A stretch of 64,000 bases of DNA, taken from the NCBI GenBank assembly GCA_026414975.1, contig JAOAHZ010000007.1, positions 134,727-198,726 on the forward strand, written 5' to 3'. A model generated the notes under the pieces. That model made no database searches. It was given only the letters and a program-made list of their open reading frames with translations, and was not told the origin of the DNA. Both the position numbers and the translations under genes were made by a program. Shown piece after piece: positions 1 to 64,000 of this stretch. This DNA is from Bacteroidia bacterium. Its GTDB lineage: Bacteria > Bacteroidota > Bacteroidia > SpSt-205. Within the stretch, counting starts at the first letter, position 1; each line of letters begins with the position of its first letter.

Positions 1-210
1 CCTCCTCTACCCCTGACCGAATGGGAACAAGCTGGGCTATCCGTACGGACACTGAGCTGGGAGGACGGACAACTGGTGGAGAAACGCCTTACCTTTGGTT
101 GGCGAGATTGGCACGTGTGGCTAATCTTGGCAGTCATACTGATTGCAACTGAGACCTATTGGGCACGAAGTTTATTGCGGCCGAACCCCGCTACTGTACC
201 TTTACAGTGA
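1..210 (+). CDS. C-terminal fragment of a membrane protein, BatA-like
   Basis: The reading frame is open from the window edge and stops with TGA at 208-210, giving about 69 residues of a protein whose start lies outside the window. It has a short soluble part rich in Trp and Glu, then one strong membrane segment (roughly residues 42-58, WLILAVILIATETYW) and a short basic tail. A single C-terminal helix followed by a few Arg residues is how BatA-like or other large Bacteroidota envelope proteins often end, but the fragment is too short to be sure. It runs convergent to the next gene and overlaps its end by 20 bases. Confidence 0.5.
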   Translation, partial: PPLPLTEWEQAGLSVRTLSWEDGQLVEKRLTFGWRDWHVWLILAVILIATETYWARSLLRPNPATVPLQ

Positions 211-613
211 AGCGGCGCCTTATCTCTCGTCCATTGGATGGATAATAAATAACCTCCGCCGTCCCCTGAAACTTAGTTTTATTCAGGGTTGTCTCAAGCT
301 CTATTTCACCGATTTCATTGGCATTAAAGTAGGTGGCCCCAGCTTTTTGTCCTGCCTTAAAGAGCCGAATAATGAACTTAGAGTTTGGCTTGAGCCCTGT
401 GATGTGGATGTTGTAAGTCTGACCTCCCTGGATAAGCAGCGGGTCTTGCCAAGAGAAGAGAGTCCCGTTGACTCGGATAAAGGCCTCGTCTCGGAGGGGA
501 ACCTGGACGGGAGTTTCCGTCTCGCCCTCGTCCCCGATCACTTCGTTAGGGTCGTAGCCTGAGGTCTGAGCCCACAACACGCCTACCAGTAGAGCAGTCA
601 CTCTGATCCTCAT
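191..613 (-). CDS. small exported protein of unknown function
   Basis: A 140-residue protein with a clear signal peptide (MRIRVTALLVGVLWAQ) that should be cut between Ala and Gln. The mature part is acidic near its start, then beta-rich with regular hydrophobic alternation and a charged Arg-rich end, compatible with one Ig-like or beta-sandwich domain. I do not recognise the family. The start at 613 is preferred to an in-frame ATG at 640 because it places the signal peptide at the N terminus and sits six bases after a TATCTTTA promoter-like box. Its 3' end overlaps the convergent upstream fragment. Confidence 0.7.
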   Translation of the reverse strand: MRIRVTALLVGVLWAQTSGYDPNEVIGDEGETETPVQVPLRDEAFIRVNGTLFSWQDPLLIQGGQTYNIHITGLKPNSKFIIRLFKAGQKAGATYFNANEIGEIELETTLNKTKFQGTAEVIYYPSNGREIRRRFTVKVQ

Positions 614-619
614 ACGGCA

Positions 620-627
620 TAAAGATA
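620..627 (-). promoter_or_regulatory. TAnnTTTG-like -7 box (TATCTTTA)
   Basis: One mismatch to the Bacteroidota -7 consensus, six bases before the ATG at 613. It lies almost back to back with the plus-strand box at 629-636. Confidence 0.45.
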
Positions 628-628
628 T

Positions 629-636
629 TATTTTTG
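629..636 (+). promoter_or_regulatory. -7 promoter box TATTTTTG
   Basis: Exact match to TAnnTTTG, ending six bases before the ATG at 643. It implies a leaderless or nearly leaderless transcript for the SUKH-like gene and pabB. Confidence 0.6.
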
Positions 637-642
637 ACATGT

Positions 643-1014
643 ATGGCAGAGGGCTTATCTCAAGCCGTATCTCTACCCCAAGTATTTTTTGACTGGCTGG
701 CGACGGTACAGCGATTCCCCATGTTTAGCGTATGGCGGGATGGAACCCTCTGCTCTATCAAGCTAACTCATATCTTAGACCTCTCAAATACGGACCGAAA
801 TATATTTATTCATCGAAGCCGCTTAGCCGGTCTCTTTCCGGATGCCTTCTTACCCCTTGGATACGATGTGTTTGGAAACCTTCTGCTGTGGGATGTAGAG
901 CGAGATGAAGTCTACATACACTGGCGAGGCATGCCCCCTGAACATCGGATTAAGGTAGCGTCTTCATTAGAGCACTTCTGCGACAAGCTTTACTACAGAC
1001 CCATACAAGGATGA
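643..1014 (+). CDS. SMI1/KNR4 (SUKH)-like protein
   Basis: A 123-residue soluble protein without signal peptide. The segment around residues 75-100 (YDVFGNLLLWDVERDEVYIH) and the later 'SSLEHFCDKLYY' follow the usual SUKH pattern: a Gly-Asn turn, a strand, a strand ending in Val-Tyr, then a helix of the FxxFLxxL type. SUKH proteins are often immunity or adaptor proteins, but many are housekeeping and nothing here shows a toxin partner. The ATG at 643 is preferred to the TTG at 634 because the latter is inside the promoter box. The TGA overlaps the ATG of pabB (ATGA), so the two are co-translated. Confidence 0.5.
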   Translation: MAEGLSQAVSLPQVFFDWLATVQRFPMFSVWRDGTLCSIKLTHILDLSNTDRNIFIHRSRLAGLFPDAFLPLGYDVFGNLLLWDVERDEVYIHWRGMPPEHRIKVASSLEHFCDKLYYRPIQG

Positions 1015-2162
1015 AACTATCTCAAGTGCTACGCTGGGCCGACAGCTATCCTTACTTTTATTTCCAGCTTCAAAACAGCCCTTACGATGAACTTACGCAT
1101 TACCGTTGGATAGTGGCAGTAGCACACAAGCCTCATCGGGATGCGCTGCACGAAGGGAGCTGGTACGTAGGCGGCTGGACCTATGAATGGAAAGCCCGCT
1201 ACAAAAAAACTTGGATTGAATTTCCAAAACAAGCTTTCTTTATCCCTAAAATCATTATCGCCCAAACCGAAGCCCCCGAATGGGAGAAAGAGTCTTTCAA
1301 GCGCGAGCCCGTCCGACAAGCCCGATTTCTGCAAAGCTCTTTGGATAAAGCCCATTTTACCAATCTGGTGGAGCGGATCCAGGAGCATATTTATTATGGT
1401 GAAGTTTATCAAGTCAATCTAACCTTGGGATTAGCGTGGGAAGCGACTATAGACCCGATCTGTGCGTATATAGCTCTTTTACAAGCCTTTCCTACGACCT
1501 ACAACTTTCTCTTCAAGTATCAGCAGAAGTATGTGATTGGAGCTTCGCCTGAACGATTTTTCTGGCAGTGGAAACAGCTTATAGCCCAACAGCCTATCAA
1601 AGGTACGGCGCCCCGAGGCAAAACTTGGGAAGAAGACCTCCAAATCGCTGAAAATTTACGCCATAGCCCCAAGGAGCTGGCAGAAAATACCATGATAGTA
1701 GACCTCGTCCGGAATGATCTGCAGCGAGTCTGTCTGCCCGGCTCTGTTCAAGTACCTGTATTAGCGGGAGTCCAAACCTTTCCCGGCCTTCATCACCTGG
1801 TATCTACCGTCTATGGAGAGAGAGAAAAGCATCTGTCTTGGATAAATGCGGTAGAAAGCCTCTTTCCCGCAGGGTCCATGACTGGAGCCCCTAAGCAGGC
1901 TGCCATGCGATATATCCATCGGTATGAACCCATAGGCCGTGGATTTTATTCGGGAGCGATTGGATACATCTCGCCTACGGGAGAAGCTGACTTCGCCGTA
2001 GTCATCCGAAGTTGGATATACGATAGAGCCTCACGGCGACTCGTCATCCAAGTAGGGAGCGGTATTACTTATGATTCTGACCCTGTAGCTGAGTGGGAGG
2101 AAAGCTGGCTCAAAGCCGAAAAGCTCCTTCATGCTCTGAAGCTCTCCCCCCAAGCTGCGTAA
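1011..2162 (+). CDS. pabB: aminodeoxychorismate synthase component I (chorismate-binding enzyme)
   Basis: This 383-residue chorismate-binding enzyme should make 4-amino-4-deoxychorismate from chorismate for folate synthesis. The catalytic domain spans about residues 110-375. PIKGT at 195-199 carries the Lys (K197) typical of PabB; anthranilate synthase TrpE has Ala there. GSMTGAPK at 288-295 and the helix ending with VDLVRND (about 230-236) are also conserved. The N-terminal part is shorter than in full TrpE/PabB proteins. No pabA or pabC is next to it. Its start overlaps the SUKH-like gene by four bases. Confidence 0.88.
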   Translation: MKLSQVLRWADSYPYFYFQLQNSPYDELTHYRWIVAVAHKPHRDALHEGSWYVGGWTYEWKARYKKTWIEFPKQAFFIPKIIIAQTEAPEWEKESFKREPVRQARFLQSSLDKAHFTNLVERIQEHIYYGEVYQVNLTLGLAWEATIDPICAYIALLQAFPTTYNFLFKYQQKYVIGASPERFFWQWKQLIAQQPIKGTAPRGKTWEEDLQIAENLRHSPKELAENTMIVDLVRNDLQRVCLPGSVQVPVLAGVQTFPGLHHLVSTVYGEREKHLSWINAVESLFPAGSMTGAPKQAAMRYIHRYEPIGRGFYSGAIGYISPTGEADFAVVIRSWIYDRASRRLVIQVGSGITYDSDPVAEWEESWLKAEKLLHALKLSPQAA

Positions 2163-2212
2163 GTCCTCTCACATAAGACCTGAATCCCCTCTGCACCAGA
2201 CCAGTACGATCT

Positions 2213-2234
2213 GAGCTTGTTAAGAAGCTTTTCC
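2213..2234 (+). terminator. possible terminator after pabB
   Basis: A six-pair stem (GAGCTT / AAGCTT, one G-U pair) with a six-base loop and four T residues after it, in the 128-base gap between the convergent pabB and corA. Weak but well placed. Confidence 0.35.
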
Positions 2235-2290
2235 CGGTTCGTTTGATTCTAACCAGCCTGTGCTTAAGTCGTCAGCACCTCTGCGCCCCT

Positions 2291-3253
2291 TCAAAGCCAA
2301 TGTCGCCAGCGAAAGTACCATAAGGTAAGAACCGAAGAGCCTATAATCAGTGCCCAAGCAAATATATAACCCCATTCCCACTCCAGCTCAGGCATAAACC
2401 GAAAGTTCATGCCATATACACTGGCGATTAGCGTGGGTGGCATAAAGGCTACGGTAATAACGGTGAAGATTTTGATAATACGATTTTGTTCCAAGTTAAT
2501 CAAGCTGAGGATAGTATTTTGAATAGACTCCAAACGCTGAAAGCTAAAACTCGTATGATCTATAAGAGAGCTGATATCCTTTAGAAGGATGCGAACCGCT
2601 TCCCGAGGTGAGTCGGTGAGTCGCTCTGAACGAATCAAAAGGGACAGGACCCGTTGGATATCAAAGAGACCTTCGCGAAGCCGAATAAGGTACTCTTGTA
2701 GCGTCTGAACAGCAAGTATGATTTTTTCTCGTTCAGAGAAATTAGCCTGACGGATAGCTGTAGAAAGACGATGAATGTGCTGGGATATCAGCTCTATGTT
2801 GTCAGCATCTACATCCACAATCTGTCCAAAGAGGGCCAGTAGCAAACGCAGCGGAGTATCCCCGATCTCGGGATTAGACTTGATGCGACGAACCAGTTCT
2901 TGAAACACCCGGCTGTCAGATGAGCGGTGAGTAAAAAGCCGCTCAGGTGTCCAAATGATACTAAGGTCCTGCTCCTGCAGAACAAGCTCCTCAGCCATGG
3001 GCCGCACTTCTATGAGACGCAGTATGATGCGGAGCTGCTCATTTTCTTCATGATATCGAGAGCTTGCTTCAATCTCGGCCTGCTCCTGCTTAGAAGGAAA
3101 CCGAATACCAAAGTGCTGCTCAACCTCTTGAAGTACCTCTCGGCTTACACCACAACTATCCACCCACTGAAAAGACTCTAGATCCGTAGGAGAAAAACCA
3201 TTCTCCTCCCACTTTTTTTGCTCATAAGGACGGAGGCGATAGGCACGCATCAT
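2291..3253 (-). CDS. corA: CorA family magnesium/divalent cation transporter
   Basis: A 320-residue protein with the usual CorA plan: a long soluble, helix-rich N-terminal domain, then two membrane helices close to the C terminus. The signature YGMNF, carrying the GMN of the pore mouth, follows the first helix (IKIFTVITVAFMPPTLIASV), and the second is about WGYIFAWALIIGSSVLTLWY. The charged C-terminal end RWRHW is cytoplasmic in this family. Start: GTG at 3256 is only one base from the promoter box, so ATG 3253 (or 3250) is more likely. Its start overlaps the 3' end of coaE, and its promoter lies inside coaE. Confidence 0.9.
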   Translation of the reverse strand: MMRAYRLRPYEQKKWEENGFSPTDLESFQWVDSCGVSREVLQEVEQHFGIRFPSKQEQAEIEASSRYHEENEQLRIILRLIEVRPMAEELVLQEQDLSIIWTPERLFTHRSSDSRVFQELVRRIKSNPEIGDTPLRLLLALFGQIVDVDADNIELISQHIHRLSTAIRQANFSEREKIILAVQTLQEYLIRLREGLFDIQRVLSLLIRSERLTDSPREAVRILLKDISSLIDHTSFSFQRLESIQNTILSLINLEQNRIIKIFTVITVAFMPPTLIASVYGMNFRFMPELEWEWGYIFAWALIIGSSVLTLWYFRWRHWL

Positions 3254-3860
3254 CACGCAAAAATAAGGGGAGGGGGAGACCGTATCTTTTGAAGAAGCTA
3301 CGCAGTTGAACTTCTAACGGAATAGACTCATCGTTGATGAGGAGGAAGTCAGCGTGAGCGATTTTCTTCCATTCAGGCCACTGATTATAGAGGCGACGGA
3401 GAATCTCTGCCTCTGAATAGCCGTCACGCTGCTTCAGTCGCTGTATCCGCAGTTTCAGCGGAGCATAAACTAGAATCAGAGCCTCTAATCCCGCATAAGC
3501 ACCCGCTTCCAAAGTAAGGGCAGCCTCCTTGAAGACAGCCGTATGACCCCGACTCGCCTGCTCCTGCACCCAGGATAGGAAGTCGGTTATGGTTAGAGGA
3601 TGGACTAAATGATTGACCTTCTGCAGAAGAGCAGGCTCCTGAAATATACGGGCAGCTACATAGGGGCGATTGAGGCGACCTTCAGGAGTATAAGCCTCCT
3701 CTCCCAGCAGTAAAGAGAGTTCGCGACGCAGGTCAGGCGTTTCCATGAGTTCTTTAGCTCTTCGATCGGCGTTATAGGTAGGGAAGCCAGCCCGAGCAAA
3801 TAGCTGCAAGATGTACGACTTTCCTACGCCGATGCCACCAGTAATGCCAAATACACGCAT
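3222..3860 (-). CDS. coaE: dephospho-CoA kinase
   Basis: A 212-residue P-loop kinase that phosphorylates dephospho-CoA in the last step of coenzyme A synthesis. The P-loop GGIGVGKS is at residues 8-15, followed by the family-typical 'NADRRAKEL' (Asp that binds the substrate) at about 30-38, and the VHPLT motif near 91-95. The length is normal. It begins directly after the YbbR-like gene and overlaps the corA start by 32-35 bases, so it belongs to a tight minus-strand operon. Confidence 0.92.
   Translation of the reverse strand: MRVFGITGGIGVGKSYILQLFARAGFPTYNADRRAKELMETPDLRRELSLLLGEEAYTPEGRLNRPYVAARIFQEPALLQKVNHLVHPLTITDFLSWVQEQASRGHTAVFKEAALTLEAGAYAGLEALILVYAPLKLRIQRLKQRDGYSEAEILRRLYNQWPEWKKIAHADFLLINDESIPLEVQLRSFFKRYGLPLPLFLRDDACLSPPSL
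3258..3265 (-). promoter_or_regulatory. -7 promoter box TATTTTTG
   Basis: Exact TAnnTTTG match, four bases before the ATG at 3253, placed inside the end of coaE. It suggests corA has its own promoter in addition to read-through from coaE. Confidence 0.55.
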
Positions 3861-4655
3861 TCAATACAGCCGAGTGAACTTCAAAGCGGGAGGAAATATC
3901 TCCACCTGCCTGACATAAGGCGGACGTCTGCGAACCTCAGGGTAGACTACACTATCTTTTGGAAGAACTTTTTGCATATCCACTACCACATAAAAATCTG
4001 ACGGCTTCCATCGGTCAACCATGGATTGAGGCACCCAGAAGCGCACTTGAACGCGAGAGGGATTTAGAATGAGAGTATACCCCTTGGTTCCCTCTGGCTG
4101 AGGTGTAACCTCTGTAATAGCATAAATGAATCGAGCTACGTTGGCTTCTACCCAAAGCGTTTCAGGATAGACGCCCCAGTGCCGAGGTAAGGGTATAGGA
4201 TAGGTCCGACGGCCCACCTCAGCAGCAAGCTGATAATCCCATCTGGGAAGGCTATCAATAAACGTCCATACGGAGTCCGCTATCCATGTGGGAGGCACCA
4301 CAAAGTCCGCTCCACTCGGGAGAATCCAGCGCAGGGAAGGTCTATACCGACGCACTTGGAGTTTTCCACAGACACCTAAGCGACTGAGATTTTCCATATT
4401 CCAGTGCAGCTTCACTTCTCCAACCGTAGTGGGAGGTGCCACACATAGCTGGACAGCAGAAATGGTGTCCAGGTGTCTCCATCGGAGAAGATTATAGCCC
4501 TTTCCTGTTACCTCTACTCCTACGAAGGCCCCATCCCCCAGCGGAGAGCCCCGAACAAAAACAGTGTGGTTCAGTGTGTAGAGTTTATCTAACTTAATCA
4601 AAAACCACAAAAGAATCGCCGCGGTACCTGCTATTACATACAGGAATAATCTCAT
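3861..4655 (-). CDS. YbbR-like envelope protein
   Basis: A 264-residue protein with one N-terminal membrane helix (LFLYVIAGTAAILLWFLIKL) and a beta-rich extracytoplasmic part. In Bacteroidota the gene between yajC and coaE is usually annotated as a YbbR-domain protein, and the repeated pattern of alternating strands with the motif W-G-V-Y-P-E fits that. The overlap with yajC (ATGA) and the direct contact with coaE support the assignment. Detailed function is unknown in this phylum; the YbbR link rests mainly on gene order and topology. Confidence 0.65.
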   Translation of the reverse strand: MRLFLYVIAGTAAILLWFLIKLDKLYTLNHTVFVRGSPLGDGAFVGVEVTGKGYNLLRWRHLDTISAVQLCVAPPTTVGEVKLHWNMENLSRLGVCGKLQVRRYRPSLRWILPSGADFVVPPTWIADSVWTFIDSLPRWDYQLAAEVGRRTYPIPLPRHWGVYPETLWVEANVARFIYAITEVTPQPEGTKGYTLILNPSRVQVRFWVPQSMVDRWKPSDFYVVVDMQKVLPKDSVVYPEVRRRPPYVRQVEIFPPALKFTRLY

Positions 4656-4966
4656 TTATTCTCGGCGGGCTGAGCATACGAGCGTATAGCCGTCTTTTCT
4701 AAACGAAGCTTTACGTTTTTATCTACCTCTAAGAGTAGGGTATCTCCTTCTACGGCCACGATTTCCCCGTGGATGCCTGAGGTAGTAATGACTTTATCGC
4801 CCTTCTTCAAGGAGTTACGGAATTCTTGCTCTCGTTTCTGTTGCCGCCTTTGAGGTAGAATAAGGAAAAAGTAGAATACTGCGAAAATACTGACGAGGAA
4901 TATGAGTTGCACCAATAGAGGGCCGCTACTCAAACCAGTCGGCGCTGTATCTGCCCAAATAACCAT
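4652..4966 (-). CDS. yajC: Sec translocon accessory subunit YajC
   Basis: A 104-residue inner-membrane protein with a single helix at about residues 16-38 (LVQLIFLVSIFAVFYFFLIL), immediately followed by PQRRQQK, the family hallmark. The cytoplasmic domain contains 'GDKVITTSGIHGEIVAV', also highly conserved. YajC associates with SecDF and assists Sec export. It lies seven bases downstream of the DUF1573 lipoprotein and overlaps the YbbR-like gene by four bases. Confidence 0.93.
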   Translation of the reverse strand: MVIWADTAPTGLSSGPLLVQLIFLVSIFAVFYFFLILPQRRQQKREQEFRNSLKKGDKVITTSGIHGEIVAVEGDTLLLEVDKNVKLRLEKTAIRSYAQPAENK

Positions 4967-4973
4967 AAGAGAA

Positions 4974-5435
4974 TCATTTCGGTATCACAATACCTCGGAA
5001 CCGAAGCAGATGGGTAGGGGGGTCGGTGTTAGCGAAAACCGTTACAGTCTTCAACTGCTCACCCGAGCGCCCCTGAGAATCAAATATGACCTCTACAAAA
5101 CCCTCTCCTCCTGGGGGAATCGGCTCCTTAGTCCAAGCCGGTACTGTGCAACCACACGAGGGTTTTACGTCGGTAATCCGCAGGGGCACAGTACCAGGAT
5201 TTTTGACCCGAAAGCGATAGGAGGCTTTCTCCCCCTCCCGAATCTTGCCAAAATCATGCTCCATCTTATCAAACTCAATCTTGGCCGCAGGCTCCTGAGG
5301 AGAAAGAGAAGTGCTATCGCGAGAGTCAGCTTTGGACGACGGAGTAGCCGTGGATGACTTAGTGCCTTTATCCTCCGAAGTAACGGTAGTACAAGCGAAC
5401 CACACGAAAACCATGGCTACTATCACACCGCGCAT
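4974..5435 (-). CDS. DUF1573 lipoprotein
   Basis: A 153-residue protein with a lipoprotein signal (VFVWFAC, acylated Cys at about residue 14). After a Ser/Thr/Lys-rich linker it has one DUF1573 domain (about 55-153) beginning with 'EHDFGKIREGE' and including the motif 'PSCGCTVP', both typical. DUF1573 proteins are common Bacteroidota envelope proteins with an Ig-like fold and no settled function. Gene order DUF1573-yajC-YbbR-coaE is a conserved cluster in this phylum. A TAACTTTG box stands eight bases before the ATG. Confidence 0.88.
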   Translation of the reverse strand: MRGVIVAMVFVWFACTTVTSEDKGTKSSTATPSSKADSRDSTSLSPQEPAAKIEFDKMEHDFGKIREGEKASYRFRVKNPGTVPLRITDVKPSCGCTVPAWTKEPIPPGGEGFVEVIFDSQGRSGEQLKTVTVFANTDPPTHLLRFRGIVIPK

Positions 5436-5443
5436 ACGCCAGG

Positions 5444-5451
5444 CAAAGTTA
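5444..5451 (-). promoter_or_regulatory. -7 promoter box TAACTTTG
   Basis: Exact TAnnTTTG match, eight bases before the ATG at 5435. Likely start of the DUF1573-yajC-YbbR-coaE transcript. Confidence 0.6.
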
Positions 5452-5455
5452 CGAT

Positions 5456-5767
5456 TTAGCTAGCAGTGCTCCGAACTTCTCCCAATAATCCTTCTATCTC
5501 CAGAAGTAGCTGCTCAGCCTTTTTATACTCATCGGGTCGCAAGCCACTTTCCATGAAGGCTCTTTGTCGTACCTCTTCATAAGAGGGTTGAGAACCAGAG
5601 CCAGATAGACGACTGCGAAGCGCTTCCCAATACTCGCCGAGCTTGCGTCGGAGCCGTCGTCGGGTATTGACTCCGCTATCAGGCGCCACAAGAATGCCTA
5701 CAAGGGCTCCTACCGCCACTCCTGCGAGGAATGCCCAGAAAGCGCCACTTCCACGCGTTTCGCTCAT
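5456..5767 (-). CDS. YtxH-like membrane protein
   Basis: A 103-residue protein with one N-terminal membrane segment of the Gly-rich YtxH type (FLAGVAVGALVGILVAPDSG), followed by a basic stretch (TRRRLRRKLG) and a helical, charged tail. YtxH-like proteins are small, abundant, poorly understood envelope proteins; some have been linked to stress. The ATG at 5767 is chosen over one at 5797 because it follows a TACATTTG box by five bases and overlaps the rlpA stop (ATGA). Confidence 0.75.
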   Translation of the reverse strand: MSETRGSGAFWAFLAGVAVGALVGILVAPDSGVNTRRRLRRKLGEYWEALRSRLSGSGSQPSYEEVRQRAFMESGLRPDEYKKAEQLLLEIEGLLGEVRSTAS

Positions 5768-6414
5768 ACTGGCAAATGTACAACGAAGGCTTGCCATCCT
5801 TCGCCTCGGAGTCGGTCGCGTAATCTCTCAGCTTGTCGGCGTGTGGCAAAATCCCCTATCACAACCCGATAGAGAGAACGACCATTAGCTACAGTTCGCC
5901 ATATGAATACAACCTGATTGACTTCATTACCTGCATTACGCGCCAAGCTTCGGGCATTCGTTTCCTCCGAAAAAGCCCCTATCTGCACCCCGTAAGCCTG
6001 AGGACGATGGGGCTTGCCGTCTATACGATAAAAAGGCGTGGAAGCCGAAGGCGGAGAAGGCGCAGCCGGTACTTGAGTAACTTCTAACCGCACCGGCCCT
6101 ACGCCTTGACTCAAAATTCCTAACTCTTGGGCTGCTTTTTCAGACAGGTCTATGATGCGTCCTGGCTTATGAGGGCCCCTATCGTTGATGCGTACAATGA
6201 CAGCTTTACCCGTGAGCTTATTCGTGACTCGTACATAAGTATCAAACGGGAGGGTGCGATGGGCAGCCGTCATACCCCATCTGTCATACTTTTCCCCAGA
6301 GGCTGTGCGGCGTCCATGAAAACTGGGAGCATAATACGACGCTTCCCCCTCCTCCACGTAACCCATTTGGGCCAATAGAACCTTCACCCCAAGTACAACA
6401 GACACCCAACGCAT
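5764..6414 (-). CDS. rlpA: RlpA-like septal lytic transglycosylase with SPOR domain
   Basis: A 216-residue exported protein. After the signal peptide (cut in VLLAQ) comes the double-psi beta-barrel of RlpA (about residues 20-110), with 'GEASYYAPSFHGRRTASGE' and 'VRINDRGP' (the catalytic Asp region), then a Pro/Ala/Ser linker and a SPOR domain (about 138-216, starting YGVQIGAF). RlpA cleaves glycan strands lacking stem peptides at division sites, and SPOR binds such denuded peptidoglycan. A TATATTTG box sits four bases before the start. Confidence 0.9.
   Translation of the reverse strand: MRWVSVVLGVKVLLAQMGYVEEGEASYYAPSFHGRRTASGEKYDRWGMTAAHRTLPFDTYVRVTNKLTGKAVIVRINDRGPHKPGRIIDLSEKAAQELGILSQGVGPVRLEVTQVPAAPSPPSASTPFYRIDGKPHRPQAYGVQIGAFSEETNARSLARNAGNEVNQVVFIWRTVANGRSLYRVVIGDFATRRQAERLRDRLRGEGWQAFVVHLPV
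5773..5780 (-). promoter_or_regulatory. -7 promoter box TACATTTG
   Basis: Exact TAnnTTTG match, five bases before the ATG at 5767 and inside the last codons of rlpA. It decides the start of the YtxH-like gene. Confidence 0.55.
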
Positions 6415-6418
6415 CCCT

Positions 6419-6426
6419 CAAATATA
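6419..6426 (-). promoter_or_regulatory. -7 promoter box TATATTTG
   Basis: Exact TAnnTTTG match, four bases before the rlpA ATG at 6414. Confidence 0.6.
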
Positions 6427-6524
6427 AAGAAGCCTATGCAAGCGGATCACCTGCTTAGGACTCCGTAGCTCCTTTCCCGTTCATCTATTTGACATCCTAT
6501 TTTTTCTCTTGGGTCAAAGCCCTG

Positions 6525-8927
6525 CTAAGGGTCTACTCGAAAGAATACCCGGGCGCTTTGACTGCCCCAGCGGCGATAATGCTCATTACGCAACTGAATC
6601 AGCGCCTCTCGCAGTTTCAGGTAAGCGTATTGCAGAGGGAGCTTGAGGAGAAGTTGCATATGATACAATCCGCGCATGCGAGGCATATCAGCGTATACTG
6701 GTCCTAATACCTTTTCCACTTGGAGTGTTTCCAGAGCTTTTTTCCAAAGTTCTGCCTGCGCTTCCAAAGCGCCTGTATCCTTGTGATGGAGATTGACCTG
6801 TATCAATCGGCGATAAGGGGGATATCCATACCGACGACGCCGACTAAGTGCCTCTAAAGCAAAAACCTCGTAGGATGATTCAAGCTGACGAAACAAAGGT
6901 GTCTCGGGTTTGAAAGTTTGTATTACAATGTGGCTCGGCGTGCCCCGGCGCCCCCCCCGCCCAATAAGCTGGACTAAAAGGTGATAAGCCCTTTCCTCTG
7001 CCCGAAAGTCGCTTCGCCCTAAGAGGCTATCTGCATATAGCACGCCTACTAAGGTTACCTTCTCAAAGTCTAATCCCTTTGTAACCATCTGAGTGCCAAT
7101 AAGAATGTCCGCTTCACCTCGTTCAAAAGCTGCAATGATACTTTCATACCGACGTCCTCCTGCCGTGTCCCGATCCAGCCGTAAAACTCTTGCGTAGGGA
7201 AAAAACCGCTGAAGCTGCTCTTCCACTCTCTCCGTGCCAATCCCCGAAAGAGAGAGAGAGTCTCCCCCGCAAACACTGCAATGAGCTGGCATTTTCTCCC
7301 TGTAGCCGCAGTAATGACATAAAAGCCCATCTTGGTGCTTATGGTAAGTCAGCGTAATCGCGCACTGGGGGCATTCCCAGCGATGACCGCAGGTTCGGCA
7401 GAGAAGCATGGGCGCATAACCCCTTCTGTTTCTGAAGAGAATAGCCTGCTGCCCTTTTGACAGGACACTTTCTATCATCTCCTGCAGCACCGAGGAAAAA
7501 ACCCCTGTACTTAGCTGCTGAGCCAGCTCTATACGCATATCCACGATATGAATCTCTGGATGAGAGGTAGGAATAGCTTTTTGGGTCAGAGGTATGTAGG
7601 CATACTTGCCCTTGAGTGCGTTGGAGTAGGTTTCCAAGGCAGGAGTTGCAGACCCTAATACAACGGGGATTTGACGCAAGTGAGCATAATACACCGCTGC
7701 ATCTCGGGCCTGGTAGAAGGGCAGACGACTTTCTTGGCCGAAAGAGGGGTCATGCTCTTCATCTACGACAATAAGGCCCAGCCGATGGAAAGGGAGAAAC
7801 AAAGCGGAACGCGTACCAACGATTACATCTACGGCATCCTCTCTTACCGCTTTCCAGAGGCGATATCGTTCGGTTTCTGAAAGCCCGCTATGATACAGCT
7901 CCATGGCTTCGCCAAAAGTGCTGCGTATGCGATCCAGGGTCTGTTTCGTGAGGGCGATTTCAGGTAATAAGTAGAGCACTTGTTTGCCTTGGCGGAGAAC
8001 ATCTCGCATCAGTTCCATGTAGAGGAAGGTCTTTCCACTGGCGGTAACACCGTGGAGGAGGACTGGTCGCCGAGGGTTTTGATGGATAGCTTCTCGGAGG
8101 CGTAGGAGAGCCTCGGTTTGGGCTGGGGTAAGGGTGTATTCGCGTAAAGGGCGAGCGTATAGACGCTCGTAATATTGTCTTGAGGGGACCAAGCGGACAT
8201 AACCCGCCTTTAAGAGCGTGCGGAGAGCTTTGTGCTCTTTTCTGAGAAGGTGGGCGTATAAGGGGGGCTCCTGCCGAAGGGTGCGCTGGAGAAGCTCCAA
8301 GAATAGCGACTGCTCTGACAGCCCCAGTCGCTCCCACGCCGACTGAAACGCAACGGGCTCTTGATAATCTGGAGCAACTTCTACGAAGGAAGGAGGACGC
8401 GGAGAGGTGCTTCGCACGATCGCCTCCAAGCGAATAGCTCCTTGGCGCGACCATCGGCGTAGGACTGAGAGGAGCTTTTTCGGAGATAAGCGGAGCTCCT
8501 TGGCTATATTCCGAATAGTCCCTTCACCCCTGCGAAAGAGCCGTTTGTACAGCTTTTTAGGGGGCAGAGCAGGCGGAGCTCCAACCTTCCACGATATTTT
8601 CCAGTCGGTTATGCTTCCAACTCGGCCGGGCAGTATCACATGAGCCATGTCCCCCGGCGCCGCCATATAATACTGCGCTATCCATCGAAAGAAGGCCAAG
8701 CTTTCTGCGTCGTATAGCGGAGCGTAGTCTAACTTTTGGAGGATCGGCTTGAGATCAGAAGGAGGAGAGTCCTCGTAGACTTCCATTAGCAGAGCTATAT
8801 AAGGGGTATTATGCTGTCCAAGGGGCACAAGGACACGCATACCCGGCACATATGGAGCTTCCTGTGCTGGCAAAGCGTAGGCCAGAGCGTTCAACCCCCG
8901 ACGGCGAACCCAGAGTAGTCCCCACAT
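6525..8927 (-). CDS. priA: primosomal protein N' (PriA helicase)
   Basis: An 800-residue 3'-5' helicase that restarts stalled replication forks. The N-terminal DNA-binding domain is followed by the helicase core: Walker A 'GVTASGKT' (about residue 290), DEEH box 'VVDEEHD', and 'LGSATPA'. Between the helicase lobes is the zinc-binding insert with eight cysteines, including 'CRTCGHRWECPQC' and 'CHYCGYREKMPAHCSVCG'. Motif 'IGRGGRRG' and the C-terminal domain complete the protein; length is typical. It is divergent from the DUF4139-like gene with only 15 bases between the start codons. Confidence 0.95.
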   Translation of the reverse strand: MWGLLWVRRRGLNALAYALPAQEAPYVPGMRVLVPLGQHNTPYIALLMEVYEDSPPSDLKPILQKLDYAPLYDAESLAFFRWIAQYYMAAPGDMAHVILPGRVGSITDWKISWKVGAPPALPPKKLYKRLFRRGEGTIRNIAKELRLSPKKLLSVLRRWSRQGAIRLEAIVRSTSPRPPSFVEVAPDYQEPVAFQSAWERLGLSEQSLFLELLQRTLRQEPPLYAHLLRKEHKALRTLLKAGYVRLVPSRQYYERLYARPLREYTLTPAQTEALLRLREAIHQNPRRPVLLHGVTASGKTFLYMELMRDVLRQGKQVLYLLPEIALTKQTLDRIRSTFGEAMELYHSGLSETERYRLWKAVREDAVDVIVGTRSALFLPFHRLGLIVVDEEHDPSFGQESRLPFYQARDAAVYYAHLRQIPVVLGSATPALETYSNALKGKYAYIPLTQKAIPTSHPEIHIVDMRIELAQQLSTGVFSSVLQEMIESVLSKGQQAILFRNRRGYAPMLLCRTCGHRWECPQCAITLTYHKHQDGLLCHYCGYREKMPAHCSVCGGDSLSLSGIGTERVEEQLQRFFPYARVLRLDRDTAGGRRYESIIAAFERGEADILIGTQMVTKGLDFEKVTLVGVLYADSLLGRSDFRAEERAYHLLVQLIGRGGRRGTPSHIVIQTFKPETPLFRQLESSYEVFALEALSRRRRYGYPPYRRLIQVNLHHKDTGALEAQAELWKKALETLQVEKVLGPVYADMPRMRGLYHMQLLLKLPLQYAYLKLREALIQLRNEHYRRWGSQSARVFFRVDP

Positions 8928-8935
8928 TACTTTTG
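8928..8935 (+). promoter_or_regulatory. -7 promoter box TACTTTTG
   Basis: Exact TAnnTTTG match, seven bases before the ATG at 8943, directly abutting the divergent priA start codon. Confidence 0.6.
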
Positions 8936-8942
8936 CGGCTGT

Positions 8943-10271
8943 ATGGCAAAGCTATGGATTTGGCTAGGGCTTCTGTGGGCTCAGCCCCTCCTACCGCTCA
9001 GTCGCCTTCAATACTATAGTTCGGGTAGGGCCTACTGGATACGCGAAGCGGTAGTTCCCATGCTGCGCTCAACTGTGGCCGTACGACTGCAGGGGAAAGC
9101 TCAACCCCTTTTCATTCTCCACCCGCCAGAGTATCGGATTAAGCGTTGGTCATTTGTAGCCGATACCCTCCTCGTTGAGGGAGGCCGGTCAGCTGAAACC
9201 ATATCTCAATTTCTCACTAATCACATAGGAGCGTCGGTATGGATAACCTATAGTGCTGGGGCAGAATGGGAAGAGGTTCAAGGCATCTTAGAAAAAGTAT
9301 CTGAACAGGGCGATATCCTTCTGCGCCGTCCTTCTCAAGAACGCTTATGGCTTCCACATTCTCTGGTTCAGGCAGCCCGAATAGAAGGAAGTGCAACCCC
9401 TAAGCGAAACACCCCAGCCTGGCGGGTGTTCATTGAGACAGACACCACCCTACCAGCCGCTCGGATCATCGTAGGAGGTTGGGACTCTCTCGCACCTTGG
9501 ACGGCTCTTCATACCCTGCAGCTCACCAGCCCTACCCGAGCTACCTTGACCACCTATATCCAAATCCCCTCTTTTGCGGAAGAGGCGGCTCAAGTGGATT
9601 TGCACTTAGTTCAAGCGGAGTCTGACAGCACGCAGACTTACTCGTGGCATTTGCCGATGCAGAAGCTCTCAGCTCAAGCAGAAAATCGAGTCTTTCTCCT
9701 TCGGGCTGAAGTGCCTTATACCGAGCTTTACCGTGCCTCTCTACCCGACCTAATAGAAAGTCTGGACCCCATTGCTATCACAAGCTGGAGGGGATATGCG
9801 GAGCGCTCTTTACAAATCCTAAATGTCAGTCAAACCACGATTCCCGCCGGAGCTGTGCATATCTTGGATGAACAGGGATTAGCTGTAGCCCAAAGCCGAA
9901 TCGGTATAACCCCCCCAGCTGGCAGCGGGTATATTCCCCTGGCTCACATGGCTGGAATAGAACTGCGGCTCCAAGAGCAAGAGACGCGTCGCGAGCGCCT
10001 CAAGGACCCAGCCTATAGTGGAAAGGTTATCCTCACTGGAACCCTACGGATTCAAAATAGCAGTTCTCGTGAAGCTCGGCTTCTGGTGCAGAAGCCTATC
10101 ACGGGGCAACCTCTTGCGGACCGACTGGGTTTTGCTCGAGCAGCACCCCTTCCCGAGCGCCGCGGGCCTAACCCCCGATACCTCCTCCAGTGGGAGCTTC
10201 TGCTGCGGCCCGGCGCTATCGAAACGCTGGAGTACGCTTACGAGATCACTTTACCCGCTTCAAGCCGATGA
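8943..10271 (+). CDS. exported DUF4139-like protein
   Basis: A 442-residue protein with signal peptide WLGLLWAQ. The C-terminal two thirds look like DUF4139: a long run of beta strands, a central region beginning near 'DSLAPWTALHTLQL' and an end of the form 'LLRPGAIETLEYAYEITLP', which matches the 'W-x-L-x-L-x-P-G-E-x-x-x-x-x-Y-x-Y' ending of that family. DUF4139 proteins include envelope proteins of unknown function. Its last codon overlaps the ATG of the small AtpI-like gene, placing it at the head of the ATP-synthase transcript, though no functional link is known. Confidence 0.6.
   Translation: MAKLWIWLGLLWAQPLLPLSRLQYYSSGRAYWIREAVVPMLRSTVAVRLQGKAQPLFILHPPEYRIKRWSFVADTLLVEGGRSAETISQFLTNHIGASVWITYSAGAEWEEVQGILEKVSEQGDILLRRPSQERLWLPHSLVQAARIEGSATPKRNTPAWRVFIETDTTLPAARIIVGGWDSLAPWTALHTLQLTSPTRATLTTYIQIPSFAEEAAQVDLHLVQAESDSTQTYSWHLPMQKLSAQAENRVFLLRAEVPYTELYRASLPDLIESLDPIAITSWRGYAERSLQILNVSQTTIPAGAVHILDEQGLAVAQSRIGITPPAGSGYIPLAHMAGIELRLQEQETRRERLKDPAYSGKVILTGTLRIQNSSSREARLLVQKPITGQPLADRLGFARAAPLPERRGPNPRYLLQWELLLRPGAIETLEYAYEITLPASSR
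8947..8954 (-). promoter_or_regulatory. -7 promoter box TAGCTTTG for priA
   Basis: Exact TAnnTTTG match, 19 bases before the priA ATG at 8927, so a short leader of about 12 bases is expected. The box lies inside the first codons of the divergent gene. Confidence 0.5.
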
Positions 10272-10615
10272 AGACAGAAAAGCGGTATCTAAAGCCCCTC
10301 TTGCTGCTCTTGATAGCCATAGTCTTCGGAGGGGTTTCTTACGAGCTGGTCCGAAATAAAAGCACACCCGACACCGCTTTAGCCTGCGGTATAATATGGG
10401 TTGCCTTAGGCATTGCCGGCGCCATAAGCCTTTGGATGGTACAGACTGGCTCTATTCGGAAAGTCATCTACGCTACTTTCCTCAAGGTAGGCTTGTCTTT
10501 TCTTCTTATTGCGGGTATAGCTCTCTGGCTCCGACCAACCTTTGAGCCGTTTCTATTGTGTGCAGTGCTGGCGGTGGTAGGGATACAGGTGGCTCATGTG
10601 CTTTTCTCGCTGTAA
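10268..10615 (+). CDS. AtpI-like small membrane protein
   Basis: A 115-residue protein with four predicted membrane helices (for example LLLLLIAIVFGGVSYEL and ALACGIIWVALGIAGAISL). Its position directly before atpB, its size and its four-helix plan match the AtpI/ATP-synthase assembly proteins found there in many bacteria. Sequence similarity is weak, so the name rests on context. The start codon overlaps the stop of the upstream DUF4139-like gene; earlier in-frame starts would lie deep inside that gene and are unlikely. Confidence 0.6.
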   Translation: MKTEKRYLKPLLLLLIAIVFGGVSYELVRNKSTPDTALACGIIWVALGIAGAISLWMVQTGSIRKVIYATFLKVGLSFLLIAGIALWLRPTFEPFLLCAVLAVVGIQVAHVLFSL

Positions 10616-10630
10616 CTTGCGCTGGTCAGT

Positions 10631-11650
10631 ATGTGGAAAAAACTCCTTCTCCTAAGCACAACCCTATCCGTCCTAAAAGCTGGGGGCGGGCCAGCGGATT
10701 TTATCCTGGGTCACGTAAAGGACTCTTACGACTGGCATATTACAGACATCCCTTGGGGCAAAAACCCTGATGGGTCTACCCACTACATCGCAATAAGTAT
10801 CCCTCTTCCACGACTCATTTATCATCCCAAGTCAGGGCTATCCATCTTTTTCGTCAAGGGTCATACCCCTTCGGAAATCCAAGCTGACCTTGAGTCCAGA
10901 GGATTCACCCTCACTCCAGAAGGCAAGATAGCTGCCTTAGATTGCCAGCCTATTTACGACTTCTCCTTCACTAAGACTGTATTCCAACTGCTTATAGTGG
11001 GTGTGTTGCTTTTATGGCTGGGGCGCGCCGCTGTCCGCGCCTATGAAACCTCCCCTATCCCTAAGGGCATAGCACGCTGGATAGAGCCTATCGTCCTATT
11101 TATTCGGGACGAAGTAGCTCGCCCCATGCTCCATCATCATGCAGATCGCTTCCTGCCCTATCTACTTACCCTCTTCTTCTTCATCTGGCTGAGCAATCTC
11201 TTTGGATTGACTCCCCTCAACTCCAACATCATGGGAAACATCACCCTGACCTTTCTCTTAGCCCTTCTGACCTTTATCCTGGTTCAAGTGAATGGCACCA
11301 AAGCCTACTGGCAGCACATTTTCTGGTATCCTGGTATGCCAGTGCCTCTCAAGATATTCCTTATGCCACTGGAGCTGATTGGGGTATTTACCAAACCCTT
11401 TGCTCTGATGATGCGTCTTTTTGCTAATATTTTCGCCGGACACCTGATGATGCTATCAGTCATTGGATTGATATTCATTTTAGCCTCCGTATTTCAATCG
11501 GTAGCGGCTGGACTTGGCGTTGCCCTCTTTTCTGTTTTACTGGGTCTTTTCGTGATGGCATTAGAAACGATAGTAGCCATACTCCAAGCCTACATCTTTA
11601 CCATGCTAACAGCGGTGTTTTTAGGGGCAGCCTTGGAGGAGTCCCACTGA
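10631..11650 (+). CDS. atpB: F0F1 ATP synthase subunit a
   Basis: A 339-residue subunit a of the membrane proton channel. Like other Bacteroidota versions it has a long periplasmic N-terminal extension (about residues 15-110) with 'DFILGHVKDSYDWHI', a signal-like first segment, and then the helices. The region 'MMRLFANIFAGHLMM' (about 260-275) carries the essential Arg that faces the c-ring, and the following helices are typical. Only a weak promoter-like sequence (TAACTTGC, 10613-10620) precedes it, so it is probably expressed from upstream. Confidence 0.94.
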   Translation: MWKKLLLLSTTLSVLKAGGGPADFILGHVKDSYDWHITDIPWGKNPDGSTHYIAISIPLPRLIYHPKSGLSIFFVKGHTPSEIQADLESRGFTLTPEGKIAALDCQPIYDFSFTKTVFQLLIVGVLLLWLGRAAVRAYETSPIPKGIARWIEPIVLFIRDEVARPMLHHHADRFLPYLLTLFFFIWLSNLFGLTPLNSNIMGNITLTFLLALLTFILVQVNGTKAYWQHIFWYPGMPVPLKIFLMPLELIGVFTKPFALMMRLFANIFAGHLMMLSVIGLIFILASVFQSVAAGLGVALFSVLLGLFVMALETIVAILQAYIFTMLTAVFLGAALEESH

Positions 11651-11657
11651 AACTTTC

Positions 11658-11665
11658 TACCTTTG
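11658..11665 (+). promoter_or_regulatory. -7 promoter box TACCTTTG for atpE
   Basis: Exact TAnnTTTG match, eight bases before the atpE ATG at 11674. It would let the c subunit, needed in many copies, be made in excess of subunit a. Confidence 0.55.
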
Positions 11666-11673
11666 CGCCCGAT

Positions 11674-11913
11674 ATGTGGTTAGAAGCTAGTAGCACCATT
11701 CATTATCTCGGCGCTGCTTTAGGCGCTGGCCTTGCGGCTATTGGAGCTGGTATTGGCATTGGAACCCTCGCCTCGTCCGCCATGCAGGGGGTCGCTCGAC
11801 AACCCTCTGCCGCCGGAGACATCCGAGCTAATATGATCCTCATGGCGGCTTTCGTGGAAGGGGTGGCTCTCATCGCCGAAGTAGTCGCTATTCTCGTCGT
11901 TTTCCTGAAGTAG
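11674..11913 (+). CDS. atpE: F0F1 ATP synthase subunit c
   Basis: A 79-residue two-helix protein forming the rotating ring. The loop has ARQPS (residues 41-45), and the ion-binding carboxylate is E62, 18 residues after the loop Pro, as in other Glu-type c subunits. The residue after E62 is Gly and helix 1 (GAGLAAIGAGIGIGT) has no Gln, so the sodium-type pattern is absent and proton coupling is expected. A second Glu (E69) one turn later is unusual. No atpF, atpH, atpA or atpG follows; they are not in this window. Confidence 0.94.
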   Translation: MWLEASSTIHYLGAALGAGLAAIGAGIGIGTLASSAMQGVARQPSAAGDIRANMILMAAFVEGVALIAEVVAILVVFLK

Positions 11914-11938
11914 CACTCGTTTCCGTCCTCACCTTAGA

Positions 11939-11968
11939 GAGCCGTCCGGATTAGCGGACGGCTTATCT
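11939..11968 (+). terminator. terminator after atpE, fused to next promoter
   Basis: A perfect nine-pair stem (AGCCGTCCG / CGGACGGCT) with a six-base loop at 11940-11963, followed at once by TATCTTT, which is both the T-rich end and the start of the next gene's promoter box. Confidence 0.7.
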
Positions 11969-11971
11969 TTG
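11964..11971 (+). promoter_or_regulatory. -7 promoter box TATCTTTG
   Basis: Exact TAnnTTTG match, four bases before the GTG start at 11976. It overlaps the T-tract of the atpE terminator. Confidence 0.6.
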
Positions 11972-11975
11972 TCTC

Positions 11976-12914
11976 GTGTCAAACTTGCGTCTCTCCCGCG
12001 AAGCCCAAATCGGCATCATTACAACAGGAGCTGCTATACTCCTCTTCTTTGGCCTCAACTACCTCAAAGGGCATTCGGTGTTTCAGCGTTACAACACGTA
12101 CTACGCCGTCTTTCAGAACGCCGATAACCTCTCCACCAGCGATAAAGTCCTATACCGAGGCTACAAGGTTGGACAAGTGCAGGACCTACGGTTTAACCCT
12201 CGTACGGGTGAGGTTCTAATAGAGTTTGAGGTGCTGCGTGAAATACCCCTTCCCGTAGATAGCCGAGCCACCATCACCAACTTAGACCTCATAGGCACCA
12301 AGGGGCTTTGGATAGTGCCGGGCTCATCCGAAAAGCTCGCTCAAGAAGGCGACACCCTTCTGGACAGTTTAGCCACTGGAACCTTTGATAAGGTTCTTCA
12401 AGAGATACGCCCCATAAAAGACCGCTTAGACACCCTTTTAGGACAGCTCAATCAGACCGCTGCCCACTTAAATCGTCTTATCGCTCCTGAGGGGGGAGCC
12501 GTGCCTCAAACCATTTCAGCGGTTCGTGTGTTAGCCAACCGTACAGCTGACGAACTCTCCCCCACCGCTGCTCATCTCCGACAAACCTTAACCGAGCTGG
12601 ATAAAACCCTCTCTGAACTAAGGACTCGACTCACCTCCGCCCTAAATACCTTTGAAGAAACAGCTGACTCTCTAAACGGTCGCCTGCCCTCTCTATTGAC
12701 CCGTTTAGACTCTTCGGCTTTCCAGCTTCATAAAACCCTCCAAACACTCAACGAAGGACAAGGAACCGCTGGCCTTCTCCTAAGAGATAGCAGCTTGTAC
12801 AGAGACTTAGATAAAAGCGTAGTCAGCCTAAGGCTCCTTTTAGATGAACTGCGGCTCCATCCAGAGCGATTCGTACATTTTTCCATATTCGGCCGCAAAA
12901 GGACCGAAGACTGA
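11976..12914 (+). CDS. MCE/MlaD-family lipid transport protein
   Basis: A 312-residue protein: one N-terminal membrane helix (AQIGIITTGAAILLFFGLNYL), then an MCE domain (about residues 40-125) with 'LYRGYKVGQVQDL' and 'ITNLDLIGTKGL', then a long helical, probably coiled-coil tail rich in Leu, Thr and Asp. This is the plan of MlaD, the periplasmic ring of a retrograde phospholipid transporter. MlaE/MlaF partners are not adjacent. The start codon is GTG, four bases after a TATCTTTG box. Confidence 0.88.
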   Translation: MSNLRLSREAQIGIITTGAAILLFFGLNYLKGHSVFQRYNTYYAVFQNADNLSTSDKVLYRGYKVGQVQDLRFNPRTGEVLIEFEVLREIPLPVDSRATITNLDLIGTKGLWIVPGSSEKLAQEGDTLLDSLATGTFDKVLQEIRPIKDRLDTLLGQLNQTAAHLNRLIAPEGGAVPQTISAVRVLANRTADELSPTAAHLRQTLTELDKTLSELRTRLTSALNTFEETADSLNGRLPSLLTRLDSSAFQLHKTLQTLNEGQGTAGLLLRDSSLYRDLDKSVVSLRLLLDELRLHPERFVHFSIFGRKRTED

Positions 12915-13227
12915 GTAGCTCAATAAACATCAGAGCATCCCAATCCCTGTCCTCTCGAAAGGGTCGGGACGCTTACCATGCATGAATGCAGAACTGGCTT
13001 AGTTGGAGCTTGATATCAGGCATGTCTCAAAAGACGATGGGGGGCCTTTTCTATCGGTCAGAGCTTATCTCTGCGGAGTCTCACAGGTCTGTTGCAAAGG
13101 CCACTAAGTCTTAGTGATACCTCCTCTTACCCCGCCAGCGGCTGAAGACACCTCCTTTGCAGCTTAGCAGACACAAGCTGTCCCCTGAACAAGCCTTGCC
13201 TGCCAAGCAAGGCAAGGGAGGGCGCTT
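12915..13227. other. intergenic, no gene seen
   Basis: About 310 bases between convergent genes. I see no open reading frame worth reporting. It holds a 15-base palindrome CACTAAGTCTTAGTG at 13102-13116 and, close to pyrR, the hairpin listed separately. No tmRNA, RNase P or tRNA pattern could be recognised. Confidence 0.5.
13193..13216 (-). terminator. possible terminator after pyrR
   Basis: Two alternative seven-pair stems share this stretch: GCCTTGC with GCAAGGC (13193-13199, 13207-13213) and CTTGCCT with AGGCAAG (13196-13202, 13210-13216). It lies 12 bases beyond the pyrR stop; no strong T-tract follows. Confidence 0.35.
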
Positions 13228-13671
13228 TTATTCCAGCCAGACTTCCCACCCATCGGGCTGAGTTTTGACTCGGACATATTCCTGAAGCGTAGTGGCTAAT
13301 CGCACACCGACATAGTCAGGGTAGATGGGATAGCGTCTATGCCCCCGATCCACTAAGACAAGCACTTCTATTTGAGGGGGCAGATGCTGAGCAGCCAACT
13401 CTTGAATACAAGCCAAGAGCGTCCGCCCTGTGTAGAGTACATCATCTACTAAAAGCACTGGTCTCGTTGAAGGAGGGGATAGGCTCATCGTAGCCTTAAC
13501 GCCTTCTCGGTCTAAGACTGTGAGGAGGTACTCGGCTATGGGGCGGCCGCGTTCGCTAGCTGGCATGAGGAACGGCAGCTCGGCTCCATAATGCCTTTCC
13601 ATGATTTCTAATCCCATTCGGTGGAGGACCCGCTTCACCTCTTCTGAGGAGAGAATGCGGCGTCCTACCAT
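13228..13671 (-). CDS. pyrR: PyrR-type regulator/uracil phosphoribosyltransferase, compact form
   Basis: A 147-residue phosphoribosyltransferase-fold protein. The PRPP loop 'VLLVDDVLYTGRT' is at about residues 71-83, and 'LVDRGHRRYPIYPDYVG' (about 106-122) is the typical PyrR signature. PyrR senses UMP and regulates pyrimidine genes by binding RNA, and may also have uracil phosphoribosyltransferase activity. The protein is roughly 30 residues shorter than usual: the segment before the PRPP loop, which normally contains 'DITLYRDD', is missing. It overlaps the enoyl-CoA hydratase gene by seven bases. Confidence 0.82.
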   Translation of the reverse strand: MVGRRILSSEEVKRVLHRMGLEIMERHYGAELPFLMPASERGRPIAEYLLTVLDREGVKATMSLSPPSTRPVLLVDDVLYTGRTLLACIQELAAQHLPPQIEVLVLVDRGHRRYPIYPDYVGVRLATTLQEYVRVKTQPDGWEVWLE

Positions 13672-14459
13672 TCTATTTTCTCTTTGCGGAGGAAAGCCTC
13701 TATACCTCGCCGAAAGTCCTCTGTGGCTCGAGCATGAGCATTCATCTTAGCAGCGAACTCCAGACCCTGCTGAAGGGGAAGGTCTTGCATATCAGCTATG
13801 AGCTTTCTCGTGAATTCCATAGAAGTGGAGGAGTTTTGTCGGATGATCTTAGTAGCCAGCTCATGCACAAATGTCCGAATTTCCTGAGAGGGAACGATGT
13901 AGTTGAAAAGACCTACCGTATGAGCCCACTGAGCAGGAAAAGGTTCAGCCGTCATGAGGAGCTGCCGGGCCCATCCCTCCCCCACGCGTCGGAGCAGAAA
14001 ATAGGTAACCATAGCTGGGAGAAAGCCGATTCGGGCTTCGGGATAGCCTATGGTAGCTTCTGGCGTAGCCACCACCAAATCGCACACGGTAACCAGGCCA
14101 GCTCCCCCTGCCAAGGCCGGCCCTTCTACCTGAGCTATGAGCGGTTTTCGATACCGATACATAAGCAGATAGAGCTCCATGAGATGCATAGAGTCAGCCA
14201 GGTTCTCCTGAAAGGTGTAGCTCTGGAGCTTCTGAAGGTACTCAATATCCGCTCCAGCACAGAAGACCGGACCTCGGGCCCGCAGAACTACGATACGCAC
14301 GCTTGGATCTTCTTGCCACTGAGAAAGGGCCTGTCTTAACTGGCTGACCAAGGCGTAGCTGAGGGCGTTGCGCCGTTCAGGTCGGTTGAGGGTCAAGTAT
14401 CCAACTCGGTCCTGGACTTCAGTCTCTATGAGCAGAGGGGTTTTATTTTGGTCCTCCAT
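13665..14459 (-). CDS. enoyl-CoA hydratase/isomerase family protein
   Basis: A 264-residue crotonase-fold protein. The oxyanion-hole regions are visible: 'GPVFCAGADIEYLQ' (about 60-74) and 'EGPALAGGAGLVTVCD' (about 112-127). In classical hydratases two Glu residues, in the 'GGG-x-E' and later 'E' positions, do the chemistry; here 'ALAGGAGLVTVCD' and 'IGYPEARIGFLP' keep one candidate Glu. Exact substrate cannot be told; fatty-acid, amino-acid or polyketide-type acyl-CoA all remain possible. A TATGTTTG box stands four bases before the ATG. Confidence 0.85.
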   Translation of the reverse strand: MEDQNKTPLLIETEVQDRVGYLTLNRPERRNALSYALVSQLRQALSQWQEDPSVRIVVLRARGPVFCAGADIEYLQKLQSYTFQENLADSMHLMELYLLMYRYRKPLIAQVEGPALAGGAGLVTVCDLVVATPEATIGYPEARIGFLPAMVTYFLLRRVGEGWARQLLMTAEPFPAQWAHTVGLFNYIVPSQEIRTFVHELATKIIRQNSSTSMEFTRKLIADMQDLPLQQGLEFAAKMNAHARATEDFRRGIEAFLRKEKIEW

Positions 14460-14463
14460 AGGA

Positions 14464-14471
14464 CAAACATA
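14464..14471 (-). promoter_or_regulatory. -7 promoter box TATGTTTG
   Basis: Exact TAnnTTTG match, four bases before the ATG at 14459. Confidence 0.6.
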
Positions 14472-14474
14472 AAG

Positions 14475-17400
14475 CTAAAAGTTTGCTCGGGCTTGCATGC
14501 GAGCCGAATGGATTGGTTCTCGGCTGCTGTAACGCCCCTCATACAGCAGGGACAATTCCACATAACGACTTATAGGAAAGCTGAGAGTCAGGCTGGTGAA
14601 AAGGTTGCGCCCGATTTGCATGCCCTCCAAAAGGTCCAATAGAAGAAGAGGGGGGATTGGTGTGGCAGAGCGGTAGAAAGCCGGCTCTATCCGCAGATTC
14701 AAAAGGGCTCCAGCTCTCCAGCTCCATCGCTGCTCTATAGGGAATCGCACACCTTGCACATTGAGAGTAGAGGGGCTATTTGACCATCGCCGTCTATAAG
14801 CTAAGCCCGCCGCTGTACGCCACTTTCCTGAAGGTTGGTGGATAAGCTGAGGGGCGACCTCCACCCCCTGGTATGCGTAAGTTAGGTCTGGTTGAAGGGG
14901 GGCTAAACTCTCCTTTACAGTATAGGTACCTACCATTTCTCCCCCCACTTGACGGGATAGGTTGTACCGCGAGCGAGAACTGACCTGGCGCTGAACCTGA
15001 CGCTGAAGCCCTGAGAAAGGTACCAGTTGAGAAAGCTGGTACTGAAAGGAAAAAGTTTGGTCCCCTCGTCGGGCTTGCCTGAATAGAAAAAGGTCCTGCC
15101 GATGAAGAAAAGACCAGCTAAGGAAGGTCGTATCGGCGGGAGGCAAGCTGGGAAGGTAGCGCATCCATCGGCTATCAGGGGCATTTTGACGCTGCTCTAA
15201 TCGGGTATTCAGTTGATAGCTGAGCCATTTGAGTCGCTTCTGAGGCTGCCATCGCAGCGACACGGCTGCATTGACCGCCACGGCTGGAATGAACCGACCT
15301 GTCGCTCGCTGTACCCGAATATACCTGGCTAAAAGAGGATTCACGGCCGGAAAAAACTCCTCTATCTGTTCTAAGCCATCCCCATTCAAATCGCGCCACT
15401 CGTGAGTGCCTTGACCCGGGTTGACGGCGACAAATAAGATTTGCCGCTGGGGCATCTGCTCAGCAGAGAGTTGGTAGAAGGATTCTATCTCCCAGGGAGT
15501 CAGACGAAGGCGAAGGCTATTTTGGCTCAGCAGCGTACGAGAAGGAGCTAATCCAAAGACCGTATCCCCCACTTCAAAAATCCGATAAGAGCTGACTGTG
15601 GAGAAGGTCAGCTTATCGCTCTGGTAGCGCAGCTCTATCTGAGGCATGTAGGCCCGAAACCGAAGCAGCTCCCCTCGTTCTTCTCCACCCAAAGGGGGGC
15701 GCTGCCACTCGCGCCGCCATTGGTACGACACCTGCCCTAACCACTTCTCACCCTTATAGCGCACATACGGCGTGTATTCATAAAACCGAAAGTTTGTACT
15801 ATCGGAAAAGGTACATCGTCGGCGCTCCGTCCAGATGGAGCTACCTACTTGCCATTTTTGCAGGGTGAAGAAGACTCGCCCCGTCTGGCGAATCCACCGG
15901 TCAGAGCCTAAGGGCGTGTAAGAGGGAATGTATTCGGCCAGATAGAGCCCGCCCAATCCCCGCGTGCTGTCTAAGCCTTCCCACAGGAGGGCTGAGCGCA
16001 GCGTGCGTAACGAGTCCCCCCAGCTACGCCAGCCCACATGCGGGGTGAGCCGATACCGAGCCTTATAGCTCACCACCCAGCGACTTTCCACTAAACGCTC
16101 AGTCCGCCGAACCCCTAAGTCGTTGTAGTTCCAGAGGCGTCCATACTCCCGTTCATAAACCCGGTCAGCGTTTTGATAAGAGGCCCCGACGTACTGGAAG
16201 GTAAGCTCAGGCCGCAGTTGCCAAGGACTACGGTCGGACAGAGCTTGCCAGCGAAGGGTCTGCCGCAACGCTACATCTTGAACCGTGCGACGAGCGAATC
16301 TATTGTCTGAGAAACGACTGATATCCACTTCACCTTCCCAAGAGAGCCGAGCCGGACCCTGCCATGCATGACAAAGGGAGAGTACCTCCACGCTGATAGG
16401 CAGAGGCACGACACGCCCTACGATATAGTCGCCCCTGCCTGGGCCTACCCAGCGAAAAGCATTTCCGTTGAGAGATGTGACTTCTCGCACATATTCACCT
16501 CGACCTGCCCCAACAAAAACAAAGCTCACACGGTACATAGCTAACTGGGGGTCTTGGCTCAACTGAAAGTAGCGCAAGCTAAGGCCATTTATCACCGTAT
16601 CCCGAGCTTCATAACGAATCTCCCCGGGCTCAAACGGCACCGTATCAACGCCCGACAAAAGCCCCTGCCGAGAACCCGGAGGCAGGGCTGCCAGCTGAGC
16701 CTCCTCCTGAGGAGACAGAGAAAAATCCAAAGGGCGGCGGAAGTTATCCGCTTGACGGAAATAAGAGACGCTCCCCTGTAGCCTCTCGCCCTGCCAGGTC
16801 TCCCTCAGCCAGATAAAGCTGCGTCCATAACTGCGATCCGCATACTCAAAATCCACCACTATTCGCGTCGCAGCCGTAATGGGTACCCGAGGTGTGAATG
16901 TAATCTCCCCCACCGTGTAATCTATCACATAGTCGCGATCCTGACCCCGCTGCATAAGAATCCCATTGAGGTAGACCTTCTCCGAACCAGCTAAAATGGT
17001 GATGAAGCGCTCTCCGTTTTTACCTGTCAGAGGATAAGGACCCTGCCGGCCCTCCTGACCCATGAAAGAATTTGTGTGAAACTGACCTTTAGCCTCAGCA
17101 AAAGCTACCTGAACCGCATGTTGGTCAATAGGAGCACGCAGCTCCACTCCGAGTACATTCCGATAGAAGTTGGCAAAATGAGTGCGACTTTCCCGCAGCT
17201 CTAAATCTCCAAAGAGTAGCTGGGCACGGCGCCATCGCAGACCTATATTAACTCTATCAAAGTCAGCGATGCTTTGAGTAGCAGCCGTCTGAAAAGGTAG
17301 GTTCTCATCGGTGAGGGCAGCAATAAGGAATAGGTCAGGCGCTATCTTACCCTCCAAGCTCAAGCGAAAGGCGCTATTGAGGGTGGCGCTTTGACCTGTA

Positions 17401-17837
17401 CCCACAGTAAGAGAACGAATCAAGCTACCATTTCGGCTTATTTGGGGATTGAAAGTATCTCGCTGGACAGGCGAAACAGGCCCTTCCGGGGGAGGGCGTT
17501 CAGCTTGAGCTATGCTATCCCACCGCTCTAAGGCTTTCCACGGCAAAGGACTAAAGCGAGAAGGGGCCTTCGGTAGAGGCAGAATCTCCACTCGTACTCT
17601 TACCGAGTCTCCCGCCGACTGCCAAGCCAGAGTGTGAGCTGCACTATCGTATCGCCACCCACGCAGGGGAAGTATCTCCACAGACCCGGGAAGTAGCCAA
17701 CCTTCGGGTAAGCGCCATTCCGAGACGGAGGGCGGAAATATCGTATCTATGCGCTGAGCACGTATAGACGCCCCTATACCTATCCATAGGGCAAAACGAT
17801 AGACTATCATCCCTCTCCAGCCCCCATCCCAGCGCAT
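14475..17837 (-). CDS. large outer-membrane barrel protein, unnamed Bacteroidota family
   Basis: A 1120-residue exported protein with signal peptide ending GASIRAQ. From about residue 130 it carries a block I recall from large uncharacterised Bacteroidota/Chlorobi proteins: 'SRNGSLIRSLTVGTGQ', 'FMGQEGRQGPYPLTGKNGE' and 'DYVIDYTVGEITFTPRVPI', followed by about 700 residues of alternating hydrophobic and aromatic strands ending in 'ARANF', as expected of a beta-barrel with a C-terminal aromatic residue. Function is unknown. An alternative start at 17810 is possible because the n-region is otherwise long; no good TAnnTTTG box precedes 17837. Confidence 0.75.
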   Translation of the reverse strand: MRWDGGWRGMIVYRFALWIGIGASIRAQRIDTIFPPSVSEWRLPEGWLLPGSVEILPLRGWRYDSAAHTLAWQSAGDSVRVRVEILPLPKAPSRFSPLPWKALERWDSIAQAERPPPEGPVSPVQRDTFNPQISRNGSLIRSLTVGTGQSATLNSAFRLSLEGKIAPDLFLIAALTDENLPFQTAATQSIADFDRVNIGLRWRRAQLLFGDLELRESRTHFANFYRNVLGVELRAPIDQHAVQVAFAEAKGQFHTNSFMGQEGRQGPYPLTGKNGERFITILAGSEKVYLNGILMQRGQDRDYVIDYTVGEITFTPRVPITAATRIVVDFEYADRSYGRSFIWLRETWQGERLQGSVSYFRQADNFRRPLDFSLSPQEEAQLAALPPGSRQGLLSGVDTVPFEPGEIRYEARDTVINGLSLRYFQLSQDPQLAMYRVSFVFVGAGRGEYVREVTSLNGNAFRWVGPGRGDYIVGRVVPLPISVEVLSLCHAWQGPARLSWEGEVDISRFSDNRFARRTVQDVALRQTLRWQALSDRSPWQLRPELTFQYVGASYQNADRVYEREYGRLWNYNDLGVRRTERLVESRWVVSYKARYRLTPHVGWRSWGDSLRTLRSALLWEGLDSTRGLGGLYLAEYIPSYTPLGSDRWIRQTGRVFFTLQKWQVGSSIWTERRRCTFSDSTNFRFYEYTPYVRYKGEKWLGQVSYQWRREWQRPPLGGEERGELLRFRAYMPQIELRYQSDKLTFSTVSSYRIFEVGDTVFGLAPSRTLLSQNSLRLRLTPWEIESFYQLSAEQMPQRQILFVAVNPGQGTHEWRDLNGDGLEQIEEFFPAVNPLLARYIRVQRATGRFIPAVAVNAAVSLRWQPQKRLKWLSYQLNTRLEQRQNAPDSRWMRYLPSLPPADTTFLSWSFLHRQDLFLFRQARRGDQTFSFQYQLSQLVPFSGLQRQVQRQVSSRSRYNLSRQVGGEMVGTYTVKESLAPLQPDLTYAYQGVEVAPQLIHQPSGKWRTAAGLAYRRRWSNSPSTLNVQGVRFPIEQRWSWRAGALLNLRIEPAFYRSATPIPPLLLLDLLEGMQIGRNLFTSLTLSFPISRYVELSLLYEGRYSSREPIHSARMQARANF

Positions 17838-18136
17838 GTTGTTCGTATAAATATCAAAGTTTATGGACCCAACTAATCTGCGAAAAACCCGACTGTATTG
17901 AAGGAGCTGCGCGAGTCACCCCAGCGGAGAGCGCACCTCTTTATTAAAGGGGCAGGCAGACTGATCTGGCTTAGCTGAGAGATTGACCAAAAACCTTGCA
18001 CCCAGTAAGCATCCTTGCTCATCTGAGAGGGCTGAAAAAGAACCCCATCCTCGGGGGGGACCGATCTGTCAAGGTACCCTCCTCTCATAATCAGCCGACT
18101 AAGAAAGGACTCCGTTCTCATCGGCCCTTGAATGCT
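17838..18136. other. intergenic, no convincing gene
   Basis: A 299-base gap. An 82-codon frame (17873-18121, minus) exists 16 bases after the lamin-tail gene, but its composition is not protein-like and it has no promoter box, so it is not called. Confidence 0.4.
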
Positions 18137-21100
18137 TCATCGGACCTTTTCAGCGACGGCGCATAGGAGGCGATGTTGGCGGGCTTTACCCCGATTAGGC
18201 TCTATGAGTGAAATGGATACGACATAGACACCAGCGGCCAAGCGCCGTCCCTCTTTATCAACCCCCTCCCACCGAAAGGTATTTTCTCCCACCCCAAGGA
18301 GATAGGATTCAGCGACTTTACTCACTAAGTGTCCGCTCAGGGTGTAAATCTCAATATCCACCTTTGTATCAGGCGAGTCTGCTGGCACATATATCCACAG
18401 AATGTCGTCATACCCATCTCCATCGGGCGAGATAGTACGGGGTTCTAAACGAATCCCCCTCCCTGCGTCAGAGGGTTCTCTTTGGGAGTTTTCATAACCT
18501 GGCGTTCCATAGCGCACGCTGCTGGCGGCAGAATACCAGTTTTGGGGATCATGAGAGGGTCTGTGAGGCGATAAACGCTCTAACGCCACCCCTTTCCGAC
18601 TGCGAAGGTCGGGAAAGTGATAAGCGGACGAATATGGCACCCAATCAATCGGCACAGAATCCCTACTGCGCAGAAGCCACACAGTATCCCGACTATAATC
18701 GTAAGCAGGTAAGCTACGCACTTGGTGAAAGCGGGCATGAGGGGGCGGACTATAGCGGCGCTGCACATCAGCCGTATCCGAGGCAACGCATAAATAGCCC
18801 CTGGGAAAGAGCAGTACAGGTCTTTCTCCCGTAATCGCACGAAAACTGAAAGGCTGACCACCCCTTGCCAAGATAAGCTGAGTTGCGTCTATGATTTTTT
18901 CGGATCGATTATAGAGCTCTACGTATCGTACTCCAGATACCTGCGGCTCAGGAAGGATTTCGTTAATCACCACATCCATAGGCTCCACGGATGCTGGTAC
19001 TATGAAGGAAACGACGAGGGAATCCAGCGGCTCCCCCGCACAAGAGAGCAGGGAATAAAGGGTAATCGTGTAGGAACGATTCTCCTCCAACGGTATCATA
19101 GGAAGAAGTTCTACAGCAAAGCCTCCTTCCATTGGTGTAGCAGCTATCAAAGGCACGGGAGGGTCCCATCGGTACAGCTCCACTTGGCTAAGAGTACTAC
19201 TGTCCATCCTTTCGGAGAAGGACAGAAGAACGACAGGGGGCCTATACTGCGCCGATAAGATAGCGGGGCGTGGACGGGGCTCCGTACTCCGAACAGAGTT
19301 GAGTGAAGCTGGCGTGCCGCCAGTGGGAGAGGCACTAGCTCGCCATCCGTCCCCCCCTGCACAGAGCCATTCTGTCCATAGTCGCTCTAAGCTCCAGCCC
19401 CCATCTTCTTTCGCAGGGTCTTTGTACCATGCGTCCGAGTAGTTTAGCCTTTCGATGTCCCTTCCCCCTGCATCTCTCAGCACGATTAGGCCGCCCCGAT
19501 TGGGTAGGCTCGGAAAAGACAATATCCCTAATGCAGGACCGTAAGCTGACAAAGCCAGCACCCCTTCGGATGAAGTAACTGTAACATAACTATTCGGCGG
19601 TAGGAGATAGTGAGGTAAGCGCCGTTGGATAGTACCGACTTGAAGCGTCCAGTTCTCTAACTCTATGTACTTCTGAGAGCGATTATACAGCTCTATGTAC
19701 TCATACGGAGGAAGGCCTACAGGAGGGTCGGGATCAGCCATAACCTCGGAGATAACCACATCAAAAGGTGCAGCCGGAGCAGGCAAGCCAAAAGCATAGC
19801 GAATCTGAGCCGCATTGCCCGCACAATCCCGAGCTTCTATATCCAGCGTATGCGCAACGCCACTTATTAGGGGAACCGTCAGATAAAGCAGAACCTCATT
19901 CAGCATGCCGAAGCTCACCGATTGTACAGTCGTACCGCCCGTGAGAATGTATCGCTGAGGTAGGCGCATGTAAGCTGTATCTACAGGCTCAGAGAAGGTT
20001 AGCAGTATCTCTTGGAGAGAACGAAAAGTTAGCTTTACAAGAGATGGAGGGGTCTGATCGCTCCACGAGCCCATAACGCTATTGGGAGCACCTGGCGTAC
20101 CGCCTGCAAGGTGAATAGAGGCTATCCAGTTGGAATCCGTGCTGCAGAGATCATCTAAGTCTATCCGTTCTAAGCTCCACCCTCCTTGGGCTTTTGCCGG
20201 GTCCCGATACCAGGAGGCGTAATATTGAACCTGATCCATCGGCACATTATCGGCTCTTAGCAGGACGAGGCTGTCCCCTGAATCGTTTAAGGTAGGAAAT
20301 GAGCTAAGTCCTACAGCTTGCGGTAGGGCAGAGGCTCCATTTACTGTCGTCAGGACTAAATAGTCACCCGGCCCCAAAACTCTCTCTGGCAAGAGGGCAC
20401 AACGGCTTCCATCACAGAACTGCCAGCCCCCCAAACTTATCCATTTGGAAGAGCGGTTATGAATCTCCACATACTCATGCGGCGGGAGCCCTACCATAGG
20501 GGTAGGCTTAGCCATGATTTCTGAAAATATCACATCGCCCGGCAGCGCCGGCTCAGGTAGTCCGAAGGGAATAGTGAGACTTTGGCTATTTCCCTTGCAG
20601 TCCTTAGCGGTACAGGTAAGTGTATAACTCAAACCCACCTGAGGCGTACTGGAGAAGCTCAAAATAACCGTCTGAAGCCCTGTCCGTAGGCCAGTAATAG
20701 CAAGTCCGCCCGCCACTGTGTAGTTGCTCGGATTTTGCATAAAAAGGGTATCCAAACCTTCTGAGAAGATAAGCTGAAACTGGGTAGGAGAAAGCCACTC
20801 CCAGCTTTGAAGGATCGGAGGGCTCTGATCGGTCCAGAGCCCCATTACGCTATTGGAAGCCCCCGGCGTGCCCCCTGTAGGATGCGTAGAAGCTATCCAG
20901 TTTGAGTCAGTGCTGCAAAGGTCATCTAAGTCTATTCGTTCCAAACTCCATCCACCTTGAGCTTTTAGGGGATCGCGGTACCAAGAGGCGCGGTATCGCA
21001 AAGCCTCTATCACCTCATCCGATGGGCTTAGAAGCGTCAGACTATCCCCGCTATCATTCAAGGTAGGCCATGCCGATAGAGGTATAGCATTAGAGTAAGC

Positions 21101-22246
21101 GGAAACGGCGCTGTTAGGGACAAGCAAAATGAAAGTTTGAGGCGGCAGGATGGTATCCCTAAGCGTCCCGCACTGAACCTCATCACATAATCTCAATCCT
21201 GTAGTGGTCAGCCACTTAGAGGAGCGGTTGTAAATCTCCACATACTCGTGAGGGGGAAGGCCCACAGCTGGTGTAGGCTTGGCCATGAGCTCGGACATAA
21301 CCAGATCACCTCGCTGAGGAAGCTCTGGCAAGACGATATTTACTTGTCCGCTGCCTGAGTTGCCATTCATGTCTTGAATGCCCGTGAAGCTGAGCTGATA
21401 CACCACCGAAGGGGTCAAAGGAGCGGAAAGAGTGAGTTCTACCTTGGCGGGGGTGATACGAACCGCCGCATTTACGACTATGCCGCCTGGGCTCAGGGTG
21501 TAGTTGGCAAGATTTTGAGCAGATGCAGCCTCTACCGCCTCTGAAAAAGTCAGGCGTATGAGGGTTGGGGTAATAGCCTCAGCAGAAAGAATTTGCGGCG
21601 GTATGGTATCCACGATAGGAGGTCCGATGTAAAAATCGTCTAGCCATAGATTTTGCCGATTGGTAGAGGTGTGCTGGAAAAGGATGCCAAAGTGAGAGGT
21701 GCTGGTAAAAAACGCATCATTGACGACAAGCTCCTGCTCCCAAAATCCCAAGCTGTCGGTATAGACGCTCCATGTCCCCGCTGCATTCCGCAGGACTCGT
21801 ATGCGGAGTATATTATTTGTACCGCCGAAGCGCCCGACCTTTCCCCCAGCTAAGCGGGTATGCAGCGACCCCTGCTGACGATAAAGCTCCAAGCTATCCA
21901 GATTGCCTAAAATGCCCCCTAATCGCAAGTAGTATCCCTGCAGAGCCGGATCGGTGAGATCAGCTCGGTCAGCTACGAGATAAACTCGCACAAAGTTGGA
22001 AGGGGAGGGATTGAAGCCCACCCGCACCCAAAATTGCCATTCCGTATTATGCATCAGGGTATTGGTTGTGGAGAGATACAGGGTGGCGCTTGCAGAGGGA
22101 CCGTTACTGCGCAAGCGAAAATCGGGCGTGATGATCCAGTAAGCGTCCGTACCGCTCCAGGTGGGATTGGTTGTAAAGTCTCCATCAGAGAAGTCATCGG
22201 TCACCTGGGCTATCAATAGGCCTCCCAAAATCCACGCCCAACGCAT
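18137..22246 (-). CDS. giant surface protein with lamin-tail domains
   Basis: A 1369-residue exported protein (signal WILGGLLIAQ). An N-terminal lectin-like jelly-roll region (about 15-215) is followed by alternating Ig-like (SbsA-type) and lamin-tail domains. Four lamin-tail starts are recognisable: 'VMSELMAKPTPAVGLPPHEY', 'IFSEIMAKPTPMVGLPPHEY', 'VISEVMADPDPPVGLPPYEY' and 'VINEILPEPQVSGVRYVEL'. The end has 'TISPDGDGYDD' and an 'AAGVYVVSI' strand, a FlgD-like or gliding-motility-type C-terminal domain. The ATG at 22246 is used instead of 22294 because it puts the signal peptide first and follows TACATTTT. Likely a secreted adhesive or structural surface protein. Confidence 0.82.
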   Translation of the reverse strand: MRWAWILGGLLIAQVTDDFSDGDFTTNPTWSGTDAYWIITPDFRLRSNGPSASATLYLSTTNTLMHNTEWQFWVRVGFNPSPSNFVRVYLVADRADLTDPALQGYYLRLGGILGNLDSLELYRQQGSLHTRLAGGKVGRFGGTNNILRIRVLRNAAGTWSVYTDSLGFWEQELVVNDAFFTSTSHFGILFQHTSTNRQNLWLDDFYIGPPIVDTIPPQILSAEAITPTLIRLTFSEAVEAASAQNLANYTLSPGGIVVNAAVRITPAKVELTLSAPLTPSVVYQLSFTGIQDMNGNSGSGQVNIVLPELPQRGDLVMSELMAKPTPAVGLPPHEYVEIYNRSSKWLTTTGLRLCDEVQCGTLRDTILPPQTFILLVPNSAVSAYSNAIPLSAWPTLNDSGDSLTLLSPSDEVIEALRYRASWYRDPLKAQGGWSLERIDLDDLCSTDSNWIASTHPTGGTPGASNSVMGLWTDQSPPILQSWEWLSPTQFQLIFSEGLDTLFMQNPSNYTVAGGLAITGLRTGLQTVILSFSSTPQVGLSYTLTCTAKDCKGNSQSLTIPFGLPEPALPGDVIFSEIMAKPTPMVGLPPHEYVEIHNRSSKWISLGGWQFCDGSRCALLPERVLGPGDYLVLTTVNGASALPQAVGLSSFPTLNDSGDSLVLLRADNVPMDQVQYYASWYRDPAKAQGGWSLERIDLDDLCSTDSNWIASIHLAGGTPGAPNSVMGSWSDQTPPSLVKLTFRSLQEILLTFSEPVDTAYMRLPQRYILTGGTTVQSVSFGMLNEVLLYLTVPLISGVAHTLDIEARDCAGNAAQIRYAFGLPAPAAPFDVVISEVMADPDPPVGLPPYEYIELYNRSQKYIELENWTLQVGTIQRRLPHYLLPPNSYVTVTSSEGVLALSAYGPALGILSFPSLPNRGGLIVLRDAGGRDIERLNYSDAWYKDPAKEDGGWSLERLWTEWLCAGGDGWRASASPTGGTPASLNSVRSTEPRPRPAILSAQYRPPVVLLSFSERMDSSTLSQVELYRWDPPVPLIAATPMEGGFAVELLPMIPLEENRSYTITLYSLLSCAGEPLDSLVVSFIVPASVEPMDVVINEILPEPQVSGVRYVELYNRSEKIIDATQLILARGGQPFSFRAITGERPVLLFPRGYLCVASDTADVQRRYSPPPHARFHQVRSLPAYDYSRDTVWLLRSRDSVPIDWVPYSSAYHFPDLRSRKGVALERLSPHRPSHDPQNWYSAASSVRYGTPGYENSQREPSDAGRGIRLEPRTISPDGDGYDDILWIYVPADSPDTKVDIEIYTLSGHLVSKVAESYLLGVGENTFRWEGVDKEGRRLAAGVYVVSISLIEPNRGKARQHRLLCAVAEKVR
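20050..21300 (-). repeat. two long tandem coding repeats, period about 771 bp
   Basis: Within the lamin-tail gene, the stretch from about 20050 to 20520 is repeated at about 20823 to 21300 with high identity, including the protein motif 'GGWSLERIDLDDLCSTDSN'. The period equals one Ig-like plus lamin-tail unit of about 257 residues. Confidence 0.75.
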
Positions 22247-22249
22247 GTG

Positions 22250-22257
22250 AAAATGTA
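22250..22257 (-). promoter_or_regulatory. -7 box variant TACATTTT
   Basis: One mismatch to TAnnTTTG, three bases before the ATG at 22246; it supports that start over 22294. Confidence 0.45.
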
Positions 22258-22267
22258 CAAACTTTTT

Positions 22268-22275
22268 TACCTTCG
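22268..22275 (+). promoter_or_regulatory. -7 box variant TACCTTCG
   Basis: One mismatch to TAnnTTTG, six bases before the ATG at 22282; the same TTCG variant precedes speB. Confidence 0.4.
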
Positions 22276-22281
22276 GGGAAA

Positions 22282-23739
22282 ATGAAGGATGCATGGCGAT
22301 ATGGGCTTGCGTGGCTACCTTTCTGGCTTGGTGCTCAAGGCGTAGGTATTGGCATTCTGCAACCAGACCCTGCAGCCATCTTGCATTTGGAGAGCAACAG
22401 CAAAGGGCTACTGCTACCTCGGCTAACTCGCAACCAGCGGGATGCCATCCCTAATCCCCCCGCCGGCCTTACGATATTCAACACCCAAGATAGCATCGTA
22501 GAATACTACAACGGCCGCTGCTGGCTGCCCGCCTACGCTGAGAGCTGCGATGATTGTAACTTCACCCTCACAGCTAATCCTACCAGCGGCACCATAGACC
22601 ACATCAATACTCAATCGGTCCAGACCACAATCACGCTCACCCAGACGGCTGGCACTTCTCAACCCATAGCCCTTCAAGTGTATTCTACGCTCCCTGCTTA
22701 TACCAGCTACAGCTTCACTCCGCCCATCCTGACGGGGTCTGGCTCAGCTACCCTAACGATTACGGCGGAACCTATAGCTCCTCATGGCACTTACCCTATC
22801 GTCATACAGGCAGTGTGCGGAAACACCATCAAGAACATAGTGTACACCCTCACAATAGACTCCTGCTATCGGGTTCTCATTCTAAATAACGCTACGAACT
22901 ACAACCTCACGGCTGCTAACCCTCAAATCCCGACAGGGCAGCCAGTATGCGTAATAGTTCACACTTACCCGGGGGTGGAAGTTAGCGCTACGAGCCCAGC
23001 TAATCCCGCCTTCACGACGGGCAACCTCCATCCTCAATCTGTAGTAGCTCTGATTCATGAAGGCGCTTTCTTAGGGCGGGGAGGTGACGGCGCAACGGGC
23101 GCCCCCCTTCCTAACTACAGCTTACCAGGGCAGCCGGGCGGCGACGCTGTCCATATTACCGCCCGAACGCACCTATACTTACGCAACGGCCATATCTTCG
23201 GCGGTGGTGGAGGGGGCGCTTCAGTTGGCGTGGAGCAAAACTTCAACATCCCGATTGTAGGAGGAATAACCATAGGCATAAGTGCAGGAGGAGGCGGAGG
23301 AGCTCAGCTCGGGCGAGGCGGACGCCCCTCAGGAAACTTCACGATTGGCTACTTTGCGCCTGGGCAAGATGCTACAGGGGGTATCACGGCAACCGCCGGT
23401 CAAGGAGGTCTACTTACTCTCGTATGGACCTATACCGTGAGCTTAGGAATCGCTAATATAGACCTAACGGTACGCCCAGAAGGGTATGGAGGTCGGGGAG
23501 GAGACTATGGCTACCCTGGACGCGAAGGATTCATACGAGTCTGTTTAGAAGGACAAGTCCGACCCGCTATTGGATCTCCGGTTCCCTTTAGCTTAGGCTG
23601 CTATCCGCAAGGTAACTTTGTCCTGCAATCAGGCGGATCTCCTGGATACGCCATACGACGCATAGGGGGAGCTCCCCTCCTCCCCTATCCTGATAACTAC
23701 TACCTTACAGGGCTCATTCGAGGGCGTATCGGACCATGA
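22282..23739 (+). CDS. exported Gly-rich surface protein
   Basis: A 485-residue protein with signal peptide ending FWLGAQ. It opens with 'GVGIGILQPDPAAILHLES' and 'GLLLPRLTRNQRDAI', a module common at the start of Bacteroidota surface and tail-fibre-like proteins. Next is an Ig-like or BACON-like segment rich in Thr (about 90-195). The C-terminal half is Gly-rich, with stretches such as 'GGGGGGASVGV' and 'GGRGGDYGYPGREG', suggestive of a flexible or collagen-like region. No enzyme motif. Divergent from the lamin-tail gene and overlapped by the next gene. Confidence 0.7.
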   Translation: MKDAWRYGLAWLPFWLGAQGVGIGILQPDPAAILHLESNSKGLLLPRLTRNQRDAIPNPPAGLTIFNTQDSIVEYYNGRCWLPAYAESCDDCNFTLTANPTSGTIDHINTQSVQTTITLTQTAGTSQPIALQVYSTLPAYTSYSFTPPILTGSGSATLTITAEPIAPHGTYPIVIQAVCGNTIKNIVYTLTIDSCYRVLILNNATNYNLTAANPQIPTGQPVCVIVHTYPGVEVSATSPANPAFTTGNLHPQSVVALIHEGAFLGRGGDGATGAPLPNYSLPGQPGGDAVHITARTHLYLRNGHIFGGGGGGASVGVEQNFNIPIVGGITIGISAGGGGGAQLGRGGRPSGNFTIGYFAPGQDATGGITATAGQGGLLTLVWTYTVSLGIANIDLTVRPEGYGGRGGDYGYPGREGFIRVCLEGQVRPAIGSPVPFSLGCYPQGNFVLQSGGSPGYAIRRIGGAPLLPYPDNYYLTGLIRGRIGP

Positions 23740-24335
23740 AACGCCTCATTACTCTCTTACCACCTGCCCTCCTCTGGGGGCAATACCGACTGGATGCCAC
23801 CATCTCTTTCCCGGTACGGGACACACTTCAACCCATCCGAGCGACCCTATGGCTTTTCCCCACGGTACTGCGATACGACCTTTACGGAACCCATAGGGGC
23901 AAAAGCTACCAACTTAGCTACCTTTTCTCTGAAGCAAAAGCCTATCTGATTGACCATACAGAGAAAAAGGCTTATGAGGTTACACCCCTCCGAGAGACCC
24001 CTACGCCCCCCGAAAAAGCCACCTTACTTCGGCGATTTACTACAAAAGACGGCTATCAGGCAGAGGAATGGGAGCTAACTTTCCCCGAACTAAGTCTCAA
24101 AGTTACTTGGGCTTTGGAATTCCCATTTGATTGGAAGCTATGGGAGCGATTCTTGGAAGCTGACCGGATAGGTGCGGCCGCCCGCTACTTCAAAGTGGGC
24201 CTGCCTCTGCGTATAGAACAGTATGAAAAGGGGCTTCTTACCTGGGCTTTAGAGACTCAAACCATCCAAAAGTCCGATAGGCCTCCTTCGGCTCAACCTC
24301 CTTACCCAATCTCGCCTTGGATAGGGGATAAATAG
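23736..24335 (+). CDS. exported DUF4412-like protein
   Basis: A 199-residue exported protein (signal 'PALLWGQ', here Gly before Gln). The mature protein is a beta-sheet-rich domain with the pattern of DUF4412 and related outer-membrane lipid-binding folds: paired strands 'RYDLYGTHRGKSYQLSYL', 'AKAYLIDHTEKKAYEV' and a Trp-rich end. Assignment is tentative. It overlaps the upstream gene by four bases and is two bases from the DUF2520 gene, so all three are one operon. Confidence 0.55.
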   Translation: MKRLITLLPPALLWGQYRLDATISFPVRDTLQPIRATLWLFPTVLRYDLYGTHRGKSYQLSYLFSEAKAYLIDHTEKKAYEVTPLRETPTPPEKATLLRRFTTKDGYQAEEWELTFPELSLKVTWALEFPFDWKLWERFLEADRIGAAARYFKVGLPLRIEQYEKGLLTWALETQTIQKSDRPPSAQPPYPISPWIGDK

Positions 24336-24337
24336 AG

Positions 24338-25117
24338 ATGTTTCTCGTTATCGGAGCTGGGGGTGTGGGACGGGCGATTGCCCAACGCTTGCGAGCTCAG
24401 GGTGAAGAAGTAGGACTGCTTCAGCGACCTCATCAGCCTCTTGAAGGCGGCGTCATCCGATGGACTAATCTCGCTGAAGTGCCTTTTGCTTCTATACGAG
24501 GGGTATTTTTATGCGTAAAGGATGCCCAAATCCGCCAGGTAGCTGAAGAGGTTCGGACTTACATTCCTCCCGAATGCCTTATTGTACATACAGCTGGTTC
24601 TGTGCCACTTTCTATACTCTCCGAGCTATACGGCGAAAAAGCTGGCGTGCTATACCCCCTTCAGAGCTTCGTTATAGGCGAGGCGGTCCAGTGGGGCCGC
24701 TTTCCGATTTTCTGGGAGGGCCCCCCTGAGGTAGAATCATGGGCTCATCTCTTAGCTGGCACGCCCGAGCAGGTGCATTTCGCTGAGTCATCGCAGCGGC
24801 TGAGGCTTCATATCGGAGCCGTTTTTACGGCTAACTTTCTCAACGCCCTCTTTCACATCGGTGAGCGTTTAGCTGCTCCAATCGGCGATAGGAAACTGTA
24901 CCTCCCCCTGGGAGAGACGGTCATGCGCAGACTCTGGAATCTCTCCCCCTCTGAAGCTCAGACGGGTCCCGCTCGCCGAGGCGATCTCTCTACAATCCAA
25001 GCCCACCTTGAATACTTGAGGCAGACTATGCCGAACTTAGCGACATTGTACGAAGCTTTCACGGACTACATTCAAAAGGCGTATCGCTTCCCATTACAGA
25101 GCGGCTCATCCCGCTGA
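24338..25117 (+). CDS. Rossmann-like/DUF2520 protein
   Basis: A 259-residue protein with an N-terminal NAD(P)-type Rossmann start, 'LVIGAGGVGRAIAQRLRAQG' (residues 3-22), and a helical C-terminal half that matches DUF2520, including 'LYPLQSF', 'ALLAGT' like elements and 'LRLHIGAVFTANFLNALF'. The architecture resembles pyrroline-5-carboxylate or ketopantoate reductases; the DUF2520 group has no established reaction. It is the last gene of the plus-strand operon. Confidence 0.8.
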   Translation: MFLVIGAGGVGRAIAQRLRAQGEEVGLLQRPHQPLEGGVIRWTNLAEVPFASIRGVFLCVKDAQIRQVAEEVRTYIPPECLIVHTAGSVPLSILSELYGEKAGVLYPLQSFVIGEAVQWGRFPIFWEGPPEVESWAHLLAGTPEQVHFAESSQRLRLHIGAVFTANFLNALFHIGERLAAPIGDRKLYLPLGETVMRRLWNLSPSEAQTGPARRGDLSTIQAHLEYLRQTMPNLATLYEAFTDYIQKAYRFPLQSGSSR

Positions 25118-25192
25118 AGTAGCGAACATGCCTCCCCTGTGAAAGCACCGTAGAAACAGCTTCTCTTGCGTAGCCTGTGAAACAGCCCGGCG

Positions 25193-28084
25193 CTATGGAG
25201 TCTCATCCTTCTTACCCACAGAACCGCCAAGGGCCCAATTCATCCCTACAAAGACCTGTCTGGGGGGCAAGTAGCGAGCAGGGTCTGTCGGGGGAAGTCC
25301 TGTATCCAAGGGGTTGGGATACTTGGGGTCTCGCCAAGTAATAGGCACATCGTCGGGGTATTCGTAGGCCCGCCCAGTGACAGGATTGATAATGGCAGCG
25401 TTTTTCCAGTTGAGCACATTGCGCCCTTCTATAAAGAGGGAGAGCCGACCCCGTAGGAAGCTGCGCGTCAATCTCAAGTCCACCCAGCGCCAAGGTGCCC
25501 CAATGGCTGTATTGGGTGGTCCGTCCACCCGCTCGTAAATAGGTCGTCCAGAAAAATCATCCTGTCCCACCAAACGAAAAGGCGTGTAGCGGAGACCTGA
25601 CTTCCAAGTGAAAGAGATAAAAGCAGTCCAGTCTCGTAGGACCGATTTACTCCATGCGTTAGGAGACCTAAGGATACCCCAAAGCTTGATGTCCCAGGGG
25701 CGATCCCACGCTAAGAAGAACTCCTGCGTCGCATCGTTGCGGCCGCTCTGCCGAATCTGCAAAAGCGACTCCAAAGCTGAGTTAGACTTTCCCGTAGCGA
25801 CTTGATAAGTAACCGAAGCCACCAGGCGCAACCAGTCCCCCACCCGCCGCTGTAGAAGAACATCTAAACCCCGTACCCGAGCATAATCAAGATTGACCGA
25901 AAAAACACGCTCGGTAAAGCGGCCTGTTTGATCGCGCAGGGTAATGATACGGTTCACGATAAAGTCAAACTTGTCATTATAGAAAGCGCTAAGCTGTAAT
26001 GCCCAACCTTTGCCCAGGTTAGACTTGAGTCCGATTTCGTAGCCTACATTTACCTCGGGGTTGAGGTTAGGATTGCCTAAAAAGGCTAAGAAGGAGCGGT
26101 CTTGATAAACTGGGTCCAGCCCAGCATACACGAAACGGGGATGAGGCAAACGAGTAGAGTGGCTGTAGTTGAAAAAGAGCACATGATTGTCCGTAACAGG
26201 AAAGGACACACGCAGGCGAGGGAGAAGCCGACCTTTGAAACGACGACCGAGGAGGGGAATGGTCTCTTTGCGATAGGCTTCTCGCACCGCATCTAAGATG
26301 GGAGCCCGAGGATTCTCCACAGCTTCATCCACGAAGGTCCCCGGAGCCCAGTACATCAAACGAGCCCCAAGACTGGCTACAATGCCCTTGTATCGTATCC
26401 TATCTTCAAAAAAGATTCCCCCCGTGGCGGGTCTCACTCGCCAAATATCATTGCTGGTGCCGATCCGATTTGAAGCAAAAACCTGCCCGTTTTCCAATCG
26501 TATCGGCGCCCCTACCCATGGACGCGTCACATCTATCCACTGATAATGCTGCTCCCGATGCTCCAACCCAAATATCCAAAAGTGAGAGGTGCTCTTCGGC
26601 TGATAGGTAAGCTTGACTTTGAAGGTGTATTCCTCGGCAAAATGGTCATGCCATAAGGTGGCTATGCCTCCATTATTGAAAACGCCCGGGCCTGGATTGA
26701 CATAGACGATGCTATCATTGGGATTGAAAACTGTAACAGGATCAGTAACGATAGAAGCAGGGTCGTATATCTGCCGGATGACCGAATCTCGGAAAGGGCG
26801 ACCGTTTGCATCAGCCCTTAGATTCACAAATAGACGGCTCAAGGTTAGCTCACCGGTCCAGACGCGAGACAGAATGCGGTTCAGCTTGAGGATGGTTAGG
26901 TTGGAGCGGTGGGTATAGGTATTGGCGTTATCCGGCTGGAGTATAAAGGGAAACTGAAAGCCGGGTACCATGATTTGGTCGCTGCCGATGATCTGAAGAG
27001 AACGGGTATTTTGATTGATAGCTAAGCTCTGCTGTATAGAAAGCGAGAGACGAGTTTTGGAATCAATCCGATAGACCCATTTGGCTGTGCCCGACCATTT
27101 ATTGTCCTGACGTGGAGCGAAAAACTCACTTTTGGTAGGGCTACCGAAAAGACGACTCATAGACCGATAGAAAGGGTCCCTGTCCGAGCTTTCTTCTATC
27201 AAACTGCTGCGCAGCTGATTCGCTCGGACACCGAAATACTCATCGCTGAGGCGCAAATCAAAGCTACCAAAGAAAGTGAGTCGAGGTTTGCCGGTAGAGT
27301 CCCGCCACACAGGTCCCCCCAGCCCGAGATTAAAAATGTCCGTATTCCACCCCCACTGAGAGACGGCGCCACCGAGGGCATCTCTCATGTAGCGGCCGTA
27401 GAGTCGCCAGCGATCTCCTCCTTCTTTGAGGCGAACCGCTACAACCCCGGAGGTCCCATCCCCATACTCGGCATCTACACCGCCTGTTATTACTTCCAGC
27501 TCCTCTATAGCTACTTGAGACACATCCACCCCGAAGCCAGTGCCGGCGAGCGGGTCTTGAGCATTGACCCCCTCAATCACATACTGAGTCTCATACACGC
27601 GTCCCCCTCGAATCTGAAGGCCATCCAGCGTCTGAGCCACCCCCGGTAGCAGGGTAGCCATGGTCTGTACATCTACAGCGTTCGTCTGAGCAATCTCATC
27701 GCCTGTAACCTTGAGGTCAGACTTACCTGACTCTAAGTTGACCAGAGGGCGGTCCCCTACGATTTCTACCGTTTGGAGGGTGGTACCCGTCGGAGAAAGA
27801 GCAAGATTGAGCTGGAGTCGCTGTTCTGGCTTCACGGTAATCCCTGTGAGGAGAAGTTCATTATACCCGACATACGACACCCGCAAAGTGTAGGTGCCAG
27901 GCACAACCTCCGTAAGAGTAAATCGCCCGTTTTCATCGGTATAAGCTCCTTTATAGGTGCCCACTAAAGCCACAGCCGCACCTATTAGGGGCTCTCGGGT
28001 ATTTTTATCTATAACGACCCCCGCAATTGTTGCCCTCTGCGCCCATATAGCGCCTAATAGGTAAAGCAGTATAAAAAGTCTCAT
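25193..28084 (-). CDS. TonB-dependent receptor with carboxypeptidase-regulatory-like domain
   Basis: A 963-residue outer-membrane receptor. Signal peptide YLLGAIWAQ; then a CarboxypepD-reg-like domain (about 18-105, 'GVVIDKNTREPLIGAAVAL' and 'GRFTLTEVVPGTYTLRVSYV'); a plug domain (about 115-220, with 'LLPGVAQTLDGLQIRGGR' and 'YGDGTSGVVAVR'); and a barrel to the C terminus. It energises uptake of a substrate across the outer membrane with TonB-ExbBD. The substrate cannot be told. It follows the lipoprotein gene by a four-base overlap, so the two are translated together. Confidence 0.9.
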   Translation of the reverse strand: MRLFILLYLLGAIWAQRATIAGVVIDKNTREPLIGAAVALVGTYKGAYTDENGRFTLTEVVPGTYTLRVSYVGYNELLLTGITVKPEQRLQLNLALSPTGTTLQTVEIVGDRPLVNLESGKSDLKVTGDEIAQTNAVDVQTMATLLPGVAQTLDGLQIRGGRVYETQYVIEGVNAQDPLAGTGFGVDVSQVAIEELEVITGGVDAEYGDGTSGVVAVRLKEGGDRWRLYGRYMRDALGGAVSQWGWNTDIFNLGLGGPVWRDSTGKPRLTFFGSFDLRLSDEYFGVRANQLRSSLIEESSDRDPFYRSMSRLFGSPTKSEFFAPRQDNKWSGTAKWVYRIDSKTRLSLSIQQSLAINQNTRSLQIIGSDQIMVPGFQFPFILQPDNANTYTHRSNLTILKLNRILSRVWTGELTLSRLFVNLRADANGRPFRDSVIRQIYDPASIVTDPVTVFNPNDSIVYVNPGPGVFNNGGIATLWHDHFAEEYTFKVKLTYQPKSTSHFWIFGLEHREQHYQWIDVTRPWVGAPIRLENGQVFASNRIGTSNDIWRVRPATGGIFFEDRIRYKGIVASLGARLMYWAPGTFVDEAVENPRAPILDAVREAYRKETIPLLGRRFKGRLLPRLRVSFPVTDNHVLFFNYSHSTRLPHPRFVYAGLDPVYQDRSFLAFLGNPNLNPEVNVGYEIGLKSNLGKGWALQLSAFYNDKFDFIVNRIITLRDQTGRFTERVFSVNLDYARVRGLDVLLQRRVGDWLRLVASVTYQVATGKSNSALESLLQIRQSGRNDATQEFFLAWDRPWDIKLWGILRSPNAWSKSVLRDWTAFISFTWKSGLRYTPFRLVGQDDFSGRPIYERVDGPPNTAIGAPWRWVDLRLTRSFLRGRLSLFIEGRNVLNWKNAAIINPVTGRAYEYPDDVPITWRDPKYPNPLDTGLPPTDPARYLPPRQVFVGMNWALGGSVGKKDETP

Positions 28085-29487
28085 GGTTGCAAAGCCGTTT
28101 GAAGGGCGGAAAGAAAATCTACTCTATCACCTCCAAGCTGAAAGAGGGGCAAGATGAGAAAGATTTGACGAAACTTGCCCCCATTTGTGGGGAAGCCCAC
28201 GGCTGCGGCCTTGCTTAGACCAGCTGGCCAAGGCTGCCCGTTGCCCTGTACGAGATTCGGTAGGTCGTATAAAGTAACTGCTGTTCCTTTGGGGTAAGGT
28301 GGATTGATGCCGCCCATGAAGGAAGGCAAGCCATTACTAAGCTGCGGAAAGCCTGATTGAAGGGGTCTCACGATCCCACCGGGCGCTAATAATCCATTCT
28401 GTCGGACAGAAGATAGGCTATCTATGGGTGCCCAACGGAAAATGGGCGAGGTTGGCTCTATGGTACTTGGAAGCGGGAAGTTGATGAAGAGCCGCCCCCC
28501 TCCAGACAAATAAAGCTCTATCAAAGTTTCGGATAACTCCAGCTCGGTCAGAGCTGTAGCGCTTCCCAGCCAACCCACAAATGAATAAGCACGAAATACA
28601 TGAAGCCAAGTCGGTATCTGAAGAGGAGGGCGCTGGGTGGTACCACGGAGGCTCCAGTGATCGTATCCAACCCATGCCTGACGAAAATAGGCGTCTAAAG
28701 TATCTATAGCCTCCGTGGTAGGCCAGCTATCCAAAATAAGCCATGCAGCGGTTTTGCGCCGCAGGTAGATTCGGCGCGTACTATCCACCACCGAGAAGAG
28801 CCCACCTTGATCCTTCGCTCTCACATATAAACGCAGCGTGTCATCCAAAGGAAGGGGGGTAGGAATCAAAAGACCCGGCATAAGGGAATTCCCAAAGAAA
28901 ACCAACGTCGCCGAGGTAGCCGACGGATTCTGCGGGGTAAGGGTGATGAGGGTATGCCGAGGAGAAAAGGATACCCAAGGCCCATTTCCTATCCGAATGT
29001 ACAGGCTATCTACGGTCTCAGCTCCATCGGGATCATCTACTCGGAGAGCCAATGTGATCGCTACTAAGGCTGTATCGGGAGGGGCCAAACGATCATCAAT
29101 CTTGCAAATCGGGGGAGAATTCTTGAGAGGCACACGCAAGTGAGCCGGAGGGTCAGTACGCAGCCCATCATTATCTACGGCGCGGAGCTCAAATAGGACA
29201 TCTTTGTATTGTATGCCGGGCTCAAAAGCCACCGTAAAAGTGCTTTCCTGAGCTGTAGTAAAGCTCCAAGCCCCTCCATTGAGACGAATCTCATACCCCA
29301 CTACTACTCCATCGGCATCTTCTCCATACCATCGCAAGACGAATCGCGAGGGTAGCCGATTCTCTCCTTCCAGCCCGATAGAATCAACGAAAAACCGAGC
29401 GGTTGGGGGACGTTTAGGACGCAGGGCATCCTGCTTGCGACAGGCCGCAACGACAAGGAAAAGCCACAGCCACCAAATCCGTCTCAT
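28081..29487 (-). CDS. lipoprotein paired with the TonB receptor
   Basis: A 468-residue lipoprotein (lipobox 'VVAAC', Cys at about 16). The first 250 residues are two or three fibronectin- or Ig-like sandwiches ('FVLRWYGEDADGVVVGYEI', 'DPDGAETVDSLYI'); the rest is beta-rich with no motif I recognise. It has no SusD helices, so it is not a standard SusD, but its overlap with the receptor gene suggests a surface subunit of the same uptake system. A TACCTTTG box lies five bases before its ATG, so it leads the operon. Confidence 0.75.
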   Translation of the reverse strand: MRRIWWLWLFLVVAACRKQDALRPKRPPTARFFVDSIGLEGENRLPSRFVLRWYGEDADGVVVGYEIRLNGGAWSFTTAQESTFTVAFEPGIQYKDVLFELRAVDNDGLRTDPPAHLRVPLKNSPPICKIDDRLAPPDTALVAITLALRVDDPDGAETVDSLYIRIGNGPWVSFSPRHTLITLTPQNPSATSATLVFFGNSLMPGLLIPTPLPLDDTLRLYVRAKDQGGLFSVVDSTRRIYLRRKTAAWLILDSWPTTEAIDTLDAYFRQAWVGYDHWSLRGTTQRPPLQIPTWLHVFRAYSFVGWLGSATALTELELSETLIELYLSGGGRLFINFPLPSTIEPTSPIFRWAPIDSLSSVRQNGLLAPGGIVRPLQSGFPQLSNGLPSFMGGINPPYPKGTAVTLYDLPNLVQGNGQPWPAGLSKAAAVGFPTNGGKFRQIFLILPLFQLGGDRVDFLSALQTALQP

Positions 29488-29492
29488 TCCTC

Positions 29493-29500
29493 CAAAGGTA
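29493..29500 (-). promoter_or_regulatory. -7 promoter box TACCTTTG
   Basis: Exact TAnnTTTG match, five bases before the ATG at 29487; promoter of the lipoprotein-TonB receptor operon. Confidence 0.6.
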
Positions 29501-29554
29501 TTCCCTCCATCGTAAAGCCAGGATAAAGAGAGCCACTGGGAATGCTTTTTGCCT

Positions 29555-29562
29555 TATTTTTG
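29555..29562 (+). promoter_or_regulatory. -7 promoter box TATTTTTG
   Basis: Exact TAnnTTTG match, four bases before the ATG at 29567. Confidence 0.6.
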
Positions 29563-29566
29563 AAGC

Positions 29567-30781
29567 ATGTCTAAGCTCTGGCTGAGCGGACTTTTATCTT
29601 GGCTTCTCGCCCAGAGTGCTATAGGAGACCTTGTACTGGTGTCCGAGACCGGTGAGCCGTTTCGCCTTTACATCAATGGCGAGTGGGTATCAGATGCCCC
29701 TGTAACCCGCGCAGAGGTTCATGACCTGCCCGAGGGCTCCCAGCGAACTACGATTTATATCTATCCGTCTGAAGGACAAGTCGTGCAAATACGACGCACC
29801 CTCTACATAGAGGGAGGAATGGTAGAATATTACGCTATCCGCAAACGCAAGAGGCAGTATGTCATCGTACTGTACAATCGCCTTCCCCGCCAGACCGAAT
29901 CTACGCCTCCTGTAGGTTCTCCCCCCTCACCTCCTCCCTCTCCTGGAGGAAATTCCCCTTCCTCAGGACAAAATCAAAACACCACTATCGTTTTCAATCC
30001 AACCATACAGGTGCAGACAGGAAGCGGCACTCAGGTTAGTTCCCCGCCTCCTTCTGCCCCATTCCCTCCTTCAGGAGCATTTCCGCCCAGTGGCAGCGGC
30101 TACACAGGCCCCTGCAACTGCTCAGTCCCCATCTCTCGAGAGAGCTTCTTGCAGGCCCTCCGCACCCTGCGTCAAGAACCTTTTGAACAAACCCGATTGG
30201 AAATCGCCCGAGGTATCGCTCGCCAAAACTGCCTTCTTGCCCAAGATGTGCGAGACATGATGCAAGCGCTGGATTTTGAGAATAGCCGATTGGAGCTGGC
30301 AAAGTTTGCATACGATTACACGCATGACTTATCCAACTATTTCATAGTCAGCGAAGCGTTTCAATTTTCTAGCAGTCGGGAAGCGCTAATGGCATATATC
30401 CAAGGACGCCCCACCCGCCAGCAATGTAATCCTACCATTGGCGGAGGCCAGCAACCTGTATCGCCTATTCGCCCTTGTAGTCCCTGTATGAACCCCCAGA
30501 GCTTCCTTCAGGCTTTAGCCACAATCCGCCAGATAAGCAGCGAGCCCACCCGCTTAGAAACCGCCAAACAAATTGCCACAACAAACTGCCTTGCCTCCCA
30601 TCAGGTTAGAGACCTTTGCCAAGCGTTCACCTCAGAGGTAAGTCGTATAGAGTTCGCTAAGTACGCGTACACTCGAAGCTGCGACCCTCAGAACTACTTT
30701 GTCGTCAATCAGGCCTTCTCTTCCGTGGCAAGTCAGCAAGAGCTGGCTGAATACATTCAAAGGTTAGCAGGTGGGCGATGA
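29567..30781 (+). CDS. exported protein with two DUF4476 domains
   Basis: A 404-residue exported protein (signal 'LLSWLLAQ'). After a beta-rich N-terminal domain (about 20-105) and a Pro/Ser/Gln-rich linker (about 110-180) come two DUF4476 copies, about 188-285 and 308-403. Each begins with Cys-containing text ('CNCSVPISRESFLQAL', 'CSPCMNPQSFLQAL') and has 'RLEIAR' or 'RLETAK', then 'F-x-x-E-x-S-R-x-E-x-A-K-x-A-Y'. DUF4476 is an alpha-helical repeat of unknown function common in this phylum. The two copies come from an internal duplication. Confidence 0.85.
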   Translation: MSKLWLSGLLSWLLAQSAIGDLVLVSETGEPFRLYINGEWVSDAPVTRAEVHDLPEGSQRTTIYIYPSEGQVVQIRRTLYIEGGMVEYYAIRKRKRQYVIVLYNRLPRQTESTPPVGSPPSPPPSPGGNSPSSGQNQNTTIVFNPTIQVQTGSGTQVSSPPPSAPFPPSGAFPPSGSGYTGPCNCSVPISRESFLQALRTLRQEPFEQTRLEIARGIARQNCLLAQDVRDMMQALDFENSRLELAKFAYDYTHDLSNYFIVSEAFQFSSSREALMAYIQGRPTRQQCNPTIGGGQQPVSPIRPCSPCMNPQSFLQALATIRQISSEPTRLETAKQIATTNCLASHQVRDLCQAFTSEVSRIEFAKYAYTRSCDPQNYFVVNQAFSSVASQQELAEYIQRLAGGR

Positions 30782-31029
30782 GGTCGATGGAGCTGCCCAT
30801 TTTCTAAGCTGTATTAGGAGATTTGGGAGCGGAGTTGGTCTTTTGGCTTGGAGGACGGCAGCTGGATTTGTCGCATCTTTGGATTTTTAGGGGGTAGCTG
30901 GGCACTTGTTGAAAGAGGCCCATTTTCATCGCCATCCTGAAAGCTTCGCCCCAAACCTACAGTCCAAGCCCCTCGCTTGCTTTCCGCAGAGCCCCTCTGC
31001 CTCCAATGGACTTATCCCTTACGAGCTTC

Positions 31030-32388
31030 CTAAAACTTTTTTTCTTCCTGCCCTGCTCCATAAAACTGCGGCATAAAGTCGGGCGGGAAGCCATTAATCT
31101 GCCGCCAGATTTCATACCAAATAGGCACATCACTAAGCAGAAACCAACCTCGCACCCCACCTCCTAATCGTAGAAGAGCAGGCCATGGTTTATCTTCGGG
31201 ATCAGGTTCTACCAACACGCGAAACAGCCCATTCCCCATATCTACATAGTCTATAGAATAGACGCGCCCCCCAAAGGTCCCAAAACTAAGCCCAGGCCAG
31301 CCGGAAAATACAAACGCCGGCCATCCATCAAACTGCAGCCTCACCTTTGCCCCGGGATAAAGGAGCGCCACATCCAGCGGGCGGACAAAAAGTTCTGCAG
31401 CCAACTTATAAGCCGCTGGCATAAATACCACCAAGGGCTCGCCCTCTTTTATCACTTCGCCTACTCCAGTCTTGGTCGCCCGCACGATGTACCCATCCTG
31501 AGGTGCGACGACAGCATAAAAGCTCCGCCTCACCTCCACATTAGCTATCTCATTACGAAGTTTAGCGATAGCCGCTTCCACATCGTATAGATAGGACTCA
31601 GCACTCCGTAAGTCTGACTCGGCCTTAGCTATCTTCTCGCTAAAGTCCGCTTGGATGACTTGAAGCTGAATACGGGCGTTATCCACGTCAGCTGCACTGG
31701 CGTTGAGGCGATTTTCAGCGGCGATCCGTTTAGCTTGAGCTTCCTGGTACCGCTGCTGACGCACCTGAAGCTCAGTAAGCGAACGAAGTCCCTGCTTATA
31801 CAGGCTCTCTTGACGAGCGTATTGATTTTCTGCTAAACGATATTCAATCTCAGCGGCGCGATAGGCTGCGCTATCAGCCGTATAACGTAAGCGCGCCTGG
31901 AGTAGGGCATTCTCAGCCCTGGCCAGGTTACCCGCTCTGGCTTCCTTCAAAGCAATGATTTGACGACGAAGGGCTTGAATCTTTTCACGCTGGGCTTGAG
32001 CCGTCGCTTCCTTGGCTTGGAGCTGCTCTCGCAACCGGAAAGAAAGCTCGGGATCCAAATAGTAATCCTTGATCTCACCGATTAGTAAGAGTGTATCTCC
32101 TTTTTGGGCTCGCTCACCTTCTTGAACGTACCAGCGAACGATCCGACCAGGAATCATGGCGTGAAGCGTCTGTGGCCTTACATCGGGAGTCAGCGAAGTA
32201 ACGCGTCCTACCCCCGAGACATTTTGCGTCCATGGCAAGAAGAGGAAAGCGAGAAAGAACAGCCCCATAATCCCCAGCCAGCTCAGACCTTTACGAACCC
32301 AGGAGGGAGGCTCTACAGTATGCCCAATAGCATATCCTATCTCATCTATACGCTCAGAAACAAACGAATCAAAAAATGGCCACTTCAT
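31030..32388 (-). CDS. HlyD/AcrA-type membrane fusion protein
   Basis: A 452-residue adaptor: one membrane helix (about 36-52, 'LGIMGLFFLAFLFLPW'), a biotinyl-lipoyl-like half ('GRIVRWYVQEGERAQKGDTLLLIG', about 88-111), a long hairpin of coiled coil (about 120-285, Ala/Gln/Arg/Glu-rich), the second lipoyl half ('VVAPQDGYIVRATKTGVG') and a beta-barrel domain. It links the ABC exporter encoded by the next gene to an outer-membrane TolC-like channel, which is not in the window. The gene overlaps the ABC gene by four bases. The 248-base gap after it (30782-31029) has no visible feature. Confidence 0.9.
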   Translation of the reverse strand: MKWPFFDSFVSERIDEIGYAIGHTVEPPSWVRKGLSWLGIMGLFFLAFLFLPWTQNVSGVGRVTSLTPDVRPQTLHAMIPGRIVRWYVQEGERAQKGDTLLLIGEIKDYYLDPELSFRLREQLQAKEATAQAQREKIQALRRQIIALKEARAGNLARAENALLQARLRYTADSAAYRAAEIEYRLAENQYARQESLYKQGLRSLTELQVRQQRYQEAQAKRIAAENRLNASAADVDNARIQLQVIQADFSEKIAKAESDLRSAESYLYDVEAAIAKLRNEIANVEVRRSFYAVVAPQDGYIVRATKTGVGEVIKEGEPLVVFMPAAYKLAAELFVRPLDVALLYPGAKVRLQFDGWPAFVFSGWPGLSFGTFGGRVYSIDYVDMGNGLFRVLVEPDPEDKPWPALLRLGGGVRGWFLLSDVPIWYEIWRQINGFPPDFMPQFYGAGQEEKKF

Positions 32389-34490
32389 GACAGAAGGGGT
32401 GATTGGTAGTTCTGAATGTAATCAAGGATTTCCGCATAGGTACCGCTATGCTCTAAGCGCCCCTCTTCAAGGATAAATACCCGATCGCACATTTGCATTA
32501 CCCTCGTATCCTGAGAAACCACGATAGCCGTATAAGGAGCCCTTTGATCAAGGATGACCCGATAAATAGGTTCTTTTAGACTCCAGGCTACACTTGCGAA
32601 AAGGTCATCCACGAAAAGGATAGAAGGGCGAGCCAATAGAGCCCGCGCTACTAATAACCGACGCAAATCCAATCCCCCCAGCACGCCGCGCCCTTGCGGA
32701 GGTAAAACGGTAAAAAACCCCTCCGGAAGCCTATCAATGGCCGGCTTAAGCTGAAGATTTTCACACACCTCCATCACCGTGTCCCAGCTCACATGAGCTG
32801 CCCCCAAAGTGAGGTTTTCCCAAACCGTCCCTTCCACAATCTCTCCCACATCTATTGCATCGCCTATCCGAGAACGAAGCATAAGTAGGTCTATCTGACG
32901 CAGATTAACCCCCTCAATGAAAACATCCCCTGTGTAATCCGTATAAAGCCCATAAAGCACCGCAAGTAGCGAAGTTTTACCACCCCCCGTAGAGCCAGCA
33001 ATACATACTTTCTCTCCCGCACGGATGTCCATGGAGATATTCTGCAAAATAGAACGGCCATCTGGATAGGTCGGCGAAGAGAGCGACAGATTTCTTATGC
33101 TTATGCTATAAGACTTCTTGATAGGAAGAGATAGGCCCGATATTTTCTCTGTGGGTGGAGTGAATATCTGACTTATCTTCTCAATACCAACAAAGGCATC
33201 ATAAAGAGATTCCAAATGCCCTACCAAACTTTGCACAGCATTCAAAATGAGGAAAAGGACCAACTCCGAAGCCACAAACTCACCTAAGCTTATCCGCTGC
33301 TCTATCACAAGGAGAGCCCCCATGGTAAGCATAATCAACGCAATCGCAATCTGATAAAAGTATAGAATGCCCTTTTGAGTCAGAAGAGCCCGGAAATAAT
33401 GCTTCCGGGAGCGGAGATATCTCTCTTCAAGTTCCTGGGTGCGTCGGTATAGCAGAGGTGGAAATCCAGCAACCTTGAAGGTTAGCAGGGCCCGAGCGAT
33501 CTCCTCCAGCCAAGTTGCCATACGATACTTTTCATCCGATACGGCTTTCTTCTTCTTATAGGTGCTATGGAATGAATAATAGATCGCTGCTCCCGTGATC
33601 CCTGTGAGCAGAAGGATAGAAAAAGCAAAAAATGGAGCATAAAAGGAAAGGAGGATGATTCCAAAAGTAATCGTCAGCAAATCCGCCGGTACATTCAGAA
33701 GGAGTTTAGAAAGGTTCTTTTCAAGGGTAAAAATCTCAAAGTAGCGATTAATGAGTCCGGGGAGGTTTTCTCGGATCACTGCAGGATACACCCAACGAGG
33801 CACATAATGAACGATTTCTAAGGTAGAATGCAGAAAAAGTCGGCGCTGCAGATGCTCTATGAGAATATATTGTCCAATGCGGACAACAGCGGCCATGATA
33901 AGCACTAAAGCAGCTAACAAGATGAGGGTAGTAAGACCTGTAACCCACTGAAGGGTCTGAATATACGTAAAGAGCGCCTGGACTATGATAGGGATGAGAA
34001 GAGAAGCTCCTCCAGATATGATGGCATATAGATAAATGTAGCCAACAAGCTGCCCCTCTGAAGAGAAAAATCGAGCCAACCGCCCCCAAGGCTTGACAGC
34101 ATGACCCGTAAAGGGAGAAGGATGAAACCCACGAGGAACGATGATATAGGAGTAGGCATCCTCGCCGATGCCACGCTGAAGTACCTCCTCGGGTTTGAAC
34201 CGTCCGAGAAACCGCTCATTTCTCCAGAGATCCCATAGACCTTTCTCGGCTGGAAGGGCTAAGAAGTAAAGCCCCCAGTCTCGCCTAACCAACAAAAGAG
34301 GGAGGCGCCGCCTCCTCAAGTGGGTAATTATAGTGTCTCGGGTAAAGACCTGAGATAAAGCTATTAGATTAGCTTCACCGAGCTTTTCCTGAAGAGCATC
34401 AAATGACTGGGGCCACAGGACCCCATCTGCTTGAGGCGGACCATATACTTGGCCGTAAAAATCGCTAAGCACCTGAAGGTAGAGCTGCAT
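32385..34490 (-). CDS. ABC exporter (membrane plus ATPase fused) with a degenerate ATPase
   Basis: A 701-residue half-transporter. An N-terminal domain of about 145 residues, possibly a peptidase-C39-like remnant, precedes six membrane helices (about 150-430) and an ATPase domain (about 460-690). Walker A is intact: 'GSTGGGKTS' (499-507). The other catalytic motifs are not: the signature is 'LGGLD' (604-608) rather than LSGGQ, the Walker B end is 'FVDD' with Asp 629 in place of Glu, the H-loop position is Gln 660 ('VVSQD'), and the Q-loop Gln is missing. It works with the adjacent fusion protein; how ATP use is achieved is open. Confidence 0.85.
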   Translation of the reverse strand: MQLYLQVLSDFYGQVYGPPQADGVLWPQSFDALQEKLGEANLIALSQVFTRDTIITHLRRRRLPLLLVRRDWGLYFLALPAEKGLWDLWRNERFLGRFKPEEVLQRGIGEDAYSYIIVPRGFHPSPFTGHAVKPWGRLARFFSSEGQLVGYIYLYAIISGGASLLIPIIVQALFTYIQTLQWVTGLTTLILLAALVLIMAAVVRIGQYILIEHLQRRLFLHSTLEIVHYVPRWVYPAVIRENLPGLINRYFEIFTLEKNLSKLLLNVPADLLTITFGIILLSFYAPFFAFSILLLTGITGAAIYYSFHSTYKKKKAVSDEKYRMATWLEEIARALLTFKVAGFPPLLYRRTQELEERYLRSRKHYFRALLTQKGILYFYQIAIALIMLTMGALLVIEQRISLGEFVASELVLFLILNAVQSLVGHLESLYDAFVGIEKISQIFTPPTEKISGLSLPIKKSYSISIRNLSLSSPTYPDGRSILQNISMDIRAGEKVCIAGSTGGGKTSLLAVLYGLYTDYTGDVFIEGVNLRQIDLLMLRSRIGDAIDVGEIVEGTVWENLTLGAAHVSWDTVMEVCENLQLKPAIDRLPEGFFTVLPPQGRGVLGGLDLRRLLVARALLARPSILFVDDLFASVAWSLKEPIYRVILDQRAPYTAIVVSQDTRVMQMCDRVFILEEGRLEHSGTYAEILDYIQNYQSPLLS

Positions 34491-34493
34491 AGC

Positions 34494-35924
34494 TCAGGCG
34501 AGTTTTTCTGCAAGACGGCGCTGTACCTCTTTAGGGTCTGCTTTACCGCCAGAGCGACGCACAACTTGCCCCACAAAAAACCCTAAAAGCCCTACCTTGC
34601 CTTTACGGTAGGTCTCTACCTTGTCAGGATGTTCAGCCAGTACATCAGCTATCCAGGCCTCCAACTGATTCTCATCCTGAGAGAGAAAGAGGTCTAAACG
34701 CTGCGCTATATCGGCGGGTTCAGCCGTTGGGTTCTGAACAAGATGAGGGAAGAGCGTTTCCCGAGCTGCCGTCAAGCTAACTTGTCGGCTTTCAGCCAGG
34801 CGGATAAGTTTAGCCAGGCTGGAAGCAGGTAAAGGAAAAGCCTCCATGGGTATAGCCGCCTCATTGAGGTAAGCTCGAACGGGACCATTCATCCACGAAG
34901 CGGCTACCTTTGGGGACACACCCTCTCGCAAGAGAGCTTGGAAGTATTCCGCGTAAGGGCGGTCCTCTGTAAGGAGTAGGGCATCATCGGCACTTAAGCC
35001 GTATTCGCCAATCAAGCGGTCAAACAGCCGATCGGGTAGTTCAGGTAAAGACCTTCTCAAGCGCTCCAGCCACTCCTCCGATAAGCGTACGGGGGGCAAG
35101 TCCGGCTCAGGAAAATAGCGATAATCATCCGCCGTTTCCTTTTCTCGTAGAGGTACCGTCTGCGTACCATCCCATGTGCGAGTCTCGCGCTGAACGGCTT
35201 GTCCCGCTTCTAATAGAGCGACTTGGCGCCGATATTCGTAGTCTAAGGCTTTACCTAAAGCAGAGATGGAGTTGAGATTTTTTATCTCTACCCGTGTCCC
35301 AAAGCGCTCTTCACCCCATCGTCGTACCGATATGTTCGCATCACAGCGAAGGCTACCTTCTTCCATATTCCCATCTGAAATGCCCAAAAACCGCACTACA
35401 CGACGAATATGAGCCAGATAAGCCATCGCCTGCTGAGGGGTACGAATGTCTGGTTCGCTCACTATCTCTACTAAGCCAATACCCGCCCGATTGTAATCCA
35501 GCAAGGTATCAAATGGGTCTTGGTCGTGCAGGCTCTTGCCTGTATCCTCCTCCAGTTGAATCCTCTCTATGCCTACTCGATGGCGAGACCCATCCGCTAA
35601 TCGCAAGAAGACTTGGCCGCGCCGAGCAATAGGAGCAGCCTCTTGGGTGATCTGGTAGCCTTTGGGCAGGTCAGGATAGAAATAGTTTTTCCGAGAAAAA
35701 AAGAACTCGGAGGCTATCTCACATTCTAAAGCCAAGCCTAACCGAGCCGCTGCCTCTATACAAGCCTTATTTAGGACAGGTAAAGTACCTGGGTAACCCA
35801 GAGAAACCCACGACACAAATGCATTTGGACGCTCACCGAAGGTTACGGCTTCGGGAGCGAAGACCTTAGCCTGCGTCTGGAGCTGCACATGCACCTCCAG
35901 GCCTACTACCATCTCGTATGCCAC
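34494..35924 (-). CDS. gatB: aspartyl/glutamyl-tRNA amidotransferase subunit B
   Basis: A 476-residue subunit of GatCAB, which converts Glu-tRNA(Gln) and Asp-tRNA(Asn) to the amidated forms. The N terminus 'AYEMVVGLEVHVQLQTQAKVF' is canonical; later hallmarks are 'RKNYFYPDLPKGYQITQ', 'LEEDTGKSLHDQ', 'LDYNRAGIGLVEIVSEPD' and the GatB/YqeY helical tail (about 330-476). The start is GTG at 35924 (then GCA TAC GAG), four bases after a TACTTTTG box; the longer frame to 35999 has no support. gatA and gatC are not in the window. Confidence 0.94.
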   Translation of the reverse strand: MAYEMVVGLEVHVQLQTQAKVFAPEAVTFGERPNAFVSWVSLGYPGTLPVLNKACIEAAARLGLALECEIASEFFFSRKNYFYPDLPKGYQITQEAAPIARRGQVFLRLADGSRHRVGIERIQLEEDTGKSLHDQDPFDTLLDYNRAGIGLVEIVSEPDIRTPQQAMAYLAHIRRVVRFLGISDGNMEEGSLRCDANISVRRWGEERFGTRVEIKNLNSISALGKALDYEYRRQVALLEAGQAVQRETRTWDGTQTVPLREKETADDYRYFPEPDLPPVRLSEEWLERLRRSLPELPDRLFDRLIGEYGLSADDALLLTEDRPYAEYFQALLREGVSPKVAASWMNGPVRAYLNEAAIPMEAFPLPASSLAKLIRLAESRQVSLTAARETLFPHLVQNPTAEPADIAQRLDLFLSQDENQLEAWIADVLAEHPDKVETYRKGKVGLLGFFVGQVVRRSGGKADPKEVQRRLAEKLA

Positions 35925-35928
35925 ACAG

Positions 35929-35936
35929 CAAAAGTA
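35929..35936 (-). promoter_or_regulatory. -7 promoter box TACTTTTG
   Basis: Exact TAnnTTTG match, four bases before the gatB GTG at 35924; a second box, TATTTTTG, lies at 35944-35951. It fixes the start codon. Confidence 0.6.
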
Positions 35937-35937
35937 C

Positions 35938-38109
35938 TCACTGCAAAAATAAAGGATAAGGTCGCTTGCGATACCGAATACGCACCGAGCAGCTTGCACC
36001 AGGCAGGCAGATTACTTTCCCTCCTTTTTCTACCTCTACAGTTCCTTGGCCGGTGAGGCGAGCACCCGATGAGATAACCAGCCGGCTACCCCGTCGCAGG
36101 ATCACTTTACCCCGCCTTTCTATAGACATAACGGCCCCGGGCTCCACTACCAGCTGAGTCGTGTCGCTAAAGATATAGCGACGAGCCGTGCTATCGTATT
36201 CTACGGCATAAGGATAGGTAGGACTATCGCTACGGTCCAGGAGGAGTTTCCCATAAACCTGCAAAGCTGGCTTTGTACTATCAAAAGGGTTGGGACTCAA
36301 ATGAATATCCCCGCACCATCGAATCGCTCGCTTCAAGGCAAACGCATCCCAGCGGATTTCCACTAAGATAGCTCCATCAGACCGCTCTCGCAACACCTTT
36401 ATGGCCAACCCACTGAGCCAAATGCTACGATTATCGTAGGGGGCCGGCTTGCCATGGCTGGGATAACGATAACCCTCCTCCGACCGCAGCGTATAAACAG
36501 GTACTGGGACAGGATTCGTTTCTAATGAGAGAACCCTACCAACCTGAAAAGCGTCCCAAGCATCGCCTACCGCATACCAGCTTTCACAAGCTGAGTCGCC
36601 GCGCCATTCTACGATACCATGACCTTTCCCTTCTCCTGTAGGCTGTACTTGTCCGTCCCCATTTTCATCCCAGCTTAGATAAAAGTCATGCATTCCCGTG
36701 AAGGGATTGGGCAGACTGCTGGCCTTATCCAGCGCCCACCCCTTGGGAGAAGGGCGAAAAGTCAAATCATATCGCCCCTCCGCCGGCAGCCAAAATATCC
36801 AACTGCCCAAGCCGTTAGGGTGACTTGGATCAGCTGAGTAGATATCGGTTCCCTCTTTCTTATCCTTGCCTACTTGAATATAAGCATACAGCCCCGGAAA
36901 CCCGCGCAGGGGAGGCGGTGGAACCGACTCACAGCTATGCCGATTAGAAGGGCCCCATACTTCCGACGTGGCTAAAAATCGTCGATTTTCTAACCAGAGG
37001 TATTGAGGCTTGACTTTTCCGCTTCCTTTCTCTATGTAAGGAAATCGAATCCGCACTGCATCCCCCGTCGTGAGAAAATCTCTCAACCACACTCTCCATA
37101 CTTCTGGACGAGAGGGTTGAACAAAGTCAGTGGAGACCTCCTGCCCTTGCTCATCTAAGGCACTAATGAGGTAAGTTTTAGGCTGAGCTTTCCACCCCAT
37201 GAGCCAGCGATCGTAGCCTATGGCATAGATAGGACGAGAACCTTGGGTACTCAGCCCCCTACAGACAGGCAAAAAAGGAAACGTATGCAGCCCCGCTCCC
37301 CCAGCCGTATGCCAGTGATTACCCCCATAAAGTCCATGAAAAAATTCGGCGAGAAATCCTACCGCAGCTCCACGCGCTGTACCACAAGTGGTGTAAGATG
37401 AGGCGGTTTCTATCCCTCCCAAGAAGGGGCCGACCGATCTCCGACTATCACAAACCCACAATCCAAATCCATAATTGCACGGGAGAGGCGGCCTCTGAAT
37501 GTCCAAGCGATAGGCTAAGTTGCGCCAAATGATGAATAAGGCATCCAACCGAGGCTGGTAATCGGGTGCCATAGAGCTGCGGTACTTAGGCAAGCCCGGC
37601 CGCTGCGGCAGCAAAATCCATCGATCAAACTTCTCCCAAGCCACATTATGGGCGGTGCGAAAAGGCTTCTGACTAAGAGCTTTAGACACGAGCTCCACTT
37701 CTTGATAAAGGCTTTGCGTTCCCCCTCGGGGAAGCTCTTTGCAGGGCACCCGAATCACCTCGGGGAAATAGTCCCCTAAAATCACGAGCTGCCAAAAAGA
37801 AGCCTCGCCATAAGTCCGAGTTACGATGCCCCGAGCAAGAGTCGGGTCATGTATAAATGGGTCTAAGAGAGAGTCGGCGTCCTTAGGCACCTGCGTGCGA
37901 CCCTCTGCGTTGCGTCCCCATACGTTGCCGTATTGTTTTTCGTGAGGGTCCTCTCCACATTCGCTGTAATCTATCTCAGCAAAAACGACCAATATGTAAA
38001 GCGTATCCCGGGTAGGTAAGAGAAACCCTGCCTCAGTGCTTGGGAGCTGAGCCCATAGAAGAGCTAAGCTCACCGCCGCTTGTAGTGGCTTACCCAGTCT
38101 TGAGACCAC
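35938..38109 (-). CDS. exported metalloprotease-like protein with a lost motif
   Basis: A 723-residue exported protein (signal 'LALLWAQ'). The middle part resembles M6-like surface proteases: 'AEFFHGLYGGNHWHTAGG' (residues 254-271) sits where HExxHG-L is expected, but the first His is Ala (A254-E255-x-x-H258). Downstream is a beta-rich half including 'YPYAVEYDSTARRYIFSD' and a C-terminal segment with repeated short strands and an 'RLVISSGARLTGQGTVEVE' right-handed-helix-like turn. It may have no protease activity, or use another arrangement. The GTG start at 38109 is within the end of aroE, with a 40-base overlap. Confidence 0.6.
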   Translation of the reverse strand: MVSRLGKPLQAAVSLALLWAQLPSTEAGFLLPTRDTLYILVVFAEIDYSECGEDPHEKQYGNVWGRNAEGRTQVPKDADSLLDPFIHDPTLARGIVTRTYGEASFWQLVILGDYFPEVIRVPCKELPRGGTQSLYQEVELVSKALSQKPFRTAHNVAWEKFDRWILLPQRPGLPKYRSSMAPDYQPRLDALFIIWRNLAYRLDIQRPPLPCNYGFGLWVCDSRRSVGPFLGGIETASSYTTCGTARGAAVGFLAEFFHGLYGGNHWHTAGGAGLHTFPFLPVCRGLSTQGSRPIYAIGYDRWLMGWKAQPKTYLISALDEQGQEVSTDFVQPSRPEVWRVWLRDFLTTGDAVRIRFPYIEKGSGKVKPQYLWLENRRFLATSEVWGPSNRHSCESVPPPPLRGFPGLYAYIQVGKDKKEGTDIYSADPSHPNGLGSWIFWLPAEGRYDLTFRPSPKGWALDKASSLPNPFTGMHDFYLSWDENGDGQVQPTGEGKGHGIVEWRGDSACESWYAVGDAWDAFQVGRVLSLETNPVPVPVYTLRSEEGYRYPSHGKPAPYDNRSIWLSGLAIKVLRERSDGAILVEIRWDAFALKRAIRWCGDIHLSPNPFDSTKPALQVYGKLLLDRSDSPTYPYAVEYDSTARRYIFSDTTQLVVEPGAVMSIERRGKVILRRGSRLVISSGARLTGQGTVEVEKGGKVICLPGASCSVRIRYRKRPYPLFLQ

Positions 38110-38843
38110 AGCTCTAAGGCATGTTCAGCTTGTTTTCGAAAGAGTTGGATCCCGCTTTCAATCGAGGCTCCTTGAGCTCTGGCTTTCCGCAGGAATAGAG
38201 TAGGATTAGGGTTATAAATCAAGTCCCACACGACCCAACCCTTCTGTATAAGGTGAATAGGGAAAGGAGGAAGCCGCAGCACCTCCGGAAACATACCCTC
38301 TGGCGTAGCCTGTACCAGAAGAACCCGATCGGGCCAATCAAACGCCTCACACTCCTCGTAGGAAATAACCTGACAGGAAGCTGGAAAAGGTAGAACTTTA
38401 TTGCGCTGCCGACTGATAAAAACAATCGGCATGAGAGGAAATAATTCGTAATGCGCATGAGCTACGGCCCGAGCTGCTCCCCCTGTTCCTAATATCACCA
38501 CCTTGTCCCAAGGAGGATACACCTCACTCATCTCGCTGAGAATATAGCGAGCCGCCGTGGAATCGGTATTGTAGCCTATCCACCGCCTATCCGGTAAAAT
38601 GCTGACCACATTAACCGCCCTTATCGCAGCCGCCTCCGAATGCAGCTCATCTAATAAGGACAAAATCGCTTCCTTGTAGGGCGTAGTTACATTGAACCCC
38701 GTCCATTTTTTTTGTGCGATTTCCTCTTTGAGAGTAGAGAGTTGGTTAGGGGTGTATTTCTCATAAGTAAGCCCATAGATTCGTCTAAAATAGAGAGGGG
38801 AAAAAGAGAGAACGGAGGCTCCAGCCAGCAGCCCAAGCTTCAT
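38070..38843 (-). CDS. aroE: shikimate dehydrogenase
   Basis: A 257-residue enzyme reducing 3-dehydroshikimate to shikimate in the aromatic amino-acid pathway. Key residues are present: 'NVTTPYK' with K57, 'NVVSI' after N78, 'GYNTD' with D94 and the nucleotide-binding loop 'ILGTGGAARAVA' (117-128). The substrate-side motif 'S-x-S-P' reads SFSP (13-16). Length is slightly short but normal for compact forms. It has its own TACCTTTG box four bases before the ATG and overlaps the next gene. Confidence 0.93.
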   Translation of the reverse strand: MKLGLLAGASVLSFSPLYFRRIYGLTYEKYTPNQLSTLKEEIAQKKWTGFNVTTPYKEAILSLLDELHSEAAAIRAVNVVSILPDRRWIGYNTDSTAARYILSEMSEVYPPWDKVVILGTGGAARAVAHAHYELFPLMPIVFISRQRNKVLPFPASCQVISYEECEAFDWPDRVLLVQATPEGMFPEVLRLPPFPIHLIQKGWVVWDLIYNPNPTLFLRKARAQGASIESGIQLFRKQAEHALELWSQDWVSHYKRR

Positions 38844-38847
38844 AAGT

Positions 38848-38855
38848 CAAAGGTA
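38848..38855 (-). promoter_or_regulatory. -7 promoter box TACCTTTG
   Basis: Exact TAnnTTTG match, four bases before the aroE ATG at 38843. Confidence 0.6.
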
Positions 38856-38981
38856 GCAGTCTTGAATGAATAGCCCCTGGGACTCCGTCCAGTCTTCTAT
38901 TCTCTAACGGATAATCGGCTATGCAAGGGGAGTAGGGCAACAAGGGAGCGCCTCGTCAAGACGAGGGTTCTTTCTAAAAAC

Positions 38982-39701
38982 CTATCTTTTTTCTTGCAGT
39001 TGGGGCAAGACTTTACTCTGGTTGAGGTCTTCTAAGTTGCCTTTTGCCAAGGTAAAGTTGGGAAAGATTTTCAGAGCTTCCTCAAAGGCTTTCTGGGCTC
39101 GCTCGTATTCCTTCTGCATGCGGAAGGCCACCCCGCGAACATTGAGGGCCGCCGCCCGAAGAGGAACCTCTTGGGTCTGACCATCAGGCATAGAGATGCG
39201 CACAGAGAGACGCTCAGACTCAGCCGAGTTAAGCAGCCGATCTATATTGGCTTGACATTCTCCGTACCGTTGAAGGTTGAACTGAAGCGTAATGATTTGA
39301 TACAGGTGAAGAGGTGATTGGGTGATGTCATACAGCTTCTCGTAAGCATCCAAAGCGCCTTTGATATCTTGAGAATAGAAATACGACAGAGCTCGCAGCT
39401 CAGCCAAGTCCGCATTACGGGGCTGATCGCGTAGGAGCTCCTCGGCAACGGCTATGGCTTGACGATAAAAACCAGCTTGGAAGTAGGCTTGAGCCAAAGT
39501 GTCGCGAAGACCAAATCGGTCGCCTTCGGCGGCGATTCGCCAATGCAAGGCAAAAATCTGAGAAATAGGATCGTTGTATTTAGTGGCCTGTTCGTAAATC
39601 CTTTGCGGCAAGGAAGGAGAGGCAGGCGCCCCTTCAGGCTTAGATTCTTTCTTTTTTTGGGCAAAACTCCATCCTATGACGAGGACAAGGAATAAACGCA
39701 T
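38982..39701 (-). CDS. exported TPR protein
   Basis: A 239-residue exported protein (signal 'VIGWSFAQ'), then a Lys/Glu/Pro linker and several tetratricopeptide repeats (about 45-230), for example 'RDTLAQAYFQAGFYRQAIAVAEELL', 'ALSYFYSQDIKGALDAYEKLYD' and 'GVAFRMQKEYERAQKAFEEAL'. TPR solenoids bind other proteins; in this phylum such exported TPR proteins are often parts of envelope assemblies. The partner is unknown. It is transcribed away from the large plus-strand gene at 39753, sharing a short promoter region with it. Confidence 0.85.
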   Translation of the reverse strand: MRLFLVLVIGWSFAQKKKESKPEGAPASPSLPQRIYEQATKYNDPISQIFALHWRIAAEGDRFGLRDTLAQAYFQAGFYRQAIAVAEELLRDQPRNADLAELRALSYFYSQDIKGALDAYEKLYDITQSPLHLYQIITLQFNLQRYGECQANIDRLLNSAESERLSVRISMPDGQTQEVPLRAAALNVRGVAFRMQKEYERAQKAFEEALKIFPNFTLAKGNLEDLNQSKVLPQLQEKR

Positions 39702-39705
39702 GGGG

Positions 39706-39713
39706 CAAAGGTA
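39706..39713 (-). promoter_or_regulatory. -7 promoter box TACCTTTG
   Basis: Exact TAnnTTTG match, four bases before the TPR-protein ATG at 39701. Confidence 0.6.
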
Positions 39714-39738
39714 GCAACTCCAAGATGCAGAAATCCGT

Positions 39739-39746
39739 TTTCTTTG
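39739..39746 (+). promoter_or_regulatory. -7 box variant TTTCTTTG
   Basis: One mismatch to TAnnTTTG, six bases before the GTG at 39753, which it supports as the start codon. Confidence 0.4.
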
Positions 39747-39752
39747 TTAAGA

Positions 39753-42746
39753 GTGAGCCGATTGTGGGGACTTATAATCGGTGCATGTTGGGCCCAGGCC
39801 TGGTACGAGCCTCCTATCCGCCGTTGGCAAGCTATGGAGGTAGGGCCGATTATGGTCTGGTACACCGAGGGGCAGGAGGGATTGGCTCAACAGGTAGGGC
39901 AGTGGGGGGCGGACGCCTACCGAGAGCTGGTCAGCCTGCTGGAGTTCCAACCTGAGGCCAAGCTCACCCTCCGGCTCTATCCCTCTCCACAAGCTTGGGC
40001 TCAGTCGCCTACATTTGCCCCTAAGGGAATGCTCGTTCCCCCTTCGGTGGTAGCTGGCGTGTATCCCCTTTCATCTCGTGCAGCTACTGCCGCCCTCATA
40101 CGCAGCGAAATGACCGCTCTGATTTTGCAACAGCTCTACTTCTCTGAGGGCGTACGACTACAGAATCGCTCTCTTCTATACCTTCCAGACTGGTTTTTCT
40201 GGGGATTCGCTTACTTCTGGGGAGAAGGTTGGACTGGAGAAGACTTAGCTCGGCTGGCCGATATTCCTCCTCGGGTCTTTACAGAGCTCTCTAAACGCAC
40301 CGCTTCTCCTTCCCCTCTATACAAGAGCTTGTACAAGTCCATCTGGTTCTATCTCTACCGCTCTTACGGACAGCGTAAGGTTATAGACCTGCTCTACATG
40401 ACCCGCCTCACTCGCAGTACCAGCGAAGCGATCTACTTGACTCTCAATCTCTCTGAAGAGGATTTGTGGGAGAGATGGCAAGCTTTCCTCCGCACCTTAG
40501 CTAAAGAAAGCGCTCTAGCAGGGGAAGAACTTGAAAAACGGCCCGTACTGACAGCTGCTGTAGCAGCAGATGGTGTGAGCCGGGCCTTCGCTGTCCTGAC
40601 GGGGAACAAGGTGCGTTACTACATTCGGACCGAGGAAACCCTCTACGAACTACCCGGAGACTGGTACTGGCGAAGCGGATACTTAGACCCTCCCGTAGAA
40701 ATGAGCTTTTCACCCCAGGGCACGTTGGTTTGGACTGCTTACTCCCACAAAGGGCTCATGCTATGGCAGTGGAACCCCCTCGAACGCCAATACAACCGCT
40801 TCCCCCTACCTCTCTTAGCTATACAAGGACTCAGTTGGGACGGAGAAAAGCAGCTCCTATTCTCTGGGTTAGATGCGAATGGAAAGGTCAAGCTGTACAG
40901 CTTTACTTTTCCCCAAGGCACCTTGACTCTACTGGGAGAAGCCCAGGGTGATCTACTCTATCCGCAACGATTTCGTGGGCAGTTATATGCGATTTGGCAG
41001 CCTGATACGAGTCGGCTCTCCCCCTTATCTGTACTGTGGGAGCCGAATCGCCCTGTCCAAGAAGTGAATAGAAGATGGGAGCCTCTACCCTACCCCCCCT
41101 ACTATTCCGTAGGAGGAGGCTGGATTGTACACGACACAGCTCTGACCACCATATCCGATATTGTAGGTGACGGGTATCCATGGACCTTCGCAGGAGACAC
41201 TTCCTATCCAGCTCAATGGGAGGCTGGTAGTATCCGACAGTGGGCTGGAGCCACTCGGGATGAAGTATTCTTTCTGCGGTATCGCTCCGGACGCCTCCGG
41301 CTTGCCAAAGCTCCTCGCTCTACTTTGCTATCAGAAGGTAGAACTTATCCTCCGATTAGCGCAGCTGAGGCCATCCAGTTTCGCTTACAGAGACAAGCTG
41401 CTCATTTCGCAACTTACAGTTCAGACGCCCCCCCTCGGCTGAAAGCGCCGATAGATACCTTTCGGAACGATACGCCTCGCACGCAGCGCCAACCTTTCTA
41501 TCTTTTTGACGAGGACGTAAGCCGCCCCCCTCGCCGAAGGGCCCGTAATCGCTTAGTCCCCGAAGCCATTGGTAATCCCAAGCAGTCCATCCCTTCCCCT
41601 CGCGCTTTAGGACAGGTGCCCTATCATTGGATACTATGGGAGCTTCGCTTAGAACCGGTTCTGCATCCTCTGATACGCTTTGGATGGGAGATAAATGCCA
41701 CAGCTCGGGATTGGCAAAGCGATCACGCTTGGAGCTTTCTTTGGCGCCCTTACATAGACCTGCGCAGTTCAGAGTTTCAGCTAAGCTACACTCGCTACCG
41801 AGCTCGGGTACAGCCTGTTGTAGAACTTTACAAGCAAAGCCACTTTTTCCCGGCTCGTCGCTACAACACCACCCTACGCATCACCTCTTGGCAGGGGAGG
41901 CTATCTATCAGACACCCCCTCTCTCCCACTCTAATAGGCGAAGCGTACTTGATGGGCATCATTTCAGACCGATACAATATCGGAAGGACAGGAGATAGAG
42001 ACTTTTCGGCGCAGAGCCGCAGCATCGGGGTGGGGATGCGCTGGACTTACGAAAATCGTACTCGCCGAGAAGGCTTTTCTTGGTCGGGTTGGCACGCTTC
42101 TCTCCGAATGGAAGTCCTTCGTGAGTCCAATCGGTGGCGCTACCCCCTCGCTTTCCTGCGAGCTGAGCGCTTTCAGCCTATATTGGATCGGATTGTACTG
42201 CACCTAAGCGGAACAGCTGCCGCGGGAGGACCTAATGGACGTTACTTCCTCCTCGGAGGCATCCCCGAGTGGATCAACTATGAGTTTCAAAACAGAGCCC
42301 AAGTACCTCTGCTGACCGACCCAGTAGGGTATTTTTTGACCGAGTATGCCTTTATGCCGGGCTTTCCTTATCAAGCGCGACGAGGGCGCAACCTCATTCT
42401 CGGGTCTGTCGTTGCCCACATGCCTCTTCTGGCTTGGCGCAGGGACCCCCACCTTCCTACCCGGCCTATCTACAACCTTGATTGGTATGTCGGTTACCAC
42501 ATTGGTACGACATGGACAACGGGCAATCCCTTTTCCCAGAAAAACCCCATAGACGCGGAATTTATCTTTCGCCCACCCCTCGTCATCTCGGTACAAACCC
42601 TCAAAAGCCCCTTCATCCTGAGCTTTGGCACAGGGTTATCTTTTCAAATCATGAAGCTGCCCCTGTCAGCCGAGGTGTACTGGCCCGTAGAAGAAGGACG
42701 AATCACCCGAGCTAACTTTATAGCTGGCATCAAAAGGCAGTTTTGA
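39753..42746 (+). CDS. exported protein: peptidase-MA-like domain, beta-propeller, barrel
   Basis: A 997-residue exported protein (signal 'LIIGACWAQ'). The N-terminal part (about 20-245) looks like the peptidase-MA-like domain of large Bacteroidota propeller proteins: 'LPDWFFWGFAYFWGEGW' (145-161) aligns with their 'LPxWFxEGLAEYxxxGW'. The expected HExxH upstream is 'RSEMTAL', so both His are lost. Next come strand repeats of a beta-propeller (about 255-560) and a C-terminal part with barrel-like strands ending 'GIKRQF'. GTG at 39753 is preferred; TTG 39744 lies in the promoter. Confidence 0.65.
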   Translation: MSRLWGLIIGACWAQAWYEPPIRRWQAMEVGPIMVWYTEGQEGLAQQVGQWGADAYRELVSLLEFQPEAKLTLRLYPSPQAWAQSPTFAPKGMLVPPSVVAGVYPLSSRAATAALIRSEMTALILQQLYFSEGVRLQNRSLLYLPDWFFWGFAYFWGEGWTGEDLARLADIPPRVFTELSKRTASPSPLYKSLYKSIWFYLYRSYGQRKVIDLLYMTRLTRSTSEAIYLTLNLSEEDLWERWQAFLRTLAKESALAGEELEKRPVLTAAVAADGVSRAFAVLTGNKVRYYIRTEETLYELPGDWYWRSGYLDPPVEMSFSPQGTLVWTAYSHKGLMLWQWNPLERQYNRFPLPLLAIQGLSWDGEKQLLFSGLDANGKVKLYSFTFPQGTLTLLGEAQGDLLYPQRFRGQLYAIWQPDTSRLSPLSVLWEPNRPVQEVNRRWEPLPYPPYYSVGGGWIVHDTALTTISDIVGDGYPWTFAGDTSYPAQWEAGSIRQWAGATRDEVFFLRYRSGRLRLAKAPRSTLLSEGRTYPPISAAEAIQFRLQRQAAHFATYSSDAPPRLKAPIDTFRNDTPRTQRQPFYLFDEDVSRPPRRRARNRLVPEAIGNPKQSIPSPRALGQVPYHWILWELRLEPVLHPLIRFGWEINATARDWQSDHAWSFLWRPYIDLRSSEFQLSYTRYRARVQPVVELYKQSHFFPARRYNTTLRITSWQGRLSIRHPLSPTLIGEAYLMGIISDRYNIGRTGDRDFSAQSRSIGVGMRWTYENRTRREGFSWSGWHASLRMEVLRESNRWRYPLAFLRAERFQPILDRIVLHLSGTAAAGGPNGRYFLLGGIPEWINYEFQNRAQVPLLTDPVGYFLTEYAFMPGFPYQARRGRNLILGSVVAHMPLLAWRRDPHLPTRPIYNLDWYVGYHIGTTWTTGNPFSQKNPIDAEFIFRPPLVISVQTLKSPFILSFGTGLSFQIMKLPLSAEVYWPVEEGRITRANFIAGIKRQF

Positions 42747-42896
42747 GGGTCTGGGAAGTTTTTTCCTCTACTTGGCTACCCTAATGCATAGTAAAGGGCG
42801 ATGACTAAGGAGACCCATGTTCCAGCCAAGGGCTAAAACGGCGCCTACAAGAAAAGTCCGATTACCCTAAGTTCCTTGAAAACGCCGCTCCCCGAG

Positions 42897-43901
42897 CTAT
42901 TTAGGCACAAATGTTTCGGGAGAGGCTGCATAAAGGAAAGCAACGAGAGTTTCCCCCACCGCTTGAAGGGTAGCTTTATCTATCACGGACAGATCATCAC
43001 GCGTGGTGTGCCATTCAGGAAAAAAACCCTTTCCCATTGGGTCTCGCTGAATGATATTGACCATAGGTATGCCGCCACGAGCTGATAAGTAGAAAGGATC
43101 ATCAATAATCGGATCACCGGGCAGAGAGACGAAATAACGCTGATGACCTAAACGCTGGGCTACCGTCCAGATCGCTTCTAAAAGTAGAGGTGCATACTGG
43201 CGGCTATGACCCTCTTGGAGAAAGGTTGCATCCCGCCCTCCTACCATATCCAAGTGAATACCCCAAGCGTAAGTCTGAATCGGATAGGGCTTAGGCTCAG
43301 AAAGCCAGAGTTGGCTGCCGAGGCAGTAGGAGTCTTCTACGCCCTCTTGTCCTAAATCTTCTGCATCCCATAGGATGATGTCTATGGGGTAAGGGAGCGG
43401 CTTCTGGGCCAGAAGGCGAGCAATTTCTAAAAGAATAGCGACTCCACTTGCTCCGTCGTTAGCGCCAGGGACGGGAGCACGCTGATCACTCGGATCGCGA
43501 TCTGCATACGGACGGGAGTCCCAGTGGGCTGATAAGATTACCCGCTTGCCCCCCTCTGGACCGAAGGAAGCTATGATATTACGAATAGGTGTGCCTTTAT
43601 AAACGCCCGTATGCTCATAGAGGCGCGCCCCCCATCGGCGAAGGGTAGATACAAGCCAGTCTCCTGCCCTTTTATGAGACGCAGTACCGGGGATTCGAGG
43701 GCCGAAAGCAAGCTGGCGGGCGATAAGTTCATAGGCGCTGTCGGACGAAAAAGTGGGGCGCTCGGCTGGAATACTAATCTGCAGCTTAGGGGAAGGAGGC
43801 GTAGGCGACACGTTTGTACAAGCCGTGAAAAGCAGCCCTCCCAGAAGAAGCAGAGCAGCCCCTCCACCCCTACCTAAACTCCAATCTACTTTGGGTTCCA
43901 T
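42897..43901 (-). CDS. M28-fold lipoprotein, probable glutaminyl cyclase
   Basis: A 334-residue lipoprotein (lipobox 'LFTAC', Cys 28). The M28 metal-binding pattern is present: His 126 in 'SAHWDSRP', Asp 149 in 'GANDGASG', Glu 181 in 'DAEDLG', Asp 218 in 'IHLDMVG' and His 298 in 'EWHTTRDDL'. Size, lipid anchor and the stretch 'DQRAPVPGANDGASG' resemble bacterial glutaminyl cyclases such as that of Porphyromonas gingivalis, which turn N-terminal Gln into pyroglutamate on exported proteins. An aminopeptidase cannot be excluded. It would act on the outer face of the inner membrane or at the outer membrane. Confidence 0.7.
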   Translation of the reverse strand: MEPKVDWSLGRGGGAALLLLGGLLFTACTNVSPTPPSPKLQISIPAERPTFSSDSAYELIARQLAFGPRIPGTASHKRAGDWLVSTLRRWGARLYEHTGVYKGTPIRNIIASFGPEGGKRVILSAHWDSRPYADRDPSDQRAPVPGANDGASGVAILLEIARLLAQKPLPYPIDIILWDAEDLGQEGVEDSYCLGSQLWLSEPKPYPIQTYAWGIHLDMVGGRDATFLQEGHSRQYAPLLLEAIWTVAQRLGHQRYFVSLPGDPIIDDPFYLSARGGIPMVNIIQRDPMGKGFFPEWHTTRDDLSVIDKATLQAVGETLVAFLYAASPETFVPK

Positions 43902-43942
43902 TTAGTTCAGGACCGGAGTTGGGGTACAGTGGTTTTGAAAGC

Positions 43943-46834
43943 TCAGTAGCCAAAAATCTCCTCCAGCGAAAGCTCTCGGATCTGCAGCCCTTTTTCTCTT
44001 AGGGCACTTAAGGGGAGCCGCTCTCTATCACCCATGAGCAGTAGCAGCCGAGGCTTGAGTTTGAGGTAAGAGTCATGAAACTTGACTAAGTCCTCGTCCG
44101 AGAGATGGGGAAGCGCCTGCCAGATATCGGCCCGACGCTCTCTATTCAAGCCAAAGCGCCTCGCATCCCAATAGGAGAAAAATACCCCTTCATGGGTAAC
44201 TCGCTCAGCCGCTAAGTCGGCCAAAAGAGAGCGTCGAGCAAGCTCAGCCAGAGCTGGTGTAACTCGCAGCCCATCTATGAGGGCTTCCATTGACTCGTAG
44301 GCTTCTATCAGCTTGTCAGCCTGAGTGCTGATATTAGCCACGAAGAAGTGATGCATATCAGGCTGAGAAGGCGTCGCAAAATAGGCATTAGCCGAATAAG
44401 CCAAGCCCTTGGCCTCCCGAATCTCTTGAAAGACCACGGCCGACATACCTCCCCCAAAGTATTCAGTGAAATAGACAGCCAGTGGATAAAGGTCGCGGCG
44501 ATAGGGTACAGAACGATGTATCCACTGAAGCACAGCCCTCACCATAGGGAAATGCACGAAGTAGACCTGTTTAGCCGGCGACTCTTGCATTTGGAAAGCT
44601 TTAGGTGAAGGAGGCGATTGCCAAGTGCTGGGTTGGGAGATTACTTTTTCTAAGAGAGGAGCTATGTCTGCTCCGCCGGGTCCGTCGTAGTACAACTCCC
44701 AAGGATACTGCCAAAGCTCCAGCGCCCGACGAGCCAGCTCCCCTGCCGTCATCTTGCGTAGCTCAACCTCGCTCGGCATGTGTTTGCGAGGGTGCTCCGG
44801 TCCATATAACCCATACGCCGAAAGCATGCTCTGAATGGCGCCAGGATTCCGCTTTGCATCAGCTCGGTTCTTGAGAATATTATCCCGAAGGAAAGACCAA
44901 GCTTGCTCATCAGCTGCAGGCAGTCGGAGCAGAGAATCTACAAGAGCCACAATAGGAAGGAGATTTTGGGCGATACCGTCTACTCTCACATAGCTTTCCC
45001 TCTCCCCCCCACTGAAAGATAAACGCCCTCCTAAGTAGAAAAGCCGCCGTTTGAAAGTCTGGAGGGACATACCCTGAGGACCTATTTCATCGTAATAGCT
45101 CATCAAGAGAGGAATCCATTTATCGTGGGCGCTGCCTATGGGTAAATACCAAATCAGCGTGAAAAGGCTGTCATTAGTATTTCGCGTGGCATACAGAGGG
45201 ATTTTCTGATGGAGCGCAGCTTTCTCCAATACACTATCAAACACAACGAATTGAGGGGGTGGGGCACTGACCTCTCCCACCTCAGCTAGAAAAGCCTCTG
45301 TGTAAGAAGAGCTCTGTCCTCGTTCTATAGACAGAGGCGTGATGGGGGGTTTGGGTACTTTAGGCAGATTAGGTCGTTGGCCTTGGCGCTTGTAAGCTAC
45401 GACGCTTCGCTTCGGCAAGTAGTACCGACGAGCGTGAGCGACAATGTCTGCTTTGCGTATAGAGCGCAGGGCTTGAATCTCATACAGCGCTTCTGACCAG
45501 TTTTTCTGCTTGATAAAGATATCAAGCAGCCGATTGGCGCGAGCATTATTGCTTCTCCAGCTTTTTAGCTCGCTAAAGAGAAGATCATTTACCGCTGCTT
45601 CAATCAGGCTTTCCTCAAACTCTCCCTTCTGCACTCGGCGGATAGCCTCCCAAAGGAGCTTTTCAACTTCCTCCAAGGACTGGCCAGCCTTAGGCTCTGC
45701 ATAGAAGTAATGAACGCTATGATCGTTCAAGAGCATAACTGAGCTGCCGACCGACTTCAGCCGATGGGTATGGACGAGCCATTCATCCAAGAGACCCGAG
45801 ACCGAGTTAGAGAGGATTTGACTGAGGACATACGCTATCTGAGCGTCTTGCGTGCCATCAGGCGGAAGTCGGAACGCTATACGCACACTGGGTGATTGCG
45901 GACCCACCACCTCCACGAATGTGCGCTTGCGAATAGAAGAGGGAGCTCCTTTGAGATAGGGAAAAGGAGGAACAGGCTTGGGCTGAAACGATCCCCAGTA
46001 TCGCTCTGCCCAGCGAACCACCTCATCTGGCTTTACATCCCCCGCAACGATAATAGCCATATTGTTTGGCACATAGTAGGTATCGTAAAATCGCCGAATA
46101 GCGCTAAGGGACGGATTCTTGAGATGCTCGATCGTACCAATGGTGGTTTGGGTGCCGTAAGGATGGTCTGGAAAAAGAGCAGCTAATACTTTCTCATTCA
46201 ACTCCCGAGCCTCGTTATCTATAGCAATGTTTTTCTCCTCGTAGACCGCTTCCAGCTCAGTATGAAACAGACGAAACACAGGCCGACGAAACCGCTCCGC
46301 TTCTAAACGCATCCAGTGCTCCACATAATGGGCAGGCACATCGTTGATATAGGCTGTAACTTCAAAGCTGGTGAAAGCGTTCGTTCGCTGAGCCCCCATA
46401 GCGCTTACCATTCGGTCGTATTCGTTCGGAATCGCCCACTGAGCGGCCAACTGGGAGACGGAGTCTATTTGCCGATAAAGGGCAAGCCTTTGGAGGGAGT
46501 CTTTCGTGCGGTTATACTTCTCATACAGGTCTTCTATGGCTTCTAAATAGGCTTTTTCTCGGTCGTAGTCCTTGGTCCCGTAACGGTCTGTGCCCTTGAA
46601 AAGCATGTGCTCCAAGTAATGAGCCAACCCGGTATTGTCGGCGGGATCGTTTTTGCTACCTGCCCGGGTCGCTACCATGACAAAAGCACGGGGCGTAGCA
46701 GAATTCGGACTTACGATAACCGTGAGCTGATTAGGGAGCTGATACACATAGACTTGGTGGGCTTGGTCTTGATAAATGAGCTTAGTTTGGGCCCAGAGGA
46801 GGGAAACTATACCCAGCCATCTGCGGATAAACAT
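43943..46834 (-). CDS. exported M16 zinc metallopeptidase, double-length
   Basis: A 963-residue exported peptidase of the insulinase/pitrilysin family (signal 'IVSLLWAQ'). The inverted zinc motif 'HYLEH' is at 72-76, and the third ligand is in 'ELEAVYEEKN' (about 193-202). Two M16 halves follow one another: the active N-terminal half (about 25-470) and an inactive C-terminal half (about 520-940). Such proteins degrade peptides in the periplasm or at the surface. A TATCTTTG box is four bases upstream. Confidence 0.92.
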   Translation of the reverse strand: MFIRRWLGIVSLLWAQTKLIYQDQAHQVYVYQLPNQLTVIVSPNSATPRAFVMVATRAGSKNDPADNTGLAHYLEHMLFKGTDRYGTKDYDREKAYLEAIEDLYEKYNRTKDSLQRLALYRQIDSVSQLAAQWAIPNEYDRMVSAMGAQRTNAFTSFEVTAYINDVPAHYVEHWMRLEAERFRRPVFRLFHTELEAVYEEKNIAIDNEARELNEKVLAALFPDHPYGTQTTIGTIEHLKNPSLSAIRRFYDTYYVPNNMAIIVAGDVKPDEVVRWAERYWGSFQPKPVPPFPYLKGAPSSIRKRTFVEVVGPQSPSVRIAFRLPPDGTQDAQIAYVLSQILSNSVSGLLDEWLVHTHRLKSVGSSVMLLNDHSVHYFYAEPKAGQSLEEVEKLLWEAIRRVQKGEFEESLIEAAVNDLLFSELKSWRSNNARANRLLDIFIKQKNWSEALYEIQALRSIRKADIVAHARRYYLPKRSVVAYKRQGQRPNLPKVPKPPITPLSIERGQSSSYTEAFLAEVGEVSAPPPQFVVFDSVLEKAALHQKIPLYATRNTNDSLFTLIWYLPIGSAHDKWIPLLMSYYDEIGPQGMSLQTFKRRLFYLGGRLSFSGGERESYVRVDGIAQNLLPIVALVDSLLRLPAADEQAWSFLRDNILKNRADAKRNPGAIQSMLSAYGLYGPEHPRKHMPSEVELRKMTAGELARRALELWQYPWELYYDGPGGADIAPLLEKVISQPSTWQSPPSPKAFQMQESPAKQVYFVHFPMVRAVLQWIHRSVPYRRDLYPLAVYFTEYFGGGMSAVVFQEIREAKGLAYSANAYFATPSQPDMHHFFVANISTQADKLIEAYESMEALIDGLRVTPALAELARRSLLADLAAERVTHEGVFFSYWDARRFGLNRERRADIWQALPHLSDEDLVKFHDSYLKLKPRLLLLMGDRERLPLSALREKGLQIRELSLEEIFGY

Positions 46835-46838
46835 GCCC

Positions 46839-46846
46839 CAAAGATA
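46839..46846 (-). promoter_or_regulatory. -7 promoter box TATCTTTG
   Basis: Exact TAnnTTTG match, four bases before the M16 peptidase ATG at 46834. Confidence 0.6.
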
Positions 46847-46918
46847 CCTAAAGTATCAGGGATGCCCACCCAGCCCAACAGACATCTGTTTCAAAAAGGG
46901 GGGAAAAGGTTAGAAAAC

Positions 46919-47458
46919 TCAACTTTGGTAGAAGTAGCGAATTGCGGCAAATCCCCAAGCCCCTGCCTCCCGAACCGCAGCGATTTTCTCCTCCGTGTCA
47001 ATCCCCCCTAAGGCAACTAAGGGTAGCGTTGGATAGGCCTGACGGAGGTAAGAAAGAGACTCCAAGGCGAGAGTTTCTTGGCGCTCGGGATGAGAGGGCG
47101 TGAAAAAGAAAGGCCCTATCCATACATAGGAAGCCCATGAAGCCGCCATTGCCACTTCCTCTGTACTATGGCACGACTGCCCGAGCAGGTAATCTGGATG
47201 AGGTTTGGTGATCCTCTCACTCGGCGGTGCAGGGAAATGCATCCCGTGCCCTAAGGGCTGCGAAGCCCAGCGCGCATGCACTATCCACGGTAACCCCTCC
47301 CATCGTCGCGACCACTCCCAAAGCTTATCCATCGTTGGGGGGTGAACTAATCGGAGTACAACACACGAAGCGCCTTTCCTAATAGCGCACTCAGTCCATC
47401 GATTCAAATCCTCTACCTGCCATGGCGTGATAGCCATAGCCTCCCAGTAGTTCCTCAT
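46919..47458 (-). CDS. ThiE/TenI-like TIM-barrel protein
   Basis: A 179-residue protein of the thiamine-phosphate-synthase fold, shorter than typical ThiE (about 210). Recognisable parts are 'LLGQSCHSTEEVAMA' (strand-helix with the SxH turn), 'YVWIGPFFFTPSHP' and 'PLVALGGIDTEEKIAA' (the C-terminal phosphate-binding end). The pyrophosphate-binding residues of true ThiE are not clearly kept, so it may be a TenI-type protein of unknown reaction. It overlaps the M1 peptidase gene by four bases. Confidence 0.7.
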   Translation of the reverse strand: MRNYWEAMAITPWQVEDLNRWTECAIRKGASCVVLRLVHPPTMDKLWEWSRRWEGLPWIVHARWASQPLGHGMHFPAPPSERITKPHPDYLLGQSCHSTEEVAMAASWASYVWIGPFFFTPSHPERQETLALESLSYLRQAYPTLPLVALGGIDTEEKIAAVREAGAWGFAAIRYFYQS

Positions 47459-49134
47459 GGCAGAGAAGTAGCTATCACCAAATACCGATTCTTGTCTGGA
47501 ATCAAGGTCTCCACCTCCCTGGGCAAGGGAAACCGCTTCAACTCTTGCGAAAGCTCAAAGCGAAACCGCCTCTCTCCACTCAAGAACTCCATAGGACCCC
47601 GAAAGTTTTTCTCATCACATACCCACTGGGCTTCTAAAAAATTCCCGGTGCTGTCCTTGACGAGGCGATAGCGTACGACAGGCGGACGCAGGTAGTACAA
47701 ATAAGCCCGAAAGAAGGGTCGTAAGTCCTCCCCCAAATGCCGTCCCATGAAAGCTATCAGCTCCTCTGCAGAGATCGTTCGGAATGAAAAAGTATCTTGG
47801 ATAGCTCGCAGGCAGCGAAACCATATCGAGTCGTTATTCACTCGGCTGCGAAGGGTGTGAAGCACCCACGCCATTTTGTAATAAATATCTGTGTTGTAAG
47901 TCTGGTCTGCATTTACGCCGTAGGGGCCTTGGATGGTCTGACGGTTTTGAATATAGGCTCGCTGTTTGAGAAGATAAGTAACGGCTTTCTGATAGCCATA
48001 GTAGTATTCTATGTAGAGGGCTTCGCCGTAGGTACAGAAGCCTTCCTGTATCCAGAGGTCGCCGTTGTCAGCGGCTGTTACATGGTTACCCCACCACTCA
48101 TGCCCAGTCTCATGGAGGATAATGTAATCAAATCCCCAATCGGGGTCTAAACGGAAGCGGTTTCCGTACGCAATAGCGCTCTGATGCTCCATACCATAAT
48201 AAGGCGACTCCACTAACCCAAATCCGTCCCGCTGTACAGGAAAGGGGCCAAAGTAATGCTCCAGCGCTCGCAGAACCTTCACAGATTGCTGACGCAGGAA
48301 GGGGATTTTATCTACGTTTTGGGGGAGAACAGAGAATCGTAAGGGGATCGCTTTACCACTCGTGCTATGGAAAGTATCTACATGTGAGACATACCCAGGG
48401 GCAGCATAAAAAGTGATGTTATAGGTATTGATAGGGTATGAGACTTTGTAGGTAAAACAGGAGTCATTTCGCTGGGCTGTAGCAACCACTAAGGAGCCAT
48501 TAGCAATGACACGCAGCGGTTTGGGCACGCAAAAGGATAGAGTGGCGCTATCAGGCTCATCAGACAGATGGTCTTTGAGAGGCCACCAGATGCTGGCTCC
48601 TAAACCTTGACAGGCCACCCCTATCCAAGGAGCACCTGTAGGAGTTTTATCCCAGACAAGGCCCCCATCCCAAGGGGGACGAGGGGCCTTCCTCGGGATG
48701 CCTTTGTATGTAATAGACCAGCGATGGAGGGTGCCTATCTCCCAGCTCTCAGCTTTCTTGGGTAAAGTTACCCAGATCGCTCGGGTGCCTTTGACTCGCA
48801 AAAACGGCACTTTTTCTCCATCTACTCGTAGCTCCATCAAGCGAAACCCTGGATCCAAGTCTATCTGTAAAGTCTCGCTCCTCTCTACCCAGCGAAAGGT
48901 ACACACAACCTCACCCCCAATACTCTGGCGCGCTGGGTCTATGGATAGAGCTAACTCATAATGGATAACATCATAACAACGGCGATAAGGCGACAGACTA
49001 CCTAAAAGGGTGTCTGCCCAGGTGTAGCTTCGGCGACCTTGGAGAACCTGCGTCCCTTCCCACTGAGCACAGGCCACTAAGGGAATCAGAGCCGCTACGC
49101 TCCATAACTGGCTCCGCATACGAGGATTCCGCAT
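47455..49134 (-). CDS. M1 family zinc aminopeptidase
   Basis: A 559-residue M1 metallopeptidase. The exopeptidase motif reads GMEH (314-317) in place of the usual GxMEN, and the zinc site is 'HETGHEWWG' (341-349) with the third ligand Glu 364, exactly 18 residues on. The protein ends soon after the thermolysin-like domain, so it is a short form without the long helical C-terminal domain. The N terminus 'PLVACAQ' could be either a lipobox or a normal signal ending in A-Q. It removes amino acids from peptides outside the cytoplasm. It overlaps speB by 40 bases. Confidence 0.88.
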   Translation of the reverse strand: MRNPRMRSQLWSVAALIPLVACAQWEGTQVLQGRRSYTWADTLLGSLSPYRRCYDVIHYELALSIDPARQSIGGEVVCTFRWVERSETLQIDLDPGFRLMELRVDGEKVPFLRVKGTRAIWVTLPKKAESWEIGTLHRWSITYKGIPRKAPRPPWDGGLVWDKTPTGAPWIGVACQGLGASIWWPLKDHLSDEPDSATLSFCVPKPLRVIANGSLVVATAQRNDSCFTYKVSYPINTYNITFYAAPGYVSHVDTFHSTSGKAIPLRFSVLPQNVDKIPFLRQQSVKVLRALEHYFGPFPVQRDGFGLVESPYYGMEHQSAIAYGNRFRLDPDWGFDYIILHETGHEWWGNHVTAADNGDLWIQEGFCTYGEALYIEYYYGYQKAVTYLLKQRAYIQNRQTIQGPYGVNADQTYNTDIYYKMAWVLHTLRSRVNNDSIWFRCLRAIQDTFSFRTISAEELIAFMGRHLGEDLRPFFRAYLYYLRPPVVRYRLVKDSTGNFLEAQWVCDEKNFRGPMEFLSGERRFRFELSQELKRFPLPREVETLIPDKNRYLVIATSLP

Positions 49135-50024
49135 ATTCGGTAAATAAGATGGGCAGCTACAACAGCATCTAACTCCGCTCCACCTGTCTCACACACATCA
49201 AATCCGATAAGGGTTCGGCCAGATCGAGGTATGGCTTCTAAGATAAAGAAAAGTTCCTCATACCGCAGTCCGCCAGGAACGGGCGTTCCTGTATGAGGCG
49301 TATATCCCACATCTAAGGCATCTATATCCACGCTCACATAGACTCTGGAAGGCAAAAGGCTGACGATTTCACTGACGGTCTCGGTGAAGGGACGCCCCCG
49401 AAATAGGGACTGCGCTAAACGCCTCATTTCATATACAACGAGCCGCGGATACAAGGCGCGAGCGTATTCGGCTTCTTCCCGAGCCCAATCCCGAATCCCC
49501 ACAGCTACGATTCGTTCTATAAATGGCAGTTGGCTCAGATGATACAAAATCGTGGCATGCGAATACACCATCCCATCGTATGAAGCCCGTAAGTCCGCGT
49601 GTGCATCTATATGCAAAACGCCATAAGGTTCGGTGGTACCGAGAGCCAGATGTGCACCGAGAGGGACGCTGTGATCCCCTCCTATGATGCCGAAGGCCTT
49701 CTGGGTCGATAGAGCGGCCTTAACTTTTTCCCGCACGAAAGGAAGAACTTCAGACTCATACACGCTGTCCTTGTTGGCACGGGAGGAAAATCCCACAGGA
49801 GGTTCCTCCCACGCCAATCCTACTTCTTCTAAGGCCAAGCATTCAGAGCGATGATAGTCTATATGAGCAGATACCCGCCTTATGAGCTCAGGAGCCTGGG
49901 CTGTGCCTCGGCGAAAGGAAACACCCCCCTCCCATGGTACCGCAATCAGAGCAAGGCTGGCTTGCTCCCAAGCTGTCTGGCGTCCGTATATTTCGCGTCG
50001 TACTTGATGCATTTCCGCCTGCAT
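49095..50024 (-). CDS. speB: agmatinase/arginase family ureohydrolase
   Basis: A 309-residue ureohydrolase, probably an agmatinase that makes putrescine and urea. The manganese ligands are in 'GGDHS' (His), 'HIDAHADLR' (two Asp and one His) and 'SVDIDALDVG' (two Asp), all in the standard order. 'HTGTPVPGGL' follows, as in agmatinases. Formimidoylglutamase or guanidinobutyrase remain possible. The start follows a TATCTTCG box by six bases. It overlaps the M1 peptidase gene; no speA is present in the window. Confidence 0.82.
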   Translation of the reverse strand: MQAEMHQVRREIYGRQTAWEQASLALIAVPWEGGVSFRRGTAQAPELIRRVSAHIDYHRSECLALEEVGLAWEEPPVGFSSRANKDSVYESEVLPFVREKVKAALSTQKAFGIIGGDHSVPLGAHLALGTTEPYGVLHIDAHADLRASYDGMVYSHATILYHLSQLPFIERIVAVGIRDWAREEAEYARALYPRLVVYEMRRLAQSLFRGRPFTETVSEIVSLLPSRVYVSVDIDALDVGYTPHTGTPVPGGLRYEELFFILEAIPRSGRTLIGFDVCETGGAELDAVVAAHLIYRICGILVCGASYGA

Positions 50025-50030
50025 CGTCAG

Positions 50031-50038
50031 CGAAGATA
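50031..50038 (-). promoter_or_regulatory. -7 box variant TATCTTCG
   Basis: One mismatch to TAnnTTTG, six bases before the speB ATG at 50024. Confidence 0.45.
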
Positions 50039-50067
50039 CGGCCTTGTGTAGCTTTTCGGAGTTCGCT

Positions 50068-50075
50068 TATCTTTG
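50068..50075 (+). promoter_or_regulatory. -7 promoter box TATCTTTG
   Basis: Exact TAnnTTTG match, eight bases before the rhomboid ATG at 50084; it decides that start against longer in-frame options. Confidence 0.6.
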
Positions 50076-50083
50076 TGGGTAAT

Positions 50084-50881
50084 ATGGTGGGGCTCGGCAG
50101 GCGATTCTTTGCGGGAGCTACACCCTTATCTTGGCTCATTGGAGTCAATGTCGCCCTTTATGTGCTCTCGGTTTTAGTAGCTGTGGGGTTCTACCTTGCA
50201 GGAGAGCTAGCTGTATTTGAGCGTTTCTATCGCAAGTTAGCTTTACCTGGAGCCCCTACAGCCCTTCTTAGGCAGCCTTGGGCGCTCTTAACCCACATGT
50301 TCATTCACGACTGGAGAGGGTTTTGGCATATCCTCTTGAATATGCTCTGGCTATACTGGATGGGTCAGCTCTTTCTGACAACGCAACCAGGTATCCGACT
50401 CTTCTGGGCTTATGGAGCAGGGGGGCTTGGAGGCATAATAGGATTTTTGAGCTACGCCTGGGGGCACGAAGGGTATAATGGATACGCTTTCGGAGCTTCC
50501 GCGGCGGTCAATGGAGTATTTTTTGCGACCGTAGCTTTGATGCCGACCTTCCGTGTCTTTCTCTTTATTTTCGGTCCCATAGCCCTTAAGTGGCTAGCGC
50601 TGGTGTGGGTGTTTTTGGACCTTCTTCTAACCTTAGGCGGAAACGAAGCAACGGCTATAGCTCACCTTTCTGGAGCAGGCATGGGGCTACTTTTAGGGTA
50701 TTTATTGGGGCAGGGATGGGAGCCTGAGCGCCTGACCGCTCCCTTCTACCTCGCTTTCAAGAAGAGAGAGGTTACCTCAGACGAAGTTGACCGAATCTTA
50801 GAGAAGATTCATCAAAAAGGACTGAAGAGCCTTTCGCGCCGCGAGCGTGAAATACTGAAACGGGCAGCTGAAAGGCTTTAA
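50084..50881 (+). CDS. rhomboid family intramembrane serine protease
   Basis: A 265-residue protein with six or seven membrane helices. The catalytic Ser 139 is in 'FGASAAVNG' and His 194 in 'AIAHLSGAG'; 'HILLN' (82-86) is the conserved His-Asn motif of helix 2. It cleaves membrane helices within the lipid bilayer. The ATG at 50084 is chosen because it follows a TATCTTTG box by eight bases; a longer frame from 49934 would run through the speB start region. The next gene starts four bases after its stop. Confidence 0.9.
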   Translation: MVGLGRRFFAGATPLSWLIGVNVALYVLSVLVAVGFYLAGELAVFERFYRKLALPGAPTALLRQPWALLTHMFIHDWRGFWHILLNMLWLYWMGQLFLTTQPGIRLFWAYGAGGLGGIIGFLSYAWGHEGYNGYAFGASAAVNGVFFATVALMPTFRVFLFIFGPIALKWLALVWVFLDLLLTLGGNEATAIAHLSGAGMGLLLGYLLGQGWEPERLTAPFYLAFKKREVTSDEVDRILEKIHQKGLKSLSRREREILKRAAERL

Positions 50882-50885
50882 GAGC

Positions 50886-51860
50886 GTGTATTTCTGGCGA
50901 GTAGCAGGGCTCCTGCTCATGGTGCTATGGGGCCTCTCCTGGTTTGTGCCGCCCTGGGGATGGAGTCTACCCTTCTTTACGGCTCTTTTTTGGGTATACG
51001 GCGGGGGTGCCTTTTTCACCGTCGGCTTGCTGAGTGACAATCGTCATCGCTGGTTTTGGCTTGCAGGATTACTGGTTTGGATCGGAAGCCTACGATACAT
51101 CTGGAGCTTTTTCCCCTCTATCTCCCATGAGACACCCTTCTTACGGATTGCTACATTCAACATGGACGCAGCGCATTATCGGCGCCCTCAGATAGAGCGC
51201 TTAGCCGACAGCCTACGAAGGTGGCATCCCGACATTCTATGCCTGCAGGAAGTGTACTTGGGAGATTATACAGTGGAAGCCTTCGCTCGTCGTGTAGGAT
51301 ATACTCACTATACCTTTTTGGATGCCAAAATGCACATGGGAATGCTTATACTCAGCGACTTTCCTATAGAGAAGGACCGAATCCACTTGCTCCTCCCCGG
51401 CACCACAAATGGACTTCACGAGGCACGACTTCGTCTACCTGACGGCGAAGTAGCGCAGGTAATCCATATTCATTTCCCTTCCTATCGCCTAGGACGAGAA
51501 GATTCATGGAGTTGGAATTGGCTAAGCCGAATCTGGGGATACCATGCTAAGTTTTACAAAAATCTATACCACCTTTTAGAAAAACCTTCGACGATGGTAT
51601 GGGTATGTGGAGACTTCAATGCCCCTCCCTTTCACCCCATCTATCGTATGCTGAATAGGCTCCTTTATGACAGTCATACAGCGGCTCCGTGGGGAGTGGG
51701 CCCGACCTGGCAGAGGGTTCTGCGGATAGACTACATCTGGGGAAGTCACCCTGCTCTTTGGCAACGGATACGCTGGATACCCGGACAAGCTCACGCCTAC
51801 GTAGAGGCAGCTTATGCACTTTCCACAAAGAGTGCTACCTTTGTATCCTCGGGGCGTTAG
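50886..51860 (+). CDS. endonuclease/exonuclease/phosphatase family membrane protein
   Basis: A 324-residue protein with two or three membrane helices at the N terminus (about 1-70) and an EEP-fold domain (about 85-315). Visible motifs are 'IATFNMDA' (start strand, Asn), 'DILCLQEVY' (catalytic Glu), and 'VCGDFNAPP' (Asp-Asn). The substrate is unknown; members cut DNA, lipids or phosphate esters. Start is GTG at 50886. Its stop codon (51858-51860) is inside the tRNA-Val gene, and the tRNA promoter lies inside its last codons. Confidence 0.82.
   Translation: MYFWRVAGLLLMVLWGLSWFVPPWGWSLPFFTALFWVYGGGAFFTVGLLSDNRHRWFWLAGLLVWIGSLRYIWSFFPSISHETPFLRIATFNMDAAHYRRPQIERLADSLRRWHPDILCLQEVYLGDYTVEAFARRVGYTHYTFLDAKMHMGMLILSDFPIEKDRIHLLLPGTTNGLHEARLRLPDGEVAQVIHIHFPSYRLGREDSWSWNWLSRIWGYHAKFYKNLYHLLEKPSTMVWVCGDFNAPPFHPIYRMLNRLLYDSHTAAPWGVGPTWQRVLRIDYIWGSHPALWQRIRWIPGQAHAYVEAAYALSTKSATFVSSGR
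51836..51843 (+). promoter_or_regulatory. -7 promoter box TACCTTTG for tRNA-Val
   Basis: Exact TAnnTTTG match ending seven bases before the first base of the mature tRNA. Because tRNA ends are known, it calibrates the distance expected between this box and the transcript start. Confidence 0.65.
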
Positions 51861-51924
51861 CTCAGGGGTTTAGAGCGCCTGCTTCACACGCAGGAGGCCG
51901 GTGGTTCGAATCCATCACGCCCCA
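51851..51924 (+). tRNA. tRNA-Val (anticodon CAC)
   Basis: A 74-base cloverleaf: acceptor GGGGCGT pairing with ACGCCCC, D-arm with GCTC...GAGC, anticodon stem CCTGC/GCAGG with loop TTCACAC (anticodon CAC, reading GTG), and T-arm GGTGG-TTCGAAT-CCATC. Discriminator A is at 51924; CCA is not encoded. The end of the preceding gene overlaps its first ten bases, and the dxr start codon begins one base after it. Confidence 0.95.
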
Positions 51925-51925
51925 C

Positions 51926-53080
51926 TTGCGGCGAGTCGCAGTTTTAGGTGGGAGTGGAAGCATCGGCCAACAAGCGTTATCTTTGATAGCTGCCTTCCCG
52001 GATTCGTATCAACTGGTGGGGCTTTCCGTTCATCGCCAACTACCTAAAATCCAGCCGTGGATAAATCAACTCAACCCCGCTTGGATAGCCATCACCGACG
52101 AAGAAACGCGTCGTCACTCGCATTCCATCTTTCCCACCCAAAAGCTAATCGGCATAGAAGAATTGTACGAGAAACTGGCCACCGAGCCCATAGATATTGT
52201 CATAAACGGTATCGTAGGAGCTGCAGGGTTTTGGGCAAGCTGGTACACCCTTCAGAATCCTACTGCGCGCCTCGCCCTCGCTAACAAAGAAAGCTTAGTC
52301 TTCGGAGGGCAATGGCTTAGCGTTTATCGGAACCGCATCCTTCCCATAGATAGTGAGCATAGCGCTCTATTTCAGTGCCTCTTAGGTGAAAAGGTAGAAG
52401 ATGTAGAGAAACTCATTTTGACCGCTTCGGGAGGACCTTTTCGGGGAAAAAAATCAGCTGATCTTTCTCATATCACACCCTCTCAAGCTCTTGCTCACCC
52501 TGTTTGGCGCATGGGGGCTCGGATCAGTGTGGATTCTGCTACCCTCATGAATAAAGCCTTGGAGCTTATAGAAGCCTACTGGCTTTTCGGTGTACCTGCT
52601 GAACAAATAGAAGTATGGGTACATCCTCAGTGCATCCTACATTCTATGGTTCTTTTTCGGGATGGTAGCTTCAAAGCTCAGCTTAGCTACCCGGATATGC
52701 GCTTACCGATCTTGTATGCTTTATCTTACCCTTATCGCGCCCCTTTCACTCAGAAGCGATGGAGCCCCTTTTTAGAGGGAGGGACTCTGACCTTTGAAGC
52801 AGTGGATGAAGAAACCTTTCCCACACTAACCTATGCTCGGGAGGCCCTGCGCATCGGCGGTCCGGCCCCAGCTTTGCTCAATGCTACCGACGAAGTAGCC
52901 GTAGAAGCCTTCCTCCAAGGACGTATCTCGTTTTTGGATATTTTCCGGTGGCTAGAATGGACTCTCACGCAGCCTGAAGTGCGCCTTCAGCCAGAATCGC
53001 CTCACGGAATGGAAGCTCTGGAGAAGGCCTTTCGTGAAAAAGTTCAATTGCACTTCTTAGGAAAGGCCCATGCAAAGTGA
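51926..53080 (+). CDS. dxr: 1-deoxy-D-xylulose 5-phosphate reductoisomerase
   Basis: A 384-residue NADPH enzyme making 2-C-methyl-D-erythritol 4-phosphate, the committed step of the MEP isoprenoid pathway. Hallmarks are 'VAVLGGSGSIGQQAL' (Rossmann loop), 'ALANKESLVFGG', 'PIDSEHSAL' (metal site), 'TASGGPF' and 'SVDSATLMNKALELIEA'. The reading frame runs upstream through the tRNA, so the only sensible start is TTG at 51926, one base after the tRNA. This gives the normal N terminus. It overlaps obgE by 11 bases. Confidence 0.93.
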   Translation: MRRVAVLGGSGSIGQQALSLIAAFPDSYQLVGLSVHRQLPKIQPWINQLNPAWIAITDEETRRHSHSIFPTQKLIGIEELYEKLATEPIDIVINGIVGAAGFWASWYTLQNPTARLALANKESLVFGGQWLSVYRNRILPIDSEHSALFQCLLGEKVEDVEKLILTASGGPFRGKKSADLSHITPSQALAHPVWRMGARISVDSATLMNKALELIEAYWLFGVPAEQIEVWVHPQCILHSMVLFRDGSFKAQLSYPDMRLPILYALSYPYRAPFTQKRWSPFLEGGTLTFEAVDEETFPTLTYAREALRIGGPAPALLNATDEVAVEAFLQGRISFLDIFRWLEWTLTQPEVRLQPESPHGMEALEKAFREKVQLHFLGKAHAK

Positions 53081-54101
53081 GAGCGATTTTATTGACTATG
53101 TACAACTGCGGGTGGAAGCGGGAAACGGAGGCGCCGGAGTCGTGCACTGGCGCCGAGAGAAGTTTGTACCCCGAGGTGGACCGGATGGAGGAGATGGCGG
53201 GGATGGCGGTAGCATCTGGATGGAAGCCGACCCCCACAAATGGACCCTCTTAGACGTTCGGTATAAACGCCTCTTACGAGCTCCATCCGGAGAGCCCGGA
53301 CGAGGACAGTGTCAAAAAGGCGCCTCCGGTAAGGATATCATCTTACGCGTGCCCTTGGGAACCATAGCATGGGATGCTGAGACGGGAGAACTAATCGGCG
53401 AAGTGCTTCAGCCTGGGGACAAAGTGTGCTTGGCCCGAGGAGGACGCGGAGGCCGGGGAAATCATGCCTTTCGCTCACCAACCCTGCGAGCCCCCGACTT
53501 CGCCGAACCCGGCGAACCCGGCCAAAAGCGCCTCATCCGATTGGAACTAAAGCTCTTAGCCGACGTCGGTCTCATCGGTCCGCCTAACGCCGGTAAATCT
53601 ACCCTCCTCAGCGTAATCACCCGCGCCCGTCCTAAAATCGCTCCTTACCCCTTTACTACCCTCGTACCCCAGCTCGGCGTGGTACAGGATGAGCGCGGCC
53701 GAAGTTTCGTCATAGCCGACTTACCTGGACTAATAGAAGGGGCTGCCCAAGGTAAAGGGCTCGGCCATCGTTTCCTTCGCCACGTAGAGCGAGGAGCCAT
53801 TTTGCTTTTTACCTTGCCCTTAGACCATCCACACCCCTCAGCTCTCTTTTATGCTCTCCAAAAAGAGCTCCACACCTACCACCCAGCCTTAGCAGAAAAG
53901 CCCTACCTCATAGCTTTCACCAAATGTGATTTAGTGCCTCCTCCTCAGCGCTCCAGTTACCTCATTCCGCAAGAAGCGGCACCCCAGTTTTTTATCTCCA
54001 GCATTACCCGCGAAGGACTCCCTGAGCTCCTCAGTCATCTACGCTCAATGGTAGAAGCTCACCGCGGAACCCGCAAAGTATCGCAGCCTTTTTATTCATG
54101 A
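53070..54101 (+). CDS. obgE: Obg GTPase
   Basis: A 343-residue essential GTPase of ribosome maturation. The Gly-rich Obg fold is at the N terminus ('DYVQLRVEAGNGGAGVVHWRR', 'GGDGGDGGS', about 4-160), followed by the G domain with G1 'GPPNAGKST', G3 'DLPGLIEGAAQGKGLG' and G4 'FTKCDL'. No extra C-terminal domain is present, as in many phyla. The start codon is within dxr, so translation is coupled. The 247-base gap after it (54102-54348) holds no clear feature. Confidence 0.95.
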   Translation: MQSESDFIDYVQLRVEAGNGGAGVVHWRREKFVPRGGPDGGDGGDGGSIWMEADPHKWTLLDVRYKRLLRAPSGEPGRGQCQKGASGKDIILRVPLGTIAWDAETGELIGEVLQPGDKVCLARGGRGGRGNHAFRSPTLRAPDFAEPGEPGQKRLIRLELKLLADVGLIGPPNAGKSTLLSVITRARPKIAPYPFTTLVPQLGVVQDERGRSFVIADLPGLIEGAAQGKGLGHRFLRHVERGAILLFTLPLDHPHPSALFYALQKELHTYHPALAEKPYLIAFTKCDLVPPPQRSSYLIPQEAAPQFFISSITREGLPELLSHLRSMVEAHRGTRKVSQPFYS

Positions 54102-54354
54102 GGGAGACTACGCTTACAGGCAATCGGCCCAGCAGCTTCGCCCCTATGCTCCTTTCCATGAGATTTTCCTAACTCTCTGGCGTCCTCGGTGCCCTCAACC
54201 CAAGAGTCAACGTGCCTTTTCACGGCTTACGAGAAAGGTAGACAAGAGACTGCGCTTACATGCTCTACAGATATAGCCACAGAGTCTTAGGACACCCCAC
54301 CCAACTTGCTCGGATGCTCCACCTATTCACTTTGAAGCAAGAGAGACCGTGTCT

Positions 54355-55455
54355 ATGGACGAGATAAGCCAGACTGGGGCCCTTCTCCTTGCTCTATTCG
54401 CCCTTTATCTATCCATCCAACTCTTCATCACCGCCCTCCTCAAACGCTATCCCCTCCCCTCTATCCGACAGACTGGTAGTGCTATGCAGGTCCTGATTCC
54501 CTTTCGGAACGAAGCGGATGTACTGGGCGGCTTGATAGAGTCCCTGAAGCATCAATCCATGCCCTTGGACCTTGTGTTTGCCGATGACAGCTCTATAGAT
54601 GAGAGCCGACGCGTCATTATATCGGCTTTGGGGGAACAGGGGGTGATCTTAGCCGTACCTGACTCTATCCATGAACGGTATCCTGGCAAACACGCTGTGC
54701 TGGCGTATGCCGAAAAGTTCATGAAAACCGATGTTTTTTTCATAGCGGATGCCGACATGCGATTTCCCCCCAAGTGGGCTCAGTCTCTGTATACGGCGTT
54801 AGAGGGCGATGCGAGATTGGGGGCGGTGTGCGCACCGAGCCTTCCTCTGGAGAAGGACCTGTGGCAGGCCTTTCAGCGGATAGAGTGGGCATCTATTCTG
54901 TATCTCATCATGGCCTTACAGCGCTTCGGAGAAGTACCTACGGCGATAGGTAATAGCATGGCCGTCCGACGAAAGGCTTGGGCGGAGGTAGGGGGGTGGG
55001 AAGCCCTATCCCCTACCCTGGTAGAAGACTATGAATTCTTAAGGGCGCTAGAACGAGCGGGATGGCGTCTGCAATGGGTTTTTCATCCCAATACGCTGGG
55101 GGCCACTCGGGCTGAACCCAGTTTTTACCGTTGGGTCCAGCAGCGGCTGCGCTGGCGCGCCGCCGCACGCCGCCTTTCTCTTATGCCTATCGCCTACTGG
55201 AGCTTTCAATCTATTTTACCCTGGACTCTAATAGGCCTACAAAGCTGGACAGGCTGGATAGGGGCTCTCAGCCTTTGGATAACCGCTGAGGCTCTCCCCC
55301 TTTGGCGATTTCGCCACCTCGTAGCAGCCAACCGAATCCTCCGCTACCTCCCGCTCCTTTTGATTTATCGCTTCATTCAAGGACCCTGGCTCCTGTGGCT
55401 AAGATTCGCTGATAGGCCGATAGAGTGGCGAAATAGATACTACCCCTCTAAATGA
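54355..55455 (+). CDS. family 2 glycosyltransferase, membrane-bound
   Basis: A 366-residue glycosyltransferase with an N-terminal membrane helix and two or three C-terminal ones. The GT-A core shows 'VLIPFRNEADVLGGLIESL', 'DLVFADDSS', the DxD metal site in 'FIADADMRFPP', 'VEDYEFLRAL' (catalytic Asp region) and the 'QQRLRWR' Q-x-x-R-W motif. Enzymes of this type add sugars to lipids or extend polysaccharides; the acceptor is unknown. ATG 54355 or GTG 54349 may be the start. A weak TCACTTTG box lies 20 bases upstream. Confidence 0.85.
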   Translation: MDEISQTGALLLALFALYLSIQLFITALLKRYPLPSIRQTGSAMQVLIPFRNEADVLGGLIESLKHQSMPLDLVFADDSSIDESRRVIISALGEQGVILAVPDSIHERYPGKHAVLAYAEKFMKTDVFFIADADMRFPPKWAQSLYTALEGDARLGAVCAPSLPLEKDLWQAFQRIEWASILYLIMALQRFGEVPTAIGNSMAVRRKAWAEVGGWEALSPTLVEDYEFLRALERAGWRLQWVFHPNTLGATRAEPSFYRWVQQRLRWRAAARRLSLMPIAYWSFQSILPWTLIGLQSWTGWIGALSLWITAEALPLWRFRHLVAANRILRYLPLLLIYRFIQGPWLLWLRFADRPIEWRNRYYPSK

Positions 55456-55459
55456 TAAA

Positions 55460-55497
55460 CCCCCGGGGACTCAACCCGAAGGGAATCAACCCGGGGG
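55460..55497 (+). terminator. GC-rich hairpin after the glycosyltransferase
   Basis: An eight-pair stem CCCCCGGG / CCCGGGGG, with an inner CCC-GAA-GGG stem in the loop. There is no T-tract, but it directly follows the stop codon. Confidence 0.45.
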
Positions 55498-55522
55498 CCT
55501 CTCTGCTGGGCTAGTACAAAGA

Positions 55523-55556
55523 TGCGAACTTTTCCATATTCGCAAGGGCTTTTTCT
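55523..55556 (+). terminator. possible second terminator hairpin
   Basis: Stem TGCGAA (55523-55528) and TTCGCA (55539-55544) around a ten-base loop, followed by AGGG and a T-run at 55550-55554. Confidence 0.45.
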
Positions 55557-55823
55557 TAAGTAGAAACTTCAGTTGCGTTATTTAGGCTCTGAGTGGTAGA
55601 AAAATCCATCCGAAGAGCATCCTGCGTCCCCTCATTCCTTGCAGGAAATCAGAGACTTAGCATAAGATGAGTAGATGAAGAGGAATATACCCTACCCTGA
55701 TTCCGTTTATTAGGCTCTCGGCCATATATGCACAGGCTCCTCGGGTAAATGCCAGAAACCTATCAACTACCCCCCCCACCTCCTTTCAGTCACATTCCAC
55801 CATTTTTTCCTAACTTGCTTCTG
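55557..55823. other. intergenic before the SpoIIE gene, nothing seen
   Basis: No open reading frame or clear structure is visible here. With the two hairpins before it, the gap from 55456 to 55823 is 368 bases. TAACTTGC at 55811-55818, one T short of the -7 box, stands five bases before the ATG at 55824. Confidence 0.4.
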
Positions 55824-57521
55824 ATGAGTTGGTTTGACTGGCTCAGCCGAGCTAAGCCAAATAAAACAGACCAACTGGGCTTAGAAAGCATGCCCCTAAG
55901 TTACGAAATCGCCAACCTCATGGCGAAATTCTACCCTGAACCAGTTCTGGTCATCGATGGAGAGGCAGACAAGATTGAATGGGCCAGCCCAGGCCTAATG
56001 ATATTTAGTGGATGCAGCGTCAGCGAATTGAAGAATATATCTCCTTCCGAGTTCATGACCCAGTTTTTTGATCCTAAGGATACCATTCTTTCTCTATACA
56101 GAGAGGCAAAGCCCGACGGAGAGTTCAAAGCGCAGTTTCGCTCAATCTCAGGCTGGAAAACAGTCTATGGGCTATGGACGCGCCTCCCCGAGGAAAGGGG
56201 TCTGGCAAGGTTATATCTTCTTATGCTGAAGGACATAACCGAAATAGAGCTCCTACGGCAAGAGACCCTTCAATATTCAGAAGAGCTTCAGCAACAGCTG
56301 GATACCATACAGCAGCTTGCCGAGGAAAGAAATCGCATAATACAGCGGCTTCGAGAACAATCTGAGAAGCTTCGCTTAATCAGTGCAGCCACAGGTTATT
56401 CTAACACTATGAGCTTCATCTTAGAACCTGATGGAACGATTACTTGGATTAACCGACTCTTTGAAAAAGCCTCGGGCTGGAAAGCTAACGAGCTGATAGG
56501 GAAAAACGTCAGAGACATTGGAGGCTCCTTTGCTCATTTACTTCCTCATCCTGACGCTGAGCCGACCGAAGAGACGCTCATTACTCAGCATTTTCACCGG
56601 GCTCCTTTCACTGAGGAGATATTTGCTTACGATAGACAAGGGAGAGGATATTGGATGCTTATCACTGTAGCCCCTATACCAGATGAGTTGGGTCAGACGA
56701 CTCACTATATAGGCTCTCTCATCAATATCCATGATAAAAAGCTTCGTGAGGAACAGCTCCGTCAATATAAGGAGGAGATTCAGCAATCCCTGAGCTACGC
56801 TGAAAAGATTCAGGAGCGATTTTTCTCTCATACTGAGGAGCTTCACAAGTATTTCTCTGCAGTGGAGCTCTGGTACAACCCCATCTTAGGGATTGGTGGC
56901 GATTTCTACTACTGGGACCCTATGGAAGAAGAAGTAATCATCGCCATGGGAGATTGTACCGGGCACGGGGTACCGGCATCTATGCTAAGCATTTATGCGC
57001 TCACCACTCTCCGCCTAACCATCAAAGCTCATAAGTCCGACCTACAGGCCATTTATAACCGTTTACTAATGGATATAAAGGCAGTTTTTGGAGGAGACAA
57101 CCCGCTGTATGAAGGATTTGAGCTATCCTTACTCAAATATGACCGTGAAACAGCGAGAGCTATGTACGTTGGAGCTGGTCGACCCCTGTGGGTACTCCGA
57201 GAAGGCGTTGTAGTTAATGTTTTAAGTAGCAGGGCAGACATTAGCGTCACACATGCTACCTTTCCAGGAGGAGGCGAAGTGGTTCCCCAGCAGCTCAACC
57301 TGCAGAAAGGAGATAGGCTTTATTTATTTTCAGATGGTCTGACCGATCAGCTCAATAGAGAGGGCAAACGGTTCTCCAAGAGTCGATTACAGAAACTAAT
57401 CCAAACCACTGGCCATCTCTCTCTGTCCGAACAGGTTGAACTAATCCGACAGGCTATAGGTCAGTGGTCTGAGGGGATCTCTCAGACAGACGACCAGACT
57501 TTAGTGGCCCTTGAAATATAA
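55824..57521 (+). CDS. PAS-domain serine phosphatase (SpoIIE/PP2C type)
   Basis: A 565-residue cytoplasmic signalling protein. There are two PAS-like domains (about 15-145 and 190-310; the second starts 'TMSFILEPDGTITWINRLFE') joined by coiled coils, and a C-terminal PP2C-SpoIIE phosphatase (about 345-565). The metal-binding Asp residues lie in 'GIGGDFYYWD', 'AMGDCTGHGVPASML', 'LFSDGLTDQ' and 'QTDDQTLVA'. It should dephosphorylate an anti-sigma antagonist or similar partner. The ATG at 55824 is used because the upstream extension from 55749 is just a Pro-rich, noncoding-like stretch. Confidence 0.87.
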   Translation: MSWFDWLSRAKPNKTDQLGLESMPLSYEIANLMAKFYPEPVLVIDGEADKIEWASPGLMIFSGCSVSELKNISPSEFMTQFFDPKDTILSLYREAKPDGEFKAQFRSISGWKTVYGLWTRLPEERGLARLYLLMLKDITEIELLRQETLQYSEELQQQLDTIQQLAEERNRIIQRLREQSEKLRLISAATGYSNTMSFILEPDGTITWINRLFEKASGWKANELIGKNVRDIGGSFAHLLPHPDAEPTEETLITQHFHRAPFTEEIFAYDRQGRGYWMLITVAPIPDELGQTTHYIGSLINIHDKKLREEQLRQYKEEIQQSLSYAEKIQERFFSHTEELHKYFSAVELWYNPILGIGGDFYYWDPMEEEVIIAMGDCTGHGVPASMLSIYALTTLRLTIKAHKSDLQAIYNRLLMDIKAVFGGDNPLYEGFELSLLKYDRETARAMYVGAGRPLWVLREGVVVNVLSSRADISVTHATFPGGGEVVPQQLNLQKGDRLYLFSDGLTDQLNREGKRFSKSRLQKLIQTTGHLSLSEQVELIRQAIGQWSEGISQTDDQTLVALEI

Positions 57522-57624
57522 AATCTAGTCGTCACCCCGAGATAGATTGAGGGGAACTTTTGGTCGGCTATGCAGTTCAAGCCATTCTATCGCAACAAAG
57601 GGAGGAGGGTGGCTCTTTACGTGG

Positions 57625-57860
57625 TTATCGCACCAGAATGCGAACAGCCCCGTCAGGTAGCACCCATAGAAAGCCTCCATGGATGGGAAAGACCTTTTCT
57701 CCCTCTGATGTCGAAAGGCGAACTTCACCCTTTGCAAGCTGAGCGATAAAAGGGGCATGTCCTTCCCACACTTCAAAAGCCCCCTCAAGGCTGGTTGCTG
57801 CTACTCGCTGTGCTTGCCCTTCATAGAGGGGGCCTGTTATCGCATAAACCGCTGTGTACA

Positions 57861-57861
<1 letters not shown>
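57625..57861 (-). CDS. atpC: F0F1 ATP synthase epsilon subunit, short form
   Basis: A 78-residue protein corresponding to the N-terminal beta-sandwich of epsilon ('GPLYEGQAQRVAATSLEGAFEVWEGHAP' region and 'IHGGFLWVLPDGAVRILV'). The helical C-terminal domain, which in other bacteria inhibits ATP hydrolysis, is missing. This short form is common in Bacteroidota. It follows atpD with a one-base overlap (TAATG). Confidence 0.9.
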
Positions 57862-59498
<1,637 letters not shown>

Positions 59499-59580
59499 TT
59501 AGATTAAGCTACTGAGCGTGAGGCATATGCAAGCTGGAAAACCAGCCGAGACTATCAAGCCTTCAAGTATAAAGTAACTC

Positions 59581-59742
59581 TTGACTGTAATCTACCGCAT
59601 CGCTGAAACAGGGTTTCGTATCTGGCCTTCACCTGGCATGCTTTTATTTATGGATACCTCAGAACGCCCCCACCTTAAAGCTTGTGTCAGCAATCAGGAT
59701 GGAGTGCCGATGTTATACTTAGCCACAGGGACAATCCCTTGA
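59581..59742 (+). other. small open frame in a 362-base gap, unproven
   Basis: The 362-base gap (59388-59749) holds one frame of 53 codons from TTG 59581 to TGA 59742. Its translation looks ordered ('FRIWPSPGMLLFMDTSERPH', 'QDGVPMLYLATG') but there is no -7 box before it and no family I know. It may be a small protein or a leftover of a decayed gene. Nothing else is visible in the gap. Confidence 0.25.
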
Positions 59743-59749
59743 GACAGAG

Positions 59750-60283
59750 CTATTGGAAGCGGATTTTCTCACATCCCGTAGCTCCTGGCCCTATAGTAAT
59801 GAAGCCATCCCGGATCACCCCTTTTCCAGGATAGTAAGCGCTATAGATCAGGCGCCAGCAACGGGAACCTCCTCCTAAAACACCTCCCCCGCCCCCGCAC
59901 ACATCTGACATATCCCCTAACCGGTAGTGAAAGCGAAACTTCTTCACTCCACTATCTTCACAGGTCGGCTCTGTGAGGAAAGCTTCGGAGCGGAGATAGA
60001 AGCTATTCCACAGCTCCTGCGAAGGGCCGCCTTGTGGATCCGGGTCGCTTATGCGCAGGTAGAGCGTATCTATTTCCAACTGAGCCAGATAGCGAGCGAA
60101 GGTGGTATCAAACCAGAAAGCTATCGTATAGTTGTATTCGCAAATCTCGCCTTTGTGGCGATTACAGTCGCTGCAGTAGTTAGTAGCTACTTGCTCCATG
60201 CATCCCTCCTTTCGCCGACATGCCGTAAATAGAAGCCCCCCGAGGGTTAGGAGGACAATGCCTGCTTTGCTTTTCCAACGCAT
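59750..60283 (-). CDS. lipoprotein of unknown function, Cys-rich
   Basis: A 177-residue lipoprotein whose signal 'LLTLGGLLFTAC' closely matches that of the glutaminyl-cyclase-like protein. The mature part has several cysteines in pairs ('CMEQVATNYCSDCNRHKGEIC', 'CEDSG', 'DVCGGGGG', 'RCW', 'GCEK'), likely disulphides or a metal site, and a beta-rich core. No known domain was recognised. It has its own TAAGTTTG box four bases upstream. Confidence 0.7.
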   Translation of the reverse strand: MRWKSKAGIVLLTLGGLLFTACRRKEGCMEQVATNYCSDCNRHKGEICEYNYTIAFWFDTTFARYLAQLEIDTLYLRISDPDPQGGPSQELWNSFYLRSEAFLTEPTCEDSGVKKFRFHYRLGDMSDVCGGGGGVLGGGSRCWRLIYSAYYPGKGVIRDGFITIGPGATGCEKIRFQ

Positions 60284-60287
60284 ACAA

Positions 60288-60295
60288 CAAACTTA
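60288..60295 (-). promoter_or_regulatory. -7 promoter box TAAGTTTG
   Basis: Exact TAnnTTTG match, four bases before the ATG at 60283. Confidence 0.6.
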
Positions 60296-60464
60296 AGAAG
60301 CGCAAATTAGCCGGCGACCTTCTCCCCATAAAACAGAGCTTTTGCTTACTTCCTGCTCTCACGAGTAAAGTTGGGCTGCTATCCAGCGGGATGGGAGACC
60401 ATTTTACCTGATAAAGCTCAGGATGGCGCAGAGGGACTCGAACAGAGGAATAGCTCCCCTCTCA

Positions 60465-61232
60465 TCATAGCTCCCATTCTACCAAGATGTAACGATCTGG
60501 CCACTTTTTTCGGTCGTAGTAGCAGGATTCATCAGCTTTGCTAGCTGAGACTTTGAGCAAAACCACATTGGAAGCATCTTTAGCATAGAAGCATTTTACT
60601 TCTCCCGCCAGTCTTACTCCTGAGCCGGGCTCACAAACTACCTCCAGCTGTCGTGCAAGAAAATCATACCAATCCCGCACAGCTTTTATTTTCTCTCCGT
60701 TTTTGAGGTTTAGAAGCCCTACTTCGTTTAGGTGGAAGTAAAATAGAAGACCTAGCTTTTCAAGGAAAAAGAAATAGCTCGGCGAGTAGTTAGGATAATC
60801 CATACGAACTCCCCCCGGATACTCCTTGGAATAGAAGACCAGTGCCCGAGTGCGGTCTCGGTAATTGCTACATGCCCCTGAGTCCAAAGAAAATACCCAT
60901 ACCTTTTCCCCACGCAGCTGAAGGGGTGCAAGGGGCTGCCAGGACCATGAGATATCTCCATGGTAGCCTTCTTCTAAGCGAATTTTTTTCTCTCCCACAG
61001 GGAAGCGATACACCTTCATACGATTTCCTGCAGCGCAGCCGCTACGAAAGGTGCCTACTTCTACAGCTTCCATATCCGGAGGGGTAGTTGGCGATTGATT
61101 GAGCGCAGAAGTTATTTCTATCTGAATGGAGTCTCCCACTCGCCGCTGAAACTCTAAAAGCGTCATCTCCCAGTAGAATACCTGAGCCTGAAGAAAGGAA
61201 AAAAGTAGCATGCCTACTTTTATCCTGTGCAT
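60465..61232 (-). CDS. exported protein of unknown function
   Basis: A 255-residue exported protein (signal 'LLFSFLQAQ'). The mature protein is rich in Tyr, Phe and Trp with four or five Cys, mostly beta strands, and ends 'RYILVEWEL'. I cannot assign a family. The ATG at 61232 is chosen over 61256 because it is four bases after a TATCTTTG box and gives a clean signal peptide. It shares unusual features (Cys pairs, aromatic-rich) with the neighbouring lipoprotein, perhaps because both are surface proteins. Confidence 0.65.
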   Translation of the reverse strand: MHRIKVGMLLFSFLQAQVFYWEMTLLEFQRRVGDSIQIEITSALNQSPTTPPDMEAVEVGTFRSGCAAGNRMKVYRFPVGEKKIRLEEGYHGDISWSWQPLAPLQLRGEKVWVFSLDSGACSNYRDRTRALVFYSKEYPGGVRMDYPNYSPSYFFFLEKLGLLFYFHLNEVGLLNLKNGEKIKAVRDWYDFLARQLEVVCEPGSGVRLAGEVKCFYAKDASNVVLLKVSASKADESCYYDRKKWPDRYILVEWEL

Positions 61233-61236
61233 AAAG

Positions 61237-61244
61237 CAAAGATA
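61237..61244 (-). promoter_or_regulatory. -7 promoter box TATCTTTG
   Basis: Exact TAnnTTTG match, four bases before the ATG at 61232. Confidence 0.6.
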
Positions 61245-61521
61245 GGGCATAGCCAAAATGTGGAATATAACGGGGATGTATTCGGCTGAGCTCGTAGAAT
61301 GCCTGGCATTCAGACATGTCAGAAGGTTTTTCCATATTAGCAGTTCTTATTTACATGCCGCAATTTCTAAATATACTCTAGCGGTCTTGCTGGATTGTTG
61401 CTATGAATATGGGAAAGGAGGAGTCTGATAGTGCAGTTATCTACAAAATATAGTTACCACAAGCTCGGCATTTAGAAGAAGGCCCAGAAGGTTTAGTTGT
61501 AGAAAATGGTCATAACTTGCC

Positions 61522-61529
61522 TAACTTTG
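61522..61529 (+). promoter_or_regulatory. -7 promoter box TAACTTTG
   Basis: Exact TAnnTTTG match, seven bases before the methyltransferase ATG at 61537. The 280 bases upstream are AT-rich and show nothing else. Confidence 0.6.
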
Positions 61530-61536
61530 TAAAAAC

Positions 61537-62406
61537 ATGGCTCATGCACGGTGTGTCGTATGTGACTCTAATACTGAGCTGATTTATCCAGAGTGCTCGG
61601 ATTACTTCTGTGGAGCGCCAGGTAAGTATGATTACTACTTCTGTGATGAGTGTAAAACTATCCAACTTCACCCTTTGATTTCCGAGGAAGAACTTATACC
61701 CCTGTATCAGCAGTACTACACTGAAACTCTTGCCTTACCTGACATATCTACCACCTCTTCTTGGAAATCCTTTGCTCGCCGCTGCATCCTCAGTCAAATC
61801 GGCTATCCTGCCGACCGAATAGAGCGGATTTTAGGCTTCTTTTTATCGCTTTTCCCTCCAATTAGGGAAAAAGCCTATTATGATTTAGGATACTGCTTTG
61901 TGCCCTATAAATCTCAATGCCGACTGCTGGAAATTGGATGCGGCACGGGCTGGTTCCTGAAGATAATGCAAAATCACGGCTGGGAAGTATATGGTATAGA
62001 ACCAGATGCGGATGCAGTAGAAATAGCACAGAAACATTACGGCCTTACGAAAAATCAGGTCTTGGTGGGCACTCTAAGCCTGAATGAGTTGCCATTTCCT
62101 CGTGAGAGTTTTGATGCTATCATTATTCGTCATGTGATAGAGCATGTACCTAATCCCAAAGAGGTCTTAGCCAAGGCTTTTCAACTCCTTCGGAAGGGTG
62201 GGGTAATAGCGCTCGCTACTCCAAATGGACGCAGCTTGGCAAGTAGATGGTTTGGACGATACTGGCGTGGGCTTACTCCTCCGTGGCATCTTGTACTTTA
62301 TAATCCTACCTCCATTAGAGCCCTTCTCAAATCAGTAGGATTTGCAAAGGTGAGGGTTCGTACACGAGTTTTTCCGGCTCACTGGGTTTATACTGCTTCT
62401 CAGTAG
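61537..62406 (+). CDS. class I SAM methyltransferase with N-terminal zinc-ribbon-like segment
   Basis: A 289-residue protein. Residues 5-45 have cysteines arranged like a zinc ribbon ('CVVCDS' and 'CDECK'), followed by a linker and a Rossmann methyltransferase domain (about 115-285). Motif I is 'LLEIGCGTGWFLKI' and later motifs are 'GWEVYGIEPD' and 'IIRHVIEHVPNP'. Such enzymes often act on O-antigen or capsule sugars or on small molecules; the substrate is unknown. It stands alone beside a decayed region and has a lower GC content than most neighbours. Confidence 0.8.
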   Translation: MAHARCVVCDSNTELIYPECSDYFCGAPGKYDYYFCDECKTIQLHPLISEEELIPLYQQYYTETLALPDISTTSSWKSFARRCILSQIGYPADRIERILGFFLSLFPPIREKAYYDLGYCFVPYKSQCRLLEIGCGTGWFLKIMQNHGWEVYGIEPDADAVEIAQKHYGLTKNQVLVGTLSLNELPFPRESFDAIIIRHVIEHVPNPKEVLAKAFQLLRKGGVIALATPNGRSLASRWFGRYWRGLTPPWHLVLYNPTSIRALLKSVGFAKVRVRTRVFPAHWVYTASQ

Positions 62407-62626
62407 ATAAAGAAGGGGAAGTATAAGCATGATACGCAGGTGCCTTCTACGTGGTGGTTTTACGGGTTAGAGCTCATCCTAAATTCCTTTCATGGGGGTT
62501 TAGGGGAGGAGTTAGAAGTGCAGGCCTATAAGACGTAAGCATATTTCTGATTTTCTCAAAACGCTTGAGGTGAGGGGGAGGAGCTAATTACTGATTCAGG
62601 TAAAGGTAGCATAGTGCTCCTCCATA

Positions 62627-62852
62627 CTACAACGCTATCACCCGCACCACTTCATTTCCGCGCAGGTCTATCGCTTTTACAGCGATGCGGTGGTTTTCGC
62701 CTGGACGAAAGGGGAAAGACAGAGTGCCACTCAACTGCTCAAAGGCTTCAGGGTTTATTTGAGCTTTGAGGGCGCGCTGGAGCTTCTTCTAATCCCCCTT
62801 CTATGGAAACCTCTGCGGTGGAGGTGAGTCTGACAGGGCTAAGACTTTGGGC
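62627..62852 (-). pseudogene. decayed gene fragment, C-terminal part of a DNA-methyltransferase-like protein
   Basis: Two overlapping frames read like one protein with a frameshift near 62785: 'TSTAEVSIEGGLEE' (62784-62852) continues into 'KLQRALKAQINPEAF...RIAVKAIDLRGNEVVRVIAL' (62627-62785, stop TAG at 62627). From memory, the ending 'RIAVK-x-x-D-x-x-G-N-E-V-x-x-V' resembles the C terminus of adenine-specific DNA methyltransferases. No start, no promoter box and no N-terminal part are left. The 220 bases before it (62407-62626) show nothing. Confidence 0.45.
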
Positions 62853-62862
62853 TTAGGGGAGG

Positions 62863-63111
62863 TCAAGGGGTTGCGTTGTTGCCCTTTTGAGCCCGAAGCG
62901 AGGCTTGGTAAAAGGTTATATTCAGCGGCTGGGTGCAGCTTCACTTAGGGTGGGATAGGCGCAGGTACCAGCTATGATACGTGATGTATTGGCTGGCTTT
63001 GGCTCCAGAAAGTGTGAGCGGGGGGCGCACGATGGCTGAGCTGCCCGCTTTTCCAGTCCACTGGGGTATGGAGCGGGTGCTTGTTCGGGATACTGAAGCG
63101 CTTGGAAAAAG
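62863..63111 (-). pseudogene. second coding-like remnant with an internal stop
   Basis: One frame reads 'GKAGSSAIVRPPLTLSGAKA' and then 'SQYITYHSWYLRLSHPK' to a TGA at 62941-62943, and in the same frame after it 'SCTQPLNITFYQASLRAQKG' to a second TGA (62863-62865). The text looks coding but is broken. A 68-codon ATG frame on the same strand (62922-63128) is in another frame and looks like noise. Confidence 0.3.
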
Positions 63112-63187
63112 TTACGCCCCCTCGCCATGAAAAAAGAAAGGACGCTCTACCAAAGTGCCCCTATTACTCCAGCCTCTCTCCGTAGGC

Positions 63188-64000
63188 TTACTTCCAGCTC
63201 GTGGGCACCTGCTTGGGGGAGGCAGGCTCCATGACCTCTTTCATGCGGGCGCGATAGAGCGCCTCATAGCCGAAAACCTGCGGATCAGGCGGCCAGTAAA
63301 AGATTTCGCGCCCTTGCTCGCGGGGACGGTTTTTGGTCAGAGGACGAGCAGGGTCTTCCTCTACCTTCAAAGGAGGCGGGGGAGAAGCATAGGGAAAGCG
63401 CCCTTCCCCATACCCCGTCTTCGGGCGTACGACAATCTGATAGTCCAAATAGCCCGTGCTTGTACCCCCGCCCAGCTCCACTAAATCAAAGCCCGTAGCC
63501 GTGCGATTCGTTACCGTAACTCCCTTGAAGTCGGGCATATCCACGGGGGTTACAAAAACGCGGATGGGATATTCCTCATTCACCACGATAATATCGGCTA
63601 AAATGGGGTCTAAATCCACATGGGCTCGGCCGTTTACCATTTTTACCGTACCGAAGTCAAAGTACCAGTACTCTGGCGCTTCCGGCGCCGTGAGGATGAT
63701 ACGCCCATGGCGCGGATGCGGGATGACTTCTGAAACCGCATTCGTACCCGTGATTTTGCGATTAGTACCACTGGCATCTGCTACTCGTGCCCAGGCTTGT
63801 GAAGTTCCTCCTGCGGTGAAAGCCTCAAAATAGCCTCCTGCTCTTTGAAAAGTGCTATTTGTATAGACCACCCCCCTTACACCAAACCCATCCTGAGACT
63901 GGCCAATAGCAACGCCCTCCACGCCGATAGAATGGCCAAGATTGCCAGGAGTGGCAGTTCTATTATGATAGCCCCGTATGGCCCTCTGATACCCGCCCAA
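63188..64000 (-). CDS. exported/surface protein, 5' end outside the window
   Basis: The C-terminal 270 residues of a longer protein. The segment contains 'GVRGVVYTNSTFQRAGGYFEA', 'EVIPHPRHGRIILTAPE', 'YWYFDFGTVKMVNGRAHVDL' and 'GVTVTNRTATGFDLVELGGG', a module I recall from large Bacteroidota surface proteins with tail-fibre-like repeats. It ends in a Pro-rich, charged tail. The real start lies beyond 64000; the first residue shown is just the window edge. Confidence 0.7.
   Translation of the reverse strand: MGGYQRAIRGYHNRTATPGNLGHSIGVEGVAIGQSQDGFGVRGVVYTNSTFQRAGGYFEAFTAGGTSQAWARVADASGTNRKITGTNAVSEVIPHPRHGRIILTAPEAPEYWYFDFGTVKMVNGRAHVDLDPILADIIVVNEEYPIRVFVTPVDMPDFKGVTVTNRTATGFDLVELGGGTSTGYLDYQIVVRPKTGYGEGRFPYASPPPPLKVEEDPARPLTKNRPREQGREIFYWPPDPQVFGYEALYRARMKEVMEPASPKQVPTSWK

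Follow-up and report, generated by a model that had tools for sequence, protein, structure and literature searches.

Bacteroidota promoters of the sigma-ABfr type combine a –33 element (TTTG) with a –7 element (TAnnTTTG), and in F. johnsoniae the transcript start has been mapped 4–5 nt after the –7 box, with no visible –33 motif (PMC6847099). In those Bacteroidota whose transcripts have been mapped (F. johnsoniae, F. psychrophilum, B. thetaiotaomicron), most mRNAs have a leader, and leaders in the relatives are ~20–50 bases long. Initiation in F. johnsoniae and B. thetaiotaomicron is SD-less and Kozak-like, and for F. johnsoniae leaderlessness has been explicitly excluded as the cause of the missing SD (PMC6847099). 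Leaderless genes are known from the Actinobacteria and Deinococcus-Thermus, with a TANNNT –10 box ~10 bp before the start; Zheng et al. classed the Bacteroidetes as atypical, not leaderless (PMC3160421).

The genome described here shares features with each of these systems. It has the –7 box of sigma-ABfr promoters, excludes G from the nn positions, shows no clear –33 element and would have the same 4–5 nt to +1 (PMC6847099), but the box lies 4 nt from the start codon rather than ~20–40 nt, as in Parabacteroides and most sampled outgroups. A promoter box abutting the start codon, with unit heads that would be leaderless, recalls the Actinobacteria and Deinococcus-Thermus, whereas the promoter, the phylum and the ribosome are different (in Bacteroidia the anti-SD is sequestered by bS21/bS18/bS6). 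The absence of SD, the retained anti-SD core and bS21 Tyr54 are shared with F. johnsoniae and B. thetaiotaomicron, whose leaders, in contrast, average 33–52 nt and are short in only 3.7–13% of cases. We consider it very probable that the boxes are –7 elements of sigma-ABfr-type promoters abutting start codons, and that unit-head mRNAs are mostly leaderless.

Boxes at start codons in the 64-kb window

The window, i.e. the whole 64-kb stretch of DNA analysed, contains 38 exact TAnnTTTG boxes, compared to 27.4 expected, a number reached in 4 of 100 shuffles. Because this count is only mildly above expectation, the signal is positional. Twenty of the 38 lie 4–8 nt 5' of an ATG or GTG (ORFs of at least 79 codons), and five one-mismatch boxes are also found near starts (620–627, 22250–22257, 22268–22275, 39739–39746 and 50031–50038). 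The initial annotation had put the number of boxed genes or operons at about 24, which these counts bear out, and all eight boxes for which it gave coordinates are present with the correct position and strand. By our own count, 18–19 of the 25 transcription-unit heads in the window are boxed near the start.

Candidate –7 boxes in the window (coordinates, strand, box, distance to start)
620–627, – strand: TATCTTTA, 1 mismatch, 6 nt to ATG at 613
629–636, + strand: TATTTTTG, 6 nt to ATG at 643
3258–3265, – strand: TATTTTTG, 4 nt to ATG at 3253, corA; within the 3'-terminal part of the preceding gene
5444–5451, – strand: TAACTTTG, 8 nt to ATG at 5435, DUF1573 protein
5773–5780, – strand: TACATTTG, 5 nt to ATG at 5767; candidate operon-internal promoter
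6419–6426, – strand: TATATTTG, 4 nt to ATG at 6414, lytic transglycosylase/SPOR
8928–8935, + strand: TACTTTTG, 7 nt to ATG at 8943
11658–11665, + strand: TACCTTTG, 8 nt to ATG at 11674, 79-aa ORF
11964–11971, + strand: TATCTTTG, 4 nt to GTG at 11976, MlaD protein
14464–14471, – strand: TATGTTTG, 4 nt to ATG at 14459, enoyl-CoA hydratase
22250–22257, – strand: TACATTTT, 1 mismatch, 3 nt to ATG at 22246, lamin-tail protein
22268–22275, + strand: TACCTTCG, 1 mismatch, 6 nt to ATG at 22282
29493–29500, – strand: TACCTTTG, 5 nt to ATG at 29487
29555–29562, + strand: TATTTTTG, 4 nt to ATG at 29567, DUF4476
35929–35936, – strand: TACTTTTG, 4 nt to GTG at 35924
38848–38855, – strand: TACCTTTG, 4 nt to ATG at 38843, aroE-like
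39706–39713, – strand: TACCTTTG, 4 nt to ATG at 39701, TPR protein
39739–39746, + strand: TTTCTTTG, 1 mismatch, 6 nt to GTG at 39753
46839–46846, – strand: TATCTTTG, 4 nt to ATG at 46834, pitrilysin-like peptidase
50031–50038, – strand: TATCTTCG, 1 mismatch, 6 nt to ATG at 50024
50068–50075, + strand: TATCTTTG, 8 nt to ATG at 50084, 265-aa ORF
51836–51843, + strand: TACCTTTG, 7 nt to the mature 5' end of tRNA-Val (51851–51925); candidate promoter of a non-coding gene
59394–59401, – strand: TACCTTTG, 6 nt to ATG at 59387, atpD
60288–60295, – strand: TAAGTTTG, 4 nt to ATG at 60283
61237–61244, – strand: TATCTTTG, 4 nt to ATG at 61232
61522–61529, + strand: TAACTTTG, 7 nt to ATG at 61537, methyltransferase

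Several of these boxes serve divergent genes. Those at 620–627 (–) and 629–636 (+) stand back to back, with start codons 29 bp apart; the genes starting at 22246 and 22282 form a divergent pair with 35 bp between starts, those starting at 29487 and 29567 (DUF4476) form another divergent pair, and the gene at 8943 is divergent from priA, the start of which is 15 bp away. The 79-aa ORF at 11674 follows the ATP synthase A chain gene and, from this position, would be atpE.

Genome-wide spacing and the nature of the box

The placement of boxes at start codons is real and extends genome-wide. Pattern counts covered the whole genome, in which TAnnTTTG-N(2–9)-ATG occurs 541 times, compared to 89 for the reversed pattern (375 versus 38 for the narrower N(3–6) spacing). 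These counts, together with a distance peak at 4 nt, supply the genome-wide enrichment check that had been proposed with the initial annotation. Finer analysis was carried out on 464 kb of the genome, in stretches. Among 165 unit heads in this sample, 22 of the 45 exact boxes at distances of 0–10 nt lie at exactly 4 nt, control boxes at the same distances number ~0, and ATG and GTG starts each peak at 4 nt. At the one-mismatch level, TAnnTTTG reaches 55%, compared to ~14% for permuted boxes. A blind search for words 2–9 nt before starts returned TAnnTTTG as the top motif (44 versus 0.35 expected); it is also the top word in Parabacteroides, but at 20–40 nt. The earlier statement that most transcription units carry the box at this spacing holds for the boxes better than for the units: about two thirds of the exact boxes within 100 nt of unit heads are at leaderless spacing (~30% are at leadered distances), but only roughly half of the heads have a box (≤1 mismatch) at that spacing after background correction. 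Approximately 45% of heads have no box of ≤1 mismatch near the start; this figure and the ~30% of boxes at leadered distances count against the leaderless reading.

One could suppose that the box is a translation signal, a ribosome- or S1-binding motif that happens to resemble a –7 element, with transcripts starting further upstream. Its position directly before start codons and the presence of S1 fit this idea. However, all seven leading tRNA genes have a box 4–11 nt 5' of the mature 5' end, which argues that the box is a promoter and not a ribosome signal; in one, the mature end follows the box by 4 nt, a distance that bounds the transcript start. Exact boxes are also concentrated at unit heads (44/165, versus 15/177 operon-internal starts), and other Bacteroidia carry the same word far upstream of the same genes. 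Furthermore, among 48 divergent pairs, 22 have a box on each side; in seven of these just 26–38 bp separate the start codons, too little for leaders or, outside coding sequence, for another promoter. Given these data, a translation signal appears extremely improbable.

These observations support reading the box as a sigma-ABfr –7 element placed for a leaderless start. The 4-nt peak equals the box-to-start distance of F. johnsoniae, which would put +1 on the A of the ATG. G is depleted at the two nn positions (0.14 and 0.06, compared to a background of ~0.26), giving TAHHTTTG, in agreement with the consensus of F. johnsoniae. No position from –40 to –25 of the boxed promoters exceeds 0.11 bit, and hence no –33 TTTG element is seen there; this is not decisive, as F. 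johnsoniae also lacks a –33 motif. We considered rnpB as a ruler for the transcript start and rejected it: upstream regions in the genus show no consistent box, a point that also weighs against the proposed reading, and since most copies lack an adjacent one (only that of genome G004 is boxed, at 5 nt), the gene calibrates nothing. Overall, the original interpretation as the Bacteroidota –7 box agrees with the published box-to-+1 spacing, with the boxed tRNAs and with orthologues boxed farther upstream.

In the mechanism we propose, ordinary housekeeping –7 elements would now stand directly against start codons, typically as TAHHTTTG-nnnn-(A/G)TG. RNA polymerase, presumably with a sigma-ABfr-type factor, would start on the initial nucleotide of the start codon or at most ~4 nt upstream of it; judged from box position, 5' ends would lie at or near the start codon, and boxes at 6–8 nt may give leaders of 1–4 nt. 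The first gene of most units would then be translated from leaderless mRNA, the 5' AUG presumably being recognised by P-site initiator tRNA on 70S or tRNA-loaded 30S ribosomes. Such boxes would explain intergenic regions of 26–60 bp that hold two back-to-back promoters.

Translation features and conserved gene starts

Shine-Dalgarno sequences had been reported absent from the gaps between box and start codon, and the frequency of SD before boxed genes is indeed that of shuffled sequence (0.04 versus 0.04). The 16S rRNA of the complete genus genome G005 keeps the CCUCC anti-SD core at its 3' end (GGATTACCTCCTTTCT); an Rfam SSU search and a 16S-tail pattern gave no result in most genomes, the window's own included, and within the family the tail was found only in G005. 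The bS21 protein is present with Tyr54, and sequestration of the anti-SD is predicted. Loss of S1 was considered and rejected, as S1 is found in 20 of 21 genomes and is missing only from G011, which is 66% complete. Operon-internal genes appear to use the usual SD-less route of the Bacteroidota.

Alternatively, transcripts could have short real leaders, starting 4–5 nt after the box, with downstream in-frame ATGs as the functional codons and the box-proximal ATG merely the start of the longest ORF. Some genes do have several in-frame ATG or GTG codons near the start (e.g. the ATGATG of corA at 3253). Two comparison genes, atpD and rpsU, speak against this explanation, as the conserved N-terminus of each begins at the ATG next to the box. 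For atpD, the box lies at 4–8 nt in all nine genus genomes but ~45 nt upstream in three outgroups; the revised start at 59387 made in the initial annotation is upheld, ATG and box being conserved in 9/9. The best named match of AtpD is 73% identical. The gatB gene, for which a revised start had also been given, did not turn up among the proteins scanned. For rpsU, the box is at 5–7 nt in 10/10 family genomes (one with a mismatch), and ~20–60 nt upstream in other Bacteroidia where it is legible. In addition, an exact 4-nt peak for both ATG and GTG would be pointless if the codon were unused. We therefore regard downstream starts as very unlikely. If start codons do adjoin promoters, the box fixes them to the base and allows annotation to be corrected in at least 12 genomes.

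Distribution across the Bacteroidota

Leaderless spacing is common to all 11 family relatives, and the trait is a property of the whole family, beyond the single genome on which the initial annotation was based. The pattern excess is 125–182 per Mb in the 12 family genomes, compared to ≤97 elsewhere, and none of ~360 other Bacteroidota genomes surveyed reaches the family's density. Could the boxes simply represent the ordinary short-leader tail of the phylum, which stands out here owing to compact intergenic regions? Short leaders do make up 3.7–13% of those mapped in Bacteroidota, and a modest excess is seen in other lineages (G031, 97/Mb; G145, 92/Mb). On real gene starts, however, the distance profile of G031 is flat and those of G145 and G061 peak at 21–40 nt; all three were rejected as convergent lineages, as was G020, which has few boxes at real gene starts, although all four had been high in the pattern survey. 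The net short fraction is 0.67–0.69 in three family genomes, compared to 0.00–0.04 in G061, G145 and Parabacteroides, making an ordinary tail highly improbable.

A leaderless-dominated family, if this reading is true, would provide a natural experiment within a phylum in which the ribosome conceals the anti-SD. How such ribosomes initiate on an AUG without a leader, and whether high temperature promotes leader loss, would become testable; the family is probably heat-loving, as predicted from its genomes.

With some confidence, we suggest that this probably thermophilic family converted its housekeeping promoters to leaderless ones, apparently in two steps, while keeping the anti-SD and bS21 Tyr54. 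The sister family, represented by one genome (77% complete), has a box spacing of 7–8 nt, compared to 4 nt here, which would correspond to leaders of 2–4 nt there and zero here. Other Bacteroidia use a leader SD for bS21 autoregulation; along the suggested path, rpsU would have lost its leader and any SD within it.

Placement of TAnnTTTG boxes at gene starts

The eight boxes quoted in the initial annotation are all present in the sequence. The window holds 38 TAnnTTTG elements versus 27.4 expected, an unremarkable count; it is their placement, rather than their number, that stands out. Twenty exact boxes end 4–8 nt upstream of ORF start codons, five further boxes carry one mismatch, and by hand count 18–19 of 25 heads (first genes of transcription units) are boxed, with starts 50084 and 61537 coming from a separate ORF scan. 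Two operon-internal promoters, predicted to be leaderless, overlap or abut the end of the upstream gene (5773–5780 and 35929–35936).

The genome-wide count proposed in the initial annotation shows boxes to be enriched near starts. Across the 2.206-Mb assembly (58 contigs, 96.7% complete), TAnnTTTG-N(2–9)-ATG occurs 541 times versus 89 for the reversed pattern, and TAnnTTTG-N(3–6)-ATG 375 times versus 38 for the control. For gene-level counts, genes were called on a 464-kb portion of the assembly with a simple home-made finder based on codon usage, which gave 364 genes and a coding share of 92%. Start codons were picked blind to boxes, and a gene counted as a head (n = 165) if it was divergently oriented or separated from its predecessor by 60 nt or more. 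With d as the number of nucleotides between box and start codon, exact boxes precede 45 heads at d = 0–10 (22 of them at d = 4) and 23 at 11–92 nt, while permuted boxes at short distance are essentially absent. With one mismatch and any in-frame start allowed, boxes at 2–9 nt precede 91 of the 165 heads, versus ∼23 for seven permuted boxes, so that roughly half of heads in this sample are boxed after correction. Exact boxes are far rarer at operon-internal starts (only 15/177, fixed start). In a blind search of every gapped six-letter word ending 2–9 nt upstream of the start, TAnnTTTG ranked first (44 vs 0.35 expected). The same search in Parabacteroides goldsteinii placed TAnnTTTG first at 20–40 nt (25 vs 1.4), and the word was absent from the top words near the start codon.

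Promoter identity and the predicted transcript start

In F. johnsoniae, transcripts start 4–5 nt past a –7 box whose two N positions exclude G (PMC6847099). G is likewise rare at these positions in the window's genome (0.14 and 0.06), and d = 4 is the peak for both ATG and GTG starts. Given the F. johnsoniae spacing, +1 would coincide with the initial nucleotide of the start codon. An exact box also lies 4–11 nt before the mature 5′ end of each of the seven leading tRNA genes in the sample and window, which excludes the box being a ribosome signal; one case bounds +1 to at most ∼4 nt past the box. Among them is:

Start at window position 51851: tRNA-Val gene with upstream box

Where boxes lie 6–8 nt away, 1–4 nt of leader may remain.

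Divergent genes are boxed on both sides in 22 of 48 pairs (one mismatch allowed). In seven pairs the start codons are only 26–38 bp apart with boxes back to back, and hence there is no space for leaders. Compact divergent promoters, with starts 26–60 bp apart, occur at window positions 620–636, 22250–22275 and 29493–29562 and elsewhere in the sample of this genome; because two –7 boxes fit between these starts, the upstream part of each promoter lies inside the opposite gene. For priA and its divergent neighbor (8927–8954), start codons are 15 bp apart and only the plus-strand gene is boxed at leaderless spacing; the minus-strand box of priA (8947–8954) is 19 nt upstream, within the divergent gene.

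Translation machinery and probable loss of leaders

No Shine-Dalgarno (SD) sequence is visible before boxed genes, in agreement with the initial annotation, and little is visible at other genes. The 16S 3′ end of G005, a complete genome of the genus, reads GGATTACCTCCTTTCT; the anti-SD core is thus retained. At C1:792393–792426 (minus strand) this end reads GGATTACCTCC, and its counterpart in outgroups G014 and G016 reads GGAACACCTCC. Another Bacteroidota genome, G020, has a change inside the core (GGAACATCTCC). Protein bS21 was found in 30 of 31 genomes and S1 in 20 of 21; Tyr54 of bS21 is conserved in the genome's own protein, in that of G005 and in three outgroups. With all three features kept, the ribosome looks like the usual Bacteroidia type. 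We infer that leaderless heads are translated through recognition of AUG at the mRNA 5′ end, as is known for leaderless mRNAs elsewhere.

The rpsU box lies 5–7 nt before ATG in 10 of 10 family genomes (once with a mismatch) and, where legible, ∼20–60 nt upstream in other Bacteroidia, twice accompanied by the SD aaaggagg, which serves bS21 autoregulation in those organisms (PMC9976891). Family rpsU appears to have lost both leader and autoregulatory SD; from this, bS21 autoregulation through a leader SD should be absent. For atpD, the box lies at 4–8 nt in 9 of 9 genus genomes and ∼45 nt upstream in the outgroups G014, G015 and G016.

Distribution, precedent and growth temperature

The trait is common to all 11 family relatives. 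Box excess over control is 125–182 per Mb in the 12 family genomes, including this one, and at most 97 among ∼360 other genomes of the phylum (selected values were recomputed; the rest are arithmetic on survey tables). Measured on real gene starts, three family genomes have net short fractions of 0.68, 0.67 and 0.69, compared with 0.33 (G031), 0.14 (G020), 0.04 (Parabacteroides), 0.01 (G145) and 0.00 (G061). In the sister family, represented by one incomplete genome (G012), the fraction is 0.42, and the box-to-ATG distance peaks at 7–8 nt, three longer than in the family; the genome-wide pattern count agrees (172 vs 70). These distances suggest leaders of 2–4 nt as an intermediate state, and the peak is the reason to think that the trait may have evolved stepwise.

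Leaderless mRNAs and the TAnnTTTG promoter are each already known. Bacteroidota with mapped transcripts are leadered: 87% of F. johnsoniae leaders exceed 10 nt (PMC6847099), 3.7% of B. thetaiotaomicron leaders are <10 nt, and 5.5% are leaderless in F. psychrophilum. A 953-genome survey classed Bacteroidetes as 'atypical', and a comparative study proposed leaderless mRNAs in the phylum from base biases alone (PMC5397173). In the largely open-access literature searched, we found no report of leaderless-dominant Bacteroidota.

A link between leaderlessness and thermophily would be hypothetical. Amino acid composition suggests that the family is thermophilic: growth temperatures predicted from IVYWREL content are ∼68–83°C for the family (own-genome sample, G005 and G011), 58°C for the sister genome G012 and 19–39°C for controls.
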